Source: Pseudomonas synxantha
GTDB lineage: Bacteria > Pseudomonadota > Gammaproteobacteria > Pseudomonadales > Pseudomonadaceae
Direction: 5' to 3'
Assembly (NCBI RefSeq): GCF_900105675.1
Contig: NZ_LT629786.1
Location: forward strand, 3,472,001-3,536,000
DNA: 64,000 nucleotides
The notes beneath the pieces were generated by a model, which saw only the letters and a list, made by a program, of their open reading frames with translations, had not been told where the DNA came from and searched no databases. Positions 1-64,000 of this stretch are shown piece by piece (the stretch's first letter is position 1; the number at the start of each line of letters is the position of its first letter). The translations under genes were made by a program, and so were the position numbers.

Positions 1-745
1 GGCCACCGCCGATCAAATGCGAGCTCGACCCCGTCGCAGCCCGCACCAGCGACGGCGCCAGGGAAGACACGAACCCACCCAGCGCCCACACCGCCACATT
101 CAGCGGCATCGCCAACCACAAGGCCCGGCGCGCTTGGGGCGGCACGTGCAGGGTTGGCGCCAGGGACTTCAAGGCCCCCGGTATCCGGCTGACGGTTTCA
201 GGCAGACGCCACAGGTACACGGCCTGCAGCACCATCAAGCCCAGCAGGGTGAAATAGACCAATTGGGTCGGCCGCGGCGCGTACTCCACCAGCAAGCCGC
301 TGCCCAGGCCACCACAGGCCATGCCGAGCATCGGCGCGAGGCTGTTGAGCATCGGGCCACGCACGCGGTCGGTATCGAGCAATGTCGCGCTCAACACCGC
401 TGTGGCAGTCCCGGTCGCAAAGCCCTGCAATGCGCGAGCGGCAAGCAGGCAGGCGGTGCTGTCAGCGTTGATAAACAGCAGCATCGCCATGATATTCAGC
501 AGCAGCGCGGCGAAGATCACCGGCTTGCGCCCCAGGTAATCCGAGAGCGACCCCACGGCCAGCAACGCCGCCAACAGGCTCACGGCATAAACGCCGAAAA
601 TGGCCGTGAGCATCGCGGCCGAAAAATGCAGGTTTTCCTGGTACACCTGATACAACGGTGTCGGCGCACTGGACGCGGCGAGGAAGGTCAACACGGTGAT
701 CACCAGGAACGCCAGGCTGGACCGGTGAGAAATGTTGCTGGACAT
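1..745 (-). CDS. MFS drug/metabolite efflux transporter (3' end outside window)
   Basis: Major facilitator superfamily permease of the inner membrane, truncated by the window edge: only the first 248 codons are present. Translation from the ATG at 745 gives a short cytoplasmic tail, hydrophobic helices, an SAPTPLYQVYQ segment in the first loop, and the MFS motif-A loop GSLSDYLGRKP near residues 65-75 between helices 2 and 3. Further hydrophobic segments follow to the window edge. It diverges from the TetR-type gene at 837 across about 90 bp, the usual layout of an efflux pump and its local repressor. The substrate cannot be read from the sequence. Family call is firm; function as an exporter is inferred. 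Confidence 0.8.
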   Translation of the reverse strand, partial: MSSNISHRSSLAFLVITVLTFLAASSAPTPLYQVYQENLHFSAAMLTAIFGVYAVSLLAALLAVGSLSDYLGRKPVIFAALLLNIMAMLLFINADSTACLLAARALQGFATGTATAVLSATLLDTDRVRGPMLNSLAPMLGMACGGLGSGLLVEYAPRPTQLVYFTLLGLMVLQAVYLWRLPETVSRIPGALKSLAPTLHVPPQARRALWLAMPLNVAVWALGGFVSSLAPSLVRAATGSSSHLIGGG

Positions 746-836
746 GGGCACGCTCCGCTAAAGCTAATATTTTGCTTTTGCAGAGTGTGCTACCCGCCGG
801 CGCTTAAAGCAAATTCTTTGTGTTAAGGTTTTAAGC

Positions 837-1376
837 ATGGCGATTAAAGAAGGCCTCCGCCCGGGGGGCCGTAGTGCCCGGGTACAAGAATCCGTTCATT
901 CGGCAGTGCGCGAATTGCTCGAAGCCCATGAGCGATCCAGTATTACTGTGCCGATGATTGCGGCACACGCAGGCGTTACGCCCTCGACCATCTACCGGCG
1001 CTGGGGCGACCTTTCCGTGTTGCTCGCCGATGTGGCCCTGGCGCGCCTGCGCCCGGACAGCGAGCCGGCAGACACCGGCAGCCTGCGCGGCGACCTGCAG
1101 GCCTGGGCTGAGCAATACCTGGATGAAATGAGTACGGACGTAGGGCGCAATATGATGCGCGACGTGCAAAGCAGCGTAACGCCGGGGTATTGCGTGAGCA
1201 TTCTGGGCGGGCAATTGCAGGCGATCGTCGATCGTTATCCGCAAGAGACGGCGCCGAGTGTGGACCGCTTGATCAACCTGCTCGCGGCGCCGACGGTGTT
1301 CCGTATTCTGTTTTCGGCGCAGCCTTTGGCGGTTGAAGAACTGCATGCCCTGATAGAGCTGGCCCTGAAAAACTGA
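837..1376 (+). CDS. TetR/AcrR-family transcriptional regulator
   Basis: One-component DNA-binding regulator of 179 residues, normal length for the family. The N-terminal helix-turn-helix lies at about residues 20-62 (core ITVPMIAAHAGVTPSTIYRRW), followed by a variable helical ligand-binding domain of the TetR_C type. It is divergent from the MFS gene that starts at 745, so the likely job is repression of that pump and of itself from the shared intergenic region. No clear palindromic operator stands out to me between 746 and 836. The gene ends just before a REPIN. Confidence 0.82.
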   Translation: MAIKEGLRPGGRSARVQESVHSAVRELLEAHERSSITVPMIAAHAGVTPSTIYRRWGDLSVLLADVALARLRPDSEPADTGSLRGDLQAWAEQYLDEMSTDVGRNMMRDVQSSVTPGYCVSILGGQLQAIVDRYPQETAPSVDRLINLLAAPTVFRILFSAQPLAVEELHALIELALKN

Positions 1377-1393
1377 AGGCCATACACCAAACC

Positions 1394-1488
1394 AAATGTG
1401 GGAGGGGGCTTGCTCCCGATAGCTGTGGATCAGTCAGTACAAGGTGTCTGACAGACCGCTATCGGGAGCGAGCCCCCTCCCACATTTT
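1394..1488. repeat. REPIN (paired inverted REPs)
   Basis: Two REP sequences in inverted orientation: left arm with core GTGGGAGGGGGCTTGCTCCC, right arm its near complement (GGGAGCGAGCCCCCTCCCAC), about 40 bp apart. It lies between the convergent TetR and ABC permease genes. In transcript form it would fold into one long hairpin. REPs of this type are mobilised by RAYT transposases in Pseudomonas; none is encoded in this window. Confidence 0.9.
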
Positions 1489-1508
1489 TTACCGCGTTGA
1501 ATCGCTAT

Positions 1509-2288
1509 TTAAGTACGCATCCCACGCCCGCTCACCAGCAACCGCGCACAACCGATATACAGCACCACGGTCGCCACGATCATGAAGGTGATCGCCACGC
1601 TGATCTTGATGTCCGACACGCCCAGAATGCCGTAGCGGAAGGCGTTGACCATATGCAGCACGGGGTTGGCCAGGGACACGGTCTGCCAGAACGGCGGCAG
1701 CAAGGTGATGGAGTAGAACACCCCGCCCAGGTAGGTCAGCGGCGTCAGCACGAAGGTCGGAATGATCGAGATATCATCGAAGTTGCGTGCGAAAACGGCG
1801 TTGATGAACCCCAGCAGCGAGAAGATCGTCGCCGTGAGCACCACCACCAGGATGGTGACGCCAAGGTGATGCACCTGCAGGTGGGTGAAGAACAACGACA
1901 GCAGCGTCACGATCACCCCGACCATCAAACCACGCAGCACACCGCCGAGCGTATAGCCGATCAGGATTGTGTGCGGCGAAACCGGCGAAACCATCAGTTC
2001 CTCGATGGAGCGCTGGAACTTGCTGCCGAAGAAACTGGAGACCACGTTGCCGTAGGAGTTGGTGATCACCGACATCATAATCAGGCCCGGTACGATGTAC
2101 TCCATGTAGGTGAAGCCACCCATGTCACCGATCTGCCGGCCGATCAGGTTACCGAAGATCACGAAGTACAGGACCATGGTGATTGCCGGCGGCAGCAGGG
2201 TCTGCGGCCAAATCCGGGTAAAGCGCTTCACTTCGCGATAGACAATGGTTTGCAGCGCGACGAGGTTGGGTTGCAGTTCCGAACTCAT
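1509..2288 (-). CDS. ABC-2 type transporter permease (YadH-like)
   Basis: Inner-membrane permease of 259 residues with about six hydrophobic segments, typical of the ABC-2 exporter family (E. coli YadH type). The stretch after residue 60 (GDMGGFTYMEYIVPGLIMM) and the FQRSIEELMVSPVS segment are recognisable family landmarks. The start overlaps the stop of the ATPase gene by 4 bp (2285-2288), so the two are translationally coupled and form a two-gene exporter unit. The exported substrate is unknown. The 3' end lies 20 bp from a REPIN. Confidence 0.88.
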   Translation of the reverse strand: MSSELQPNLVALQTIVYREVKRFTRIWPQTLLPPAITMVLYFVIFGNLIGRQIGDMGGFTYMEYIVPGLIMMSVITNSYGNVVSSFFGSKFQRSIEELMVSPVSPHTILIGYTLGGVLRGLMVGVIVTLLSLFFTHLQVHHLGVTILVVVLTATIFSLLGFINAVFARNFDDISIIPTFVLTPLTYLGGVFYSITLLPPFWQTVSLANPVLHMVNAFRYGILGVSDIKISVAITFMIVATVVLYIGCARLLVSGRGMRT

Positions 2289-3217
2289 ACCGCCACCTTC
2301 GCCAGATTTTTCTCCACCAGGGACACGAACAACTCCTCAAGGCGATTGGTTTTATTACGCAGGCTCAACACTTCGATGTTCTGGGTCGCCAACTGGGTGA
2401 ACAGCGCGGTGATGCCCATGGCTTTGTCCACCTGCACTTCCAGGGTGTGGCTGTCGACCAGGCGGCTTGGGTAACCCACCAGTTGCGGTGCCACCGTCAG
2501 GTTGTTCTTCAGGTCGAGCAGGAAGGTTTCCACATGCAACTGGCCCAGCAGGTTGCGCATGCTGGTGTTCTCGACAATGGTGCCGTGGTCGATGATGCCG
2601 ATGTTGCGGCACAGCTGCTCAGCCTCCTCCAGGTAATGGGTGGTGAGGATGATGGTGATGCCCTTCTCGTTCAGCTCGGTAAGGAAGGCCCACATCGAAC
2701 GGCGCAGCTCAATGTCCACGCCCGCGGTAGGTTCGTCGAGGATCAACAGGCGCGGCTCATGCACCAGGGCGCGGGCAATCATCAGGCGGCGCTTCATACC
2801 ACCGGACAGCGAACGTGAAGGTACATCGCGCTTGTCCCACAGGCCCAGTTGGGTCAGGTACTGCTCGGCGCGCTCCTTGGCGATTTTTGCCGGGATGCCG
2901 TAGTAGCCAGCCTGGGTCACGACAATATCGAAGGTCTTTTCGAACTGGTTGAAGTTGAATTCCTGGGGCACCACGCCAATGGAACGCTTGAGCGCCGCCG
3001 GGGATTTATCCAGGTCATGCCCGAAGATATTCACCGTGCCGCTGGTCTTGTTGACCAGGGTCGAGAGAATGCCGATGGTGGTGGATTTGCCGGCACCGTT
3101 GGGGCCGAGCAAGGCGAAGAAATCACCTTCGGCGACATCCAGATCGATACCACTCAGGGCCTGGAAACCGTTGCCGTAGGTTTTGGTTAGCTGCCGGATG
3201 GACAGAGCGGAACTCAT
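2285..3217 (-). CDS. ABC transporter ATP-binding protein (YadG-like)
   Basis: Nucleotide-binding subunit of the exporter, 310 residues from the ATG at 3217. Visible motifs: Walker A GPNGAGKST, signature LSGGMKRRL, Walker B LLILDEPTAGVD, and the switch histidine in TTHYLEEAEQLC. A C-terminal extension of about 80 residues follows the ATPase core, as in the CcmA/YadG group. A GTG-initiated longer form from 3265 is possible but would add 16 residues with no family precedent that I know; I prefer the ATG although its Shine-Dalgarno sequence is weak. It pairs with the permease downstream. Confidence 0.9.
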   Translation of the reverse strand: MSSALSIRQLTKTYGNGFQALSGIDLDVAEGDFFALLGPNGAGKSTTIGILSTLVNKTSGTVNIFGHDLDKSPAALKRSIGVVPQEFNFNQFEKTFDIVVTQAGYYGIPAKIAKERAEQYLTQLGLWDKRDVPSRSLSGGMKRRLMIARALVHEPRLLILDEPTAGVDIELRRSMWAFLTELNEKGITIILTTHYLEEAEQLCRNIGIIDHGTIVENTSMRNLLGQLHVETFLLDLKNNLTVAPQLVGYPSRLVDSHTLEVQVDKAMGITALFTQLATQNIEVLSLRNKTNRLEELFVSLVEKNLAKVAV

Positions 3218-3351
3218 ATCGGGATACGCACCAAAGAAGGGAATAGAAACAATAGATGAGGGCACACCGCCGGTAGTTCAACCGCGGTGCAGTGCGAGCA
3301 TGGTGCGTGCCCATGCCGCACAAGTACAGTCACCCGTATTAATAGTGTGTA

Positions 3352-3969
3352 TTAAGTCAACGCGGTCATCACCGCTTTGCGATAGGCCGGTCGCTGTTGA
3401 AGGCGTTGGTACCAGGCCTCTAGATGGGGCATTGCAGGGCGTTCGATAGGCATCTCGAACCAGGCGTAGATAAAGCTGCCCAGGGGGATATCCCCCATGC
3501 CGATCTCATTGCCCGACAGGTAAGGTTGTTCGGCAAGGGCCTGGTCGACAGTCTTGAGCACCTCGATGCAGGCTTGGCGCCCGGCATGGATGTTGTCCCA
3601 GTTCTGTTTTTCCGCCGGGGTGCGCAGCACGCCCCAGAACACGGTTTTGAACGGTTCGGCGAACGTAGAGGTGGTCCAGTCCATCCACTTTTCGGCGTTG
3701 GCGCGGGCCTTCAGATCGCTTGGGTACCAGTTAGAAGCGTGCTTGGCGCACAAATAACGCACGATGGTGTTGGACTCCCACAACACAAAGTCGCCATCTT
3801 CGATCATCGGCACCCGGCCATTTGGGTTCAGGGCCCGGTACTGAGGGGTGTCGACCACACCGAAAGCCCCGCCCGCATCAATCGCCTCATAGTCCAGGCC
3901 GAGCTCCTCGGCGCACCATAGTGCTTTCCTGACGTTGGACGAATTTTTACGACCCCAGATTTTCAGCAT
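3352..3969 (-). CDS. Glutathione S-transferase family protein
   Basis: Cytosolic GST-fold protein of 205 residues. The N-terminal thioredoxin-like domain (about 1-80) starts MLKIWGRKNSSNVRK, where the Ser pair sits at the usual glutathione-activating position, and contains the cis-proline motif RVPMIEDGDFVLWES that binds the glutathione gamma-glutamyl group. The all-helical C-terminal domain follows. The start at 3969 has an AAGGCG-like ribosome site; longer in-frame starts upstream add non-homologous residues. Its position between the ABC exporter and the transglutaminase-like gene matches the order I remember near fadE in P. aeruginosa. Substrate unknown. Confidence 0.88.
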   Translation of the reverse strand: MLKIWGRKNSSNVRKALWCAEELGLDYEAIDAGGAFGVVDTPQYRALNPNGRVPMIEDGDFVLWESNTIVRYLCAKHASNWYPSDLKARANAEKWMDWTTSTFAEPFKTVFWGVLRTPAEKQNWDNIHAGRQACIEVLKTVDQALAEQPYLSGNEIGMGDIPLGSFIYAWFEMPIERPAMPHLEAWYQRLQQRPAYRKAVMTALT

Positions 3970-4025
3970 GACCGCGCCTTCTTGTTGATGAACTTGGCAG
4001 GATGAAGGCAGCAGCATACGCCGGT

Positions 4026-4685
4026 TCAGGCGCGGCTTGAATCGCTCTGCATGTCGCCCAGCAAGGTCGGTGCATCGTCGGCGAACAGGTGCGGGTAACA
4101 CTTTTGGATATGGGCGAAGAAAAATGCTTCAGGCACGTCAGGAAATTGCCCGTGGTCCACCACGTACTCCATTGAGCGCTGGCCCTGGCGATTGAACGCG
4201 TGAAAGACGCTGTCATGGCGGCCATCGAACGCCAGCGGCGGCACATCGAACAGGTCGCACAGTTGCTGGTTGAACGCAGGGGTCGCCTTGACCCAGCGGC
4301 CGTTCAGGTAAAGCTCGGTATAACCGTGCATGGCGAACACGTCGCTCTTGAGCAGGGCGAGCAGGCGTGGGGTGGACAGGTGATTGCGCACATCCGCCAA
4401 GCCGATTCGGGCCGGGATACCGCAGTGGCGGGCGCAGGCAGCGAGCAAGGTGGCCTTGGGCACGCAGTAGCTTTGGCCGGCAGCCAGGGCGAAGCTGGCG
4501 TTCAAGGTGCTGGGGTCACGGCTGAAGGTGTAGGGGTTGTAGCGAATCGTCTCACGCACGGCGTAGTAGAGACTGACTGCCTGGTCACTTAAATCCGCAC
4601 GGGTTCCGCGATGTTTTTCGGCGAACTCCACCACTGCAGGGTGGTCACTATCGATGAAGCGGCTGGGACTCAAGTATGCGTTCAT
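4026..4685 (-). CDS. Transglutaminase-like domain protein
   Basis: A 219-residue protein of the transglutaminase-like/cysteine-protease fold. The region around residues 70-103 (GQSYCVPKATLLAACARHCGIPARIGLADVRNH) has the family layout, with presumed nucleophile Cys74; the presumed catalytic His is His120 in MHGYTELYLNGRW. The third member of a Cys-His-Asp triad is not obvious: the expected site reads ATPAFN. The start at 4685 has GGAG upstream. No signal peptide. Members act as proteases or amidases; the substrate here is unknown. It diverges from fadE. Confidence 0.75.
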   Translation of the reverse strand: MNAYLSPSRFIDSDHPAVVEFAEKHRGTRADLSDQAVSLYYAVRETIRYNPYTFSRDPSTLNASFALAAGQSYCVPKATLLAACARHCGIPARIGLADVRNHLSTPRLLALLKSDVFAMHGYTELYLNGRWVKATPAFNQQLCDLFDVPPLAFDGRHDSVFHAFNRQGQRSMEYVVDHGQFPDVPEAFFFAHIQKCYPHLFADDAPTLLGDMQSDSSRA

Positions 4686-4876
4686 AAGCTTGATCTCCAA
4701 AGGAAGCCTCGAGTCTAACGACAGGCTTGCCACAAGAGATAACGACGATTCGGCCAAATGTCGGCGCCTGCGGATGGGTAGTCGAGTACAACTTGTAACA
4801 CCCTGATCACCCGGCTTGATCGGATGCCGACTAAGCTCCCTGGTGGTTTCGCCCCTGGTTTCACGGAGGATTGCAT

Positions 4877-7324
4877 ATGCTGTTGTTGTGGATACTGGTG
4901 CTGGTGGTCGGCATTGCCTACCTGGCACACCGCCGTACCGCCCCCCTGCCCGCCCTGGGCGTGGTCGCCGTCTACCTGCTGGCGATGGGCGCCTGGAGCC
5001 ACGCACCGGGTTGGCTGCTGCTGATCTTCTGGGTGCTCATCGCCGTGGTCGCCGTGCCGTTGCTGTTGTCCGACCTGCGCCGCCAATACTTCACCAAGCC
5101 GCTGTTCAGCTGGTTCCAGAAAGTCTTGCCGCCGATGTCCGAGACCGAACGCGATGCCATCGATGCCGGCACCGTCTGGTGGGACGGGGAACTGTTCAGC
5201 GGGCGCCCCGACTGGGATAAATTGCTAGCTTACCCCAAGGTGCAATTGACCGAAGAAGAACAGGCGTTTATCGACGGTCCTACCGAAGAACTCTGTGCCA
5301 TGGTCAGCGACTGGGAAATCGGCCAGGCCATGGACCTGCCGCCGGAGGCCTGGGAACACATCAAGACCCACGGCTTTTTCGCCCTGATCATTCCCAAGGA
5401 GTACGGTGGCAAAGGCTTCTCTGCCTATGCCCATTCCCAGGTCGCCATGAAGCTCGCGACCCGCAGCGGTGACCTCGCCTCGACCGTGATGGTGCCCAAC
5501 TCCCTCGGCCCGGCCGAACTGCTGCTGCACTACGGCACCGAGGAACAACGCAACCACTACCTGCCGCGCCTGGCCCGTGGCGACGACATTCCATGCTTCG
5601 CCCTCACCGGCCCGCTGGCCGGCTCTGATGCGGGCGCCATGCCCGACACCGGGGTGATCTGCAAAGGTGAATGGGAAGGCAAGGAAACCCTCGGCCTGCG
5701 CCTGAACTGGGAAAAACGCTACATCACCCTCGGCCCGGTCGCGACCCTGCTCGGCCTGGCCTTCAAGGCCCATGACCCGGACCATCTGCTGGGCGCGGAA
5801 GAAGACCTGGGCATCAGCCTGGCGTTGATTCCAACCGATACTCCCGGCGTAGAAATCGGTCGTCGTCACCTGCCACTTGGTGCCGCGTTCATGAACGGCC
5901 CCAACTCCGGCAAGGACGTGTTCATCCCCCTGGAATACCTGATCGGTGGCCAGGAAATGCTCGGCAAGGGCTGGATGATGCTGATGAACTGCCTGTCGGT
6001 GGGCCGCTCCATCTCCCTGCCTGCGGTCGGTACGGGCGCGGCCAAGTTCACCAGCCTGGTGACCGGGCAATACGCCCAGGTGCGCGAACAGTTCAACGTA
6101 CCGCTGTCGGCCTTCGAAGGTATCCAGGAAGCCCTGGCGCGCATCGGCGGCAATGCCTGGCTGATGGACAGCGCCCGCATGCTCACCGCCAATGCCGTGG
6201 ATTTGGGCGAGAAGCCCTCGGTGTTGTCGGCGATCCTCAAGTACCACCTGACCGAGCGCGGCCGTGAGTGCATCAGCCACGCCATGGACGTGCACGGCGG
6301 CAAGGGCATCATCATGGGCCCGAACAACTATCTGGGACGTAGCTGGCAAGGGGCGCCGATCTTCATCACGGTGGAAGGCGCGAATATCCTTTCGCGCAAC
6401 CTGATGATCTTCGGCCAGGGCGCGATTCGCTGCCATCCGTTCGTCCTCAAGGAGATGGCCCTGGCCGGTCGCGAAGACCGTGACCAGGCGTTGAAGGAGT
6501 TCGACGGCCTGCTGATGCAACACATCGGCTTTGCCGTGAGCAACGCGGCCAGCACCCTGGTGCTGAACCTGGGCTTCGGGCATTTCGAGAAAGCCCCCGG
6601 CAACCGTTTGAGCCAGGGCTACTTCCGCGCCCTGAACCGCCAGGCGGCGGCGTTTGCACTGCTGGCCGACCTGAGCATGATGCTGCTGGGCGGTGAGCTC
6701 AAACGCCGCGAACGCTTGTCGGCACGTCTGGGTGACGTGCTCAGCCATATGTACCTGGCATCGGCGGCGCTCAAGCGTTATCACGACCTGGACTCGCCGG
6801 ATCACCTGGAACCGCTGTTTGCCTGGGCCATGGAAGAAAGCCTGGGTGAATCGGAACGCGCACTGGATGAACTACTGAGCAACTTCCCGAACAAAGTGTT
6901 GGGCTGCCTGCTGCGGGTGATCGTGTTCCCGTTCGGGCGTCGTCACACCGGGCCGTCCGACGCGCTGGATGCCGAAGTGGCCGCGGTGATCGGTCGCGCC
7001 AAGGGCGACCCGACCCTGGAAGAATTGCTGGCCGGCTGTTATCGCCCGCAATCGGCAGAAGATCCCGTGGGCGCGCTGCAGCATGCCTACGACCTGCTCG
7101 GCGCCAGCCATCCGTTGCAGAAAAAACTGCATGCCGCACTTAAAAGCGGGCAAGTCAAACCGACGGCCGGTGAGTCTGCCATCGACGCAGCCCTGCACGC
7201 CGGCGTGCTGCAACCGGCCGAAGCGCAAACCCTGCGTGACGCCGAAGCGGCGCGGCGCAAGGTGATCGACGTGGATGATTTCAGCAAGGAAGAGCTGATG
7301 CAGGCCGAAGGTAAAGTCCGCTGA
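4877..7324 (+). CDS. fadE: Membrane-anchored acyl-CoA dehydrogenase FadE
   Basis: First oxidative step of fatty-acid beta-oxidation: FAD-dependent conversion of acyl-CoA to trans-2-enoyl-CoA. The protein is 815 residues, close to E. coli FadE (814). Residues 1-70 form hydrophobic segments (LLLWILVLVVGIAY and a second set) expected for an inner-membrane anchor. The acyl-CoA dehydrogenase domains follow (FALTGPLAGSDAGAMPDTG in the flavin region, then the C-terminal helical domain with HAMDVHGGKGIIMGPNNYLGR), and a FadE-specific C-terminal extension closes the protein. GGAGGA ends 6 nt before the ATG at 4877; a TTG two codons upstream is less likely. I saw no certain PsrA box upstream. A strong hairpin follows the stop. 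Confidence 0.93.
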   Translation: MLLLWILVLVVGIAYLAHRRTAPLPALGVVAVYLLAMGAWSHAPGWLLLIFWVLIAVVAVPLLLSDLRRQYFTKPLFSWFQKVLPPMSETERDAIDAGTVWWDGELFSGRPDWDKLLAYPKVQLTEEEQAFIDGPTEELCAMVSDWEIGQAMDLPPEAWEHIKTHGFFALIIPKEYGGKGFSAYAHSQVAMKLATRSGDLASTVMVPNSLGPAELLLHYGTEEQRNHYLPRLARGDDIPCFALTGPLAGSDAGAMPDTGVICKGEWEGKETLGLRLNWEKRYITLGPVATLLGLAFKAHDPDHLLGAEEDLGISLALIPTDTPGVEIGRRHLPLGAAFMNGPNSGKDVFIPLEYLIGGQEMLGKGWMMLMNCLSVGRSISLPAVGTGAAKFTSLVTGQYAQVREQFNVPLSAFEGIQEALARIGGNAWLMDSARMLTANAVDLGEKPSVLSAILKYHLTERGRECISHAMDVHGGKGIIMGPNNYLGRSWQGAPIFITVEGANILSRNLMIFGQGAIRCHPFVLKEMALAGREDRDQALKEFDGLLMQHIGFAVSNAASTLVLNLGFGHFEKAPGNRLSQGYFRALNRQAAAFALLADLSMMLLGGELKRRERLSARLGDVLSHMYLASAALKRYHDLDSPDHLEPLFAWAMEESLGESERALDELLSNFPNKVLGCLLRVIVFPFGRRHTGPSDALDAEVAAVIGRAKGDPTLEELLAGCYRPQSAEDPVGALQHAYDLLGASHPLQKKLHAALKSGQVKPTAGESAIDAALHAGVLQPAEAQTLRDAEAARRKVIDVDDFSKEELMQAEGKVR

Positions 7325-7343
7325 GTCAAGCGGTCATATAAAT

Positions 7344-7380
7344 ACGGGCGCGAGAGGCATATACTCTCGCGCCCGTTTTT
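7344..7380 (+). terminator. Rho-independent terminator after fadE
   Basis: Perfect 13-bp stem (ACGGGCGCGAGAG / CTCTCGCGCCCGT) with a 7-nt loop and a following T tract. It ends only about 20 bp before the next start codon. The loop contains TATACT, a good -10 hexamer, so the terminator may double as the start of a new transcription unit. Confidence 0.85.
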
Positions 7381-7400
7381 GCTTTAGAGGACTTTATCTC

Positions 7401-7808
7401 GTGTCCAACGTCGTTGCCGATCATCTCGTCTTGCTCGACCACTTGCGCAGCATCCTGGTTGCCGTCGGCGAAGCCGAACAGGTGCCCGAGGAAAGCCACT
7501 CGCTGTTCCTGGAGCGTTTTGACGAACTGCGCGCCCTGCTGCCAATCGACCCGATCGAAAGCCAGTACCTGGGCCAGGACCTGATGAGCCAGGTCATCCT
7601 GCGCTACCCGCAGATCGCCCATTTGGTCCCCCGCGATCTGCTGTGGTTCTTTGGCGGTGACTGCCTGCACTTCATGCCCGACGAGGAACTGGACCTGTAC
7701 CAGGCCCTGGAAGAGCGTCGCTATGAAGCCGAACAGAACGACGAACCGTTCGACTGGAACCAGGAAAAGCAACTGCTGGCCATGCCCCAAGACCAGAGCA
7801 AGCACTGA
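7401..7808 (+). CDS. Small conserved Pseudomonas protein (PA2817 family)
   Basis: Cytosolic acidic protein of 135 residues, no signal peptide or membrane segment. I recognise it as the conserved neighbour of fadE in Pseudomonas (the PA2817 family); no function is established to my knowledge. Features seen: a Phe/Leu-rich centre with DLLWFFGGDCLHFMPDEEL and an acidic C-terminal part. The start is GTG at 7401, supported by AGAGGA about 10 nt upstream. A terminator hairpin separates it from fadE, so it may be transcribed by read-through or from its own promoter. Confidence 0.75.
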   Translation: MSNVVADHLVLLDHLRSILVAVGEAEQVPEESHSLFLERFDELRALLPIDPIESQYLGQDLMSQVILRYPQIAHLVPRDLLWFFGGDCLHFMPDEELDLYQALEERRYEAEQNDEPFDWNQEKQLLAMPQDQSKH

Positions 7809-7828
7809 CTTTTCAAACACTGAGATTC

Positions 7829-7923
7829 AAATGTGGGAGGGGGCTTGCCCCCGATAGCAGTGGGTCAATCAATGCAAAGGTGACTGACAGACCGCTATCG
7901 GGGGCAAGCCCCCTCCCACATTT
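7829..7923. repeat. REPIN overlapping the 3' end of the LysR gene
   Basis: Inverted pair of REPs (cores GTGGGAGGGGGCTTGCCCCC and its complement). The right arm provides the last 17 codons and the stop of the LysR-type gene on the minus strand. Confidence 0.9.
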
Positions 7924-8843
7924 AGCTTTGGCTCTTTCGCCATGCACTCCACCAGATAATCAATAAATACCCGCAACTTCGGCGGCAAGTACCGCGTCGG
8001 CGAGTGCAGCAACCACGCCTGGCCATGGTAAGACGCAATAAAGTCCCACGCCGGCAACACTTGCACCAACTGGCCCGCCGCCAACGCATGCCGCGCCGTG
8101 AAATACGGCAAGCTGCCAATCCCCACATGCTGCAATACCGCATCCAACCGCACCCCAGTGTGGTTCGCCGCATAACGCCCGCGTACGCCAACCGTCACCG
8201 CCTTGCCGGCCTGGCGGAATTTCCAGCGCGAGTCGCCCGGGGTTTCCCCCAGGTAGATGCAACTGTGTTCGAGCAAATCGTGGGGATGGCACGGGGTGCC
8301 ATGCTCGGCCAGGTACTGCGGCGTCGCGCACAGCAAGTGTTCGATGGGCAATAACTGGCGCCCGACCAAGCCAGGCGGCGGGCTGTCAGTGATGCGAATG
8401 CTCAGGTCGACATTATCGTCGATCAGGTCCACGTGCCTATCCTCGAGGATCAACTGCACATCCACCTTGGGATAGCGCCGCAGAAATTCAGGCATATGCG
8501 GATGCACCACAAAGCGCCCCACCGCCTTGGGCACGCTGACCCGCACCAGGCCCTCGGCTTCATGGTTGAACTGGCCACTGATTTCCATCACCGAGCGGGC
8601 CGCGTTGACCATCTCCTGGCAACGCTTGAACACCTCTTCGCCACCCTCGCTCAGGCGCAGCTTGCGCGTGGTGCGTTGCAGCAAGCGCGTGGCCAGGGCC
8701 TGCTCCAGGCGTGAGATGCTGCGGCTTACAGCCGAGGGTGAAACGCTCAGTTGCCGCGCCGCTTCGGAGAAGCTGCCGGTTTCCACGACTCTGACGAAAA
8801 TTGCCATTTCGCCCAGCAGCGACAAGGGAAGATTGATGCTCAT
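7869..8843 (-). CDS. LysR-family transcriptional regulator
   Basis: DNA-binding regulator of 324 residues. Winged helix-turn-helix at about residues 8-65 (AIFVRVVETGSFSEAARQLSVSPSAVSRSISRLE), then a periplasmic-binding-like effector domain. I start it at the ATG at 8843; an ATG five codons upstream is possible. It diverges from the alanyl-tRNA editing gene. The C-terminus is odd: the final 17 residues (NVGGGLPPIAVCQSPLH) and stop are encoded by a REP, so the coding end has been overwritten or extended by the repeat. The effector and targets are unknown; LysR proteins usually act on the divergent neighbour, but a tRNA editing enzyme would be an unusual target. Confidence 0.85.
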   Translation of the reverse strand: MSINLPLSLLGEMAIFVRVVETGSFSEAARQLSVSPSAVSRSISRLEQALATRLLQRTTRKLRLSEGGEEVFKRCQEMVNAARSVMEISGQFNHEAEGLVRVSVPKAVGRFVVHPHMPEFLRRYPKVDVQLILEDRHVDLIDDNVDLSIRITDSPPPGLVGRQLLPIEHLLCATPQYLAEHGTPCHPHDLLEHSCIYLGETPGDSRWKFRQAGKAVTVGVRGRYAANHTGVRLDAVLQHVGIGSLPYFTARHALAAGQLVQVLPAWDFIASYHGQAWLLHSPTRYLPPKLRVFIDYLVECMAKEPKLNVGGGLPPIAVCQSPLH

Positions 8844-8929
8844 GACGCACAGGTCCATTGATAATTGAGTGGATTATCACCCATCCACGCACTATTTATA
8901 CTGTCCGCAGAACCCCGATGCGGATGTAG

Positions 8930-9607
8930 ATGATGACCGAGCGCCTGTTTTTTACCCACGACCACCTTACAGCCGAGCTGGAAGTGCTCAGTTGCACTGC
9001 GCACGAAGAGCAATTTGCCGTGATCCTGCAGTCGACGATCTTCCATCCCCAAGGCGGCGGCCAGCCGTTCGACACTGGCTGGCTCGGCAACAGCCAGGTA
9101 CTGCGCGTCATGCAGGAAGCCGAGCATGTAGTGCATTACGTTGATCAGCCGTTGCAACCCGGCCCGATCATTGCGCGGGTCGATGCACAGCGCCGCGCGC
9201 TGCACACCCGCCTGCATTCGGCGGGGCATTTGATTGGCAATGCCGGCGAACGCCTGGGCTGGATGCCGATCAAGGCCCACCATTGGCCGGATGAAGGCAA
9301 GATCACGTTTATCCGTGGCGAAGCGGCACAGGACATGGATGCCCAAATGCTTCAACTGCAGGTCAACCAATGGATCGCCGCCGACTACCCACGGCATATG
9401 AGGCTGGAAGAAGGCATCCGGGAAGTCGGCTTCGGCGAATTGCCGTCATACGCTTGCGGTGGCACCCATGTGCAAACGTTGAGCGAACTGGGCCAGGTGA
9501 CGATTTTGGCATTGTCGGAGAAAAAAGGCGCCCTGTCGGTGCGCTACGAAATCAATGTGGGAGTGGGCTTGCTCCCGATGGCGGAGGTTCAATCACAGCA
9601 TGAGTGA
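8930..9607 (+). CDS. Alanyl-tRNA editing protein (AlaX-like)
   Basis: Stand-alone trans-editing hydrolase that removes Ser or Gly mischarged on tRNA-Ala, related to the AlaRS editing domain. The zinc-binding set is complete: HSAGH (His96, His100) and CGGTH (Cys176, His180). The FHPQGGGQPFDTG segment near residues 38-50 is the typical N-terminal landmark. 225 residues; two adjacent ATGs at 8930 and 8933 could initiate. After RYEI the last 17 residues (NVGVGLLPMAEVQSQHE) come from a REP, so the natural C-terminus is probably around residue 208. Confidence 0.88.
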   Translation: MMTERLFFTHDHLTAELEVLSCTAHEEQFAVILQSTIFHPQGGGQPFDTGWLGNSQVLRVMQEAEHVVHYVDQPLQPGPIIARVDAQRRALHTRLHSAGHLIGNAGERLGWMPIKAHHWPDEGKITFIRGEAAQDMDAQMLQLQVNQWIAADYPRHMRLEEGIREVGFGELPSYACGGTHVQTLSELGQVTILALSEKKGALSVRYEINVGVGLLPMAEVQSQHE

Positions 9608-9644
9608 CTGACCCACCGCTATCGTGAGCAAGCCCCCACCCACA
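9554..9644. repeat. REPIN overlapping the 3' end of the alanyl-tRNA editing gene
   Basis: Imperfect REP pair: left arm GTGGGAGTGGGCTTGCTCCC, right arm with GTGAGCAAGCCCCCACCCAC. The left arm is translated as the C-terminus of the upstream gene. Confidence 0.85.
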
Positions 9645-9671
9645 GTGACCGATGCGCCACAGAGAAATAGG

Positions 9672-11246
9672 CTACACGGCAATCGCCCCCGCCCTCCCCG
9701 GTTCTAGCACAAAAGACTTCAACGTCGACACCGTCGCCACCGGGTCACGCGGGTCACTGATCGCGCGAAATTTCGTCAGCATCCGCTGGGCCGTCAACTC
9801 CACCGACACGTACCCGCGCTGGCGGCTGTCGAAAAACTTCACATGGGGGTTGAGCGGCATGATCTTCATGAAGGCGTCATAGGGCGGCCCGTCTGACGTC
9901 ACCGACGAGCCGACGAACTCGGTGGCGACCACCGCCGAGTCCGGATTGTCGGCTTTTGCATGCAGGTCCGTGGCCCAGAACGAATGTATGTCGCCGCCCC
10001 AGAACACCGGGTTGCTGAGCCGATGGCGCGTGATGGATGCCAGCATGCGCGAACGGTTGGCCATGTAGCCATCCCAGCCATCGGTCCAGCGTCCCGGCTT
10101 GTGGTTAGTGAGATCACGCTGGATCAGCGGCGCCACCAGCAGGTCCTGGGCGATCACGTTCCACTGCGCCTTCGACTGGGCAAACCCCTGGTCCAGCCAG
10201 GCTTCTTGCTGCCAGCCAAGCAACGTGCGGGCAGGGTCACGCAAGTCACGGCATGGGCTGGTCTCAATGTGCCCTTGGCGACTGCCATTGGCCTGGGTAC
10301 AGGGTTGCCCGGAGCGGTATTGGCGACCATCGAGCACATGGAAACGGGCGAGCCGGCCATAGTCCAGGCGCCGGTAGATGCGCATGTCCGCGCCTTTCGG
10401 CACGCTGCTGGCGCGCAGGGGCATGTGTTCGTAATACGCCTGGTAAGCCGCCGCCCGTTGCTGCAGAAATTGCGTCACGCCGACCTTGGGGTCCTGGGAC
10501 CAACGGTTGGCATAGTCGTTCTGCACTTCGTGGTCGTCCCAGGTCGCCACACTGGGTGCGGCAGCGTGCAGGGCCTGCAGGTCCGGATCGGTCTTGTACA
10601 GCGCGTAGCGGTTGCGGTAGTCACTCAGGGTCTGCGCATTGCCGCTGCCATGGGAGCGAAAAACCTTGCCGGAATCCGCCGCGTAGGAACTGTCGTAGAT
10701 ATAGTCGCCGAGGAAAAACACCAGGTCGGGTTGCTCGGCGGCGAGGTGCCGGTAGGCGCTGAAATACCCGCGCTCCCAGTGCGAGCAGGAGACAAACCCC
10801 AGCCGGGCCGAGGCCATGGCATGCAGCGGCGGTGCGGTGCGCGACTGGCCCACCGGGCTTTGCGCACCAAGCCCTTCAAATTGGTACCAGTACGGCCTGC
10901 CCGCCGCCAGCCCCGCCACCTCCACATGCACCGAATGGGCGAAACGCTCAGTCGCCAGCACCTCGCCCTGTTTCACAATGCGCGTCATCGCCGCATCGCT
11001 GGCCACCCGCCAACGCACCGGCACCGCGCGACTCAAGCCACCACACCCGTCTGCGGCGTTGAACAACGGCGCCAAGCGCGTCCAGATCACAAAGCCATCC
11101 GGCAACGGGTCGCCAGACGCCACGCCGAGGGTGAACGGATAATCCACCCCGGCACTGCGCGCAAACGGGCTGAGGATGGAAAACGCCGTAGCGACCGTCA
11201 GCCCGCCCAGCACCCGGCGTCGGTCATGGTCCACGCCACCGCTCAC
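9672..11246 (-). CDS. phoD: Exported alkaline phosphatase/phosphodiesterase PhoD
   Basis: PhoD-family enzyme of 524 residues that hydrolyses phosphate mono- and diesters outside the cytoplasm. The N-terminus has a Tat signal, DRRRVLGGLTVATAFSIL, then an ASGDPLPDGFVIWTRL opening domain. The catalytic metallophosphatase part includes FLGDYIYD, WDDHEVQNDY and WGGDIHSFWATDLH, the expected metal-ligand blocks. It starts with GTG at 11246, overlapping the acetyltransferase stop, with GGGAG upstream. PhoD genes are usually under PhoB control, but any promoter lies upstream of the acetyltransferase. The substrate range is not visible. Confidence 0.85.
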   Translation of the reverse strand: MSGGVDHDRRRVLGGLTVATAFSILSPFARSAGVDYPFTLGVASGDPLPDGFVIWTRLAPLFNAADGCGGLSRAVPVRWRVASDAAMTRIVKQGEVLATERFAHSVHVEVAGLAAGRPYWYQFEGLGAQSPVGQSRTAPPLHAMASARLGFVSCSHWERGYFSAYRHLAAEQPDLVFFLGDYIYDSSYAADSGKVFRSHGSGNAQTLSDYRNRYALYKTDPDLQALHAAAPSVATWDDHEVQNDYANRWSQDPKVGVTQFLQQRAAAYQAYYEHMPLRASSVPKGADMRIYRRLDYGRLARFHVLDGRQYRSGQPCTQANGSRQGHIETSPCRDLRDPARTLLGWQQEAWLDQGFAQSKAQWNVIAQDLLVAPLIQRDLTNHKPGRWTDGWDGYMANRSRMLASITRHRLSNPVFWGGDIHSFWATDLHAKADNPDSAVVATEFVGSSVTSDGPPYDAFMKIMPLNPHVKFFDSRQRGYVSVELTAQRMLTKFRAISDPRDPVATVSTLKSFVLEPGRAGAIAV

Positions 11247-11797
11247 AACCGGCGCTCCCAGTCGTCACGCACGGTGGCAAACCCGAGCAAATCCTCGTAC
11301 ACCCCATTTTTCAGAAACGCCTGGCGCATGCAGCCTTCATAACGCAGGCCGATCTTCTCCATGACCCGCGCCGACTCCTTATTGCGGCCAAAACATTGGC
11401 TGCCTACGCGCTGCAACCCCAGTTCAGAGAAGCCGAAATCCATCACCGCGCTCGCCGCTTCGGCGGCATACCCCTGGTTACGGCAGTGCGCCGCGACCCA
11501 GCCACCCAGGTGCCCATAGTGATGGCGAGCATTGAGCCGCAGGCTGACCATGCCGATCAATTCGCCGGATTCACGCACATGCATCCCCAGGGTCAGCAAC
11601 TCACCTGTGCGGTATTTCTGCGCCGCACCGGCAATAAAATCCTGCGCTGTTTCCAGCGTATAGGGCGAGGGAATATTGGCCGTGTTGTCGGCAATTTTCG
11701 GCCCGTTGGCGAGCGAAAAAAGCACCTCGGCCTGGTGCATTTCCAAGGCTCGCAATAGTAGCCGCGGGGTGGACAAATGAGGCAACTCAGTGGGCAT
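11243..11797 (-). CDS. GNAT-family N-acetyltransferase (RimJ/RimL-like)
   Basis: Acetyl-CoA-dependent transferase of 184 residues in the RimJ/RimL branch. The start STPRLLLRALEM and the acetyl-CoA-binding region (GWVAAHCRNQGYAAEAASAV) followed by NKESARVMEKIGLRYEG are typical. It acetylates an amine, often a protein N-terminus or a small molecule; the substrate is unknown. The stop overlaps the phoD start, so both belong to one transcription unit reading leftward from about 11,800, divergent from the exbD operon. Confidence 0.87.
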   Translation of the reverse strand: MPTELPHLSTPRLLLRALEMHQAEVLFSLANGPKIADNTANIPSPYTLETAQDFIAGAAQKYRTGELLTLGMHVRESGELIGMVSLRLNARHHYGHLGGWVAAHCRNQGYAAEAASAVMDFGFSELGLQRVGSQCFGRNKESARVMEKIGLRYEGCMRQAFLKNGVYEDLLGFATVRDDWERRL

Positions 11798-11911
11798 ACG
11801 GGGCGGCTCCCGAGATAAATTCCTCGAGGATGTACCCCCTGCATGTCAGTTTCATTACGTCGCAAAAGTGACCGGTAAGTTTTCTGAAAGACGCGTCCTA
11901 GAGCCTTTAAA

Positions 11912-11944
11912 CCGTCAATTAAAGTTAACCGTTCGGTCATTTTT
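11912..11944 (+). promoter_or_regulatory. Degenerate PhoB-box-like triple repeat upstream of exbD
   Basis: Three 7-bp units at 11-bp spacing: CCGTCAA, AGTTAAC and CGGTCAT, the first spacer being TTAA and the third unit followed by TTTT. The PhoB box is CTGTCAT repeats with 4-bp AT-rich spacers, so geometry and the outer units fit and the middle one fits poorly. It lies about 45 bp before the exbD start and could also act leftward on the acetyltransferase-phoD unit. Low to moderate confidence. Confidence 0.3.
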
Positions 11945-11987
11945 GCCTGTTAGCGTCTTGCCCCTAATTCACTGACGGGGTAACGGA

Positions 11988-12395
11988 ATGAGAACCTGGG
12001 ACGAACCCAAGAAACGCAAGGCGCACATCGAGCTGATCCCGATGATCGACGTGATGATGTTCCTGCTGGTGTTTTTCGTACTGGTGAGCTTGAACGTGAT
12101 TCCCGCGCTCGGCATGAAGACGCAATTGCCCAGTGCCAGCAGTTCACAGCAGCTCAAACCGCAAAACAAATTCATCCTCACCCTGGGCCTGGGAGGCCAG
12201 TTGCAACTCGACGGCAAGGACCTGACGGTGGCTGCCTTGGTGCCGGCGCTGAAGGCCGCCGAAAAGCCCGATACCAAGTCGACGATCATCGTCAACAGCG
12301 ACAAAGGCGTTGAGGTTTCGCGCCTGGTGGAAGTGATGGACACCCTGCGCCTGGGTGGCTTCACTTCCGTTTCCATCGCTACGCGTAAGTCCTGA
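11988..12395 (+). CDS. exbD: Biopolymer transport protein ExbD
   Basis: Inner-membrane subunit of a TonB energising complex, 135 residues. A short cytoplasmic tail precedes one transmembrane helix (residues 18-38), with the essential protonatable Asp at position 21 in IPMIDVMMFLLVFFVLVS; the periplasmic domain follows. It uses proton motive force with ExbB to drive TonB. It is the first gene of the exbD-tonB-receptor-exbB operon; the gap to tonB is 2 bp. The order, exbD first and exbB after the receptor, is not the usual exbB-exbD arrangement. Confidence 0.9.
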   Translation: MRTWDEPKKRKAHIELIPMIDVMMFLLVFFVLVSLNVIPALGMKTQLPSASSSQQLKPQNKFILTLGLGGQLQLDGKDLTVAALVPALKAAEKPDTKSTIIVNSDKGVEVSRLVEVMDTLRLGGFTSVSIATRKS

Positions 12396-12397
12396 TC

Positions 12398-13129
12398 ATG
12401 TACGTGCTGTTTCGTGCGCGTCAGCTGCTGGGCAGTGTACCGGCCGTGATCGCCCTGGTGCTGATTGCACTGGGTATCCAATCCCAGACCTTGAAGGTCG
12501 AGCCGGTGTATGACGAGTCGGCGGTCGAGTTGGCCTTGGTCGAACCGGAGCCGGAAGTCGTCCCGGAACCGGTGGTGGAGCAAGAGCCGCCACCGCCGGT
12601 GATCGAAGATGAGGAGGCCGAGCCGGCGCCACCGCCACCGCCACCCAAGCCACTGCCCAAACCCGAACCCAAGCCCAAGCCAAAACCGGTGCCCAAGCCG
12701 GTGGTTGCCAAGGCCGCGCCAACGCCTGCGCCGGTGGCCGCAGCCAAACCCGTTGCGCCCGTGGCAGCCCCGACAGCGCCTGTAGCGCCGCCAGCCCCGC
12801 CAGCCCCGCCGAAAGTCGATGGCCAGGCCCTGGAAGGCGGTTATCTCAAAGGCTTGCGCAACGAGCTGGACACCTACAAGCAGTACCCCACCGGGCGCCA
12901 GGCGTCCCTCGAACGCCCGAGTGGCGAGGTGGTGGTGTGGTTGCTGGTAGATCGCCAGGGTCGCGTTCTCGACTCCGGCGTACAAAGCCCGGCCTCAAGC
13001 ATGCTGCTCAACCGGGCCGCCACCAACAGCTTGCGTCGCATCAAGCAAGTCAAGCCGTTCCCCGAGCAAGCCTTCGGGGGGCGCAACGAGCAACGCTTCA
13101 CCGCCACCTTCAACTACAGCGTGCAATAA
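12398..13129 (+). CDS. tonB: TonB energy transducer
   Basis: TonB of 243 residues. One N-terminal membrane anchor (about 8-28), then a long periplasmic spacer rich in EP, KP and AP repeats (about 45-140), then the C-terminal receptor-contacting domain from about 155 (YPTGRQASLERPSGEVVVWL, then PFPEQAFGGRNEQRF). It spans the periplasm and transfers energy from ExbBD to the outer-membrane receptor. It is 2 bp after exbD and 23 bp before the receptor gene, so it is probably dedicated to that receptor. Confidence 0.9.
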   Translation: MYVLFRARQLLGSVPAVIALVLIALGIQSQTLKVEPVYDESAVELALVEPEPEVVPEPVVEQEPPPPVIEDEEAEPAPPPPPPKPLPKPEPKPKPKPVPKPVVAKAAPTPAPVAAAKPVAPVAAPTAPVAPPAPPAPPKVDGQALEGGYLKGLRNELDTYKQYPTGRQASLERPSGEVVVWLLVDRQGRVLDSGVQSPASSMLLNRAATNSLRRIKQVKPFPEQAFGGRNEQRFTATFNYSVQ

Positions 13130-13152
13130 GCACCCGACCCAGGACGACAGTG

Positions 13153-15438
13153 ATGAAGTTCACCCGTATTCATCTGGCACTCGTTGCCGCGACCAGCATG
13201 ACCCAGGGAATGGTCATGGCAGAGACCAGCGACAGTGACGTCGGCACCATTGGCGTACAAGGCAAGGCGACCGCCGGCGGCGGCTATATGGTCCCGGAGG
13301 AGAGCATCAAGGGCCGCTCCACGGTAACCAAGGAAGCCCTGGACAAACAGGCCGCGACGGGCAACGCCATCGACAAGCTCAAGTACACCCCGGGCTTGAA
13401 CATCTCCAGTGAAGACAACACCGGTCTCTCGGGTTTTCGCTTCACCATGCGCGGCATGAACTCCGACCAGGTGGGCATGTCGGTGGACGGCATGCCGATC
13501 AACGACTCCGGCAACTATGCGCTGTACTCCAACCTGCTGGGCGACCCGGAGAATATCGACCAGATCTTCGTCACCCAGGGCGCATCGGAAGCCGACGGCC
13601 CGCACATCGGTTCCAGCGGCGGCAACATCGGCATCGTGACCATTCGCCCGACCAAGGAAACCGGCGCCTTCGTCAAGCAAGTCGTCGGCAGCAACGCCAC
13701 GCGCAAGACCTTCGCCCGTCTCAATACCGGCGAGATCAATGGCCTGAGCAACTGGCTGTCGGTGTCCCATACCGAAGGGGAAATGTGGCGTGGCTCAGGC
13801 GCGGTGCGCGCTGACAAGGTTGAGTGGAACAGCTTCTTCGACGCCGGCAACGGCAACACTGCCAACCTGATCCTCAAGTACCACGAGCAGGACAACAACA
13901 GTTACAGCCAGTTGACCAAGGCGCAGTTCCAGCAGAACGGCCGCAAGTACGATCCCTACCCGGCGACGCCGAGCGTGGGCAGCAACGGCAAGTACAACAG
14001 CTACTACGCCCTGGCGCAGAACCCGTTCCAGACCTTTACCGCCGTGCTCAACACCCAGTTCAAACTGGCCGACAACCTGGCCCTGTCGGTGATCCCGTAT
14101 TACTACTGGGGCAACGGCAGCGGCGTCGGCGCGTCCGCCTATGCGCTCAACCGCGGCTCGAACCAGGGCGGTGTGTTCGACCTCGGCAACCTGCCCACCG
14201 CCGCGCAATACAACGCCGATGGCACGCCGAACAGCGGCGTGTACTACCGCCCTTCGCGCACCCAGACCTGGCGTCCGGGCATCACCACCAAGCTGACCTG
14301 GGACCTGGGCGACCACAGCCTGCAGTTCGGCTACTGGTACGAGCGCGCACGCCAGAGCCAGACCCAGCCGTTCATTCCGCTCAAGAGCAACGGCAAGCCG
14401 GTAGACACCTGGCCCGACTCCAACAGCGCCATTGTCGATGCCAATGGCAAGCAGATCCAGGGACGGGACCGCTTCACTGTCACCCCGGCGCAAAAAGTCT
14501 GGGCCCAGGACACCTGGTACATCAACCCGGACTGGACCTTCATCGCCGGCCTTGCGTACATGAACGTCGAGCGTGACGGCACCAACCACGGCAGCCTCAC
14601 CGAGCAGCCGGAAAAACGTAACCAGACCTATAACAAACTGCTGCCCAACGTCGGTCTCAAATACCAGCTGGACGAGCGTGACCAGCTGTTCTACAGCCTC
14701 TCGCGCAACATGCGCGTACCCCAGAACTACGCGCTCTACGACAAGGGCGCCGACTCTATCAACCTCGAGCCGGAAACCAGCTGGAACCATGAACTGGGCT
14801 GGCGCTACAGCGGCGACGACATGAGCCTGGCCGCTACCCTTTTCTACATGGACTTCAAGAACCGCCAGGTGTCGTCCAAAGACATCAATGGTGACGCTGC
14901 CGACATCAACGTCGGCGCGGTCACCAACAAAGGGCTGGAGCTGGAATGGAGCGGCCAGTTGCCTCACCACTTCAACTACTACACCTCCTACACCTACACC
15001 AAGGCCGAGCAGCAAGACGACATGACCGTCTACAACGCCGGCAAAGCCATCGTCTTGCCCACCAGCGGCAAGCAGTTCGCCAACGTGCCCAAGAACATGC
15101 TGGCGGCCAACATCGGTTATGACGACGGGCGCTTCTACGGCACCTTCGGCGGCAAGTACACCAGCAAGCTCTACGGCGACCTGACCAACGACGAGGCGAT
15201 TTCCGGCCGCACGGTGTTCAACCTCGGTGCCGGTATCTACCTGCCGGTGGACAAGAAGGTGGTCAAGGACGCAACCCTGCGCCTGAACGTCGACAACCTG
15301 TTCGACAAGAAGTACCTGGACGGCGTGTACACCACCAAGACCAATGCGGCCAGCTACAGCGGCTTCCGCGATGGCGACCCGGCGTACATCGTCGGTCTGG
15401 ACCGCACCGTAACGGTTTCGCTGGAAGCGAATTTCTAA
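13153..15438 (+). CDS. TonB-dependent outer-membrane receptor
   Basis: Outer-membrane active-transport beta-barrel, 761 residues from the ATG at 13153. Signal peptide about 1-24 (ending VMAETS), a TonB-box-like segment near VGTIGVQGKA, a plug domain to about residue 170 (FTMRGMNSDQVGMSVDGMPI, then IDQIFVTQGASEADGPHIG), then a 22-strand barrel rich in aromatic girdle residues and ending in Phe (VSLEANF), as outer-membrane proteins do. No N-terminal signalling domain, so it is not a FecA-type transducer. The ligand is unknown. It sits inside its own exbD-tonB-exbB operon followed by a PLD-like enzyme. Confidence 0.92.
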   Translation: MKFTRIHLALVAATSMTQGMVMAETSDSDVGTIGVQGKATAGGGYMVPEESIKGRSTVTKEALDKQAATGNAIDKLKYTPGLNISSEDNTGLSGFRFTMRGMNSDQVGMSVDGMPINDSGNYALYSNLLGDPENIDQIFVTQGASEADGPHIGSSGGNIGIVTIRPTKETGAFVKQVVGSNATRKTFARLNTGEINGLSNWLSVSHTEGEMWRGSGAVRADKVEWNSFFDAGNGNTANLILKYHEQDNNSYSQLTKAQFQQNGRKYDPYPATPSVGSNGKYNSYYALAQNPFQTFTAVLNTQFKLADNLALSVIPYYYWGNGSGVGASAYALNRGSNQGGVFDLGNLPTAAQYNADGTPNSGVYYRPSRTQTWRPGITTKLTWDLGDHSLQFGYWYERARQSQTQPFIPLKSNGKPVDTWPDSNSAIVDANGKQIQGRDRFTVTPAQKVWAQDTWYINPDWTFIAGLAYMNVERDGTNHGSLTEQPEKRNQTYNKLLPNVGLKYQLDERDQLFYSLSRNMRVPQNYALYDKGADSINLEPETSWNHELGWRYSGDDMSLAATLFYMDFKNRQVSSKDINGDAADINVGAVTNKGLELEWSGQLPHHFNYYTSYTYTKAEQQDDMTVYNAGKAIVLPTSGKQFANVPKNMLAANIGYDDGRFYGTFGGKYTSKLYGDLTNDEAISGRTVFNLGAGIYLPVDKKVVKDATLRLNVDNLFDKKYLDGVYTTKTNAASYSGFRDGDPAYIVGLDRTVTVSLEANF

Positions 15439-15462
15439 GACTGACCCAAGAGGAACACCATC

Positions 15463-16110
15463 ATGGATATGAACCTGCTCCACGACGTCACCTTCTATGT
15501 GATGTATGCGGCGATGGCCATCGCGATCTTCATCGCTATCGAACGTGGCATCTACTTCGCCTATGTGCGCCGCCAGGCCCGTGCCCTCACCGACGCCCTG
15601 GGCCCCCAGGTGCACAGCGAACGCGACTTGCCGGACAGCCTGACCCGCCGTCACAGCCTGCCGCTGAACATGGTGTTGCCGGTGCTGGCGCAGAAGGCAT
15701 CGAATGGCTCGCGCAAAGACCTCGACGACGAAATCGAAACCCAATACCTGAAGACCCGCGCGCCCTTGGCCCGTAGCCTGTGGATCATCGAAACCATCAC
15801 CACTGCCGCCCCGCTGCTCGGCTTGCTGGGTACCATTCTGGGCATCATCGATACCTTCAAGGCATTGGCGACGGCGGGTGTTTCCGACCCAGGGCAGATT
15901 TCCGGTGGTATCGGCACGGCCCTGTTCGCCACCGGCCTGGGCATCGCCATCGCGCTGTTCTGCGTGGTGTTCCACAACTTCTTCCAGGACAGCCTGGAAC
16001 GCATCAATGATCAGTTGAAGATCCTGCTGATCCGCGCAGCCAGCGGCGCCCGCGAGCAGGCCGAAGCACCACACCGCGTGCCGACCCCGCTTCACAGCCG
16101 CACGGCATGA
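15463..16110 (+). CDS. exbB: MotA/TolQ/ExbB proton channel family protein
   Basis: ExbB-type inner-membrane channel subunit of 215 residues with three hydrophobic helices: residues about 5-28, then the family signature region APLLGLLGTILGIIDTFKAL near 110-130, then GIGTALFATGLGIAIALFCVV near 145-165. It partners ExbD and TonB encoded upstream. The gap to the receptor gene is 24 bp, so it is cotranscribed. Placement after the receptor separates it from exbD by about 3 kb, which is unusual. Confidence 0.9.
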   Translation: MDMNLLHDVTFYVMYAAMAIAIFIAIERGIYFAYVRRQARALTDALGPQVHSERDLPDSLTRRHSLPLNMVLPVLAQKASNGSRKDLDDEIETQYLKTRAPLARSLWIIETITTAAPLLGLLGTILGIIDTFKALATAGVSDPGQISGGIGTALFATGLGIAIALFCVVFHNFFQDSLERINDQLKILLIRAASGAREQAEAPHRVPTPLHSRTA

Positions 16111-16166
16111 CCCGCCGGGCGGGCGCGTCATGCACCCGCCCCCTCTTTTTGTCCGATGAGACGCTT

Positions 16167-17384
16167 ATGTCCCTTTCGATGAAGTTGCGTATTGCAAGCC
16201 TCGCCGGCTTGCTCCTCAGTCCGCTGGCCCAGGCGGACTTTTCCATTCCAGGGTTTGAATTGGTGCATACCGTGCCGGTGGACACCACCCTGGACGCTGC
16301 CGATCTGCGCCAGACCGGCGCGGTATGGATCGAGTTGTTCGACGGCGCAAAAAGCCGCATTGATATCGGCCAGTTCTACGCCGCCGATCATCCAGGCTCG
16401 GTAATGGACAAGGTCATCGAGCACCTTGAGGCTGCCGGCAAGCGCGGTGTGAAAATCCGTTTTCTGCTGGAAGAAAAAGGCATCAAGTTATCGGAAGCCG
16501 CCACCCTGGAACGCCTGCGTGCGATTCCCAATCTGACCTTCCGTGTGCTGCCCTACGGGCAACTGAGCGGCGGCATCATCCACGCCAAATACCTTGTGGT
16601 GGATGGCAAGCAGGCATTTATCGGTAGCCAGAATTTCGATTGGCGCTCCCTGGAACATATCCACGAAACCGGGCTGCGGATTACGGACGAGGCGGTGGTG
16701 GGCCAGGTTCAGGCGATCTTCGATCAGGACTGGCAAGCCCAGGCTGCCCTCGCCGATAAGCAACCGGTGCCGCTGCCGGCCACCGGCCAGGAACCTACGC
16801 GTGTCGGCAATTACCTGGTGGCCAGCCCGCAACGCTACAACCCGCCTGGCGTAGGCGACTCACAGCTGGAACTGCCACGCCTGCTGGGCGAAGCAAAAAA
16901 ACAAGTCCGCGTGCAATTGCTTGACTATGCGCCACTGTCCTACGGCCCGGATCGGACCCGGCCGTACTACGCGGTGATCGACAACGCCGTGCGCGCCGCA
17001 GCCGCCCGCGGGGTGTCAATCAAACTGATGGTGTCCAACTGGAACACCGACAAGCTGGAATTGCCCTACCTCAAGAGCCTGGCGGTGCTGCCCAACGTCG
17101 AGATCAAGATCGTCACGCTGCCCGAGGCCAAGCAAGGCTTTATCCCCTACGCGCGGGTGATCCACAGCAAGACCATGGAGATCGACGGGCAAGTGGCGTG
17201 GATCGGCACCAGCAACTGGCTGGGTGGTTACCTGGATAACTCGCGCAACCTGGAGGTGGTGATGCGCAGTGAAGCGATGGCCAAACGCGTAGGGCAATTG
17301 CATGCGCAACTGTGGGAAGGGCCCTACGCTAGAGCCTTGAACGTGACTGATGAGTACCCTGCGCCCCATCCTGGCCAGCCTTGA
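16167..17384 (+). CDS. Exported phospholipase-D-like protein (two HKD motifs)
   Basis: A 405-residue protein of the PLD superfamily, which hydrolyses or transfers phosphodiester bonds in phospholipids or nucleic acids. Both HKD motifs are complete: His139-Lys141-Asp146 (HAKYLVVDGKQAFIGSQN) and His333-Lys335-Asp340 (HSKTMEIDGQVAWIGTSN). A signal peptide covers about residues 1-23 (ending LAQA), so it acts in the periplasm or outside. I start at 16167; the open frame extends to 16107 but the upstream part lacks a signal sequence. It is 56 bp after exbB and probably cotranscribed, tying a phosphodiester-cleaving enzyme to a dedicated TonB uptake system. Confidence 0.85.
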   Translation: MSLSMKLRIASLAGLLLSPLAQADFSIPGFELVHTVPVDTTLDAADLRQTGAVWIELFDGAKSRIDIGQFYAADHPGSVMDKVIEHLEAAGKRGVKIRFLLEEKGIKLSEAATLERLRAIPNLTFRVLPYGQLSGGIIHAKYLVVDGKQAFIGSQNFDWRSLEHIHETGLRITDEAVVGQVQAIFDQDWQAQAALADKQPVPLPATGQEPTRVGNYLVASPQRYNPPGVGDSQLELPRLLGEAKKQVRVQLLDYAPLSYGPDRTRPYYAVIDNAVRAAAARGVSIKLMVSNWNTDKLELPYLKSLAVLPNVEIKIVTLPEAKQGFIPYARVIHSKTMEIDGQVAWIGTSNWLGGYLDNSRNLEVVMRSEAMAKRVGQLHAQLWEGPYARALNVTDEYPAPHPGQP

Positions 17385-17479
17385 CCTTGGGCACCTGAGT
17401 AATGGTAGTGTGTGGAAATGTTTCTGGCATATCCGTCAGAAACCTCCTACTCACTACCTGCAAAGGAATGCCATCAACC

Positions 17480-19219
17480 ATGCACTTCCCACTCAAAAAA
17501 CTGGTAGCTGCCACCCTGTTCGCTGCTAGCCTTTCAGTTGTCACCACCCCTGCGCTCGCCAACATAAGCGCCGAACAAAGCGCGGCGATCCTGAAGAGCT
17601 TCAGCGACACGTCGGTCACCGATTTCCGCAGTTTCCTCGGCACCCTGGCCAAGGGCGACCTGGGCAAGAGCAGTGACGTCGGCCCGGCCATCAGCACCTT
17701 TCTCGACAACAAGACCCTGAGCGCCGAGCAGCAGAACGAAATCAACCGCCTGCTCGGCATCTACACCCGGGCGAAGTACGGCAAGGCGGCCCTGGAAACC
17801 CTGCGCGAACTGGTGGAGATCCCGACGTTCAACGTAGACGGTCTGCCACAGTACAAAAACCCGGAATTCCTCAAGATTGCCGACAAGATCCAGGCCCTGG
17901 CCAAGTCCTTCAACCTGAACTTCCGTAACGTCGATAACCGTGTGTACGAAATCTCCCTGGAAGGCAGCGGCGATGAAGTCGTCGGCGTGCATGCCCACGC
18001 CGATGTGGTGCCGGTGACGCCGGAAAATTGGGTACTGCAAGACGGCACCAAGCTCGACCCGTTCAAGGTCACGCTGATCGGCGACCGTATGTATGGCCGT
18101 GGCACCGAGGATGACAAGAACGGCATCGTCGTGGCGATGTACGCCATGAAGGTGATCAAGGAAGAAAACCTGCCGCTGGCGCGCACGTTCAAGCTGCTGG
18201 TGGACACCACCGAGGAAACCTCCGGTGACGCCATTCCTTACTATTTCGAACGCAATCCCGTGCCGCAATACAACCTGGCGCTGGATGGCGGCTACCCGGT
18301 AGTGATCGCCGAAAAAGGCTCGGGCACCGTCATGGCCACCTTCCCGGTGCGCAAGGGCGAAGGCCAAGGCGCAGAAATCATTTCGATGACTGGCGGCAAG
18401 GCCACCAACCAGATTCCATCGGTATCGGTCGCCACGCTGGTCAGTGATAAACCTGCCGAACTGGCAGCCAGCCTGCAGCAAGCTGGTGCTGATTATGCCA
18501 AGCGCAATGGCGGCAATTTCCAGGTGACTGCCAAGGTCGACGGCAAGGACGTCAAGCTCACCGTCACTGGCGTGTCTGCCCACTCCTCCGAACCTGAATC
18601 CGGGATCAACCCGGTGGCACGCATGCTGGAGTTGATCCACAGCGTCGACGGCAAGATCGCCCTCAAGCACAACCACATCACCGACGCCGCCCACTATGCG
18701 GCGGACAACTGGGGCCTGGATTACCTGGGGGGCAAATTGGGTGTGGGCTTTGCCGATGACTTCATGGGGCCGCTGACCACCTCGCCGACCTTTGTCGGCC
18801 TGGACGACAAAGCCTTCAAGCTGGCGGTCAACCTGCGTGCGCCGAAGGGCAAATCGCCGGAAAAACTCAAAGCCGAAATCGCCGAGAAGTTGAGCGCCTG
18901 GGACAAACGCACCCAGGTCAAGGTGGACTTTACCTACTCGCTGGATACGCCGATGTACCGCAACCCTGAAGGTGAATGGGTCAAGGCCTTGCTGGCGGTC
19001 GCCACGGAAAACCTCGGCATGGCGCACAAGTTCGGCACCTCGGCCGGCGCGACCTCCGTGCATGACTTGCCCAACGGCGTGCAATTTGGCCTGGCGCGAC
19101 CTGAAGAGAAGTACACCGGGCACACCGACGGTGAGTTCAAGACCGTCGAACAGTTTTTGCTGGACCTGCAGATTGTCACTGAAATGATGGGCCGAGTTGG
19201 CCAACTACCCAAGCTCTGA
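17480..19219 (+). CDS. Exported M20-family dipeptidase
   Basis: Zinc- or manganese-dependent peptidase of 579 residues, M20 family, PepV/Sapep-like by length. Signal peptide about 1-28 (ending TPALANIS), so probably periplasmic. Metal-site motifs: HAHADVVPV (His173, Asp175), GRGTEDDKNG (Asp211) and TTEETSGD; the inserted lid domain and SAHSSEPESGINP follow. ATG at 17480 gives a clean signal peptide; an ATG four codons upstream sits too close to the AAAGGA site. It lies about 100 bp after the PLD gene, so cotranscription is uncertain. A likely role is release of amino acids from peptides; substrate unknown. Confidence 0.87.
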   Translation: MHFPLKKLVAATLFAASLSVVTTPALANISAEQSAAILKSFSDTSVTDFRSFLGTLAKGDLGKSSDVGPAISTFLDNKTLSAEQQNEINRLLGIYTRAKYGKAALETLRELVEIPTFNVDGLPQYKNPEFLKIADKIQALAKSFNLNFRNVDNRVYEISLEGSGDEVVGVHAHADVVPVTPENWVLQDGTKLDPFKVTLIGDRMYGRGTEDDKNGIVVAMYAMKVIKEENLPLARTFKLLVDTTEETSGDAIPYYFERNPVPQYNLALDGGYPVVIAEKGSGTVMATFPVRKGEGQGAEIISMTGGKATNQIPSVSVATLVSDKPAELAASLQQAGADYAKRNGGNFQVTAKVDGKDVKLTVTGVSAHSSEPESGINPVARMLELIHSVDGKIALKHNHITDAAHYAADNWGLDYLGGKLGVGFADDFMGPLTTSPTFVGLDDKAFKLAVNLRAPKGKSPEKLKAEIAEKLSAWDKRTQVKVDFTYSLDTPMYRNPEGEWVKALLAVATENLGMAHKFGTSAGATSVHDLPNGVQFGLARPEEKYTGHTDGEFKTVEQFLLDLQIVTEMMGRVGQLPKL

Positions 19220-19227
19220 GCGCAGTG

Positions 19228-19252
19228 GGAGCCCGCCGCAATGGCGGGCTCG
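19228..19252. terminator. Hairpin between convergent genes
   Basis: An 8-bp GC-rich stem (AGCCCGCC / GGCGGGCT) between the ends of the M20 peptidase gene and the convergent fusion gene. There is no long T tract on either strand, so its efficiency as a terminator is uncertain. Confidence 0.4.
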
Positions 19253-20914
19253 TCAGGCTTGCAGCATCAGCATATCCTCAAAAAAACCACCGACCGGCTC
19301 CGTGGGATGGCATAGCTGGATTTCCAGCACCCAGGCCATCTCACTCGGTGGGATTTCCAGCTCCGCCAGCACCTTGCTTTCTAACAGCGCATGGGGAAAA
19401 TCCGCAAGGCGGTGCCCTGCGAGGTTGCGCGCCAGCCTCCAGCCCTTGGACTCGGCGCTCTGCTCGGCGAAGTCATAGAGTTCACGCCCGGTCAGCCCGC
19501 GCAGCCAGGCTTCACGGGTTTCATCAAATACTTCATGCAGGGCTTTTGTACAGGCCAGGTGCAACGGCAAATCACCGAACACAAAGGTGTCGCCGTAGTC
19601 GCCTTCGTAGCCATCCCAGACCGGTCCCAGGTCAACCACGGCGATGTCCGTGGCGCGCAGCCTGCGTTGACGGTCAATGCCTTCACGGGGTGGGCGCACC
19701 GTGTCGGCGCCAAAGCGGATGTAGGTTGGATGCCAGGTATGGGACGCGCCCATGGCGTGCAGTTGCTCGGCCGCCATATCGAGGGCTTCGCCGGTGGTCA
19801 TACCCACCTTCAGTTGGCTGGCGATCGCCGCCAGGGCGCGGATGGACTGCTCGCGTGCGGCGAGCATGCCGTCCAGCGAGTAACGTGGGCCGACTTTTTC
19901 CCAGATCGGGTCCAATGGCTTGGAGGGCGCTCCCGCACTCGAACGGCCACTGGGCACAAAGGCTTCCGCGACAAACCGGTGGCTGGGCAAGCCCGCTTCA
20001 AGACAAACCGCACGTGTCTGGCTGATCATCGCGCCGTTACCGCAGGCATAGACCTGGGCCGCCTGCCAGTGATGCCCATGACTCAGCGCAACTTCCTGCA
20101 CCCGGCCCTCTGAGGCCAGTACCGGATGCCAGTGAAAACGTGGGTGGTCCATGACCATCCTGGCCAAGAACAGGCTGTCATAAAAATCTGCCGGCTGCGC
20201 ACCGCCCCAGTACAACGTCACCTCCACCTCGCGTTTCAAGGCGGTCAGCAGAATCGGCTTGATGCCTGCGTAACCCGTGCCCGTGGCGAACAGCACGACC
20301 GGCGCACTGTCATCGTCCTGCCAGGTGCAGGCACCAAAAGGCCCTTCCAGTTGCAACAGGTCGCCGGCTTCAAGGGCGCCCAGGAAGGTCTCGGAAAACA
20401 GCCCGCCGCTCACCCGACGAATCTGGAACACCAGGCGCCCATCGCTTTCGGCCGGCAAGTTGGCGATTGAGAAACAACGCGAGTCACCGTCGACCACGCG
20501 GAACTTGGCGTACTGTCCCGCTCGCACCGCCAGCGGCATGTCCGGCATCACGACCAACTCGATGACATCGGGGCTGAGCGCGCGCTTGCCCAGCACCGTT
20601 GCCTCGACCACGAGCACGGGTGTGTCCAGCGACCAGCCGGGAATTTCCAGACGCATATCGGAGCAGGCATGGCTCTGGCACAGCAGCATTTCATTGGCGG
20701 CCAGCGGATAGGACGGTGCCGGGACTCCCGGGTCCAGTGGCTTTGCACGGTACGCACCGTCGGCCACTACCACCTTGCACGACCCGCACGCGCCACGCCG
20801 GCACGAAAACGGCACGGTCAAGCCGCTGGCGAGCATTGCATCAAGCAACAGTTCATCACCGGCTTCAAAGGTTTTCCCCGAGGGGGCGAGTTCGATGACA
20901 TGGCGTGTGTTCAT
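19253..20914 (-). CDS. Fusion: [2Fe-2S] ferredoxin + FAD/NAD(P) reductase + M24 peptidase domain
   Basis: One uninterrupted 553-residue frame with three modules. Residues 1-92: plant-type ferredoxin with CRRGACGSC and a distal Cys (Cys38, 43, 46, 79). Residues 100-325: ferredoxin reductase fold with the flavin motif RCFS (146-149), nucleotide motif TGTGYAGIKP and CGNG (291-294). Residues 340-553: M24 pita-bread domain with every metal ligand in place: Asp428 and Asp439 (11 apart, as in MetAP), His501 (GHRLADFPH, second His508 seven later), Glu531 and Glu546. The first two parts look like the reductase of a Rieske-type oxygenase; the last like a creatinase/prolidase/ectoine-hydrolase relative. 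No partner oxygenase is nearby. It diverges from a MocR gene 76 bp away, the likely regulator. Confidence 0.82.
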   Translation of the reverse strand: MNTRHVIELAPSGKTFEAGDELLLDAMLASGLTVPFSCRRGACGSCKVVVADGAYRAKPLDPGVPAPSYPLAANEMLLCQSHACSDMRLEIPGWSLDTPVLVVEATVLGKRALSPDVIELVVMPDMPLAVRAGQYAKFRVVDGDSRCFSIANLPAESDGRLVFQIRRVSGGLFSETFLGALEAGDLLQLEGPFGACTWQDDDSAPVVLFATGTGYAGIKPILLTALKREVEVTLYWGGAQPADFYDSLFLARMVMDHPRFHWHPVLASEGRVQEVALSHGHHWQAAQVYACGNGAMISQTRAVCLEAGLPSHRFVAEAFVPSGRSSAGAPSKPLDPIWEKVGPRYSLDGMLAAREQSIRALAAIASQLKVGMTTGEALDMAAEQLHAMGASHTWHPTYIRFGADTVRPPREGIDRQRRLRATDIAVVDLGPVWDGYEGDYGDTFVFGDLPLHLACTKALHEVFDETREAWLRGLTGRELYDFAEQSAESKGWRLARNLAGHRLADFPHALLESKVLAELEIPPSEMAWVLEIQLCHPTEPVGGFFEDMLMLQA

Positions 20915-20971
20915 AAGGACCTCGGGTGAGTGAGATCTGATTGTTGCGCTAGACTAGGCCCATTAGAACCT

Positions 20972-21001
20972 CCAGATTTGGATAATTCAGATGGTCCAGA
21001 T
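20972..21001 (+). promoter_or_regulatory. Candidate MocR operator: three CAGAT repeats
   Basis: CCAGAT (20972-20977), TCAGAT (20987-20992) and CCAGAT (20996-21001) recur as direct repeats across the MocR start, within the short divergent region shared with the fusion gene. MocR regulators often bind direct repeats. The third copy is inside the coding region, so this is only a candidate. Confidence 0.25.
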
Positions 21002-22481
21002 GCGCAAATGGCGCCCCTTGCTCAAGCTCGACGAAGATACCCACCAGGCGTCCTACCGCAAGATTGCCGAGGGCCTGGTCAGCGCGATCCTCGAAGGCCG
21101 CCTGGCGCCTGGAGCCTTGCTGCCGGGCACACGGGAAATGGCGCAGTTGCTCAACGTCAACCGCAAGACCGTGATCCTGGCCTACGAAGAAGCCATGACC
21201 AAAGGCTGGCTGATCAGCGAGCCGCGCCGTGGCACCTTCGTCAATGCGCGATTGACGCCCAAGCCCATGCCCAGTGCTGCGCAACCGTCCTTCGCGCCGC
21301 CGCTGCTGGAGCAGCCGGTGGTGCCGTATTTCACCCACAACGCCCAAGTGGTCGCTCTCCAGCATCGACATGGCGCGCTGTTTTTCGACAATGGCACCAG
21401 CGATCACCGTTTGCTGCCCCAGGCCGTTTTGCATCGCTACTATCGTCATGCATTGCGCAACAGTTTTGCCTCCAACACCTTGCGCTACGGCAGTGAGGGC
21501 ACCGGCTACCATTTGCGTTGCGCCCTGGCCGACATGCTGCGAAATAATCGCGGGTTGACGGTGAATGCCGAGAATATCTGCCTGACCCAGGGCACCCAGA
21601 TGTCGCTGTACCTGAGCGCAAGCCTGCTGCTCAAGCCCGGCGACGTGGTGCTGGTAGAGCGTTTGAGTTACCCACCGGCGTGGGAGATTTTCCGAAAACT
21701 CGGCGCACAGCTGGTCACGGTCGACATCGATGATGAAGGTTGCCGCACCGACCAGATAGACCGTTTATGCCGCGAGCATGACGTGCGCATGATCTACCTC
21801 ACGCCCCACCACCAGTTCCCCACTACCGTGAGCTTGCATGCAGCACGCCGGCAACACTTGCTGGCACTGGCGGCGCAACATGACTTTTGCGTGATCGAGG
21901 AAGACTACGATCACGAATATCATTTCAGCGGCCGCCCTTACCTGCCGCTGGCCAGTGACCGCGCCCAGCGCCATGTGATCTACATCGGTTCGTTATCCAA
22001 GGTGCTGGGCTCAACGTTTCGTTGCAGCTACATCGTGGCGCCCACCCAGGTGATTGAGGTTTTACAGCGCAATGCCGCATTGATGGTGGGCGATGCCGAT
22101 GGGGTGGCGCAGGCCATGCTGGCGGACTTGATCAATGACGGTGAGTTGAAAAAGCATCTGCGCCGCGTCTCGAAAGAATACCTGGCGCGCCGAACTGTGC
22201 TGCGCGATTGCCTGGACCAGGCATTCGGCGATCGCATACAGGTGCGCGAGCCTGAGGGTGGCTTGGCGCTCTGGGTACGCTTCGAGGAAGGAATAGACGT
22301 GGATCGCTTGGTAACCACCGCCCTGGACCATGGGCTGGTGGTGCGCAGCGGTCGTCAGTTTTCACCCAACGACCGTCCGGAAAATGCGCTGCGCCTGGGC
22401 TTTGCATCCCTGGACCGGGATGAAATCGCGCAAGCCACGCAGCGCTTGGCCCAGGCGATGAGAGCGCTGGCCACGGGGTGA
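20991..22481 (+). CDS. MocR-family regulator (GntR HTH + aminotransferase-like domain)
   Basis: PLP-binding transcription factor of 496 residues. A GntR winged helix at about residues 15-80 (LAPGALLPGTREMAQLLNVN, RGTFVNARL) is joined to a fold-type I aminotransferase domain; the PLP lysine is in GSLSKVLGSTFR and the aspartate region in EEDYDHEYHFSGRPY. MocR proteins sense amino acids or PLP derivatives and usually control the divergent neighbour, here the reductase-M24 fusion. A second in-frame ATG lies three codons downstream. The GltS gene converges on it with a gap of 6 bp. Confidence 0.9.
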   Translation: MVQMRKWRPLLKLDEDTHQASYRKIAEGLVSAILEGRLAPGALLPGTREMAQLLNVNRKTVILAYEEAMTKGWLISEPRRGTFVNARLTPKPMPSAAQPSFAPPLLEQPVVPYFTHNAQVVALQHRHGALFFDNGTSDHRLLPQAVLHRYYRHALRNSFASNTLRYGSEGTGYHLRCALADMLRNNRGLTVNAENICLTQGTQMSLYLSASLLLKPGDVVLVERLSYPPAWEIFRKLGAQLVTVDIDDEGCRTDQIDRLCREHDVRMIYLTPHHQFPTTVSLHAARRQHLLALAAQHDFCVIEEDYDHEYHFSGRPYLPLASDRAQRHVIYIGSLSKVLGSTFRCSYIVAPTQVIEVLQRNAALMVGDADGVAQAMLADLINDGELKKHLRRVSKEYLARRTVLRDCLDQAFGDRIQVREPEGGLALWVRFEEGIDVDRLVTTALDHGLVVRSGRQFSPNDRPENALRLGFASLDRDEIAQATQRLAQAMRALATG

Positions 22482-22487
22482 AGCGAC

Positions 22488-23699
22488 TTACCCCGCGGCC
22501 CCCAGGAACGGCAGTGCCAAGTACAGCTTGATCACCACAGCATTGGTGATATCGATGAAGAATGCCCCGACCATCGGCACCACCAGGAACGCAATCTGTG
22601 ACGGCCCGAAGCGCTGGGTCACGGCCTGCATATTGGCAATCGCAGTGGGGGTGGCGCCAAGCCCGAACCCGCAATGACCGGCCGCCAATACCGCCGCGTC
22701 GTAATTACGGCCCATTACCCGAAACGTCACGAAAATCGCAAACAACGCCATCAACAGCGCCTGCGCAGCCAAAAGGATGACAATCGGCAAGGCCAGCGCC
22801 GCCAGGTCCCAGAGTTTGAGAGACATCAGCGCAATCGCCAGGAACAACGACAAACTGACATTGCCCAGTACCGACACTTCGCGCTCGAACACCTGGTGCC
22901 AGCCGAGGATCGACAGCCCATTGCGCAGCACTACACCGACGAACAATACGCAGACGAAGGTCGGCAATTCGAAGGCAGTGCCTTGGATGGCACTGTTGAG
23001 CAAGGTGCCGGCCTTCAGGCTGATCGCCACCAACGCCAGGGTCTCGATAAACGAAAACGCCGTGATCAGACGCTCCTGGTTGGGCTGTTCGAAGCCCTTT
23101 GGCAAGCGCGGCTGCGGTTGCCCGACACCTGGCACTTCGACCCGCTTGATCAGCAAGCGCGCCACGGGGCCGCCAATCAGGCCACCGAGTACCAAGCCAA
23201 ACGTCGCCGATGCAATTGCCAATTCAGATGCAGAAGCTACGCCATATTGCTCACTGAACACCGCGCCCCAAGCCGCGCCAGTGCCATGTCCGCCGGATAA
23301 TGTCACCGAGCCGGCCAGCAAGCCCATCAGCGGATCCAGGCCAAGCGCCGTGGCCAGTGCGATACCCATGGCGTTTTGCAACACCAGCAGCGCGGTTACC
23401 ACCAGCAGGAATATGGCCACTATGCGCCCGCCCTTCTTCAGGCTGGCGAAGTCTGCGTTAAGGCCGATAGTGGCGAAAAACGCCAACATCAAGGGGGTTT
23501 GCAAAGAGGGATCGAAGCGTACCTCGATATCAGCCAGGCCGCGCAATGCCAGGAGCAGCAGGGCGACCAACAAACCACCGGCGACCGGTTCGGGAATATT
23601 GTAGGTGCGCAAGAAGCCGATCCGCGCCACCATCCATCGCCCCAGCAATAGCACCAGCGAAGCGGCTACCAGTGTTGAATAAAAATCGAGTTGAAGCAT
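22488..23699 (-). CDS. gltS: Sodium/glutamate symporter GltS
   Basis: Inner-membrane Na+-coupled glutamate carrier, 403 residues (E. coli GltS has 401). About ten to twelve hydrophobic segments; recognisable stretches include NIPEPVAGGLLVALL, GSVTLSGGHGTGAAWG near residue 100 and AGHCGFGLGATPTAIANMQ near 340, matching the two inverted GltS repeats. Start at 23699 from MLQLDFYSTLV; the upstream frame extension is not supported. It is convergent with the MocR gene. With the fusion and MocR genes it may form an amino-acid-related neighbourhood, but no operon links them. Confidence 0.88.
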   Translation of the reverse strand: MLQLDFYSTLVAASLVLLLGRWMVARIGFLRTYNIPEPVAGGLLVALLLLALRGLADIEVRFDPSLQTPLMLAFFATIGLNADFASLKKGGRIVAIFLLVVTALLVLQNAMGIALATALGLDPLMGLLAGSVTLSGGHGTGAAWGAVFSEQYGVASASELAIASATFGLVLGGLIGGPVARLLIKRVEVPGVGQPQPRLPKGFEQPNQERLITAFSFIETLALVAISLKAGTLLNSAIQGTAFELPTFVCVLFVGVVLRNGLSILGWHQVFEREVSVLGNVSLSLFLAIALMSLKLWDLAALALPIVILLAAQALLMALFAIFVTFRVMGRNYDAAVLAAGHCGFGLGATPTAIANMQAVTQRFGPSQIAFLVVPMVGAFFIDITNAVVIKLYLALPFLGAAG

Positions 23700-23860
23700 C
23701 TGGGCAGTTCTCTGAAGTGAGCAAGGAGAATGGGTGGCCAGAGTAGAGAGCACGACAGAGAAACGCACCTCCCCCACAAAAAGTACAGACTATCCCTACA
23801 TGTTTGACAAGAATGCCCTACGACGAGCTGCGCTTTTGATAGGAAAGACGGCACATGAGG

Positions 23861-24148
23861 CTATCCACGATACCGTCGCAACAAGGGCCAGTTGGAGGCG
23901 AGGGCTCCGGGCTCATAGTCGCGCCCCTCGACCCGCACAAGGTCAGGGAACTCAAGCAGCAATGCACGGTTACCCCTGCCGATGTGCTCCATCACTGCCA
24001 GGGTAATGTTCTCGCGCACCATGCCCGTCGAGACGTAATACATGGCCCAGGCTTGTTCGGGCGTACAAAGGCCGATCTGCTCTTCAATCTCTTTGTATGC
24101 CTTATAGTCGTCTGACTCCAGATAGCCCTGATCAACACCTTGGCGCAT
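23861..24148 (-). CDS. Uncharacterised 95-residue protein downstream of PotF-like gene
   Basis: I do not recognise this protein. It is small, cytosolic, acidic in its N-terminal half (DQGYLESDDYKAYKEIEEQI), with CTPEQAWAMYYVSTGMVREN in the middle and a basic C-terminus (LLRRYRG). No signal peptide or membrane helix. The start at 24148 is preceded by a GGGAGGGAGA ribosome site. It follows the polyamine-type binding protein gene by 55 bp on the same strand and is probably cotranscribed, so a role in amine metabolism or its sensing is a guess from context only. Confidence 0.6.
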   Translation of the reverse strand: MRQGVDQGYLESDDYKAYKEIEEQIGLCTPEQAWAMYYVSTGMVRENITLAVMEHIGRGNRALLLEFPDLVRVEGRDYEPGALASNWPLLRRYRG

Positions 24149-24203
24149 GCTGTCTCCCTCCCCCGGCCACCGCCCTGTGGTCAGCCGGCCAATAGTTCTA
24201 CCC

Positions 24204-25307
24204 TCACGTACCACTCTTGACCTTGGTCCACACGCGGGTGCGGATGCGCTCGGCCTTCAGCGGCAAGGGTTCGAGCGGGACCAACGTGGCCATGGTCTTT
24301 TTATCGGGATAAATCCACGGGTTATCCCGCAACTTCTGCTCGACGAACTGCGTGGCATCTTTATTGGCGTTGGGATAGAGCATGTAGTTGGACGTCTTGG
24401 CGATTACCTGCGGCCGCAGCATGTAATTGATAAATTCCAGGGCGGCCTTGGGGTGCCGGGCATCCTTGAGCAGCACCCAGTTCTCAGACCAGACCAATGC
24501 CCCTTCCCGGGGCAGGCTGTAGGCTATCTTGCGTCCGCTGTTGGACTTTTCATTGATCGCCTGCGCCGCCAGGGCACCGTTGGCCCAGCCTACGACGGCG
24601 CAGATATTGCCGTCGGCCAAGTCGGTGTCGATGCGAGATGAGTCGAAATAGAGAACGTAGGGGCGGATTTTCAACAGCAGGGCCTGGGCCTTCTGGTAAT
24701 CCTCGGGGTTGGTGCTGTTGCTCGGGAGCCCGAGGTAGTGCAAGGCAATCGAAATGATCTCGCTGGGCGAGTCGAGCATGGCCACGCCACACGCCTTGAG
24801 CTTGCTGATGTTCTCTTCCTTGAAGATCAGGTCCCAGCTGTCCACCGGGGCATCCTCACCCAGTGCCGCCTTGACCTTATCCACATCGTAGCCAATGCCG
24901 GTGGTGCCCCATACGTAGGGTATGGCATAGCGATTGCCGGGATCATTGACCGCCAGCAGAGCGAGGATATCGGGATCGATGTGCGACAGATTGCTCAGTT
25001 GCGAGCGATCCAGCGGCTGCAACACGCCGGCCTTGATCAGCCCGGGCAGCACATTGGAAGTGGCCACCACCAGGTCATACCCGGTGCGTCCGGCCATGAC
25101 CTTGCTCTGCATGATTTCTGCGCTGTCGAAGGCGTCCATATGCAGCTTGATGCCGGAATCCTGCTGGAATTCACTCGGGGTCTGCGGCTCAAGAAACCCG
25201 AACCAGTTATATAGATACAACGAAGATTGGGCGGCGCCTGCCGGTGTACTGATTGCGGCACCCAGCAGCAAGGCTAAAAAAATAGCTCGCAAGTGTGATC
25301 GACTCAT
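24204..25307 (-). CDS. PotF-like periplasmic polyamine-binding protein
   Basis: Periplasmic ligand-binding protein of 367 residues of the PotF/PotD (spermidine/putrescine) type. Signal peptide about 1-25 (AIFLALLLGAAISTPAGAA), then LYLYNWFGFLEPQTPSEFQQDSG, the family opening. Later landmarks are YDLVVATSNVLPGLIKAGVLQPLD, YAIPYVWGTTGIGYDVDKV and GWANGALAAQ. The start at 25307 has AAGGA upstream. No permease or ATPase gene accompanies it, so it must share another transporter or act in sensing. It is divergent from a LuxR-type regulator. Confidence 0.87.
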   Translation of the reverse strand: MSRSHLRAIFLALLLGAAISTPAGAAQSSLYLYNWFGFLEPQTPSEFQQDSGIKLHMDAFDSAEIMQSKVMAGRTGYDLVVATSNVLPGLIKAGVLQPLDRSQLSNLSHIDPDILALLAVNDPGNRYAIPYVWGTTGIGYDVDKVKAALGEDAPVDSWDLIFKEENISKLKACGVAMLDSPSEIISIALHYLGLPSNSTNPEDYQKAQALLLKIRPYVLYFDSSRIDTDLADGNICAVVGWANGALAAQAINEKSNSGRKIAYSLPREGALVWSENWVLLKDARHPKAALEFINYMLRPQVIAKTSNYMLYPNANKDATQFVEQKLRDNPWIYPDKKTMATLVPLEPLPLKAERIRTRVWTKVKSGT

Positions 25308-25392
25308 ATGACTATCCTTGTCCACCCGACATGCCTTCATGGCTATCGTTAGTTCGGGATGAATATACCGGGCATGGTTGAATAGTAAATAC

Positions 25393-25406
25393 CTAGAAGT
25401 ACTTAG
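25393..25406. promoter_or_regulatory. Imperfect palindrome between potF-like and luxR-type genes
   Basis: CTAGAAGTACTTAG contains the perfect palindrome AAGTACTT, about 45 bp before the LuxR-type start. It could be an operator for that regulator in the divergent region; there is no second copy that I can see. Confidence 0.25.
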
Positions 25407-25444
25407 CCCTGGCCTGCCAATCCCTAACCCTAAAGGGGTAGAAC

Positions 25445-26236
25445 ATGTCGCTTGACCTTCATAGCCTGGCCTGGCATCGATCCGTTGGGAAACTGATCAT
25501 GCAGCTCAATCGGCCAGAATTCTGGAGCTCATTGATTCGTGTATTGAATGAATACGTGCAGATAGACAATTGGGTTGTACTGGTTTTCGGCGATCACTCT
25601 GTGCGCGTGATCAGCCTGCCTGAGGTAGCTGACAGCGAAGAGGTTGACGCCTTCATTCATCGCTATGTGAAAGGTCTTTATCTACTGGACCCGTTTTATA
25701 TCGCTGATCGAGAAAACCCGCAGAGCGGCTTCTTCCATCTGCTCGATATTGCGCCGGAACACTTTCTTGAGACCGAGTACTACCATCAGTATTTCGCGCA
25801 ATTCATCTCGGTCGATGAGGCGCAATACAACGTACGCCTCGATGCCGACAGAACCTTGTGCATGTCGTTTGGCAGCAACATGCGGTTCACACAGGCGCAA
25901 GTTACCATGCTCGACATGATCAAGCCGTGGGTGACGGCGATGATGCACCAACGCATGTGCTTTGAAATCGACCAGGAAAAGAACATCGCCGAGCCAGCGC
26001 CATGGGCTGAAGCCATAGCCCAGTTGGAGGCTCAGATAACCACTCGCGAAAAAGATGTACTCAAGTTGCTGCTCAGCGGTTTTTCCAACAAGGAGATTGC
26101 CGGGAAGCTGTCGCTGTCGACGGAAACCATCAAAGTCCACCGCCGCAACATCTATAGCAAGTTGAATATAAAGTCGCAGTCCGAACTGTTTGCGCGGTTT
26201 TTTATGCCAAGGCAAGACGCGCCTGCGGCCACTTGA
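25445..26236 (+). CDS. LuxR-type regulator, solo, next to amine-binding gene
   Basis: A 263-residue regulator. The C-terminal LuxR/FixJ helix-turn-helix is at about 190-255 (ITTREKDVLKLLLSGFSNKEIAGKLSLSTETIKVHRRNIYSKLNIKS). The N-terminal domain (about 10-170) is not a receiver. It keeps an Asp-Pro pair at 82-83 in YLLDPFYIADRE, which recalls the autoinducer-binding fold, but the other canonical acyl-homoserine-lactone residues are not evident and no synthase gene is present. It probably senses a small molecule and controls the divergent PotF-like unit. A bidirectional terminator follows. Confidence 0.82.
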   Translation: MSLDLHSLAWHRSVGKLIMQLNRPEFWSSLIRVLNEYVQIDNWVVLVFGDHSVRVISLPEVADSEEVDAFIHRYVKGLYLLDPFYIADRENPQSGFFHLLDIAPEHFLETEYYHQYFAQFISVDEAQYNVRLDADRTLCMSFGSNMRFTQAQVTMLDMIKPWVTAMMHQRMCFEIDQEKNIAEPAPWAEAIAQLEAQITTREKDVLKLLLSGFSNKEIAGKLSLSTETIKVHRRNIYSKLNIKSQSELFARFFMPRQDAPAAT

Positions 26237-26275
26237 GTGCTGGCAGTGCACGGGTGAGGTAAAATCAGCACACAC

Positions 26276-26309
26276 AAAAACGCCGATCATTACTGATCGG
26301 CGTTTTTGT
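26276..26309. terminator. Bidirectional terminator
   Basis: Strong stem AAAAACGCCGATCA / TGATCGGCGTTTTT with a 4-nt loop, A tract and T tract on opposite sides. It ends the LuxR-type gene on the plus strand and the tRNA operon on the minus strand. Confidence 0.9.
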
Positions 26310-26315
26310 TAAATA

Positions 26316-26391
<76 letters not shown>

Positions 26392-26394
26392 AAA

Positions 26395-26470
26395 TGGCGT
26401 CCCCTAGGGGACTCGAACCCCTGTTACCGCCGTGAAAGGGCGGTGTCCTAGGCCACTAGACGAAGGGGAC
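26395..26470 (-). tRNA. tRNA-Glu (TTC), copy 2 of the operon
   Basis: 76 nt with encoded CCA, acceptor GTCCCCTT, anticodon loop CCTTTCACG region with anticodon TTC, T loop GGTTCGAACCCC. It is separated from tRNA-Gly by 3 nt and is identical to the copy at 26655-26730. Confidence 0.97.
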
Positions 26471-26575
26471 ACGCTACTGAAACACATGGTGTGTATTTCA
26501 GTGCCCAGAGGCCTCATCCGAAGACTTGGTCCTGGTTTCACTCAATGCCGCCCGAGGGCAACACTGCTTAAAAAT

Positions 26576-26651
<76 letters not shown>

Positions 26652-26654
26652 ATA

Positions 26655-26730
26655 TGGCGTCCCCTAGGGGACTCGAACCCCTGTTACCGCCGTGAAAGGG
26701 CGGTGTCCTAGGCCACTAGACGAAGGGGAC
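26655..26730 (-). tRNA. tRNA-Glu (TTC), copy 1 of the operon
   Basis: Same 76-nt sequence as at 26395-26470, anticodon TTC, CCA encoded. It is the first gene of the leftward tRNA operon, about 60 bp downstream of a strong promoter. Confidence 0.97.
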
Positions 26731-26731
26731 A

Positions 26732-27087
26732 CACGTACAACATTCACTCCCTACCGCGTTTCGCTGTGTGCTTTACGCTGTAAGTGGCGCGCATTCTATG
26801 GATGGATTGAAAGGTCGTCAACCCCCATGGATAAATTTATTTAAATCAATGACTTCGCCGTCGTTTACCGACCTTCACGGGCTTTGTCGGCGTCCGAGCC
26901 CTGGCGCCTATATTCTGGCGCCCACCAAGACGTTATAGTTCACCCAGGCAAGTGATGGCAATGTGCACCCATACGGGACACGCCTACCTATATAGAAGAA
27001 AGTACCTGGTAATTGGTCGATCAATCCTATCCGCCGGCTGACCCAGTCACTACACTCAACAGCAAACCCTATAAAGAGGTCACACCG
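26732..27087. other. Intergenic region between tRNA operon and next gene
   Basis: Holds the tRNA promoter at its left end. The rest, including an AT-rich stretch near 26,825-26,850, shows no convincing gene, repeat or RNA. Confidence 0.6.
26785..26821 (-). promoter_or_regulatory. Sigma-70 promoter of the tRNA operon
   Basis: Read on the minus strand: -35 TTGACG (26821-26816), 17-bp spacer, -10 TAGAAT (26798-26793), then the GC-rich discriminator GCGCGCCA typical of stringently controlled stable-RNA promoters. It is positioned correctly for the tRNA-Glu/Gly array. Confidence 0.75.
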
Positions 27088-27858
27088 GTGACACCACTCA
27101 TGATCACCCTGCTGGTAATAGCCGGGATCGCAATACTGATCGCCATTGGCTACATGAACCATGTGGTGGAAAACAATAAGCTGGAAAAGAAGCGCACCGA
27201 GATCGAGCTTAACGATCGGCTGCGCCGCTGCGGTGAAATCACCGAGACTTTTCCTGGCCAACTGATGACCCCGGCGCTCAAACTGTTGCTGGCCCGCCTG
27301 GAACTGAACGTCAACCAGCGCCTGTTGAACCTCAACAAATCCAGCGCGCCACTCAAGGCACGTATCGCCGAGCTGAATGCGCTGATCGCCCAGGGCGAAT
27401 CCATTCCGGTAGCGAACCCACCGGCACCGATCCAGACCGAAGCCAAGGCCAAGGACGTACGCTTTTTGCTGGAAGCCTTGCACGGCCAAGTCACCCGTGC
27501 AGCCCAGGATGGCTTCCTGCCGACCAACGAGGCCAAGCACTGGATCAAGGAAATCCGTCATATCCTGGTGCTGCTGCATATCGAGTTCTTCAACAACCTC
27601 GGCCAACATGCCCTGCAGCAAGGCCAACCGGGCCAGGCGCGCCTGGCGTTCGAGCGTGGTGTGCAGTACTTGCGCAAACAACCGGAGCCGGTGCTCTACA
27701 GCGCGCAGTTGCAGCTGCTGGAATCACAACTGGCGCGCGCCAACTCCACGGTACTGACCAACAGCCAGCCCGCCGAGGACGAAGTCAACGAGTTGACCGA
27801 GGGGCTGAAGGTCGTCGACGCCGATGCCGAGTGGAAGAAGAAAGCTATCTACGACTGA
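27088..27858 (+). CDS. Uncharacterised membrane-anchored protein with helical cytoplasmic domain
   Basis: I do not recognise a named family. From the GTG at 27088 the protein has 256 residues: one N-terminal transmembrane helix (about 4-22, MITLLVIAGIAILIAIGYM), then a long, mostly helical soluble part (KLEKKRTEIELNDRLRRCGEI and onward) with TPR-like character near GQHALQQGQPGQARLAFERGVQYL, and an acidic tail. AAAGAGG lies 8 nt before the GTG, which decides this start over an ATG four codons later. Single-gene unit between the tRNAs and an alpha/beta hydrolase gene. Confidence 0.72.
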   Translation: MTPLMITLLVIAGIAILIAIGYMNHVVENNKLEKKRTEIELNDRLRRCGEITETFPGQLMTPALKLLLARLELNVNQRLLNLNKSSAPLKARIAELNALIAQGESIPVANPPAPIQTEAKAKDVRFLLEALHGQVTRAAQDGFLPTNEAKHWIKEIRHILVLLHIEFFNNLGQHALQQGQPGQARLAFERGVQYLRKQPEPVLYSAQLQLLESQLARANSTVLTNSQPAEDEVNELTEGLKVVDADAEWKKKAIYD

Positions 27859-27909
27859 CAGCCCAGGTAATAATATGGAGCAAGGGCGATTTACCTGGTG
27901 TAAGACGAT

Positions 27910-27947
27910 CCAAATGTGGGAGGGGGCTTGCTCCCTCCCACATTTGG
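27910..27947. repeat. Compact REP palindrome
   Basis: Two REP arms fused almost without spacer: CCAAATGTGGGAGGG and CCCTCCCACATTTGG around GGCTTGCT. It follows the preceding stop by about 50 bp and may act as a 3'-end stabiliser. Confidence 0.88.
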
Positions 27948-28065
27948 ATCGCGGCGCATCAGTTGGATAGCGCCCTCACCCCACAGGCCATCACTTTGCA
28001 CCTATCCCCCCACCCACAACTAGCGTAAAAAAGTGCCCCTCACTCCGTGAAGTTAGAGGCCTGTT

Positions 28066-28878
28066 ATGCCTGTTGCCGTGATTGATGGACAACCGCTGCA
28101 CTATCTTGACCAGGGCACCGGCCCGGTCGTCCTGTTAGGTTCAAGCTACCTGTGGGCCAGCGACATGTGGGCGCCGCAGATTGAAGCGCTGTCGCAGCAA
28201 TACCGGGTGATCGTCCCCGAGCTGTGGGGCCATGGCGAGTCGGGCACGCTGCCGACGCAAACCGAGTCCCTCGATGGCCTGGCTCGCCAGGCCCTGGCAC
28301 TGCTCGACCATCTGGACATCGAGCAGATCAACCTGGTGGGCCTGTCGGTCGGTGGCATGTGGGGCGCACGCCTGGCATTGCAGGCTCCCGAGCGCATCAA
28401 CAGCGTGGTGCTGATGGACACCTACCTCGGCGCCGAACCCGAAGCGACGCGCCAGTACTATTTCTCGCTGTTCAAGATGATTGAAGACGCCGGCGTGATC
28501 CCTGAACCGTTGCTGGATGTGATCGCACCGATCTTCTTCCGCCCGGGCATCGACCGCGAATCGGCGCTGTACCAGGATTTTCGCAAGTCCCTGCAAAGCT
28601 ATTCCAAGGAGCAGCTGCTGCAAAGCATCGTGCCCCTGGGCCGCTTGATCTTTAGTCGCGAAGACATCCTGGCGCAACTACCACGCCTGGATTCCGACAC
28701 CACCCTGGTGATGTGCGGCGAGCAGGACAAACCCCGGCCGCCCGAAGAGTCCAGGGAAATGGCCGACCTGATTGGCTGCGACCTGATCCTGATCCCCGAG
28801 GCCGGGCATATTTCCAGCCGCGAGAACCCGGAATTCGTCAATGAAGCCCTGCTGACCTTCCTCGCCAATCACGCCTGA
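28066..28878 (+). CDS. Alpha/beta-hydrolase fold protein
   Basis: Cytosolic alpha/beta hydrolase of 270 residues. Nucleophile elbow GLSVGG with Ser94; the acid is probably the Asp in MCGEQDKPRPPEES and the base the His in PEAGHISSREN, so the triad is complete. An oxyanion-region HG motif is replaced by LLGSSYLW. Relatives include 3-oxoadipate enol-lactonase-like hydrolases, but no catabolic genes surround it. Start with AGAGG upstream. Single gene, convergent with the chemoreceptor gene. Confidence 0.85.
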   Translation: MPVAVIDGQPLHYLDQGTGPVVLLGSSYLWASDMWAPQIEALSQQYRVIVPELWGHGESGTLPTQTESLDGLARQALALLDHLDIEQINLVGLSVGGMWGARLALQAPERINSVVLMDTYLGAEPEATRQYYFSLFKMIEDAGVIPEPLLDVIAPIFFRPGIDRESALYQDFRKSLQSYSKEQLLQSIVPLGRLIFSREDILAQLPRLDSDTTLVMCGEQDKPRPPEESREMADLIGCDLILIPEAGHISSRENPEFVNEALLTFLANHA

Positions 28879-28892
28879 TCGCCCTGTCTATT

Positions 28893-28916
28893 GATCGCAG
28901 CGCCGTCGCTGCGATC
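28893..28916. terminator. Hairpin between convergent hydrolase and chemoreceptor genes
   Basis: Near-perfect 11-bp inverted repeat GATCGCAGCG / CGCTGCGATC with a short loop. It overlaps the extreme 3' end of the chemoreceptor gene and lacks a T tract, so it is a weak terminator call. Confidence 0.4.
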
Positions 28917-30882
28917 AAAGGCGGAAATGCCCCACCATCCCCTTGAGCTCTACCCCCAACTGCGCCAGCTGGAGGCTCGATGCCGCGTTGCCTTGCATGC
29001 TCAACGCCGAGTGGTCGGCACTGGCACGAATACAGGTGACGCTGCGGTTGATCTCTTCGGCCACCGAGCTTTGCTCCTCGGCGGCGGCCGCGATCTGTTG
29101 ATTCATCTGCTGGATCAGTGACACGGCAGCGGCAATGCTACCCAAGGCGCTTTCGGTTTCCAGGGCATCACCGACCGCCTGCTTCACCAGTTCGCCACTG
29201 TGCTGGATCTGCTGCACCGACGCCTGCGCCGCACTGCGCAAGGTGTTGACCAGCCGCTCGATTTCCTCGGTCGATTGCTGGGTGCGCTTGGCCAGTGCCC
29301 GCACCTCATCGGCAACCACGGCGAAGCCACGGCCCTGTTCACCGGCACGCGCCGCTTCAATGGCGGCGTTCAAGGCCAGCAGGTTGGTCTGTTCGGCCAC
29401 GCTGTTGATGACGCTCAATACAGTGCCGATATTCTGGATCTCTGCACTGAGGCCCTCGATGCTGGCGCTGGCGCTGCTGCTCGACGCCGCCAGTAATTCG
29501 ATACGCTGCAAACTCATACGCACCACCTGCTGGCCGCTGTCGACCTTGTCATCCGCCGTCTGCGCCGCTTGGGCGGCCTGCTCGGCGTTGCGCGCCACAT
29601 CATGCACGGTGGCGGTCATCTGATTCATCGCGGTGGCGACCTGCTCGGTTTCTTCCTTCTGGCTGCTGACCTCGAGGTTGGTCTGCTCGGTGACACTGGA
29701 CAACGAATGCGCGGAACTGGCGAGTTGTTCGATACCGGCCTGCAACCCGCGCACGATCTGGCTCAAACCACTGCCCATCTGCTGCATCGCCTGCATCAAT
29801 TGGCCGATTTCATCACGGCGGCTGACCTCCATGCGTCCACTCAGGTCACCCGCGGCAATCTGTTGGGCCACGGCGATCACGCTGCGCAGCGGCGCCACGA
29901 TCAACCGGGTTATCACCCATGCAGCGATCAAGCCCACCAGCAACGCAAGGGCGGATGAGCCGATAATCAGCATCGCGCTGTGTTGCAACTGTGCCTGCAT
30001 GGACTGGTCTTCGGCGGCATACGCTTGGTTGACGCGACTGACCACGTGCTCGGCGCGGTCGTGCAGTTGCGTATAGACGACTTTCTCCTGGGCCAGCAGC
30101 CCGGTGTACTCGCCGAGTTTTTCACTGAATGACGCGATGTGCCCGGAGACTTCGTTCAGGACGGTCTGGTAGCCGGGGTCCTTGACGCTGCTCTTGAGCT
30201 TCTCGACTTCAACCAGCGCCTGGTCGGCCTGCTCGATCTTGCCCTGCTCAGCGGCATCGGCGTCAGCCTTGCGGCTCTGGTCCAGGCGCACCCGCGCCTC
30301 GTCCATGGCTTGCAGCATCAAGCGCGACACCTGGCTGACCTGCCCCGCCTGCTCGATAAATTCGGCACCCTCCTTGCCTTGGCTTTCCTTGAGAGCATAG
30401 GCACCGTCGTCCGCCAGGCCGGCTTGCAACACATCCAGGTTGTTCGCCACGCTGGACACTGACCAACTGGCCATTTCCAGCGCCAGGTCCTTGGTCTGGT
30501 TCAGTTCGACGAACTCATCGAACGCCTTGCGGTACGCCGCCAAGGCCTGCTCAACGTCACTCATCACCTGCTCGTTGGCTGCAGACCGGGCCTTGAGACT
30601 GGCGGCCTGCGCCGCCAGCGCCTCGACACCGGCATGCAGGTCGTCAACGGCCTTGGAGTCGGCGTGCAGTGCGTAGTCCTGCTCGATCAAGCGCACCTTG
30701 AGCAAGCCGCTGTTGAGCGAAGACATGCTCGTGAGCCCGTCAAAACGCTGGCCGACGGTTTGCAGCGACCACACACCTATCGCCGCCACCAGCGCCGTGA
30801 GCAGGAGTACCAAGGTGAAGCCCAAGCCCAGTTTTTTTGCCATACCAAGGTTGGCGAAACGTCGTTGCACGCCCGAAATCAT
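28915..30882 (-). CDS. Methyl-accepting chemotaxis protein with HBM-type sensor domain
   Basis: Chemoreceptor of 655 residues. TM1 at about 18-40, a long helical periplasmic domain (about 42-305) whose length and helix content match the helical bimodular (HBM) type of McpS, TM2 about 308-332, HAMP, then the signalling hairpin with tip [37 protein letters not shown]. It lacks a C-terminal CheR-binding pentapeptide. McpS-type HBM receptors bind TCA intermediates, but the ligand here is not readable. The start at 30882 is preceded by AGAGGA; an ATG 11 codons upstream has no ribosome site. Confidence 0.9.
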
Positions 30883-30995
30883 TGCCTTGAATCCTCTTGC
30901 GATGGCCGATGCCATAAGCCAGGTTTACAAGCAGTGAGATTGGCAACCCATGGGTACTGAGCACAAGCGGCTGACGCCGGAATAATGGCAAAAAG

Positions 30996-32408
30996 CTACA
31001 TGCTCGTCGTTTTCAGAATGGTCGAGGTCGATCTGGTTGCGCCCATGGCACGGAATAATGCCAATGCCCGCTGATCAGCCGCGTAGGCCACATTAATACG
31101 CAGCCACTCGCTGCGCTCACCCGTCGGGCTGAACAACCCTCCCGGCGACAGCAACACCCCCAGGCGTCGGGCGCACGCCTGCAAGCGTGAGGGGTCCGCC
31201 AAGCCAGGTCGCGCCCACAGGAACATACCGCCAGCGGGCACGGAAAATACCTGCCACTCCTCATCTTCCAACACTTGCAAGGTCGCGGCCATCTGCGCGT
31301 TCAACCGCTTGCGCAGGCGCTGCACCCACTTGCGGTAAGTGCCGTTGCTCAACAACGTCGCCACCATGGCTTCGGCAAAGCGCGAGGTGCCGATTCCCGT
31401 CAGGGTCTTGAGATGGGTCAATTGGGTAATGGTCGTGGCACTGGCACAGAGGTAGCCCACGCGCAAGGCGCTGCTCAGGGTCTTGGAAAAACTCGAGACA
31501 TAGATTACCCGGTCGCCATGGGGCAACGCCGACAAGCGCGTGCAGCTGGCATGTTGCAGGTCGCCGTAGACGTCCTCCTCGATGATCAGAAAGTCGTGAT
31601 CCCGGGCCAGCTCCAGCAAACGCTCCGCGACCCGGCGGCACAGACTGGTGCCGGTGGGGTTGTGGTACAGGCTGCTGATAAACAGGCACTTGGGGCGATG
31701 GGTTTGCAGCAGCACTTCCAACGCTGTGATATCCGGGCCGCCTCTGGTGCGTGGCACCTCTAGTAGCCTGACACCCTGAAAGGCCAATTGACGATAGAGA
31801 TTGCCGTATCCCGGCGTCTCGACCACCACCTCATCACCGGCCTTGAGCAGCGTGCGTATCAACAGATCCTGGGCATGACTGGCGCCATGGGTGGTGAGGA
31901 TACGGTCCAGGCTGGTGGGCACATGGATCTGAGTCAGGCGCTTGAGCAGTTGCTCGCGCAGCGCCGGCAGGCCCAAAGGCGTGCTGTAGTTGAACAGGGC
32001 AGCGGTGTCGGTACGGCTGACTTCGCGGATCGCATAGCTGATGTCATCGCTTTCACGCCAAGCATCGGGCAACCAGCCGCACCCCAGCTTCAGCTCGCCC
32101 AACGGGCTATCGGTAAAGGCGCCCCAGACCTGTTCTGCACCTTCGTACCAGTGATTTTCGTCGGCAGCCGGCGGCTGCGCCACCACAAACCCCGAACCGT
32201 GCCGCGAGGCCAGCAGGCCTTGGGACACCAACCGTTCGAATGCCTCCATCACGCTGGACTGGCTCAACAGGTTGTCGAGGGCCAATTGCCGAATGGACGG
32301 CAAGCGTGTTCCGGGGCTCACCCCATTCTTGCGAATCCATTCCGCCACTGCGCTGACGATTTGCTGAACCACCGGTACCAGGGCTTGTCGATCGATCCCT
32401 AAATCCAT
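30996..32408 (-). CDS. MocR-family PLP-dependent regulator / aminotransferase-like protein
   Basis: 470 residues: GntR winged helix (about 8-75, SPGTRLPSIRQLALDNLLSQSSVMEAFERL) plus fold-type I aminotransferase domain with the PLP lysine in VSSFSKTLSSALRVGY and the Asp/Tyr region IIEEDVYGDLQ. It belongs to the YdcR/PtsJ-like branch more than to PdxR. The target is unknown: the chemoreceptor lies downstream on the same strand with 113 bp between. Its upstream region 32409-32608 is AT-rich and presumably holds the promoter. Confidence 0.88.
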   Translation of the reverse strand: MDLGIDRQALVPVVQQIVSAVAEWIRKNGVSPGTRLPSIRQLALDNLLSQSSVMEAFERLVSQGLLASRHGSGFVVAQPPAADENHWYEGAEQVWGAFTDSPLGELKLGCGWLPDAWRESDDISYAIREVSRTDTAALFNYSTPLGLPALREQLLKRLTQIHVPTSLDRILTTHGASHAQDLLIRTLLKAGDEVVVETPGYGNLYRQLAFQGVRLLEVPRTRGGPDITALEVLLQTHRPKCLFISSLYHNPTGTSLCRRVAERLLELARDHDFLIIEEDVYGDLQHASCTRLSALPHGDRVIYVSSFSKTLSSALRVGYLCASATTITQLTHLKTLTGIGTSRFAEAMVATLLSNGTYRKWVQRLRKRLNAQMAATLQVLEDEEWQVFSVPAGGMFLWARPGLADPSRLQACARRLGVLLSPGGLFSPTGERSEWLRINVAYAADQRALALFRAMGATRSTSTILKTTSM

Positions 32409-32608
32409 GAGCCACTCACTTCAACTGTCTGTAAACCTAAAACAGTTAAGCACAGAAGCCGGTTAAACCCCGTCGCCAAAATTTATTAAAGTATTGATTT
32501 TATTGAATTATTTACCTTCCGATACATATTCGGACAAGGCACTTTGCCAGTTCTGGAAACCCCTCACAGCAGCCCACTCACTTTTCGAATAGTCCATGAG
32601 ATGAAGTC

Positions 32609-33370
32609 CTAGATCGCCGTGGCACCACCGTCCACCGCCAGCGCCTGGCCGGTGGTAAACGCCGCACCATCACTGCACAGGTACAATACCGCGCTGGCGA
32701 TTTCCTCGACCTTGCCAATGCGGCCGACCGGGTGCATCGCCGCAGCAAATTCGGCCTTGCGCGGGTCAGCCTCGTAGGCACGACGAAACATGTCGGTATC
32801 AATGACTGCCGGGCAGACCGCGTTGACGCGAATCTTCTTTTTCGCGTACTCAATGGCCGCCGACTTGGTCAGGCCGATCACCGCATGCTTGGACGCGGCA
32901 TAGATGCTCATCTTCGGCGCCGCCCCCAACCCCGCTACTGACGCCGTGTTGACGATTGCCCCGCCGCCCTGGGCCAGCAGCAACGGCAATTGATACTTCA
33001 TGCACAACCACACGCCCTTGACGTTAACCCCCATGATGGCGTCGAACTCGTCCAGGCTGCCATCGGCCAGCTTGCCCTTCTCGATCTCGATCCCAGCGTT
33101 GTTAAAAGCGTAGTCGAGCCTCCCGTAGGTGGCGACGGTCTGCGCCATCAGTTGCTGCACGTCGGCTTCAAGCGTGACATCGCAACGCACAAAAAGCGCT
33201 TCGCCACCGGCCTCTCGGATCAGTGCGACCGTGCCCTCGCCGCCCGCCACATCAAGGTCGGCGACCACCACCTTCAAGCCTTCGGCGGCGAACGCCAGCG
33301 CGGTGGCACGGCCAATACCAGCGGCGGCGCCGGTCACCAGGGCGACCTGGCCGGAAAACGTCATGCTCAT
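32609..33370 (-). CDS. Short-chain dehydrogenase/reductase
   Basis: NAD(P)-dependent SDR of 253 residues. Rossmann glycine motif TGAAAGIGRA near residues 12-21, NNAGIE near 89, active-site Ser in NTASVAG, catalytic YAASK (Tyr and Lys), and CPAVIDTDM after it. Start at 33370; a second ATG two codons in is possible. The upstream open frame to 33568 has no family residues. Substrate unknown; related enzymes act on 3-oxoacyl, sugar or steroid-like alcohols. It stands alone, divergent from the MDR reductase. Confidence 0.9.
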   Translation of the reverse strand: MSMTFSGQVALVTGAAAGIGRATALAFAAEGLKVVVADLDVAGGEGTVALIREAGGEALFVRCDVTLEADVQQLMAQTVATYGRLDYAFNNAGIEIEKGKLADGSLDEFDAIMGVNVKGVWLCMKYQLPLLLAQGGGAIVNTASVAGLGAAPKMSIYAASKHAVIGLTKSAAIEYAKKKIRVNAVCPAVIDTDMFRRAYEADPRKAEFAAAMHPVGRIGKVEEIASAVLYLCSDGAAFTTGQALAVDGGATAI

Positions 33371-33598
33371 GGGAAGCGTCCTATGGGAGGAGTAGCGATG
33401 GAGCGAGTCTAGCCAACACCGGGAGCAACGCGTCAGCACTATCAGAAGGCCGGTTGGCGCTGCATGGATCGCAGTGATAACGTCACCCGGCTGATTATCA
33501 GTGAGGCCTATCGACGGGCATTCGTCTCCCACGGATATCTTGCCCTCCAGCCACTGAAGGTCTATCACTCATGGTTCCATTTCTAAAGAGTCCTTGCC

Positions 33599-34606
33599 AT
33601 GACCGCCCAGACCAACCGCCAATTTCTTCTCGCCAAACGCCCGGTCGGCGCGGCCACGCGGGAAACCTTCACCTATCAGGAAGTGCCGGTGGGTACGCCC
33701 GCCGATGGCCAGGTGCTGGTGCGCAATGAATACCTGTCCCTCGACCCGGCGATGCGTGGCTGGATGAATGAGGGCAAGTCCTACATCCCACCGGTCGGCA
33801 TCGGTGAAGTGATGCGTGCCCTGGGCGTCGGCAAAGTGATCGCCTCCAACAACCCGAAGTTTGCCGTGGGTGACTACGTAAACGGCGCCCTCGGCGTGCA
33901 GGATTATTTCCTCGGCGAACCCCGTGGCTTCTATAAGGTTGACCCCAAGCTTGCGCCCCTGCCCCGCTACCTGTCGGCCCTGGGCATGACCGGCATGACC
34001 GCGTACTTCGCGTTGCTGGAGACCGGTGCGCCGAAAGCCGGCGACACCGTGGTGATCTCCGGCGCCGCGGGCGCCGTGGGCAGCATCGCCGGGCAGATTG
34101 CCAAGATCAAAGGTTGCCACGTGGTGGGGATTGCCGGTGGCACCGACAAGTGCAAGTTCCTGGTGGATGAACTGGGCTTTGACGCCGCCATCGACTACAA
34201 AAGCGAAGACGTGCCCACGGCTCTCAAGCGCGAATGCCCCAAAGGGGTGGACGTGTATTTCGATAACGTCGGCGGCGACATTCTCGACGCCGTGCTCAGC
34301 CGCCTGGCGCTGAAAGCCCGCGTAGTGATTTGCGGTGCCATCAGCCAGTACAACAACAAGGAAGCCGTCAAAGGGCCGGCCAACTATTTGTCATTGCTGG
34401 TCAATCGCGCGCGCATGGAAGGCTTCGTAGTGATGGACCATGCGGCAAACTTCGCGGCGGCCGGCCAGGAAATGGCCGGCTGGATGGCCCAGGGTAAGCT
34501 CAAGAGCAAGGAAGATATTGTCGAAGGGCTGGAGACATTCCCGGAAACGCTGATGAAGCTGTTCAACGGCGAGAACTTTGGCAAGTTGGTTCTAAAAGTC
34601 AGCTGA
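33599..34606 (+). CDS. NADPH-dependent MDR-family oxidoreductase (CurA-like)
   Basis: Zinc-independent medium-chain reductase of 335 residues, group of leukotriene B4 dehydrogenase, plant double-bond reductases and bacterial CurA. Landmarks: EYLSLDPAMRGWMNEGKSYIPPV near residue 45, GMTGMTAYFALLETGAPKAGDTVVISGAAGAVGS with nucleotide motif AAGAVGS near 150, and YFDNVGGDILDAVL. It reduces alpha,beta-unsaturated carbonyls with NADPH. Single-gene unit; the downstream region is full of repeats. Confidence 0.9.
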   Translation: MTAQTNRQFLLAKRPVGAATRETFTYQEVPVGTPADGQVLVRNEYLSLDPAMRGWMNEGKSYIPPVGIGEVMRALGVGKVIASNNPKFAVGDYVNGALGVQDYFLGEPRGFYKVDPKLAPLPRYLSALGMTGMTAYFALLETGAPKAGDTVVISGAAGAVGSIAGQIAKIKGCHVVGIAGGTDKCKFLVDELGFDAAIDYKSEDVPTALKRECPKGVDVYFDNVGGDILDAVLSRLALKARVVICGAISQYNNKEAVKGPANYLSLLVNRARMEGFVVMDHAANFAAAGQEMAGWMAQGKLKSKEDIVEGLETFPETLMKLFNGENFGKLVLKVS

Positions 34607-34620
34607 CACACTGCAGATCG

Positions 34621-34648
34621 AAATGTGGGAGGGGATTTGCCCCCCTGG
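34621..34648 (+). repeat. Single REP
   Basis: Degenerate copy, AAATGTGGGAGGGGATTTGC followed by CCCCC, just after the MDR reductase stop. Confidence 0.75.
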
Positions 34649-34710
34649 GAAGTAAGCTTGTTCTCCCTGGAGCCTGACAGCCGACCGCTATCTAACTGAT
34701 ACTCTACGAT

Positions 34711-34745
34711 CCAAATGTGGGAGGGGGCTTGCTCCCGATGGCGGC
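34711..34745 (+). repeat. REP, left arm of an interrupted REPIN
   Basis: GTGGGAGGGGGCTTGCTCCC core. The matching inverted arm is at 35061-35090, with the long repeat in between. Confidence 0.85.
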
Positions 34746-34750
34746 CTGAC

Positions 34751-35054
34751 AGCCGACCAGAATGTTGGATCAGACCGAGTACATATCCGTTATTTGGGCA
34801 ACGGCCACTATTGGTTCCGCTTTTACAGCGGGTCACTTTGAAAAGCGCAAAGTAACCAAACGCTCTTGCCCCACCACTCGGCACCTCGCCTAGGCTCGGT
34901 GTGCCCGTAATCCGATAGGGATTTTGGGGGCCGCCGCCACGCGTCATCCATGGCGCGGGGCGGCTAAGATCAAGATCAAAAGCAGATCGAGATCAAGAGC
35001 GACTCGCTGCGCATCATGGTTACCGTCGGTTGCTACACAGTTGTGTAGATACCC
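34751..35054 (+). repeat. Long structured intergenic repeat, copy 1
   Basis: About 300 bp, shared with 44077-44385, 56820-57198 and, inverted, 44559-44875. It carries a series of stem-loops: CCGC/GCGG around TTTTACA, AGCG/CGCT around a CAAAGTAACCAAA loop, and a long hairpin near 34933-34965. This copy lacks the AACCGG hairpin that follows in copies 2 and 4. It ends with a CTACACA/TGTGTAG hairpin. Confidence 0.85.
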
Positions 35055-35060
35055 ATGGTC

Positions 35061-35090
35061 ATCGGGGGCAAGCCCCCTCCCACATTTTTT
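35061..35090 (-). repeat. REP, right arm of an interrupted REPIN
   Basis: Reverse-oriented REP with core GGGGGCAAGCCCCCTCCCAC, 18 bp from the pyrF stop. Confidence 0.85.
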
Positions 35091-35108
35091 ACAGTGCTCA
35101 CTTGAGTA

Positions 35109-35807
35109 TCAGGCGATCTCGGCAACCACTGCAGCCAACGCCTTGGCAGGATCCGCCGCCTGGCTGATCGGACGGCCAATCACCAGGTAATCGGAGCCCG
35201 CATCCAACGCCTGGCGCGGGGTCAGGATACGGCGCTGGTCATCTTGGGCACTGCCCGCCGGACGAATACCCGGCGTCACCAGTTGCAACGACGGGTGGGC
35301 GCTCTTCAGGGCCTGGGCTTCCAGGGCCGAGCACACCAGACCGTCCAGGCCGGCTTTCTGCGCCAGGGCCGCCAACCGCAAGACCTGCTCCTGGGGCTCG
35401 ATATCCAGGCCGATGCCGGCCAGGTCCTCGCGCTCCATGCTGGTCAGCACGGTTACGCCGATCAACAGCGGTTTCGGGCCGCTGCGCTGTTCCAGCACTT
35501 CGCGGCACGCACTCATCATGCGCAGGCCACCGGAGCAGTGCACATTGACCATCCACACGCCCATCTCGGCCGCAGCTTTCACCGCCATCGCCGTGGTGTT
35601 GGGAATGTCGTGGAATTTCAGGTCGAGGAACACTTCGAAGCCTTTGTCGCGCAAGGTGCCGACAATTTCAGCCGCGCAACTGGTGAACAGTTCCTTACCG
35701 ACCTTGACCCGGCAAAGCTTGGGGTCCAACTGGTCAGCCAGCTTCAGTGCGGCGTCACGGGTGGGGTAATCCAGGGCGACGATGATAGGAGTCTGGCAGA
35801 CGGACAT
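35109..35807 (-). CDS. pyrF: Orotidine-5'-phosphate decarboxylase
   Basis: Last step of de novo UMP synthesis: decarboxylation of OMP. 232 residues, full length for the bacterial enzyme. Catalytic DxKxxD motif at 62-67 ([12 protein letters not shown]) with Lys64; phosphate-gripping C-terminal residues in [17 protein letters not shown] and YLVIGRPI. Stand-alone cytosolic homodimer gene, as usual in Pseudomonas. The 260 bp to the divergent response regulator gene should hold both promoters. Confidence 0.97.
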
Positions 35808-36067
35808 TGGAATGGGCTCTCAGGCAAGTCGAAATCGGCGCGGATTGTAGCGCAAGCAGCGCGGTTGCGGGATCCGATGATCGGTAAATACTGATCAAAC
35901 GCCCGAGAGACGCCATTTCGGGCAATTGTTTCAAAGTTGATACAGACTCGACACGCCCTCAACACGCCGTGGGCCTAGCCTCGCGCACGTGACCGCCCGC
36001 CCGGTACTTCCAGGCTTGGAACCGGGCGCCTATGCTGACCGCAACAACCCAGGCAGATGATCGCACT

Positions 36068-36832
36068 ATGCATACCCCCTCCGCCCCCGTAACCGAAGAG
36101 CCAAAAGACGCGGTGATCGCCGAAGACAAGCGCTGGAATACCCGTGCGCTGATTGTCGACGACGACGTGCCGATCCGCGAACTGCTGATCGACTACCTGG
36201 CGCGCTTCAATATCCTCGCCTCGGGTGTCACCGACGGCACCGCCATGCGCCAAGCCATGCAAGCCGAGACCTTCGATGTGGTGGTGCTCGACCTGATGCT
36301 GCCGGGCGAGGACGGGCTGTCGCTGTGCCGCTGGTTGCGCGCCGAGTCGGACATTCCGATCCTGATGCTCACCGCCCGTTGCGAACCCACCGACCGCATC
36401 ATCGGCCTGGAACTGGGCGCCGATGACTACATGTCCAAACCGTTCGAGCCCCGGGAGCTGGTCGCGCGTATCCAGACCATCCTGCGCCGGGTGCGCGATG
36501 ACCGCAGCGAGCAACGCACCAACATCCGCTTCGACAATTGGCGCCTCAACAGCGTGCTGCGCCAGTTGGTGGCCGATGACGGCCTGGTGGTACCGCTGTC
36601 CAACGCCGAGTTTCGCTTGCTGTGGGTGTTCATCGAACGCCCGCGCCGTGTGCTGAGTCGCGAACAATTGCTGGATGCCGCCCGCGGCCGCTCCATCGAA
36701 GCCTTTGATCGCAGCATCGACTTGCTGGTGTCGCGCCTGCGCCAGAAGCTGGGAGATGATCCCAGGGCGCCACAACTGATCAAGACCGTGCGCGGCGAAG
36801 GCTACCTGTTCGATGCCCGGGATATCGGCTGA
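36068..36832 (+). CDS. OmpR-family response regulator
   Basis: 254 residues. Receiver domain about 26-140 with acidic cluster DDD (31-33), phosphoacceptor Asp75 in VVVLDLMLPG, and Lys in DYMSKPFEP; OmpR/PhoB winged helix about 155-250 (RRVLSREQLLDAARGRSIEAFDRSIDLLVSRLRQKLG). I start at 36068; an upstream ATG at 36032 would add 12 residues. The N-terminal tail of about 25 residues before the receiver is longer than usual. The stop overlaps the kinase start (TGATG), so the two form a cognate pair. Confidence 0.92.
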   Translation: MHTPSAPVTEEPKDAVIAEDKRWNTRALIVDDDVPIRELLIDYLARFNILASGVTDGTAMRQAMQAETFDVVVLDLMLPGEDGLSLCRWLRAESDIPILMLTARCEPTDRIIGLELGADDYMSKPFEPRELVARIQTILRRVRDDRSEQRTNIRFDNWRLNSVLRQLVADDGLVVPLSNAEFRLLWVFIERPRRVLSREQLLDAARGRSIEAFDRSIDLLVSRLRQKLGDDPRAPQLIKTVRGEGYLFDARDIG

Positions 36833-37866
36833 TGCGTGCCACCCTCAATACGCTGTTCGGGCGATTGTTCGGCCTATTGCTGGTGGCCATTGTGCTGGCC
36901 CACGTGCTGGCGATCTTCTGGTTCCACCACTATGGCCGGCCACCGCCCCCGCCTCCCGAGGTGTTCGTCGAACAACCGGATGGCACCCTCAAGCCACTGC
37001 ACAAGGAACCTCGCCCTTGGTTTGGTGGGCCGTTGGTACCGCTGACGTTTCAATTTATCTCGTTGATCATCGCCGCCTGGTACGGTGCCAAGCTGTTGAG
37101 TCGGCCGATCCAGCGCCTGAGCGCAGCGGCCGAGCGCTTGAGCATCGACCTCGACAGCCCGCCCCTGGTGGAGTCCGGCCCGCGCGAAGCACGGCAGGCC
37201 GCGTCGACCTTCAATCTCATGCAAAAGCGTATCCGCGAGCAAGTCAGCCAGCGTGCACGCATGCTCGGTGCGGTCTCCCACGACCTGCGCACCCCGCTGT
37301 CGCGCCTCAAGCTGCGCCTGGAACAGATCGAGGACACCCAGCTGCAAGGCCAGATGCGCCAGGACCTGGACGACATGATCGGCATGCTCGATGCCACCCT
37401 GAGCTACCTGCACGAACAACGCACCAGCGAGACACGGCACTGGCTCGACGTGCAGGCGCTGGTGGAGTCCCTCAGCGAAAACGCCCAGGACCAAGGCAGC
37501 GATGTGCAATTTTCCGGTACCTGTGCACCGTTGCAAGTACAGCCGATGGCCTTGCGCTCATGCCTTAACAACCTGATCGACAATGCCCTGCGCTATGCCG
37601 GCACGGCACATATCGTCCTGACGGACAGCCGCGACGCGCTGGTCATCCGTGTGATTGACCACGGCCCGGGCATTGCGGCCGACAAGCGTGAGGCGGTGTT
37701 CGAGCCGTTTTACCGACTCGAAGGGTCACGCAACCGCAACTCCGGCGGCGTCGGCCTGGGCATGACGATTTCCAGGGAAGCGGCGGAGCGCTTGGGCGGC
37801 CGCTTGAGCCTGGAAGAGACGCCTGGTGGCGGGCTGACCGCCGTCATGTGGCTGCCCCGCACCTGA
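36832..37866 (+). CDS. Sensor histidine kinase (EnvZ-like)
   Basis: 344 residues: TM1 about 11-31, a short periplasmic loop rich in proline (GRPPPPPPEVFVEQPDG), TM2 about 66-88, HAMP, dimerisation domain with phosphoacceptor His150 (GAVSHDLRTPLSR), and ATPase domain with N box NLIDNALRYAG, G1 DHGPGIA and G2 GGVGLGMTIS. The periplasmic domain of about 35 residues is too small for a typical ligand fold, so it may sense the membrane or a partner protein. Translationally coupled to the regulator upstream. Signal and targets unknown. Confidence 0.92.
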   Translation: MRATLNTLFGRLFGLLLVAIVLAHVLAIFWFHHYGRPPPPPPEVFVEQPDGTLKPLHKEPRPWFGGPLVPLTFQFISLIIAAWYGAKLLSRPIQRLSAAAERLSIDLDSPPLVESGPREARQAASTFNLMQKRIREQVSQRARMLGAVSHDLRTPLSRLKLRLEQIEDTQLQGQMRQDLDDMIGMLDATLSYLHEQRTSETRHWLDVQALVESLSENAQDQGSDVQFSGTCAPLQVQPMALRSCLNNLIDNALRYAGTAHIVLTDSRDALVIRVIDHGPGIAADKREAVFEPFYRLEGSRNRNSGGVGLGMTISREAAERLGGRLSLEETPGGGLTAVMWLPRT

Positions 37867-37871
37867 ACGCC

Positions 37872-38936
37872 TCAGTTACAGGGTTTGTCTTCGCGGCGGA
37901 CTTGCGCCTGAGTGGCGCTCCAGTCTGTCAGCAGGCTGTAGGCCACCGCCAGTAAGGTCGGGCCGATAAACAGGCCGATAAAGCCGAACGCTATCAAGCC
38001 GCCAAACACGCCCAGCAGCACAATCACCAGCGGCAGGTTGCCGCCACGGCTGATCAGGTACGGCTTGAGTACGTTATCCACGCCACTGATCACGAACGTG
38101 CCCCATACACCCAGGAACACGGCATAGGTGTAGTCGCCCTTCCACGCCAGCCAAGCCGTGGCCGGAATCCACACCAGCGGCGGGCCCATGGGGATCAGGC
38201 TGAGCAGGAAAGTGACGATACCCAGCACCAGCGCACCCGGCACGCCGGCGATCAGGAAGCCGATCAGGGCCAGCAGGGCCTGGGCCGCTGCGGTACCGAT
38301 CACACCATTGACCACCCGTTGCACAGTGCCGGCCACCAGTTCGATGTAATAGCCGGCGCGCTCGCCGATCAGGCGCTCCAGCAAGCGGTGCACAAACATC
38401 GCCAGGCGCGGCCCGTCACGGTAGAAAAAGAACACGAAGACCAGGCTCAGGGTCAGCTCGAGAATGCCGCCGCCAATTTGCGCACTGCGCGCCAGCAGCC
38501 AATTGCCGACCTGGCCGAGGTACGGCTTGATGGTGACCATCAGCGCCGCGCCTTGTTGATCGATACTGTCCCACATTCCCGCCAGGCGCTCGCCAACCAA
38601 CGGAATCGAACCCAGCCAGGACGGCGCCTCGGGCAAGCCGTCGACCTGGATATCCTTGATCAGCGCCACTGCATCGCGCACATGGTCGGCGAGGTTGAAC
38701 CCCAGCCATACCAGCGGCACTGCCACCAGCAACATCCAGCCCAGGGTCAGGATGCCGGCGGCCAGGGACTCCCGGCCACCCAGCCAGCGCGTGAGCAAAC
38801 GCATCAGCGGCCAACTGGCAAATGCCAGCACCGCCCCCCAGAACAGCGCCGACCAGAACGGCGCCATGACCCAGAAGCTGGCACCGAACAGCACCAGCAG
38901 CAGGATTTGCACCAGCAGGCGATCGTTATTGAGCAT
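37872..38936 (-). CDS. AI-2E family transporter (YdiK-like)
   Basis: Inner-membrane protein of 354 residues with about eight hydrophobic segments, including paired segments at each end and the conserved PMGPPLVWIPATAWL stretch near residue 250 and FGFIGLFIGPTLLAVAYSL at the end. The family exports AI-2 in TqsA or runs Na+/H+ exchange in other members; which applies here is not visible. It ends 6 bp from the convergent kinase gene and is last in a run of six leftward genes. Confidence 0.87.
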   Translation of the reverse strand: MLNNDRLLVQILLLVLFGASFWVMAPFWSALFWGAVLAFASWPLMRLLTRWLGGRESLAAGILTLGWMLLVAVPLVWLGFNLADHVRDAVALIKDIQVDGLPEAPSWLGSIPLVGERLAGMWDSIDQQGAALMVTIKPYLGQVGNWLLARSAQIGGGILELTLSLVFVFFFYRDGPRLAMFVHRLLERLIGERAGYYIELVAGTVQRVVNGVIGTAAAQALLALIGFLIAGVPGALVLGIVTFLLSLIPMGPPLVWIPATAWLAWKGDYTYAVFLGVWGTFVISGVDNVLKPYLISRGGNLPLVIVLLGVFGGLIAFGFIGLFIGPTLLAVAYSLLTDWSATQAQVRREDKPCN

Positions 38937-38973
38937 CGGGTATCTCGAGAATAAGGCTATTGGAAGAGAGCTT

Positions 38974-39000
38974 AGGCGAACGGCGCGGGTCCGTTCGCCT
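38974..39000. terminator. Hairpin between DUF4892 and AI-2E genes
   Basis: Perfect 10-bp inverted repeat AGGCGAACGG / CCGTTCGCCT with a 7-nt loop, no T tract. It could reduce read-through from the upstream genes. Confidence 0.4.
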
Positions 39001-39008
39001 GATAACGG

Positions 39009-39827
39009 TCAGCGTATCAGATGCAGGTGCAATCCCTTAGCGTCACCGGTGCCGGTTTCCAGGCGGGCAGCGCGCACGCCGGCATCGATCAGCCCTTGGC
39101 GCCAGGCTTCGGCGGTGGGCCCGGTCAGGCTGATGCGCAAGGTGGTGTCGAGGTTCAGGCCGCGGGAAATCAAGGTCAGCCACGTGGCGTCAGGTTCGGC
39201 ACCCAGCGCCGGGAAGTCCAGCTCGCCGGTGCTTTTCAGTTCACGCAACAGCGTGGCAGAGGTCGGCAGCAGGTTACCCAAAGGCGCGCTGGCGTCGAGT
39301 TGCTCGACATGCAGGTAAGCGCGACGGTTACCGCGGGTGATGCCGTACAGCGCGACCAGGGAATTGTCCTGCGGGGCGGCCAGGCGCAGCAGCAGGTATT
39401 CCTGCTGGCCATCGGCCCCCACCAGCTTGGCGTTGCCGAACACTTCATTGGCCCACAGGCTGCTTTCGCCGCAATCGCGGGCCTGGCACCAGAACAGCAA
39501 TTGCGCGCCGTTGGCCTGCAAGGCTTCGCGCGTTGCCGTGAAGGCCGCGCTGGAACTGTGCTCGGCGGGCAGTTCATAGGTGATTGCAGTGGCTTGGCCC
39601 CGCGCGGTGGCCTGGCCCTCGGAGCGCAACTGGCCGCTGATCTTGCGGATGGCGCCCATGGGGTAGATGCGTTCCTTTTCTTCAGCGGGGCGATAATCGA
39701 CGATTTGCGCGTCAACCTGGCGGGCCACGGCAGGTAGATCCTGGCTGCCCGGCACGTCAGCGGCGAACACCAGGGGGCTGAAACAGCAAAGGCCAAGAGC
39801 ACGGAGACATCCTTTACCCAGGCTCAT
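39009..39827 (-). CDS. Exported DUF4892 protein
   Basis: 272 residues with a signal peptide about 1-22 (ending SPLVFAADVPG), so periplasmic or outer-membrane associated. I recognise the DUF4892 arrangement: DLPAVARQVDAQIVDYRPAEEKERIYPMGAI at the N-terminus, then LLFWCQARDCGESSLWANEVFG and YLLLRLA, and an OmpA-like-looking C-terminal region TSATLLRELKSTGELDFPAL. Function is not established. It is in the leftward run downstream of two alpha/beta hydrolase genes, separated by about 100 bp. Confidence 0.78.
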   Translation of the reverse strand: MSLGKGCLRALGLCCFSPLVFAADVPGSQDLPAVARQVDAQIVDYRPAEEKERIYPMGAIRKISGQLRSEGQATARGQATAITYELPAEHSSSAAFTATREALQANGAQLLFWCQARDCGESSLWANEVFGNAKLVGADGQQEYLLLRLAAPQDNSLVALYGITRGNRRAYLHVEQLDASAPLGNLLPTSATLLRELKSTGELDFPALGAEPDATWLTLISRGLNLDTTLRISLTGPTAEAWRQGLIDAGVRAARLETGTGDAKGLHLHLIR

Positions 39828-39929
39828 CGGATCAATGAGCCCTGGCCAATGGGGGTGACAGCGGTATTGAGTGTGTACATAGTTGACTCCCTTTCAATCC
39901 GCCCAGCCTCGGCAGTTGACCTCGCCAAG

Positions 39930-40784
39930 TCAAGGCGCGGAGAAGAACCGATTGAAACAGTCTGCAACAAGAACGGCGCCGGGCTCGTCATTCAAGTGTA
40001 AATGATGGCCACCTGGCAGCGTGGTGACGGTGAAGGGCAGCTGGGAAAGCAATTCAGCATGTTTCGCCAGCATGCCGTCAGCCGCGACCACCAACTGCGT
40101 AGGGCAACCTACGCGCCTTACGAAAGCCATAGCCTGCTCATCGGTCAGGCGCGTCGGCGATGCCAAGGTCAGGCGGCTGTCGCTGCGCCAGGTGTAACCG
40201 CCCGGTACTGGCATCAGGCCGCGCTGGGCCAGCAGTTCCGCGGCTTCACGACTGACCGCCACCACGCCCTTCATCCGCGCCTCCACCGCTCGATCGAGCG
40301 TGCCGTAGACAGGCTTGCGCTTGTCTTGCAGGCTCATTTGCGCCTGCAAGGCCATGCCCAGGCGTTCGGCCGCGTTCTCGGCGCTGGCGGTCGGAGGGAT
40401 CACGCCATCGATCAAACCCAAGTGCGTCACACGCTCCGGCAAGGCCCCAGCCAACACCAGGGAGACGATGGCACCCAGGGAATGGCCAAGTAATGCAAAA
40501 CGTTGCCAGCCCAATTGCTCGGCGACCTGCAGCACGTCATAGACATAGTCCCACAAGGCATAACCGGCCCCTGCCGGACGATGGTCCGAGTGCCCGTGCC
40601 CCGCCAGATCCAGCGCGACAATACGCAAGCCGTGCAGCTTGGGCGCCAGGCGCGCAAAGCTGTTGGCGTTGTCCAGCCAGCCATGCAGGGCGATCACCGG
40701 CAGGCCATCCTCGGGGCCGAACAGATGAGCCGCCAACTCAATGTGCGGCAGGCTCAGGCGAACTTCTTCGACAGGTGTGCTCAT
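39930..40784 (-). CDS. Alpha/beta hydrolase (second of a tandem pair)
   Basis: 284 residues from the ATG at 40784. Oxyanion HGWLDNANSF near residue 35, nucleophile elbow GHSLGA, LIDGVIPPTA after it, acid in VVAADGML and base His in GGHHLHLNDEP. Its start overlaps the stop of the upstream hydrolase by 4 bp, so the two are translationally coupled. The pair follows an acyl-CoA ligase and a thioesterase gene, suggesting action on acyl or ester compounds; the actual substrate is unknown. Confidence 0.87.
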   Translation of the reverse strand: MSTPVEEVRLSLPHIELAAHLFGPEDGLPVIALHGWLDNANSFARLAPKLHGLRIVALDLAGHGHSDHRPAGAGYALWDYVYDVLQVAEQLGWQRFALLGHSLGAIVSLVLAGALPERVTHLGLIDGVIPPTASAENAAERLGMALQAQMSLQDKRKPVYGTLDRAVEARMKGVVAVSREAAELLAQRGLMPVPGGYTWRSDSRLTLASPTRLTDEQAMAFVRRVGCPTQLVVAADGMLAKHAELLSQLPFTVTTLPGGHHLHLNDEPGAVLVADCFNRFFSAP

Positions 40785-41584
40785 GCGCAACTGCGCTCGC
40801 GGGCTTGCCAACGGGCGAACAGGTTCTTGATCAAGGTGGCGGTGTCCTGGGGGCGTTCCAGGGGGAACATATGGCCGCCCGGCATGGTGAGCATTTCGCC
40901 CATGGGCAGGCGGTCGACGCCGCTGGCATGGTGGCGCATCACCACACGGCTCTGGCGCCCACGCACCACCGCCAGCGGCACCTTCAATTGGCGCACCTGG
41001 CCCGGGCTGGTGTGGGGTAAGCCGCGATAGATGCTGATTTCGGTGGCCGGATCGAAACGCAGGCGCAGGCGGTCGCCCACTTGCTGCAGGCCATGTTGCA
41101 GGTACGCGTCAAAACAATCGGGATCGAAGCCACGAAAAAGGGTCTTGCCGGCAAAATAGCTGCGTGCGGCTTCAAGGTCGGTGAACTCTTCACGGCGGCC
41201 GAGGGTGCGCCCAGCCGGCGTCAGGCGGTCGATAAAGCCAAAACGCTTGGCGGCACGGATCACCCAGCGGTCCGCCCGGGTCAGCACCGGCGAATCCAGC
41301 ATTACCACGCCCCGGTACAACTGCGGGCAACGCATGGCTGCGTGCAAGTGCAGCACGCCCCCGAGGGAATGGCCCACGCCCCACACCGGCTCCGGCTGCT
41401 GTTGCAGATGGTGGATCAACTCATCCACCAGGTTCTGCCAGTTATCGTCCACCGGGAACCTGGGGTCGTGACCGTGCTGCGGCAGGTGCGCCACCGCATA
41501 TTCCGGGGCCAGGGCGGCAAACAGCTTGCCGTAAGTGGCCGATGGGAAGCCATTGGCGTGGGTAAAAAACACGTGCTGCGGCAT
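40781..41584 (-). CDS. Alpha/beta hydrolase (first of a tandem pair)
   Basis: 267 residues. Oxyanion-region THANGFPSATYG, nucleophile elbow GHSLGGVLH, base His in MPGGHMFPLERP. It differs clearly from its downstream neighbour, so the pair is not a recent duplication. It is cytosolic and lies 97 bp after the hotdog thioesterase gene. This order of ligase, thioesterase and two hydrolases matches what I remember around PA1617-PA1622 in P. aeruginosa. No substrate established. Confidence 0.87.
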   Translation of the reverse strand: MPQHVFFTHANGFPSATYGKLFAALAPEYAVAHLPQHGHDPRFPVDDNWQNLVDELIHHLQQQPEPVWGVGHSLGGVLHLHAAMRCPQLYRGVVMLDSPVLTRADRWVIRAAKRFGFIDRLTPAGRTLGRREEFTDLEAARSYFAGKTLFRGFDPDCFDAYLQHGLQQVGDRLRLRFDPATEISIYRGLPHTSPGQVRQLKVPLAVVRGRQSRVVMRHHASGVDRLPMGEMLTMPGGHMFPLERPQDTATLIKNLFARWQARERSCA

Positions 41585-41681
41585 ACAGGTTCCATCGACG
41601 AAAACAGAGGTGGATTGTCACCATGCCGGCGCCCTGCGGCAATGACTGTAACTGCCAGGAATGATGACACTCACGCCACGC

Positions 41682-42125
41682 CTATCGCGCCGGTGGTTTT
41701 TCGCCCAGCGGCACCACGGCCATGGTCAGCCGCGAGATACAGCTGGCCTTGCCGTCGTCGCTGCTCAGGCGGATGTCCCACACCTGGGTCGTGCGCCCGA
41801 TATGAATAGCCTTGGCCACCGCCGTCACCCGCCCGCTACGCACGCCACGCAGGTGGTTGGCATTGACCTCCAGGCCCACGCAATAGAACTTGCTCGCGTC
41901 GATGCACAGGTAGGCCGCCATGGAGCCGACACTCTCGGCCAGCACCACCGAGGCGCCGCCGTGCAACAGCCCGTAAGGCTGATGGGTGCGGTGATCGACC
42001 ACCATGCTGGCGGTGAGGGATTCGTCGTCGAAGCTTTCGAAACGAATATCCAGCAACTCGCCGATGGTGTTTTTCTGCATCGCATTGAGTTGTTCAATAT
42101 TCGGTTGGGTGCGCCACAGGCTCAT
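41682..42125 (-). CDS. Hotdog-fold acyl-CoA thioesterase (YdiI/MenI-like)
   Basis: 147 residues, single hotdog domain. The YGLLHGGASVVLAESVGSMAA segment contains the conserved HGG and the catalytic Glu on the central helix (ASVVLAES), as in the YdiI/EntH/PaaI group. It hydrolyses acyl- or aroyl-CoA thioesters. It starts 30 bp after the stop of an acyl-CoA ligase gene, so ligase and thioesterase are made together; it may release or proofread products of the ligase. Confidence 0.87.
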   Translation of the reverse strand: MSLWRTQPNIEQLNAMQKNTIGELLDIRFESFDDESLTASMVVDHRTHQPYGLLHGGASVVLAESVGSMAAYLCIDASKFYCVGLEVNANHLRGVRSGRVTAVAKAIHIGRTTQVWDIRLSSDDGKASCISRLTMAVVPLGEKPPAR

Positions 42126-42155
42126 GGGGTTGTCCTTGTTGATTTTATTACGTGC

Positions 42156-43805
42156 CTAATCCTGCCACAGAACGGTTTCGGTGCGCGCGCTCCATGCCTG
42201 CAATTGTGGCCCGTACGTCGACTCGATCACGTTGCGCTTGATCTTCAAGGTCGGGGTCAGAAAGCCGTTTTCCACCGCCCAACTGTCTTTCACCACCACC
42301 AGTTGGCGCAGGCGCTCATGTTTATCCAGGACAGCGTTGACCTGTTCCAGCCAGCGTTCAAGACCGGCGCCAAGGGTTCGATGGTCCTCATGCGGCGCCG
42401 ACAACACACAAAGCCCGATCGGCGCGCCGAGCCCCTCCCCGACCACACAGACTTGTTCGATGCGCGCATGTTCGGCCAGGCGATTTTCAATCGGTGCCGG
42501 GGCGACGTATTTGCCTTTGCTGGTCTTGAAGATCTCCTTGAGGCGCCCGGTCAGGCGCAGGCGGCCGTCAGCGTCCTGCTCGCCCTTGTCACCGGTACGC
42601 AGGAAGCCGTCCTCGGTGAGCGTTTCAGCGGTTTTCTGCGGGTCCTTGAAATAGCCCTGCATGGTCGCGCCGCTGCGCACCTGCACCTCGCCCGCCGGAT
42701 CGATGCGCACTTCCACGCCAGGGCACGGCAGGCCGATCCAGCCTGGCTTCTGTGCACCCGGGGTACACACATGGGAATAGCCACAGTTTTCGCTCATGCC
42801 ATACACCTCCAGCACGTCCAGGCCCAGGCGCTGATACCAGCGCAACAGCGCCTCGGGCACCGGTGCCGCGCCGGACAGGGCGATGCGCAGCGCATCCAGC
42901 CCCAGGCCCGCCAGCACTTTATGGCCGACACGCTTGCCGATGAATGGCAGGCGCAACAGGGTTTCGAGGCGCTTTTCCGGGAGCTTGGCGTAGACCCCCA
43001 GTTGGAATCTGGTCCAGATGCGAGGCACGCCAAACAAGGCCGTCGGGCGTGCCCTGCGCAAATCGGTGAGGAAGGTCTCCAGGCTTTGCGCAAAAAACAC
43101 GGTTTGCCCGGTGTAGATCGAGGCCATTTCCACAAACATGCGTTCGGCCACATGACACAGCGGCAGGTAGGACAGCAGCCGGTCTGCTTCCCCCAGGCCA
43201 AACAACTCGGTGCCGCGAGTAGCGGCAAAGCCCAGGGCACCGAACGTGTGCATCACGCCTTTGGGCAGCCCGGTAGTCCCGGAGGTATAAACAATGGTGG
43301 CCAGTGTCGAGGCAAGGGGCTCTGGGTTGTCCTGGATCGGTGAGCAGGCTTGCAGGTCCGCCCAGCTGAAATCGAACGTCCCCGCCGGGCACAGCGGCAG
43401 GCTGATGGTCGGCACACCCGCTGGAATACCCGGCGCCATTGCCGGCCAATCATCCAGCTTGCCGATCAACGCCAACGCCGCCTCGGAATGGGTCAGCACG
43501 TGGGCAACGGAGTCGGCGGTGAGGTTGGGATAGAGCGGCACCGAGACATGCCCGGCCATCCAGATGGCCAGGTCGGCGATGATCCAGTGCGCACAGTTTT
43601 TTGAGATCAGGGCGATGTGCGAGCCCTGGGGCAACTCCCGGCCACGCAGCCAATGGGCGGCGCACCGGGCCTGGAGGCCGACATCGCCCCAGGTCAGGGT
43701 CTGCACCTCGCCGCCATCGAGGGGCTGTACCAGGAAAACCTTGCGTGGGTGCCGCGCTTCACGCTCGAAGAAAACCTGTAACGGCAAACGAAAAGCGACA
43801 GGCAT
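42156..43805 (-). CDS. AMP-dependent long-chain acyl-CoA synthetase
   Basis: Adenylate-forming ligase of 549 residues that activates a carboxylic acid to acyl-AMP and then acyl-CoA. P-loop YTSGTTGLPKG near 180, A5 motif YGMSENCG, RTGDKGEQDADGRL and LTGRLKEIFKTSKGKYVAPAPIE (A8 hinge), and catalytic Lys in TPTLKIKRNVI near the end. The relatives I know are FACL/FadD15-type enzymes. Start at 43805; the upstream frame to 43883 runs through a palindrome and is not coding. It leads a leftward cluster with a thioesterase and two hydrolases. Confidence 0.88.
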   Translation of the reverse strand: MPVAFRLPLQVFFEREARHPRKVFLVQPLDGGEVQTLTWGDVGLQARCAAHWLRGRELPQGSHIALISKNCAHWIIADLAIWMAGHVSVPLYPNLTADSVAHVLTHSEAALALIGKLDDWPAMAPGIPAGVPTISLPLCPAGTFDFSWADLQACSPIQDNPEPLASTLATIVYTSGTTGLPKGVMHTFGALGFAATRGTELFGLGEADRLLSYLPLCHVAERMFVEMASIYTGQTVFFAQSLETFLTDLRRARPTALFGVPRIWTRFQLGVYAKLPEKRLETLLRLPFIGKRVGHKVLAGLGLDALRIALSGAAPVPEALLRWYQRLGLDVLEVYGMSENCGYSHVCTPGAQKPGWIGLPCPGVEVRIDPAGEVQVRSGATMQGYFKDPQKTAETLTEDGFLRTGDKGEQDADGRLRLTGRLKEIFKTSKGKYVAPAPIENRLAEHARIEQVCVVGEGLGAPIGLCVLSAPHEDHRTLGAGLERWLEQVNAVLDKHERLRQLVVVKDSWAVENGFLTPTLKIKRNVIESTYGPQLQAWSARTETVLWQD

Positions 43806-43833
43806 GGGACGCGCTCCTTTGTGATCCGTCAAA

Positions 43834-43863
43834 CAGTCAACCAAGCACTTGCTTGGTTGACTG
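43834..43863. promoter_or_regulatory. 30-bp perfect palindrome upstream of the acyl-CoA synthetase gene
   Basis: Two 14-bp perfect arms, CAGTCAACCAAGCA and TGCTTGGTTGACTG, with a 2-bp centre, 29-58 bp before the start codon. The size and symmetry fit a TetR-type operator covering the promoter of this cluster. The CAAGCA-nn-TGCTTG core has the shape used by several TetR repressors of acyl-CoA genes, but no such regulator is encoded nearby. Confidence 0.65.
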
Positions 43864-43999
43864 TATAGCACATACAAAGGCAACGGCCTGCTGGAGCGAT
43901 AGGCTATAAGGCCGCTATCGAGGCATAGGTGGCTACATGATTTTGGCGCGGCCCCGGTCAGTCAAGCGAACGAAATGCTCAAGACAGCGAGGATCCAAT

Positions 44000-44066
44000 G
44001 TGGGAGTCCCCACCACATCTTCGATGTGACGCTGTCGCGCAGCAAACTAGGGAGCTTGCTCCCGTG
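44000..44066 (+). repeat. REP interrupted by a ~45-bp insert
   Basis: REP left part AATGTGGGAG and right part GGAGCTTGCTCCCG are separated by about 45 bp that contain the 39-bp direct repeat CACATCTTCGATGTG plus GTCGCGCAGCAA. Confidence 0.6.
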
Positions 44067-44076
44067 GCGGCCTGAC

Positions 44077-44385
44077 AGCCGACCGGGATGTTGGATCAGA
44101 CCGAGTACATATCCGTTATTTAGGTTACGGCCACTATTGGTTCCGCTTTTACAGCGGGTCACTTTTGAAAAGAGCCCAAAAGTAACCAAAAGGCTCTTGC
44201 CCCACCACTCGGCACCTCGCCCAGGCTCGGTGTGCCCGTAATCCGACATTGATTTGGGGGGCCGCCGCCACGCGCCATCCATGGCGCGGGGCGGCTAAAC
44301 CGGCATCCCTGCCGGTTTACCCCCCAAATCAACATCGAATTCCGGCCAGCGTGGTTTAACGGGGCGCCTAAGATCAAAAGCACAG
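44077..44385 (+). repeat. Long structured intergenic repeat, copy 2
   Basis: Same element as copy 1 but with the AAGAGCC/GGCTCTT version of the second stem (44170-44198), plus the AACCGG/CCGGTT hairpin. The main 32-nt hairpin is at 44264-44295. Confidence 0.87.
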
Positions 44386-44430
44386 CGAGGCGGCCTTATA
44401 GCCGACCTGATTGTTGAGGCGTGCGCGTAC

Positions 44431-44458
44431 CCCTGTGGGAGCGGGCTTGCCCGCGAAG
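44431..44458 (+). repeat. REP of the P. putida-like type
   Basis: CCTGTGGGAGCGGGCTTGCC followed by CGCGAA, a different REP subtype from the others in the window. It lies between the two inverted long repeats. Confidence 0.8.
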
Positions 44459-44558
44459 GTCGTTAACGATGACGCGGAAAACCAGAAAGAACGCGGCGTT
44501 CTCAGGTTTTTCGCGAGCGCTCCTGCAGAAAAAACAGAAGCGCCGCCAGCGTATCTGC

Positions 44559-44875
44559 GATGCGCAGCGAGTCGCTTTTGATCTTGATCTCAGGCGCCCC
44601 GTTAAACCACGCTGGCCGAACGCAGGCTTGAAGCCGTGGGTAACCCGGCAGGACGCCGGGTTAGCCGTCCTGGGCCAAGGATGGCCCATGACGGCGGCCC
44701 ACGGTTTCAAGCCGGAGAGAGGGCACACCGAGCCTGGGCGAGGTGCCGAGTGGTGGGGCAAGAGCCTTTTGGTTACTTTTGGGCTCTTTTCAAAAGTGAG
44801 CCGCTGTAAGAGCGGAACCTATAGTGGCCGTTACCTAAGCAACGGATATGTACTCGCCCCATCAACCCAACAACC
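44559..44875 (-). repeat. Long structured intergenic repeat, copy 3 (inverted, divergent subtype)
   Basis: Reverse-complement orientation relative to copies 1, 2 and 4. The central part is diverged but stems are preserved by paired changes (main hairpin at 44664-44695). It faces copy 2 across about 170 bp. Confidence 0.85.
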
Positions 44876-44986
44876 CGGTCACATCGACGACGTGGCGCCG
44901 TCGCGCAGCAATCTGGGCCGCCTCCAAAATATCCGGCGTTAAGACTAAATTTTAACTATTTAAAATCAGTAGCTTAATTGAAGTTT

Positions 44987-45070
44987 GAGGGGCTTGCTCC
45001 CGATGAGGGAGTGTCAGCAAATTCATCTGGAGCTGACACCGCCATCGGGGGCAAGCCCCCTCCCACATTT
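44987..45070. repeat. REPIN with truncated left arm
   Basis: Left arm reduced to GAGGGGCTTGCTCCCGATG, right arm complete (ATCGGGGGCAAGCCCCCTCC then CACATTT). Internal inverted repeat TGTCAGC / GCTGACA lies between them. Confidence 0.82.
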
Positions 45071-45125
45071 AGATCGTCGTCAGGCCACAGGTCCAGCGTC
45101 GCACCAACGCTGTGTAAATACCTAT

Positions 45126-45575
45126 CTACGGATTCTTCACATCGACCAGGCTCATCAAGCCGGCCAGCGGAAAATCGCCCTCAAGCTCTGCAAGGCTCGC
45201 CGTGTACATCGGCTGCGGCTGGCGCTGATGCCCGTGCAGCAGAAAGCTGATCAGGCTACCCACCAGGGGTTGGTGGCTGACCAGCAGCACGTTGTCGTCG
45301 GTGTCGAGTTTTTCCAGCACCTGCTGCGGGTTACCATCGGGCGTCAGCCACGGCACCGTACGGATCTCCGGCTTGAACGCCAACGCTTCCTGCACCAATT
45401 GCGCCGTCTGCTGCGCCCGCACATAGGGGCTCGCGATGATGGCGCTGAGGGGCTGGCCAATCAGGTGCGCAGCGCTGCGCAATACTTCGGCGCGCCCATG
45501 CTCGGTGAGGTTGCGTTCGGCGTCGGTCCGGGCATGCCCTTGGGCTTCACCGTGGCGCAGAATCCACAACTTCAT
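45126..45575 (-). CDS. sixA: Phosphohistidine phosphatase SixA
   Basis: Histidine-phosphatase-superfamily protein of 149 residues. The RHG motif is at the start (MKLWILRHGEAQ, catalytic His8), with a second Arg in ASPYVRAQQTA and a late His in LLVSHQPLVGSL. SixA dephosphorylates phosphohistidine on signalling HPt domains or the nitrogen PTS. Its ATG overlaps the stop of the DUF4389 gene, so it is translated from the gpsA-DUF4389-sixA operon. Confidence 0.9.
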   Translation of the reverse strand: MKLWILRHGEAQGHARTDAERNLTEHGRAEVLRSAAHLIGQPLSAIIASPYVRAQQTAQLVQEALAFKPEIRTVPWLTPDGNPQQVLEKLDTDDNVLLVSHQPLVGSLISFLLHGHQRQPQPMYTASLAELEGDFPLAGLMSLVDVKNP

Positions 45576-45919
45576 AGCTTTGGCTCTTCATCACGCACGG
45601 GGTGCGGAGCCGGCGGCACACTGTGAGCGGCTTCGCCTTCCGGGGCACGCGGGGCTGGCCAATCGGCGAACGGCCAGGGCTTTTGCTCGGTGTGGAAGCT
45701 GCCGAAGCGACCGATCTGCGCGAGGAACTGGCTGAGGCTGTCACCAAAGTTCATCAGGCCCAGGTTAGGTGCGCCGTAGATCACACGGTAAACCAGCTGC
45801 ACCACCACCAGTGCGCCGAGCAGCAATTGCGCCACCTGCCACACCAGCGCGAATACCAGCATCCACAGGACGCGCAAGGCAATCGACTCGTATTTGGGGG
45901 CGGCTTTCGGATCGTTCAT
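45572..45919 (-). CDS. DUF4389 membrane protein
   Basis: 115 residues from the ATG at 45919 (GAGG upstream). One long hydrophobic region at about 10-42 (SIALRVLWMLVFALVWQVAQ, LLLGALVVVQLVYRVIYG) that may form one or two helices, then FGDSLSQFLAQIGRFGSFHTEQKPWPFADWP, the recognisable DUF4389 end, and a Pro-rich tail. Function unknown. It is sandwiched between gpsA (10-bp gap) and sixA (overlap), an arrangement I recall as conserved in Pseudomonas. Confidence 0.82.
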   Translation of the reverse strand: MNDPKAAPKYESIALRVLWMLVFALVWQVAQLLLGALVVVQLVYRVIYGAPNLGLMNFGDSLSQFLAQIGRFGSFHTEQKPWPFADWPAPRAPEGEAAHSVPPAPHPVRDEEPKL

Positions 45920-45929
45920 GATGCGTTCC

Positions 45930-46955
45930 TCAGTTGAAACCACTGGTGGAAATAAAGTCGACATCGGTCTTGGGCTCGGCCCGCATTAACAGCTCGATGA
46001 CCTGGTCCAAGGTGCGCCCTTCGAACAGGATCGCGTGCAGGCCGGCGACCAGCGGCATATACACGCCGACCTCCTGGGCCTTGGCTTTGAGTACCTTGAG
46101 GGTGTTGACCCCTTCGGCCACTTCGCCCAGGCGCGTCACCGCCTCCTCCAGGCTCAGGCCCTGGCCCAGGGCAAACCCGACCTGATAGTTACGGCTCTTG
46201 GGCGATGAACAGGTGACGATCAAGTCGCCCACGCCTGCCAGGCCGAGGAACGTCATCGGGTTGGCGCCCTGGTTCACCGCAAAGCGAGTCATCTCGGCCA
46301 GGGCGCGGGTGATCAACATACTCTTGGTGTTTTCCCCCATGCCCAGGGCCACGGCCATGCCGGCAATGATCGCGTAGACGTTTTTCAGTGCCCCGCCCAA
46401 TTCGACGCCAAAACGGTCGGCGCTGGCATAGACCCGGAAAGTACGGCCATGCAACACCGCCTGCACACGCTCACACAAGGCTTCGTCTTCGCTGGCGACC
46501 ACCGTGGCCGTCAGGGCGTGCTCGGCGACTTCCCGCGCCAGGTTCGGCCCGGATAGCACGCCAATGCGCGCCTGAGGTGCGATCTCTGTGAGGATTTCAC
46601 TCATCAGCTTGAAGGTATGGGCCTCGATACCCTTGGTCAGGCTGACCAGCAGCTTGCCTGCCAGGCGTTCGGAATGGGGGGCCAGCACCGAGCGCAAGGC
46701 GCTGGAGGGCAGCGCGACAAAGCACAGGTCGCAGGCCGTGAGCGTGTCCAGCAGGTCGGTGACCGGCTCGACCGCCGGATGAATCTTGATGCCTTTAAGG
46801 TAACGGGGGTTTTCACGATGCACGCGAATCGCTTCGGCCTGCTCGGGGTCGCGCATCCACTGACGCACCGTCTGGCCGTTCTCGGCCAGCAGGTTAGCCA
46901 CGGCGGTACCAAAACTTCCGCCTCCCAGGACCGCGATAGGGCGCTGTTCTGTCAT
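45930..46955 (-). CDS. gpsA: Glycerol-3-phosphate dehydrogenase [NAD(P)+]
   Basis: Cytosolic enzyme reducing dihydroxyacetone phosphate to sn-glycerol-3-phosphate, the backbone for phospholipids. 341 residues. Nucleotide-binding motif [11 protein letters not shown] at 10-20; catalytic Lys in [37 protein letters not shown] is the substrate-site signature. Start at 46955; the longer frame to 47033 lacks family residues. First gene of the leftward operon gpsA-DUF4389-sixA, divergent from a TonB receptor gene. Confidence 0.97.
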
Positions 46956-47150
46956 ATGCAATCCGTTAATCCATACCAGTGGCGATGGCGGCATTATACG
47001 GGGCGCCCCGCTTGCGGCCAGCCCCCGTATCAATTCGCACGCCTGTCGGAAAATGCCACGCCTGTGCTAGGTAATTGCAAATCCGACGACTGGCAAATAG
47101 CCCCGCCTCAGTTAACATGGGCGGCTATCCGTCATTAACAAGGCCGTGCC

Positions 47151-49274
47151 GTGTATCTGGGCCCTCCTCCTCGCTCATCTCTAATGTTGATGCTGTTGTG
47201 CAGCCTGCCTGCACTGGCTGACGATCTGTTTCTCGACGGCCAACCGCTGCCGCAGGTCTTGACCGCCACGCGCCTCAAGCAATCGGCCGCCGCCGTGCCC
47301 GGCAGCATGACGGTGATCGACAGCGAGCTGATCAAGGCCAGCGGCGCCCGGGACATTTCGGAACTGCTGCGGCTGGTGCCCGGGATGATGGTCGGCTACA
47401 CCACTGGCAACCAGGCGTCGGTGAACTACCACGGCACCAGCGCCAGTGATGCACGGCGCATGCAGGTGTTGATCGACGGTCGCTCGGTGTATCGCGCCGG
47501 CCTGGCCACGGTGGACTGGAGCGATATCCCGGTAGCCATGGAGGATATCGAGCGCATCGAGGTATTTCGCGGTCCCAACACCGTCAGCTATGGCGCCAAC
47601 GCGCTGATGGCGGTGGTGAATATCCTCACCCGCTCGCCGGCCAACAGCCACGGTTCGCGCATGAAGGTCACCCGTGGCGAACGCGGGATCAACGACTTCT
47701 ATGCCAGCCAGGGTGTGGGGTGGGAGACCGGCGATTTGCGCCTGTCCCTGTCCGGGCAACAGGACGATGGCTTTGACAGTAACGCCGTCGGCGCCGACCG
47801 CCGTGATGGACGGCGCCTCAACCGTTTCAGCCTGGCGGTAAGCCAGACCCTGAACGCGCAACAGAGCCTCGACTGGCAGCTGAACGTCAAGGAAGGCACC
47901 AACCAGCGCCCTTATACCTACACGCCGGTATTTGATGGCATTACCGAAGGTGGCAACAATTCCGACATTACCGCCAAGGACTACGCAGGCTCACTGCGCT
48001 GGAACTTCGATTTCAACCCCGACCACAGCCTGTACATCCAGGGATCGGCGCAGCAGTGGGACCGCCGGCAAATCTGGAAAGCCTGTGACGCCAAGGTCTC
48101 ATTCAGCCCGCAGCTGACCCAGTTATGGCAGCTCAACCCCAACTACGCCGAAAGGCTGGCTCGCAACATGGAGACCTACAGCCAAGGCTCCGCCCCACCC
48201 GGCAGCGCCGCCGAACAGGCTCTGGCCAATCAGGTGCTCGATCAGTGGAAACACCAGGGTGGCAAGGACCCCGTCTGCGGCGATATCGACCAAAGTACCC
48301 GGGAAAGCCGCTACGACCTGGAACTGCAGGACACCCTCAGCCTGTCCGATAGCCTGCGCCTGGTCAGCGGCCTTAATTACCGCTACGACCGCGCCGACTC
48401 GGACACCTACTTCAACGGAACGCTCGACGACACCACCTGGCGCCTGTTCGGCCAGCTGGAATGGCGGCCCAGCGAACACTGGCTGCTGCAGGGCGGCGCC
48501 ATGTACGAAGACACCCACCTGAGCGGCAATTCCCTGACCCCGCGGGTGGCGGTCAATTACCTGATCAACCCACGCCATGGCTTGCGGGCGGTTTACTCCG
48601 AGGCGGTCCGCTCGCCGGACATGTTCGAGAACAACGTCAACTGGAGCTACCGCGTCACCAATCTCAGCTCCCCGGCCTATGGGCAAGACTCCGGGCAGTA
48701 TTTTGTCGTGACGCGCGGCCCCGGCAACCTCGACAAAGAATTGATGCGCTCACGAGAGCTGGGCTACAACGGTTTCTTTGCCGACCTGGGGCTGAATGTC
48801 GATGTGAAGCTGTTCTATGACGAAATCACCGACATGATCAGCTCGCCACTGCGCAACAACCAATACATCGCCAGCAACGCCAACAGCTCGCGCTTTACCG
48901 GGGCAGAATCACAGTTGGACTGGCGCGTGAGCAACGCCGACCGCCTGCGCCTGACCTATGCTTATGTCGACGCCTCCTCCAGCAACCCGCTGGACAAGGC
49001 GCAAACCGCCCGCAACAGCGGCTCGGCCGGATGGCTGCGTGAATGGGGCCAGGGTTGGTCCAGCGCAGTGTTCTACTACGGCGACGACGCACTCAACCAA
49101 TATCGCTTCCAACGGGTCGACCTGCGGGTGGCCAAGCGCATTGCAGTGGCCAAGACCAATGTGGAACTGGCCGGCATGCTGCAACAACGCCTTGATAACC
49201 AGCCCACCAACTGGGCCGACAATAACTACGATCATCGTCACGTCCTCTACTTCAGCGCGGAGCTGGACTTCTGA
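47151..49274 (+). CDS. TonB-dependent receptor, first gene of a receptor/SBP/kinase operon
   Basis: Outer-membrane receptor of 707 residues. Signal peptide about 1-23 (LMLMLLCSLPALADD), plug domain with LPQVLTATRLKQSAAAVPGS and MQVLIDGRSVYRAGLATVDW, then IERIEVFRGPNTVSYGANALMAVVNILTRSP, a beta-barrel, and a terminal Phe (FSAELDF). Start is GTG at 47151 with AAGG 7 nt upstream; an internal ATG at 47184 would still give a signal peptide. It is followed at 1 bp by a binding-protein-like gene and then a hybrid kinase. Substrate unknown; the plug resembles BtuB/FepA-type receptors. Confidence 0.88.
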   Translation: MYLGPPPRSSLMLMLLCSLPALADDLFLDGQPLPQVLTATRLKQSAAAVPGSMTVIDSELIKASGARDISELLRLVPGMMVGYTTGNQASVNYHGTSASDARRMQVLIDGRSVYRAGLATVDWSDIPVAMEDIERIEVFRGPNTVSYGANALMAVVNILTRSPANSHGSRMKVTRGERGINDFYASQGVGWETGDLRLSLSGQQDDGFDSNAVGADRRDGRRLNRFSLAVSQTLNAQQSLDWQLNVKEGTNQRPYTYTPVFDGITEGGNNSDITAKDYAGSLRWNFDFNPDHSLYIQGSAQQWDRRQIWKACDAKVSFSPQLTQLWQLNPNYAERLARNMETYSQGSAPPGSAAEQALANQVLDQWKHQGGKDPVCGDIDQSTRESRYDLELQDTLSLSDSLRLVSGLNYRYDRADSDTYFNGTLDDTTWRLFGQLEWRPSEHWLLQGGAMYEDTHLSGNSLTPRVAVNYLINPRHGLRAVYSEAVRSPDMFENNVNWSYRVTNLSSPAYGQDSGQYFVVTRGPGNLDKELMRSRELGYNGFFADLGLNVDVKLFYDEITDMISSPLRNNQYIASNANSSRFTGAESQLDWRVSNADRLRLTYAYVDASSSNPLDKAQTARNSGSAGWLREWGQGWSSAVFYYGDDALNQYRFQRVDLRVAKRIAVAKTNVELAGMLQQRLDNQPTNWADNNYDHRHVLYFSAELDF

Positions 49275-49275
49275 C

Positions 49276-50205
49276 ATGGGCGATCAGTCACGGATGACCC
49301 TCTTCTTGATTCCACTGCGCTGGTGCCGCGGCGTGCTGCTGGCAGCCCTGCTGCTGGCGACCCCGGCGTGGAGCGCCGACATCCTGCTGACAGCAGTCCA
49401 AGACAGTGCCGGCGTACAAGCCTTTACCCAGGCCCTTGCGCAACAGCGCCCCGAAGACCAGATCACCTTCACCCCGCTCAAGGACTTGCCAGCGCCGAGC
49501 CGTTTGCCCGCCAGCACCCGCTTGATCCTCCTCGACTTGCCCGGCCTGGATTGGCGTCTGCAGGACGCTCAAGGCCCGCCGACCCTGGTGCTGCGCATCA
49601 GCCGCCTGCAGGCCCGACAACGCCTGGGCGACACGCATCCGGCGAAGATCAGCCTGCTGTGGAGTGACCCGCCGCTGGAACGTCAGTTGCACCTGATCGC
49701 CAGCATCCTGCCCCAGGCCCACCGCATCGGCGTGCTTTACGGTGCCGACAGCGAGTTCCTGCTTCGCGAACTGATGCAGTTCGCCAAACCCATGGGCCTG
49801 GAAATCGTGCCGCAACGATGGAATAACACCAATGACAGCCGTGCGCTGCAGACCCTGTTCAAGAACAGCGACGTGCTGCTCGGCCTCGACGACCCAAAAC
49901 TGTACAACCCCAAAACTGCAAAAAACCTGTTGCTGAGCAGCTACGCCCAACAACTGCCACTGGTGGGCCCCAACGCCGGGTTTGTCAGGGCCGGTAGCCT
50001 GGCCAGCACCTACAGTGACCAGCCCGACTGGCTCGCCGTGCTGGACCGCCTGCTGGACCATGCGCCGGCCAATTGGCCGCACACCTTGTACCCGGAACAC
50101 TTCAAAGTCGTGGGCAACCCGCAAGTCGCGCGCTCACTGGGCATCGAACAGGTCGATGAAGCCGCCGTCGCCGCCCGCTTGGCCGAAGGAGAAAAACGCC
50201 CATGA
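49276..50205 (+). CDS. Periplasmic ABC-substrate-binding-like protein
   Basis: 309 residues with an N-terminal signal sequence ([20 protein letters not shown]) and a type I periplasmic-binding fold resembling the ABC_sub_bind (YrrB-type) family: [18 protein letters not shown], then [22 protein letters not shown] and [22 protein letters not shown]. No permease or ATPase is encoded near it. It sits 1 bp after the receptor gene and overlaps the kinase start by 4 bp, so I infer that it hands a ligand signal to the kinase. Start choice between 49276 and 49294 is open. Confidence 0.8.
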
Positions 50206-52103
50206 CCTTGCGTCGTCGTTGGGATATCAACACCCGCACCCAGCTCATTACCCTGGGCCCCGCGTTATTGCTGACCCTGCTGTTGATCAGTTTCTTTACC
50301 TTCGTGCGTATCCAGGATTTGCGCCAGGAACTGGATCACACCGGTCAACTGATCGCCAACCAGCTGGCGCCCGCTACCGAGTACGGGGTGATTTCCGGCA
50401 ACAACGATGTGCTCGAATCCCTGCTGCGCGCGACCTTGGCCACGCCCCACGTACGCTTCCTGGAGATTCAGGACAGCGCCGAAAACATCCTGGTGTATGT
50501 CGAGCAACCGTCGGAGAAACATGACCGCTCACTGTCGGTGAAAGTGTTCCAGGCGCCGATCCGCCTGCAACATATCGAGCTGGGCAATGACTTCTTCCAG
50601 GACAACCTCAAGGGCCCCATGGTACCCCGCGCAGATTACCTGGGCCGGGTGATCGTCGGCATGTCCAACGACGCGTTCAGCCAGCGCCAGCAACAGATCC
50701 TGTTCAAGGCCGGGATCCTGGCGCTGTTCGCCCTGCTGTTCACTTTCCTGCTGGCGCGACGCCTGGCGGCGAGCCTGTCGCAGCCGATCAGCGCCATGGG
50801 CAACGCGGTCAAGGCGATCCAGCAGGGCGACTACAAGACCCCACTGCCGATTGTCGATGACTCGGAGCTGGGCGACCTGTCGCGGCATATCAACAACCTG
50901 GCCGAGGGCCTCAACCAAGCCAGTCGCGAACAGCAACAAGCCATCGCCCAGTTGATCCAGACCCGCGAGGAAGCCGAGCGTGCGAACAACGCCAAATCGG
51001 AATTCCTGGCGATGATGAGCCACGAACTGCGCACGCCCATGAACGGTGTGCTGGGTATGCTGCAACTGCTGGAAACCACCGAGATGACCGAAGAACAGAC
51101 CGAGTACGCGGCGCTGGCTTCCGAGTCCACCGAGCACTTGCTCAAGGTGATCAACGACATCCTCGACTTCTCACGCATTGAGCGCGCCGCACTGGAACTG
51201 GAACATATTTCCTTCAACCTGGCGGACCTGATCAACAGCTGCGCTCAGGCCTTCCAGCACAGCGCCCAGCAGCGCGGGCTGACCCTGGAGTTACCGATTC
51301 CTGCGGGCATGGAAGCCCTGCAAGTGCGGGGCGACCCGACACGTATCCGGCAGGTACTGGTCAACCTGATCGGCAACGCGTTGAAATTTACCGAACATGG
51401 CAGCGTGACCGTCGAGCCCCATTGGCAAACCCTGGACCACGAACTGGTCTGGTTCACCTGCACGGTGCGCGACAGCGGAATTGGCATTTCTGCCGAACGC
51501 CTGGAGCTGATGTTCGATGCGTTCCAGCAGGCCGACAGTTCCATTTCAAGACGTTACGGCGGCACCGGCCTGGGGCTGCCAATTGCGCGCACCCTGGCCG
51601 AGCGCATGGGCGGCACCTTGCGGGCCCGGAGCGAAGAAGGCCGGGGCTCGGTGTTTACCCTGGAAATCCCGCTGGCTATCGACCAGCAACAGGTGCAGGC
51701 CATTGCTCCAGACGCCGTTGGCAAAACCAGTGCCGGTGACGGACGCCACGTGTTGCTGGTGGAAGACAACCCGGTCAATCGCACAGTGGTCGAAGCAATG
51801 TTGCGCAGCCTGGGTTTTGAAGTCAGCCTGGCCACCGATGGCGCCGAGGCGATCCGCAGCGCCGAGAGCCTGATTTTCACCGCCATCCTGATGGATTGCC
51901 GCTTGCCGTTGATCGACGGCTACGAAGCCACTCGACAGATTCGCCAACTGCCCGGCTGCGCCGATCTGCCGATTATCGCCCTGACGGCCAACGCATTGCA
52001 GGGTGACCGCGAAGCGTGCCTGGCAGCCGGAATGAACGATTACCTGGCCAAGCCGTTCAAACGCACGGATTTGCAGGAAATCCTGCAGCGCTGGGTGCAA
52101 TAG
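50202..52103 (+). CDS. Hybrid sensor histidine kinase (PA1611-like)
   Basis: 633 residues: TM1 about 15-36, periplasmic domain about 38-168, TM2 about 169-186, HAMP, dimerisation domain with His274 ([12 protein letters not shown]), ATPase domain ([30 protein letters not shown]), then a receiver domain from about 515 with Asp565 ([13 protein letters not shown]) and Lys in YLAKPFKR. There is no HPt domain, so the receiver must pass phosphate to an HPt elsewhere. By position next to fabA it corresponds to PA1611, which I recall as interacting with RetS in the Gac/Rsm network; that role here is inferred. Confidence 0.88.
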
Positions 52104-52168
52104 CGCCGCGCCATCAGCCAACTCTGACTGGCGTGAAAGACGAAAGTGCGGCAGTCTTAGGCACCCGA

Positions 52169-52195
52169 ACGGGCCGATAAACAGGCCCGGTTTAA
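52169..52195 (+). terminator. Hairpin after the hybrid kinase gene
   Basis: CGGGCC / GGCCCG stem with an 8-nt loop followed by a T/A-rich tract (GTTTAAAATTT). Plausible terminator separating the kinase operon from fabAB. Confidence 0.45.
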
Positions 52196-52201
52196 AATTT
52201 C

Positions 52202-52219
52202 AGTGAACAAGTGTACATT
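52202..52219 (+). promoter_or_regulatory. DesT/FabR-like operator upstream of fabAB
   Basis: AGTGAACAAGTGTACATT is an imperfect palindrome; its left half AGTGAAC is identical to that of the DesT operator I recall from P. aeruginosa desCB (AGTGAACGCTTGTTGACT). DesT controls unsaturated fatty-acid synthesis genes including fabAB. It is about 135 bp before the fabA start. Confidence 0.45.
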
Positions 52220-52352
52220 CAGTACCTTGCCGCTGTGACTTTCACTACAACGCAATAGTCTATGTGTAGGCTGCCGCTATGAGGCATGAACGCTTCATTC
52301 GGTTCGGGAAGATTTACCCTACCCTGCCGCATGGGATTATTGAGGAGCTCGC

Positions 52353-52868
52353 ATGACCAAACAAAACGCCTTTACTCGGGAAGACCTGCTGCGCTGCAGT
52401 CGCGGTGAGCTGTTCGGCCCAGGTAACGCGCAACTGCCCGCCCCGAACATGCTGATGGTGGATCGCATCACCCATATCAGCGAAGAGGGTGGCAAGTACG
52501 GCAAAGGTGAATTGGTCGCCGAGCTGGATATCACCCCGGACCTCTGGTTCTTCGCCTGTCACTTCGAAGGCGACCCTGTGATGCCAGGCTGCCTGGGCCT
52601 CGATGCCATGTGGCAACTGGTCGGCTTCTACCTGGGCTGGCAAGGCCTGCCGGGCCGCGGCCGCGCCCTGGGTTCGGGCGAAGTGAAGTTCTTTGGCCAG
52701 GTCCTGCCGAGCGCCAAGAAAGTCACCTACAACATTCAAATCAAGCGCGTCCTCAAGGGCAAGCTGAACCTGGCCATCGCCGACGGTTCGGTGACTGTCG
52801 ACGGACGCGAGATCTATACTGCCGAAGGCCTTCGGGTCGGCGTATTCACTTCCACTGACAACTTTTAA
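52353..52868 (+). CDS. fabA: 3-hydroxyacyl-ACP dehydratase/isomerase FabA
   Basis: 171 residues, the exact size of the family. It dehydrates 3-hydroxydecanoyl-ACP and isomerises trans-2 to cis-3-decenoyl-ACP, the branch point to unsaturated fatty acids. Catalytic His70 ([14 protein letters not shown]) and Asp84 ([10 protein letters not shown]). Cytosolic homodimer. 11 bp before fabB, with which it forms the classical fabAB operon. A DesT-like operator lies upstream. Confidence 0.98.
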
Positions 52869-52879
52869 GGGTTATCCGC

Positions 52880-54100
52880 ATGCGCCGCGTCGTTATCACT
52901 GGTCTGGGCATCGTTTCTTGCCTGGGCAATGACAAAGAGACCGTCACCGCTAACCTGCGTGCAAGTCGCCCTGGCATCCGCTTCAACCCGGAATATGCCG
53001 AAATGGGTCTGCGTAGCCAGGTTTCCGGCTCCATCGACCTGCCCCTCGAAGAGCTGATCGATCGCAAGATCTATCGCTTCGTCGGCCACGCTGCCGCCTA
53101 CGCCTACCTGGCCATGAAAGACGCGATCGCCGATTCCGGCCTGAGCGAAGACCAGGTGTCGAACGTACGTACCGGCCTGATCGCCGGCTCCGGCGGCGCA
53201 TCGACCCTCAACCAGATGGAAGCGCTGGACATCCTGCGCGAAAAAGGCGTGAAACGCGTTGGCCCTTACCGTGTCACGCGGACCATGGGCAGCACCGTTT
53301 CCGCCTGCCTGGCCACGCCATTCCAGATCAAGGGCGTGAACTACTCGATCTCCTCCGCGTGCGCCACCAGTGCCCACTGCATTGGTACTGCCGTTGAGCA
53401 GATCCAGCTGGGCAAGCAGGACATCGTATTCGCTGGCGGCGGTGAAGAAGAACATTGGAGCCAGTCGTTCCTGTTCGACGCCATGGGCGCACTGTCCACC
53501 CAGTACAACGAAACCCCGGAAAAAGCCTCCCGTGCCTACGACGCCAAGCGTGACGGTTTCGTCATCGCCGGCGGTGGCGGCATGGTGGTGGTCGAGGAGC
53601 TGGAACACGCCCTGGCCCGTGGCGCAAAGATCTATGCGGAAATCGTTGGCTACGGCGCAACGTCCGACGGCTACGACATGGTTGCACCAAGCGGCGAAGG
53701 TGCCATCCGCTGCATGCAGATGGCCATGGCCACCGTGGATACCCCAATCGACTACCTGAATACCCACGGCACCTCGACTCCGGTCGGTGACGCCAAGGAA
53801 ATGGAAGGCGTACGTGCGGTATTCGGCGACAAGGCGCCGGCCATCAGCTCCACCAAGAGCCTGTCCGGTCACTCCCTGGGCGCTGCCGGCGTTCACGAAG
53901 CGATCTACTGCCTGCTGATGATGGAAGGCAACTTCATGGCCGGCTCGGCCAACATCGAAGAGATCGACCCGGTCGTTGCCGACATGCCGATCCTGACCAA
54001 GACCGTAGAAAACGCTAAGATCGACACTGTGATGAGCAACAGCTTCGGCTTCGGTGGCACCAACGCCACCCTGGTACTGAAACGCTGGCAGGGCAAGTAA
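52880..54100 (+). CDS. fabB: 3-oxoacyl-ACP synthase I FabB
   Basis: 406 residues. Condensing enzyme that elongates cis-3-decenoyl-ACP and other acyl-ACPs. Catalytic Cys161 ([12 protein letters not shown]), His296 ([11 protein letters not shown]) and His331 ([11 protein letters not shown]) are all present. Cytosolic homodimer. Second gene of fabAB, ending before a clear terminator. Confidence 0.98.
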
Positions 54101-54122
54101 GCCCCGCAGGCCAAGTCACCTG

Positions 54123-54152
54123 AAAAAGCCCCGACTGGTTCGGGGCTTTTTT
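54123..54152 (+). terminator. fabAB terminator
   Basis: AAAAAGCCCCGA / TCGGGGCTTTTTT stem-loop with a T tract, 22 bp after the fabB stop. Confidence 0.92.
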
Positions 54153-54212
54153 ATGGGTGAACGCAAAGACCGAGGCGCCTGCTTCGCACCGGTCAAGGCA
54201 ACAAACGCACTA

Positions 54213-55235
54213 TCAGGGTGTGACGCCATTGCGAGGCGACTTGGGCAGTATCGCCAGGAAATTATCCCGCGCCACCTTGCGGGCCACGTCCTCGGGCAAC
54301 GCATCGAGAAACGGGTCGAAGCGGCGCATTTCCTTGCCCAGCTTATTGAAACGCCCGACCACATCAGACCCCAGCATAAAGCGCTCTGGAAAGCGCTCCA
54401 CCAGTTTTACCCACTCCGGCCGAGGCTGACCCGCCTCATCCAGCAGATAAGGCGTGAGCATGCTCCAGGACAGGTCGATATACAGGTTGGGGTACGCCTC
54501 GAGCATGCGGTTCAAGGTGGGCAGCAAAAAGTCCATCTGCACCTGATGCCGGTGGATTTCCTTGCTCGTGCCGGCATGGGCCCAGATAAAGCGTGTGTGT
54601 GGGTGGTTGCGCAACGACTCCTCGACTTCCGCGAGATACAGCGGATTACGCTCGCGCTTGGAGGTAATGTTGGAATGCAGCATCACCGGCAGGTCGTTTT
54701 CGGCGGCCAGATGATAGATACGCGTCATCGCTTCGTTGTTGGCGCGGGGCGTATCACCGGAAGTCAGGGCGGTGAGGTCGTCGTGGCGGGTGAACACTTC
54801 ACCGATGCCCTGCCACAATCCGGGGTTGAGGTCGAGCATGCGCTGGATATGGGCAGCGGAGTTCTTGTCGTTGGGATTGAAGCCGGCCAGGAACGGATGA
54901 AAGTGTTGGCGTTGCTCGGGGGCCAGCTTATTGACCGCTGCCGCGACAATCACATCGGTGGCACTGTACCAATAGGCATCGGCGTCATCACCGGCGTAGT
55001 AGCGCGGGCGCTTGGGCTCATCTTCGTGCCATTTCTTGGCCACGGGGATACCGGAAATCATCACATGCTCGATGCGGTTTTCGGCCATCGCCTTGAGCAG
55101 TTTGTCCATGCCTGCCGTTTCCTGGAAAAAATCCACGTAGTGCAGGTGCGCGTCACTGTAGGCATAGTCGCGGGCCTGCGCGGCAAGGCTGGCGGCAACG
55201 AGCAACAAGGCAAGACTCAGGCGGGTCCGAAGCAC
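54213..55235 (-). CDS. Exported amidohydrolase-family protein
   Basis: 340 residues, Amidohydrolase_2-like TIM barrel. Signal peptide about 1-21 (LSLALLLVAASLAAQA), unusual for this mostly cytosolic family, so it acts in the periplasm. Metal-site HLH in SDAHLHYVDFF, His in VMLHSNITS, His in IWAHAGTS and Asp in LGSDVVGRFN are in the usual order. The start is GTG at 55235 with GAGGTG upstream. Substrate unknown. It converges on fabB. Confidence 0.83.
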   Translation of the reverse strand: MLRTRLSLALLLVAASLAAQARDYAYSDAHLHYVDFFQETAGMDKLLKAMAENRIEHVMISGIPVAKKWHEDEPKRPRYYAGDDADAYWYSATDVIVAAAVNKLAPEQRQHFHPFLAGFNPNDKNSAAHIQRMLDLNPGLWQGIGEVFTRHDDLTALTSGDTPRANNEAMTRIYHLAAENDLPVMLHSNITSKRERNPLYLAEVEESLRNHPHTRFIWAHAGTSKEIHRHQVQMDFLLPTLNRMLEAYPNLYIDLSWSMLTPYLLDEAGQPRPEWVKLVERFPERFMLGSDVVGRFNKLGKEMRRFDPFLDALPEDVARKVARDNFLAILPKSPRNGVTP

Positions 55236-55372
55236 GGTAACACCTCAATTAGGCTAATACGGGTAGACCTTGCGCCAGTCATCCCGGTTCAGCACGGAAA
55301 AACGGGAACACTCGGGCGCCAGCATGCTCTATAACTGCATGACCTTCATCCTGCCCTCTTGTGAGGTTCGCC

Positions 55373-55789
55373 ATGCCTGTTACCGTCAATACACTGAACG
55401 CTGAAAACTTCCGTCACAGCGTCAATATCAACAACCACGAGCTGTTTACCGACCTGCCCAAGAGCCTGGGTGGCGACGACTCGGCGCCCTCCCCCCACGA
55501 TTATTTCGATGCTGCGCTGGCGTCATGCAAAGCCTTGACGGTCAGGCTCTACGCGCAGAAGAAAGATATCCCGCTCACCGGCGTGACCGTTGAAGTAACT
55601 CACGACGCCGCCGAAGAGCAAAAAGGCAAATACAAACTCAGCGTCAAATTGACCCTCAAGGGTGTATTGAGCGATGAGCAGCGCGAGGAGTTGCATCGCG
55701 TTGCAGACAAGTGCCCGGTGCACAAGCTGATGACCACCGCCGAAATCAGCATCGAGACGAAATTATCGGAAGGTGCCTTCAGCGCATAG
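55373..55789 (+). CDS. OsmC-family peroxiredoxin-like protein
   Basis: 138 residues. OsmC/Ohr fold with the two conserved redox cysteines: ASCKALTVRLYA (peroxidatic) and DKCPVHKLM. These proteins reduce organic hydroperoxides or act in sulfur redox chemistry. The closest type is the YhfA-like OsmC group by the SPHDYFDAALASC arrangement. Start at 55373 with GAGG upstream. It is followed by the pirin gene 64 bp later. Confidence 0.9.
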   Translation: MPVTVNTLNAENFRHSVNINNHELFTDLPKSLGGDDSAPSPHDYFDAALASCKALTVRLYAQKKDIPLTGVTVEVTHDAAEEQKGKYKLSVKLTLKGVLSDEQREELHRVADKCPVHKLMTTAEISIETKLSEGAFSA

Positions 55790-55853
55790 CGCCAACTTCC
55801 CATCGAGCGGGTTATGCTCAGCCGCATCCAACCCGCTCAAACAGGGATGCTCC

Positions 55854-56720
55854 ATGACCACCCTCACCGTGATCCGCCCCTGCGCCGAAGATGTCGAAGG
55901 CCAGCCGATCCTGCGCCCGCTACCCTCCCGTGAATGCCGCAGCGTCGGGCCCTTTGTGTTTTTCGACCATATGCTGCCGACCCGCTATGCACCAGGCACG
56001 GGCATGAATATCCGCCAGCACCCGCATATCGGCCTGTCCACCCTCACCTACCTGTTTGAAGGCGCCTTGCAGCACAAGGATAGCCTCGGTTCGGACCAGG
56101 TGGTGCAGGCCGGTGATGTCAGCTGGATGACCGCCGGTAGCGCAATTGCCCATGTCGAGCGTACCCCCGAAGCGCTCAAGGCCAGCGGTTTCAGCCTGCA
56201 TGGCCTGCAAGTATGGCTGGCCTCACCCAAGGACCACGAGACCGGGCCTGGCCACTACAGCCATCACTCGGCGGCGAGCTTGCCGGTGAGCGATAACCTC
56301 GGTGTGCAGGTGCGCCTGATCGCCGGTGATGGCTTCTGTCTCAAGTCTCCGGTGCCGGTGCTCTCGCCGACACTGTATGCCGAGGTGCAGATGCAGGTGG
56401 CTACCACCTTGCTGGTTCCCGATGAGCATGAGGAGCGCGCGGTGTATATGCTGGAAGGTGATGCGCAGCTCGACGGCGAGCCGCTGGCAGTGCATAGCCT
56501 GGTGGTATTGCCGCCAGGGCAAGAGATGACACTGTTTGCCGAGACCGATTGCCATGTGATGGTGTTTGGCGGCGCGCCACTGGATGGGCCGCGGCGGATC
56601 AACTGGAATTTCGTGGCGAGCGATCCGGCGATGATCGAGCAGGCACGGCAGCGGTGGGCGGCTGGGGATTGGCCGACGGTGCCGGGGGAGTCAGAAAGAA
56701 TTGAATTGCCTGTTAGATAG
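55854..56720 (+). CDS. Pirin-family protein
   Basis: 288 residues, bicupin. N-terminal cupin has the iron ligands in NIRQHPHIGLSTLTYLFEG (two His) and AHVERTPE (His and Glu); the C-terminal cupin with PDEHEERAVYMLEGDAQLDG follows. Bacterial pirins act as quercetinases or redox regulators; the role here is unknown. Start at 55854; a nearby ATG seven bases earlier is out of frame. It lies after the OsmC gene and may be cotranscribed with it. Confidence 0.9.
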   Translation: MTTLTVIRPCAEDVEGQPILRPLPSRECRSVGPFVFFDHMLPTRYAPGTGMNIRQHPHIGLSTLTYLFEGALQHKDSLGSDQVVQAGDVSWMTAGSAIAHVERTPEALKASGFSLHGLQVWLASPKDHETGPGHYSHHSAASLPVSDNLGVQVRLIAGDGFCLKSPVPVLSPTLYAEVQMQVATTLLVPDEHEERAVYMLEGDAQLDGEPLAVHSLVVLPPGQEMTLFAETDCHVMVFGGAPLDGPRRINWNFVASDPAMIEQARQRWAAGDWPTVPGESERIELPVR

Positions 56721-56721
56721 T

Positions 56722-56766
56722 CATCGGGAGCAAGTCGAATCGTCGCACCGCCCCCCACATTTTTGA
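56722..56766 (-). repeat. Degenerate REP with ~15-bp insertion
   Basis: ATCGGGAGCAAG and GCCCCCCACATTTT match the two parts of a reverse-oriented REP, separated by about 15 bp. It directly follows the pirin stop. Confidence 0.55.
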
Positions 56767-56780
56767 CTGTATTCACAGTT

Positions 56781-56815
56781 CAAGTGTGGGAGGGGGCTTG
56801 CCCCCGATGGCGGCC
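56781..56815 (+). repeat. REP preceding long repeat copy 4
   Basis: GTGGGAGGGGGCTTGCCCCC core, followed directly by GGCGGCCTGACAGCCGACC, the same junction seen before copies 1 and 2. Confidence 0.85.
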
Positions 56816-56819
56816 TGAC

Positions 56820-57198
56820 AGCCGACCAGAATGTTGGATCGGACCGAGTACATATCCGTTATTTGGGCAACGGCCACTATTGGTTCCGCTTTTACAGCGG
56901 GTCACTTTGAAAAGCGCAAAGTAACCAAACGCTCTTGCCCCACCACTCGGCACCTCGCCCAGGCTCGGTGTGCCCGTAATCCGCCATGGATTTGGGGGGC
57001 CGCCGCCACGCGCCATCCATGGCGCGGGGCGGCTAAACCGGCATCCCTGCCGGTTTACCCCCCAAATCCCTGTCGAATTCCGGCCAGCATGGTTTAACGG
57101 GGCGCCTAAGATCAAAAGCCAGATCAAGAGCAAGAGCAAGATCAAGAGCGACTCGCTGCGCATCGTGGTTACCGGGGAGCTACACAATGTGTAGATAC
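56820..57198 (+). repeat. Long structured intergenic repeat, copy 4
   Basis: The most complete copy: all stem-loops including the AACCGG hairpin, the purine-rich GATCAAGAGCAAGAGC tract, and the terminal CTACACA/TGTGTAG hairpin. An open frame across it (88 codons) is not conserved in other copies and is not a gene. Confidence 0.87.
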
Positions 57199-57222
57199 CC
57201 ATGCCCCGATAGGGCTGAGCAA

Positions 57223-57954
57223 TCAGCCCTTGAACACTTCATCCAACAAGTTATGCATCGACTGGAACGCCCGTGCAGCGGTCTTGGCGTCGTACATCAT
57301 CTTGCCCGGCACATTGGCCTCAGGGTCGGTGAAGGAATGCACCGCGCCACCGTAGCTCAGCAACTGCCAATCCACACCCGCCGCGTTCATTTCATCTTCG
57401 AACGCCGGCAGTTGTTCTTTGGGCACCAACGGATCGGAAGCACCGTGCAAGACCAGCACCGAGCCCTTGATGTTATTCGCATCCGCCGGATTTGGCGTGT
57501 CGAGGGTGCCGTGGAACGAGATCGCCGCCTTGAGCGGCGCCCCAGTACGCGCCAACTCCAGGGAGCAGCAACCGCCGAAGCAAAAACCGAAGGTCGCCAG
57601 CTTCGACGTATCGACGGCCGCATCGGTCTGGCCTTGCAGCTGCTCAAAGGCCGCTTGCATGCGCTTGTTCAGCAGCGAGCGGTCATTTTTCAGTGGCATC
57701 ATCGCCGCGCCGGCTTCATCGCCATTGCTCGGACGCACGGTTTGCCCGTAGAGGTCGGCAATCAGCACCACGTAGCCTTTGCTGGCGACACGCTTGGCGA
57801 TCTCCTCGGCGCCCACACTCACCCCCATCCAGTTCGGCGCCATCAACAGCCCCGGCAGAGGGGCCTTGTGACTGGCATCGAACGCCAGGCGGCTTTCATA
57901 AGACTGACCATCAATCTGATAGACCACGGAACGTACAGTGACTTGGCTCATCAT
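57223..57954 (-). CDS. Dienelactone hydrolase family protein
   Basis: 243 residues, alpha/beta hydrolase with a cysteine nucleophile in the elbow GFCFGGCCSLELA, Asp in HGASDPLVPKEQLP and His in YGGAVHSFTDPEA. The N-terminus carries two adjacent ATGs (57954 and 57951). Real dienelactone hydrolases belong to chlorocatechol pathways; there is none nearby, so this is a general family call. A terminator separates it from htpG downstream of it on the other side. Confidence 0.9.
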   Translation of the reverse strand: MMSQVTVRSVVYQIDGQSYESRLAFDASHKAPLPGLLMAPNWMGVSVGAEEIAKRVASKGYVVLIADLYGQTVRPSNGDEAGAAMMPLKNDRSLLNKRMQAAFEQLQGQTDAAVDTSKLATFGFCFGGCCSLELARTGAPLKAAISFHGTLDTPNPADANNIKGSVLVLHGASDPLVPKEQLPAFEDEMNAAGVDWQLLSYGGAVHSFTDPEANVPGKMMYDAKTAARAFQSMHNLLDEVFKG

Positions 57955-57979
57955 TTTCTCCAGTTGAGGTGCGGTAAAA

Positions 57980-58008
57980 CGAAAAAACCCGCCGAAGCGG
58001 GTTTTTCT
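57980..58008 (-). terminator. htpG terminator
   Basis: AAAAACCCGC / GCGGGTTTTT stem-loop just after the htpG stop at 58018 (minus strand), with a T tract on that strand. Confidence 0.88.
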
Positions 58009-58017
58009 ACGCGGGTA

Positions 58018-59922
58018 TTAAACCGACAGTTCAACCAACAGCTTGTTCAGACGGCGCACATAGGCGGCTGGATCTTTCAGGCTGTCGCCGGCTGCCAGGG
58101 CGGCTTGGTCGAAGAGAATGTGCGATAGATCGCCAAAACGCTCTTCGCTCTGCTCGCCATCAAGTTTCTCGATCAGCGGGTGAGCCGGGTTGAATTCGAA
58201 GATCGGCTTCGAATCCGGCACTTTCTGGCCGCTGGCCTCGAGGATCTGGCGCATCTGCATGCCCAGGTCCTGCTCGCCGATGGCCAGGATCGCCGGGGAG
58301 TCGGTCAGGCGATGGGAAACCCGTACTTCACTGACCGCATCCCCCAGGGACGCCTTGATCCGCTCAACCAAGCCTTCTTTGGACTTGGCGACTTCCTCGG
58401 CTTCTTTCTTCTCTTCCTCGGAGTCCAGGTTACCCAGGTCCAGGTCACCACGGGCGACGTCGACGAAGGATTTGCCGTCGAACTCGGTGAGGTAGCTCAT
58501 CAGCCACTCATCGATACGGTCGGTCAGCAGCAGCACTTCGATGCCTTTCTTGCGGAAGACCTCCAGGTGCGGGCTATCCTTGACGGCTTCGTACTTCTCG
58601 CCGGTCAGGTAGTAGATCTTGTCCTGACCTTCCTTGGCCCGGGCCAGGTACTCGGCCAGAGACACGACCTGCTCTGCATCGCTGCCTTGAGTCGAAGCAA
58701 AACGCAGCAAGCCGGCGATTTTTTCCTTGTTGGCGAAGTCTTCCGCCGGGCCTTCCTTCATTACTTGGCCGAAGTTCTTCCAGAAGCTCTTGTATTGCTC
58801 AGGTTCGTTCTTCGCCAGTTTTTCCAGCATGTCGAGCACACGCTTGGTCAGCGCCGACTTCATGGAATCGATGATCGGGTCTTTCTGCAGGATTTCCCGC
58901 GACACGTTCAACGACAAGTCGTTGGAGTCGACCACACCTTTGATAAAGCGCAGGTACAGCGGCAGGAAGGATTCGGCCTGGTCCATCACGAACACGCGCT
59001 GCACATACAGCTTCAAGCCTTTAGGTGCTTCACGCTGGTACAGGTCGAACGGAGCACGAGCCGGCACGTAGAGCAACGAGCTGTATTCCAGCTTGCCTTC
59101 GACCTTGTTGTGGCTCCAGCTCAGCGGGTTTTCGTAGTCGTGACCAATGTGCTTGTAGAACTCCTGGTATTCCTCGTCCTTGATTTCGGTACGCGGACGG
59201 GTCCACAGGGCGCTGGCACGGTTAACGGTTTCCCATTCCTCGGCCGGCTTCTCTTCGCCTTCGGCAGCGGTTTGCTCCTTGGGCAATTCGATCGGCAATG
59301 CGATATGGTCGGAGTATTTCTTGATGATGTTGCGCAGGCGCCAGCCATCGGCGAATTCGTCTTCGCCGGATTTCAGGTGCAGCACGATGCGGGTACCGCG
59401 GTCTGCCTTATCAATGGTGGCGATTTCGAACTCACCCTCACCCTTGGAAGCCCAGTGCACGCCTTCGCTGGCGTCGAGCCCGGCACGGCGGCTGAACACT
59501 TCGACCTTGTCGGCAACGATGAAGGCCGAGTAGAAGCCCACGCCGAACTGGCCGATCAGATGCGAATCTTTTTTCTGGTCTCCCGAGAGGTTCTTCATGA
59601 AATCCGCAGTGCCGGATTTGGCGATAGTACCCAGATGGGTAACCGCCTCTTCACGGCTCATGCCGATACCGTTGTCTTCGAGGGTGACGGTCTTGGCGTC
59701 TTTGTCGTAGCTCACGCGAATTTTCAGTTCCGCGCCACCTTCCAGCAACTCCGGCTTGGACAGAGCTTCGAAACGTAATTTGTCGACAGCGTCAGAGGCG
59801 TTCGAGATCAATTCGCGAAGGAAGATTTCCTTGTTGGAATACAGCGAATGGATCATGAGGTGCAGCAGCTGCTTCACCTCGGTCTGGAAGCCCAGGGTTT
59901 CCTTTTGAGTTTCCACACTCAT
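58018..59922 (-). CDS. htpG: Chaperone HtpG (Hsp90)
   Basis: 634 residues. ATP-dependent cytosolic chaperone. N-terminal ATPase: [28 protein letters not shown], and [14 protein letters not shown] lid segment; middle domain with [22 protein letters not shown] region (here [14 protein letters not shown]) and C-terminal dimerisation domain to about 634. Start given at [12 protein letters not shown]; an ATG two codons upstream (59928) is nearer to the GGAG ribosome site and could be used instead. Confidence 0.96.
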
Positions 59923-60011
59923 GGTCATCAAACTCCAATTGGATGGCAATGGCCGCGCCCTTGAGGGTTGGCGGCGGGTTGTCATCAAAGTTGGGGGCTA
60001 AGACCAGGATT

Positions 60012-60464
60012 TCAAGGGCGGGCCAGATCCTCAATCTTGAAATGTGCACGGGCGGTGGCTATCGGTTCGGCCGGGGTGCTCTGCCAGGCGGTGATCGCCA
60101 CATTCGCCACACGGCGGCCCTGGCGCCATACCTGGCATTTGGCATAAGTGTCGCGAAACTGGCCGGCGCGCAGGTAATCCAGGGAGAAGTCGATAATCTT
60201 CGGCAGGCTCGGAGCGCCGGTAGACACCAGCAGATGCATCGCCGCCGACAGCTCCATAAAGCCGGCGATCACCCCGCCATGCAACGCCGGCAATATCGGG
60301 TTACCAATATTGTCTTTGTTGGCCGGCAGGCGAAACAACAGCTCATCCCCCAACCAAGTGCATTCGACACCGATAAGCTTGGCATAGGGCACCAAGTCCA
60401 GAAGTGCGTCGTAATTGCCGCGAGCGAGGGCCTGCTCCAGGCGGGTCTTGAACCGATGGGTCAT
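60012..60464 (-). CDS. Hotdog-fold thioesterase (PaaI-like), second of pair
   Basis: 150 residues, single hotdog domain with LPALHGGVIAGFMELSAAMHLL (HGG and the central helix) and DFSLDYLRAG. Presumed acyl-CoA hydrolase. Its start overlaps the stop of the neighbouring thioesterase gene by 4 bp, so both are translated together and may form a heteromer. Substrate unknown. Confidence 0.87.
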   Translation of the reverse strand: MTHRFKTRLEQALARGNYDALLDLVPYAKLIGVECTWLGDELLFRLPANKDNIGNPILPALHGGVIAGFMELSAAMHLLVSTGAPSLPKIIDFSLDYLRAGQFRDTYAKCQVWRQGRRVANVAITAWQSTPAEPIATARAHFKIEDLARP

Positions 60465-60937
60465 GCCTGCTCTCCCCTGACCGTGCTGCCTAGCCCCTGC
60501 GTGCCTTTGAGACGCTTGCCCATGCGCATGAACGTGCCCACGACGTGGGCGATGGGCTGTTGCGGGTCGTCCTGGTAGGCCACCCCCCGGGTAAAGATCA
60601 CATCAGTGGTGACCCGGTAGCATTGGGCAAAGCCATAGACCGGTTTATGGGGCTGGGCCGGGTGCATGTAGTCGATGCGCAGGTCCAGCGTAGGGCACAC
60701 TTCGAATTCGGCTAATACGCACAGGGTGGCCATGCCACAGGCCGTATCCATTAAAGAAGTCAGCGCGCCACCATGGATCACCCCGGTCAGGGGATCACCG
60801 ACGATATGCGGGCCGTAAGGCAGCACGAGGGTCATGCCCTCCTCACTGGCCGCATGCACGGCAACACCCAGCACCTGGCAGTGACGCAGCGCCGAAACAA
60901 AGCGAGCGGCACGCTCTAACAAGGGGTTTTCGGTCAT
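60461..60937 (-). CDS. Hotdog-fold thioesterase (PaaI-like), first of pair
   Basis: 158 residues with DPLTGVIHGGALTSLMDTACGMA, where the HGG motif and the helix Asp (SLMDTACG) match the PaaI active site, then LDLRIDYMHPA. The downstream paralogue has Glu at that helix position, so the two active sites differ. Divergent from the small lipoprotein gene. Substrate unknown. Confidence 0.88.
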   Translation of the reverse strand: MTENPLLERAARFVSALRHCQVLGVAVHAASEEGMTLVLPYGPHIVGDPLTGVIHGGALTSLMDTACGMATLCVLAEFEVCPTLDLRIDYMHPAQPHKPVYGFAQCYRVTTDVIFTRGVAYQDDPQQPIAHVVGTFMRMGKRLKGTQGLGSTVRGEQA

Positions 60938-61030
60938 TGGTTTTAGACTCTTATTAGTGTGAATCCGGCGGACTAAAAACGCCGAAAAAAGTTTCTGTGC
61001 GAAAAGGTATATATATCTGTGGGATAAAAG

Positions 61031-61058
61031 GAACTAATGCTGGCCCATTAGGCTCGAA
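61031..61058 (+). promoter_or_regulatory. AlgU (sigma-22)-like promoter of the lipoprotein gene
   Basis: GAACTA, a 17-bp spacer, then TCGAA resembles the AlgU/sigma-E consensus GAACTT-N16/17-TCTGA. The predicted start would give a leader of about 30 nt with the AAGGAG ribosome site. Envelope-stress control is therefore plausible. Confidence 0.4.
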
Positions 61059-61094
61059 AGGCCAGTAGATATCTTCAATAAGGAGAAACACCCC

Positions 61095-61352
61095 ATGCGC
61101 AAGACATTAGCTATTTCCATGATGCTGGCCGCTGCCCTCGGCCTGGCTGCCTGCGACAAGAAATCCGAAGACAAAGCCCAAGACGCTGCTGCTCATAAAG
61201 AGCAAGCTCAGCAAGACATGACTAAAGCACAGGATAAAGTGAACGACGCTGCGAAAGAAAACGCCGATGCTGCCAAAGCTCAGGCTGAAGCTAACGAAGC
61301 TGCCGCAAAAGAAGCTGCACCTGCCGCACCAGCAGAGCCTGCCAAGCCTTAA
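61095..61352 (+). CDS. Small Ala/Lys-rich lipoprotein
   Basis: 85 residues. Signal peptide with lipobox LAAC (Cys20), so a lipoprotein of about 66 residues after cleavage; residue 21 is Asp (CDKK), the residue that tends to retain lipoproteins in the inner membrane in E. coli, although Pseudomonas rules differ. The mature part is a charged Ala-rich helix (KAQDAAAHKEQAQQDMTKAQ) with coiled-coil potential and a Pro-Ala tail. AAGGAG precedes the ATG. Function unknown; possibly osmotic or envelope stress related. Its terminator is split by an IS element. Confidence 0.82.
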   Translation: MRKTLAISMMLAAALGLAACDKKSEDKAQDAAAHKEQAQQDMTKAQDKVNDAAKENADAAKAQAEANEAAAKEAAPAAPAEPAKP

Positions 61353-61371
61353 TAGGCTGGTCTGATTCCGC

Positions 61372-61395
61372 AAAAAAAAGCCCGCTTAGATAGCG
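61372..61395 (+). terminator. Left half of the lipoprotein terminator, split by the IS
   Basis: AAAAAAAGCCCGC TTAGATA GCG is the ascending arm and loop of a terminator whose completing arm (GCGGGCTTTTTTT) now lies at 62828-62840 beyond the IS. Joined, they give a perfect hairpin with T tract. Confidence 0.85.
61383..61395 (+). repeat. IS target-site duplication, left
   Basis: CGCTTAGATAGCG, 13 bp, repeated exactly at 62818-62830 on the other side of the IS. Confidence 0.92.
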
Positions 61396-61440
61396 TAATG
61401 CTGTTCACTTAAGCATTTGAGCTCACGCTGGGCTTCCTAG

Positions 61441-61476
61441 AAAATCCGATGCCAGACTCCTGGCATCGGATTTTTT
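61441..61476 (+). terminator. Terminator-like hairpin inside the IS, abutting the transposase start
   Basis: 15-bp perfect stem AAAATCCGATGCCAG / CTGGCATCGGATTTT with tetraloop ACTC and a T tract that ends directly before the ATG at 61477. It would stop transcription coming in from outside and would also hide the translation start. Confidence 0.85.
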
Positions 61477-62808
61477 ATGTCTGTTCAACAAGAACTGCTC
61501 GACCTTGGCGATCTTTTTAACTTCTCAGACCTGAGCACCTTCACCCAGAACATCCCCGTCGAGTGGGTCGCATCGGCACTCGGGCTCTCCTCCCAAGCCA
61601 CCATCCGTAGGCGCCGCTTGCCAGCCGATCAGGTGCTTTGGCTCGTTCTGGGCATGGCGTTGTTTCGTGACGAACCCGTTCATGAAGTGGCTAGACGTTT
61701 GAATATTTGTGCTCAGGGGCTTGCTAGCGATCATTTGCTGGCCAGAAGCGGCGTGACTGAAGCTCGCAAACGATTAGGCTCTGATCCAGTCGAATGGCTG
61801 TTCCGCAAGACCGGTAGTCAATGGGGCGGCGAGCGTTACAACGGAGATACCTGGCAGGATTTACAAGTGTTTGCAGTAGACGGAGCGCTTCTGCGAACTC
61901 CCGATAATCAGGAGCTACGAGATCATTTTGGCTCAGGAAACACCGGCACTGATCGTCAGACACCGTTTCCAATGCTGCGTCTTGTCGCCTTGATGAATGT
62001 GCGTTCGCACCTGCTTCTGGATGCTCAGCTGAGTCCCTATCGGCGCAGTGAAATGCGCTTGGCTGACGAGTTTCTTCAACAAATCCCTGACCACTCAGTG
62101 ACGCTGTTCGACAAGGGTTTCTGGAGCGCGAATTTGTTACTGAGCTTGAGCGGTGCCGGCATCAATCGCCACTGGCTGATCCCGGAGCGCAAAGGGGTGG
62201 TAAGCGAAGAGGTTGCTCGTTACGGCAAGCACGACCGATTGTTACGCATGAAAGTGTCCCAACAAGCTAGAAAGCAAAACCCCAATTTACCCCGTCACTG
62301 GGAGGTGCGCGCGGTCAGCTATGAAGTCCAAGGGAAGCTCAAAACGGTGATGACTTCACTGCCCGTCGAAACTTATAGCGCCAAGATGATTGCCAAGTTG
62401 TATCAGGAGCGATGGGAGATAGAGCTGGGCTTCAGAGACATCAAAAGCTCAATGCAGCAGAACGCAGTGACTCTGCGTAGCAAGAAGATCGACCTGATAT
62501 ACCAAGAAGTATGGGGGCTTTTACTGGCTTACAACGTGATCCGGCGGGAGGCCAGTCTAGCTGCCGTAGCGTTCGGTCGCACACCATCAGATATTCGTTT
62601 CAAGCCGGCGTGCCAATACATTGCGGTGCAATTGATTGTGATGGCTGCGGCTAATCCTATTTCGGCGACAGGAAGGCGCTTGTCAGAACTGAGGGCGGGA
62701 GTCGGAGGGCTGTTTTTGGATCACCGCCCAAGGCCATCAAGACCAAGGACGGTGAAGATCTCAAAAACCAGGTTTCCAGTAAACCGTAAGGCTGCTCCGC
62801 TTAAGTGA
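61477..62808 (+). CDS. IS4-family transposase
   Basis: 443 residues (E. coli IS4 transposase has 442). DDE catalytic residues: Asp135 (FAVDGALL), Asp212 (LFDKGFWS) and Glu316 within the family YREK signature Tyr309-Arg312-Glu316-Lys323 (YQERWEIELGFRDIK). The N-terminal part is the IS4 DNA-binding region. The ATG has no Shine-Dalgarno sequence and follows a terminator hairpin, so expression must be very low. The stop codon TGA lies within the right terminal repeat. The element appears functional. Confidence 0.95.
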   Translation: MSVQQELLDLGDLFNFSDLSTFTQNIPVEWVASALGLSSQATIRRRRLPADQVLWLVLGMALFRDEPVHEVARRLNICAQGLASDHLLARSGVTEARKRLGSDPVEWLFRKTGSQWGGERYNGDTWQDLQVFAVDGALLRTPDNQELRDHFGSGNTGTDRQTPFPMLRLVALMNVRSHLLLDAQLSPYRRSEMRLADEFLQQIPDHSVTLFDKGFWSANLLLSLSGAGINRHWLIPERKGVVSEEVARYGKHDRLLRMKVSQQARKQNPNLPRHWEVRAVSYEVQGKLKTVMTSLPVETYSAKMIAKLYQERWEIELGFRDIKSSMQQNAVTLRSKKIDLIYQEVWGLLLAYNVIRREASLAAVAFGRTPSDIRFKPACQYIAVQLIVMAAANPISATGRRLSELRAGVGGLFLDHRPRPSRPRTVKISKTRFPVNRKAAPLK

Positions 62809-62817
62809 ACAGCATTA

Positions 62818-62830
62818 CGCTTAGATAGCG
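62818..62830 (+). repeat. IS target-site duplication, right
   Basis: CGCTTAGATAGCG, identical to 61383-61395, followed by GGCTTTTTTT, the other half of the disrupted terminator. Confidence 0.92.
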
Positions 62831-62872
62831 GGCTTTTTTTGTCTGCTTATTTTGCGCCGGGCATAGGCGTGA

Positions 62873-63613
62873 TCAGAGCGCGGCCTCTTTGACCGACTCC
62901 GGCGCAGACATATCGGTCGGGGTATAGACCATCACTTGCAGCACCGCGGAATGAAACTCTCGGTGATAGAGCACCAGGACCACCCCGCTGCTCATCAACA
63001 TGAACAGCCAAGGGCTGACAAACCAGGCCAGCATGGTCATGCCGAAATAATAAGAACGCAGCCCAAGGTTGAATTGGTTGGCCGCCATGGAAATCACCCG
63101 TGCCGCCCGGGACGCGAACGCCTTGCGCTCCTGTTCCGAGACTTGTCGCTCACCGATCATCGGCGCCGAACCCACCAGCACCGCCGCAAAGTTGTACTGG
63201 CGCATACACCAGCTGAAGGTAAAAAACGCATAGACAAATACCAATGCCAGGCAAAGCAATTTGATCTCCGACATCCCGCGGGACGCCTGCTGCACCATGG
63301 GAATGTCCGCCAGCAACGACACCGCCCGTTCGGAAGCGCCGAGCACAGTGAGAATACCGGCGAGGATGATCAAGGTGCTGGAGGCAAAGAACGAGGCATT
63401 GCGTTCCAGGTTGCCGATCACGCTGGCGTCGGCGATGCGGTTATCGCGCAATAGCATGCGGCGCATCCAGTCTTCGCGGTACAGATGCAGCACGCTGGCC
63501 AGACACGCGGTGTCACGGGCTTTCCAGGTGGCGTAACGGGTATAGCCGCCCCAGCAGAGAACAAACCAGAGGGCGGCGAGAAGGTGAGCTTGGTTGGTTT
63601 CAACGAACGACAT
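62873..63613 (-). CDS. DUF599 membrane protein
   Basis: 246 residues with about four transmembrane helices: near 8-24, 70-92, 115-135 and 190-215. YREDWMRRMLLRDNRIADASVIGNLERNASFFASSTLIILAG is the recognisable DUF599 core, followed by FVYAFFTFSWCMRQYNFAAVLVGS and the conserved FNLGLRSYYFGM segment. Function is not known. The gene converges on the lipoprotein/IS region and is followed upstream by the brnQ terminator. Confidence 0.85.
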   Translation of the reverse strand: MSFVETNQAHLLAALWFVLCWGGYTRYATWKARDTACLASVLHLYREDWMRRMLLRDNRIADASVIGNLERNASFFASSTLIILAGILTVLGASERAVSLLADIPMVQQASRGMSEIKLLCLALVFVYAFFTFSWCMRQYNFAAVLVGSAPMIGERQVSEQERKAFASRAARVISMAANQFNLGLRSYYFGMTMLAWFVSPWLFMLMSSGVVLVLYHREFHSAVLQVMVYTPTDMSAPESVKEAAL

Positions 63614-63730
63614 GCAGGTCCTATTACATGAGAGGGTGTGGCGAACGCGGTCAAATGCGAGAGGTGGGGTAAGCCCTCTTTCACTCTTACCGGGTTACAA
63701 CTTTAGAAATATGTAACCTCATACTCATAA

Positions 63731-63765
63731 AAAATGCCCCGTATCGATTGATACGGGGCATTTCA
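63731..63765 (-). terminator. brnQ terminator
   Basis: AAATGCCCCGTATC / GATACGGGGCATTT with a 4-nt loop, flanked by A/T runs, just after the brnQ stop. Confidence 0.88.
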
Positions 63766-63784
63766 ATACAGCCTCAAACAACTG

Positions 63785-64000
63785 TTATGCGATGGCTTCG
63801 CTACGCTTGCCGAGCAGGCGGTCAACCAACACTGCCACGACCAGGGTCATCACCGAGGGCACCAGCCAGGCCAGGCCTTGCTCGCTCAGCGGTAAGTGTG
63901 TCAGTTGCGCTGGCATCCAATCCGCCAGGCCCGCCCCCTTGAGTGCGTCGATGCAGCCAAAGATAAATGACACCAGCATCACCGGCCCGACGATACGCCC
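63785..64000 (-). CDS. brnQ: Branched-chain amino acid carrier BrnQ (C-terminal end only)
   Basis: Last 71 residues; the rest lies beyond the window. Two hydrophobic helices, VGPVMLVSFIFGCIDALKGAG and GLAWLVPSVMTLVVAVLVDRLLG, around ADWMPAQLTHLPLSEQ match the end of LivII/BrnQ sodium-coupled Leu/Ile/Val carriers. It is followed by a strong terminator. Confidence 0.8.
   Translation of the reverse strand, partial: GRIVGPVMLVSFIFGCIDALKGAGLADWMPAQLTHLPLSEQGLAWLVPSVMTLVVAVLVDRLLGKRSEAIA

Follow-up and report, generated by a model that had tools for sequence, protein, structure and literature searches.

A dispersed intergenic repeat of Pseudomonas with the TwoAYGGAY RNA, a putative twin RsmA/CsrA binder, as its conserved core

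The 64,000-nt stretch of Pseudomonas synxantha DNA analysed here (NZ_LT629786.1, positions 3,472,001 to 3,536,000; 'the window' below) holds four copies of a repeat of about 300 bases (Table 1). An initial annotation had placed the four copies in intergenic regions only, with copy 3 inverted; positions and orientation were borne out on re-reading the window, and the intergenic location agrees with heuristic codon-usage gene calls (in the genome as a whole, 4 of 72 copies run >50 nt into a called gene at its edge). Its central observation also holds: the 32-nt hairpins of copy 2 (44264-44295) and copy 3 (complement of 44664-44695) each comprise six pairs, one A/G mismatch, six further pairs and a 6-nt loop, and they differ by three two-sided changes (pair 5 C-G to T-A, pair 8 C-G to T-A and pair 10 C-G to G-C). 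The stem CCGC/GCGG was likewise found as described, as was AAAGTAACCAAA, flanked by AGCG/CGCT in copies 1 and 4 and by AAGAGCC/GGCTCTT in copies 2 and 3. What had been missed is that in copies 1, 2 and 4 it is the other strand that is structured (the GGA strand), that the loop on this strand reads ANGGAN, that copy 1 lacks hairpin 1, and that the supposed AAAGTAACCAAA loop belongs to a longer hairpin as one of its arms, this hairpin competing with the second stem.

Table 1. Features of the repeat copies in the window (strand is that of the structured RNA).
Feature	Position	Strand	Remarks
Copy 1	34751..35054	-	tail hairpins and hairpin 2 kept; hairpin 1 and outer-stem 5' arm deleted
Compound repeat, ~992 bp	43997..44988		copies 2 and 3 with diverging GGA strands, back to back, and a common spacer
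Copy 2, subtype A	44077..44385	-	
hp4 (tail hairpin) of copy 2	44143..44157	-	read from sequence; family covariation
hp3 (tail hairpin) of copy 2, arms GGUUACUUUUG/CAAAAGUGACC	44157..44187	-	read from sequence; family counts
TwoAYGGAY RNA (RF01731) in copy 2	44230..44351	-	61.6 bits, gathering 43
Hairpin 2 of copy 2, loop AUGGAU	44264..44295	-	
Copy 3, subtype B, inverted	44559..44875	+	
TwoAYGGAY RNA (RF01731) in copy 3	44618..44720	+	48.5 bits
Hairpin 2 of copy 3, loop AAGGAU	44664..44695	+	
hp3 of copy 3	44771..44801	+	read from sequence
hp4 of copy 3	44801..44815	+	read from sequence
Stretch around copy 4 missing in relative G004	56809..57213		15 nt stand there instead
Copy 4, subtype A	56820..57198	-	
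hp4 of copy 4	56886..56900	-	read from sequence; family counts
hp3 of copy 4	56900..56926	-	read from sequence; family counts
Second stem AGCG/CGCT of the initial annotation, copy 4	56913..56933	-	crosses hp3
TwoAYGGAY RNA (RF01731) in copy 4	56965..57091	-	60.8 bits
Outer stem 3' arm, copy 4	56978..57001	-	read from sequence; family counts
Hairpin 2 of copy 4, loop AUGGAU	57002..57033	-	read from sequence; loop analysis
Hairpin 1 of copy 4, AAACCGGC-AGGGAU-GCCGGUUU	57035..57056	-	read from sequence; loop analysis
Outer stem 5' arm, copy 4	57058..57080	-	read from sequence; fold of like copies; family counts

The repeat had been taken to belong to no named family, a view that has to be corrected: its core is the TwoAYGGAY RNA (Rfam RF01731, listed in PMC2864571), with copies 2-4 above the gathering score of 43 bits. 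A covariance-model search gave no RF01731 match in copy 1, and on the window's repeats all other Rfam families stayed below their gathering scores. The outer stem and the two adjacent hairpins with AYGGAY-type loops are those of TwoAYGGAY; unlike it, the module is here embedded in a high-copy intergenic repeat of ~300 nt with a conserved 3' tail (hp3, hp4). The P. synxantha genome contains at least 69 RF01731 matches (150 of 294 candidates scored), and at most 7 candidates per genome were scored in one survey of genomes and at most 39 in another; copy numbers are lower bounds, because only part of the candidates was scored. A 37-mer from the repeat had 69 matches with up to three mismatches in the same genome and its reversed control none, and the number of repeats is far beyond chance. 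Seventy-two copies, falling into two subtypes, were extracted, 64 of them with the full two-hairpin module and 8 without it; 5 of the 69 RF01731 matches had none of these copies within 200 nt. The repeat is almost absent from plasmid and phage collections. By size and number, the terms of this comparison rather than sequence, it is of the same order as the P. fluorescens intergenic repeats R200, R178 and R26, of which Table 3 of PMC2718517 gives R200 as 320 bp with 47 copies in SBW25 and R178 as 101 bp, with an 11-bp inverted repeat inside it. Searching the literature with the repeat's own letters returned only papers that look unrelated by title, the passage on CsrA and a 'repeat element' in PMC9788540 is unrelated to this repeat, and none of the matches listed from the open-licence literature connects TwoAYGGAY with P. 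fluorescens repeats.

On the GGA strand, a full copy can form a three-way junction of a long outer stem and two GGA-loop hairpins, followed by two tail hairpins, and all 64 full modules of the genome fold with two hairpin loops. In 25 divergent Pseudomonas modules (35 representatives minus one truncated copy and nine chance hits in other sequence), two-sided changes were present at 18 of 38 pairs (98 cells), a level reached in 0 of 500 shuffles, and 96.7% of cells pair. Two-sided changes have preserved pairing in these helices across divergent lineages of Pseudomonas, which supports the earlier argument for selection on nucleic-acid structure. Consensus pairs carry a strand signal, with 35 G-U cells, 11 of them from a single junction pair, versus 0 A-C cells. 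The distinct one-sided changes of subtype A (6 G-U, 1 A-C, 12 other) and an A-C mismatch on the GGA strand in hairpin 2 of copy 1 count against a decoy for RsmA, the reading considered below.

The tail consists of two covarying hairpins, hp3 and hp4, without an Rfam match. In an alignment of 20 tail representatives minus one divergent sequence, one U-G pair of hp3 is invariant (19/19) and the stem CCGC/GCGG, the third of the initial annotation, pairs in every sequence, with covariation at two of its five pairs. The claim that the second stem co-varies stands in part: it has modest support, the observed value being reached in 13 of 2000 permutations (with the divergent representative kept, and with 4 of 89 tail sequences that did not parse), but the stem crosses the longer hairpin. 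Since AGCG/CGCT crosses hp3, it represents an alternative pairing or a pseudoknot, and both stems covary. The tail may stabilise the RNA or act as a switch.

In their loops the hairpins are similar to sites recognised by RsmA/CsrA, a global regulator. In copies located without using the loop sequence, GGA was present in both loops of 59 of the 64 full copies; among the divergent modules it was found in hairpin 1 of 25/25 and in hairpin 2 of 23/25. Of 37 Pseudomonas loci retrieved through hp3 only, 30 had two adjacent A(N)GGA loops, compared to 0 of 27 from Cupriavidus and 6 of 600 resampled sequences. Matches that the covariance model gave in distant genera were kept out of the loop statistics, because that model itself rewards GGA loops. 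Most loop differences between copies concern the two N positions of ANGGAN: subtype A loops read CAGGGAUG and CAUGGAUG, while the hairpin 2 loop of subtype B reads CAAGGAUG, CAGGGAUG or CAUGGAUG and its hairpin 1 CAGGACG. The motif CANGGANG is bound by RsmA, RsmE and RsmI of P. putida (PMC6849547), and the repeat has a site of this type in a hairpin loop, as is expected of a Csr/Rsm-binding RNA, although hairpin 1 conforms only in part: in 16 of the 25 divergent modules and in 14 of 14 subtype-B copies of this genome its loop is a pentaloop, AGGAC or AGGAU, which has one base fewer than CANGGANG. RF01731 belongs to Rfam clan CL00106, named the 'Csr-Rsm protein binding clan' in PMC5753348, and CsrA binding by TwoAYGGAY has been proposed (PMC4333381). 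Akin to the Csr/Rsm sponges (CsrB/C, RsmX/Y/Z), the repeat presents GGA in hairpin loops; unlike those RNAs, which carry many sites each (RsmY and RsmZ of strain SS101 have eight GGA each, three in loops; PMC4353343), it has two per copy, but some 70 copies.

Several observations on the loops count against an RsmA decoy. The hairpin 1 loop is often shorter than the Rsm consensus, and young copies conserve their loops less well than their hairpin stems: among 46 subtype A copies, the number of differing copies per site was 1.0 for the six GGA sites, 0.12 for the two-hairpin stems, 1.04 for the outer stem and 1.94 for other unpaired sites, and special protection of the loops was looked for in this set and not found. 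Across the whole window CANGGANG is not enriched (42 matches, 43.65 expected). In favour of the decoy, all 24 genomes that had a match carried a CsrA gene, versus 14 of 17 without (the first of the list rather than a random draw; Fisher p 0.06), which says little because CsrA is so common.

We give an even chance to the reading that these are dispersed, mostly non-coding and non-autonomous intergenic repeats whose conserved core, the TwoAYGGAY RNA, is a putative twin binder of RsmA/CsrA. The GGA strand would be transcribed from a promoter of the repeat or by read-through, and one RsmA/RsmE/RsmI dimer could be anchored at two sites by its Rsm-type loops, which in subtype A are separated by 28 nt. 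In this way every copy would act as a small RsmA/CsrA decoy, or as an RsmA site in cis on the transcript that carries it. The repeat is probably moved in trans, the resident REP-associated transposase being a candidate enzyme.

Relatives compared at the window sites revealed empty orthologous sites for all of them, as the initial annotation had suggested checking: the copy 1 site was empty in 5 of 5 relatives, the site of the copy 2-3 pair in all 4 for which both flanks were listed and the copy 4 site in 6 of 6 aligned. The copies therefore come and go as DNA, often beside REP sequences; in relative G004, a REP (56784-56808) is present beside the empty copy 4 site. The compound repeat formed by copies 2 and 3 is absent from relatives (G004 has only 12 nt at its site) and has six further long matches in the genome at 91-94% identity and two more at 86-88%. 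Halves of a REP sequence, which may be target or cargo, lie directly against its ends, with GAG as a possible overlap. A search for an autonomous parent through three extra right ends (745, 1328 and 3550 kb) gave none: one was an internally deleted copy, and two were cut by transposase genes (IS3- and IS110-type by eye). In 'Pseudomonas phage SC_10_H1H2H8_2017', a transposase gene comes after a match, but its product has HTH_21 and rve domains, and by eye the sequence resembles an insertion sequence interrupting the repeat; this transposase was rejected as a partner.

A REP lies on the 3' side in 42 of the 62 copies with an end found, the genome contains PF01797 twice and so has a cognate RAYT, a candidate for acting on the repeat, and a 156-codon RAYT-like frame (in L063) has REPs of the same type on both sides. 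The repeat thus resembles the REPINs and REP-RAYT systems described in PMC3116915 and PMC8266576 in being intergenic, multi-copy and edged by REPs, with a resident RAYT-like gene of the same REP type; unlike a REPIN, in which two inverted REPs enclose a short spacer, it has a conserved core of ~300 nt, and an inverted REP pair in the expected order surrounds only 11 of 72 copies. Purely selfish DNA, whose hairpins, GGA loops included, would be single-stranded DNA signals for a transposase (a REP/RAYT-like HUH enzyme or another) rather than RsmA sites, is a serious if somewhat unlikely explanation. It accounts for the empty sites, the 3'-side REPs, the RAYT-like protein between REPs of one type, the better conservation of stems than loops in young copies and the absence of strand bias, and G-T wobbles in single-stranded DNA would yield the same G-U signal. 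It sits less well with loop changes that fall mostly on the two N positions and with the crossing yet covarying hp3 and alternative stem; single copies have no evident terminal inverted repeats or target duplication, as would be expected of a MITE (by eye), and two-sided changes in several separate helices seem beyond the needs of one transposase site. The suggestion that the repeat is either a mobile non-autonomous element or a source of structured RNA was a fair guess, and the evidence fits both at once.

Gene context bears on both transcription and a further alternative. Single copies lie between convergent genes in 26 of 50 cases, versus 12 of 53 neighbour pairs in the window (Fisher p 0.002), and between divergent genes in 4 of 50, versus 12 of 53 (Fisher p 0.06); class-level flanks were examined at 27 of 28 loci from other genomes. 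Orientation to host genes showed no bias (11 codirectional sense, 9 antisense), and a crude scan gave no sigma-70-like promoter in copy 4 (0.3 expected), both of which count against the RsmA decoy; the same kind of scan gave one such site near copy 3 (44939-44966; 0.5 expected). A REP-like terminator or mRNA 3'-end protector, its hairpins insulating convergent genes or stabilising upstream mRNAs, would explain the convergent excess and divergent shortage, a tail-to-tail bias also reported for P. fluorescens repeats in PMC2718517, as well as the terminator-like hp4 followed by CACTTTTG on the strand opposite GGA in copies 2 and 3 (44142-44158 and 44815-44801; four terminator-like sites around these copies, 1.5 expected, sd 1.5). 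We regard it as improbable: a scan of the same kind found no terminator-like site in copy 4, avoidance of harm would also leave convergent positions, and the GGA loops and three-way junction are left unexplained.

That template-switch repair between the arms of near-palindromes, and not selection, keeps the stems is very improbable: it fits hairpin stems that are near-identical in young copies (of 46 copies, 0.12 differ per site), but predicts neither two-sided changes in the three-way junction and the crossing helices, nor the excess of G-U over A-C, nor the loop motif. A decayed coding sequence is scarcely credible and a coding element was rejected, since, in spite of mechanical ORFs of 106-187 aa overlapping the window copies, 45 of 68 copies have no open frame across ~260 nt on the GGA strand, as expected from the earlier claim of broken reading frames, and the 23 with an open frame split over three frames (18, 4 and 1).

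Beyond the TwoAYGGAY reading itself lies a broader and rather doubtful proposal of a self-spreading decoy, in which a transposable repeat of Pseudomonas and other Gammaproteobacteria would carry as selected payload the two-hairpin RsmA/CsrA RNA and a tail with crossing, perhaps mutually exclusive, helices, its number of copies in a genome, between zero and about 70, setting the Rsm buffering capacity of a species. In Pseudomonas, RsmA/CsrA governs secondary metabolism, biofilm formation and motility, and titration determines how active it is. Should dozens of repeats add titration sites, differences in Rsm activity between strains would stem in part from mobile DNA, beyond the few known sponge RNAs. 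The finding joins an orphan family of structured RNAs, for which CsrA binding is predicted, with the abundant intergenic repeats of P. fluorescens.

The repeat is a real, strongly structured and dispersed element that is built around a known RNA family. Its four window copies lie where the initial annotation had placed them, with copy 3 inverted, and Rfam matched TwoAYGGAY RNA (RF01731; gathering cut-off 43) in three of the four; copy 1, in which hairpin 1 and an outer-stem arm are missing, gave no RF01731 match in Rfam. On the strand with the A(N)GGA(N) hairpin loops (the GGA strand), a hexamer array (e.g. CTTGAT) leads into GGCGCCCCG and a three-way junction, followed by CACCGAGCC...GGUGCC, by hairpin 3 (GGUUACUUUU/AAAAGUGACC) and by hairpin 4 (CCGCU/AGCGG), the last two forming the tail. 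An insertion of ~16 nt (CTGGGCCGGCNTTCCGG-like) is seen in the hairpin 3 loop in some lineages.

The P. synxantha genome (one contig, 6,841,916 bases) holds at least 69 RF01731 matches over the cut-off, with 150 of 294 candidates scored, and a 37-mer from outside the twin hairpins, allowed up to three mismatches, found 69 matches (33 forward, 36 reverse) against 0 for its reversed control. We extracted 72 repeat copies from this genome; five of the 69 RF01731 matches fall away from them, the one at 6710937 lying ~400 nt from an extracted copy. The copies comprise two subtypes, with outer stems of the GACAGGGAUUUGGGGGG/CCCCCCAAAUCCCUGUC type (A) and the GCAGGCUUGAAUCCGUGGG/CCCACGGAUUCAAGCCUGC type (B), which have little stem sequence in common; both fold. 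Minimum-energy folds of the full modules (outer stem plus hairpins 1 and 2) gave exactly two hairpin loops in 64 of 64. GGA occupies loop 1 in 63 of these modules and loop 2 in 60; 59 have it in both loops. A passage of PMC5753348 gives Rfam clan CL00106 as the Csr-Rsm protein binding clan, and part of PMC4333381 proposes TwoAYGGAY as a CsrA-binding sRNA in Clostridia. Our literature search found no paper linking TwoAYGGAY to a repeat; R200, R178 or R26, as described in PMC2718517, may be the present repeat.

Repeat copies, family matches and associated features (plain coordinates, window; G000:C1, own genome; L-numbers, loci fetched from genomes or contigs)
Feature	Location	Strand (GGA strand for copies)	Remark
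Copy 1	34751-35054	-	
Copy 2	44077-44385	-	
Copy 3	44559-44875	+	inverted
Copy 4	56820-57198	-	
RF01731, copy 2	44230-44351	-	Rfam, 61.6 bits
RF01731, copy 4	56965-57091	-	Rfam, 60.8 bits
RF01731, copy 3	44618-44720	+	Rfam, 48.5 bits
Compound (copies 2 and 3)	43997-44988		
38-nt direct repeats	44014-44051, 44880-44917		82% identical, near both compound ends
Four tRNA genes	26319-26730	-	
RF01731 matches outside the 72 copies	G000:C1 3619923-3620043, 6220080-6220200, 3289446-3289577, 3309753-3309855, 6710937-6711039		
Hairpin 3 loop insertion of ~16 nt	L048:1530-1609, L065:1868-1946, L170:4552-4630, L287:9398-9475		
Two tails back to back, Cupriavidus	L136, L161, L172, L186, L199, L202		554-742 nt apart
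One orthologous site beside mutS-like gene	L285, L287-L293, L295		by eye; contigs classed as viral
Insertion-sequence transposase genes inside repeat copies	L279, L281, L262		

For the covariation analysis, modules were gathered through flanking anchors, not loop sequence, drawing on the own genome, on further Pseudomonas genomes and on public contigs; 130 distinct modules were reduced to 35 representatives (mutually <92% identical), of which 25 were aligned, one truncated copy and nine chance hits being left out. RNAalifold returned 38 pairs, 18 of them with two-sided changes; pairing held in 96.7% of cells, 98 cells carried a two-sided change, and the covariation score was 0.324 vs 0.121 for shuffled alignments; none of the 500 shuffles reached the observed value in any of five measures. 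When partners were slid by 1-3 columns as a control, pairing dropped to 30-47%. GGA was present in hairpin 1 of all 25 modules and in hairpin 2 of 23. The paired changes claimed earlier for the 32-nt hairpin can be read directly: copies 2 and 3 have equal lengths, one A/G mismatch each and two-sided differences at pairs 5, 8 and 10.

All cells of the tail pair (100%; 19 sequences), and three pairs covary (CG/GC, 10:9; CG/UA/GC, 14:3:2; CG/UA, 10:9), the covariation score being reached in 0 of 500 shuffles. Two tail measures did not rise above shuffles because few columns vary: 205 of 500 shuffles equalled or exceeded the number of pairs with two-sided change, and all 500 did so for further pair types. 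The second and third stems that the initial annotation described were also found in the copies. The second (AGCG/CGCT or AAGAGCC/GGCTCTT) crosses hairpin 3, and the hairpin 3 loop matches its own upstream strand better than exchanged loops: among 20 representatives the longest stem between the hairpin 3 loop and its own upstream strand averaged 4.5 bp, vs 3.85 with swapped loops (mean reached in 13 of 2000 permutations), and was at least 5 bp in eight. This stem could represent an alternative fold, or else part of a pseudoknot.

Taken in combination, the substitution patterns lean towards the GGA strand as the one that folds, as RNA or single-stranded DNA. The consensus pairs of the 25 modules include 35 G-U cells, 0 A-C and 31 other non-pairs; 11 of the 35 G-U cells sit on a single junction pair and kin sequences have changes in common. 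Departures from the consensus pair in subtype A were 10 G-U, 1 A-C, 7 two-sided and 32 other, or, as distinct one-sided changes, 6 G-U, 1 A-C and 12 other. One hairpin 3 pair is U-G in 19 of 19 sequences; hairpin 2 of copy 1 has an A-C mismatch.

By sequence, the loop motif resembles an Rsm site. A section of PMC4353343 applies (A/U)CANGGANG(U/A) to P. fluorescens SS101, and P. putida RsmA, RsmE and RsmI bind CANGGANG according to part of PMC6849547. Hairpin 2 fits this motif in most copies and hairpin 1 in subtype A; in subtype B and 16 of the 25 divergent modules hairpin 1 has a pentaloop, one base too short. Across the whole window the Rsm 8-mer was not enriched (42 matches vs 43.65 expected). 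We also inspected loci from named genomes matched through hairpin 3 only (L124-L203, 80 of 118 stretches listed), with 24 matches too near an end set aside. Among the matches listed, an adjacent A(N)GGA hairpin pair was found in 30 of 37 Pseudomonas loci and 0 of 27 Cupriavidus loci, and in 6 of 600 resampled upstream sequences; in L176, one of the 30, a chance neighbour was counted first and the usual pair comes after it. Cupriavidus has the tail of hairpins 3 and 4 with the GGA hairpins absent. In 46 young subtype-A copies, the number of differing copies per site was 1.0 for GGA, 0.12 for the stems of hairpins 1 and 2, 1.04 for the outer stem and 1.94 for other unpaired sites. These figures speak against selection on the loops of each copy, which look close to neutral after insertion; constraint on them, if any, would act mainly on lineages that spread.

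Of 59 Pseudomonas genomes, 30 had RF01731 matches over the cut-off, with a patchy distribution and often at high copy number; class-wide, 16 of 369 genomes did (24 at E<=0.001). The own genome is included in each of these counts. A hairpin of at least 10 pairs lay within 130 nt downstream in 19 of 27 class-level loci and upstream in 3; most of the 19 are, by eye, relatives of hairpin 3. A CsrA family member occurs in every genome with a match (24 of 24, counting the own) vs 14 of 17 without (Fisher p 0.06). Matches occurred in 1 of 72,556 plasmid and 3 of 50,697 phage records, all covering <=58% of the query. Viral contigs gave 0 matches to hairpin 3 and 12 to a strict twin-hairpin pattern, nine of them at the mutS-like site, which has a LexA/PrtR-like regulator nearby (named by eye) and which we take to be a tailocin site.

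At the copy 4 site the repeat is missing and the flanking genes are kept in all six relatives aligned; the closest (G004) has 15 nt instead of 405 nt, right after a short palindromic repeat (REP) also present there. Judged from match coordinates only, the site of the compound (copies 2 and 3 back to back with their spacer) measures 1246 nt here where G004 has 12 nt, and for three other relatives the lengths are 1371-1396 nt here vs 200-252 nt there, a further relative (G006) having one flank only among the matches listed; on the same basis, the copy 1 site measures 461-517 nt vs 83-107 nt in five of five relatives. Presence here and absence there fits insertion, loss in all relatives being the less simple alternative. 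The compound recurs: in all nine copies seen the left end is preceded by TGTGGGAG or TGTGGGAA, and in six of the nine the right end continues exactly into GGGGCTTGC; because the G004 site has only 12 nt, these REP halves may be cargo rather than target. Among the 72 copies, a REP lies 3' in 42 of the 62 whose 3' end was found and, in forward orientation, 5' in 18 of the 50 whose 5' end was found. The own genome has two PF01797 genes, one sitting between REPs of the same type. Direct repeats are also seen near the compound ends. The transposase genes inside some copies indicate that the repeat itself is a landing site.

With heuristic codon-usage gene calls, 26 of 50 single copies lay between convergent genes, 4 between divergent and 20 between codirectional ones (GGA strand sense in 11, antisense in 9), vs 12, 12 and 29 of 53 neighbour pairs in the window (Fisher p 0.002, convergent; 0.06, divergent). 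Scanning copy 4 revealed neither promoter-like nor terminator-like sites; around copies 2 and 3 the scan flagged a single promoter-like site, with 0.5 expected, and four that were terminator-like, with 1.5 expected (sd 1.5); hairpin 4 on the strand opposite to GGA accounts for two of the four. Elsewhere in the window, the tRNA genes fall into two pairs with the same scores, a pattern that duplication of a two-gene unit would give.

To the already known RNA family this analysis adds the setting in a repeat, a tail that covaries, evidence on which strand folds, and sites that stand empty in relatives. The best-supported function for the repeat is that of a putative RsmA/CsrA decoy or anchor, for which transcription and binding are predicted.
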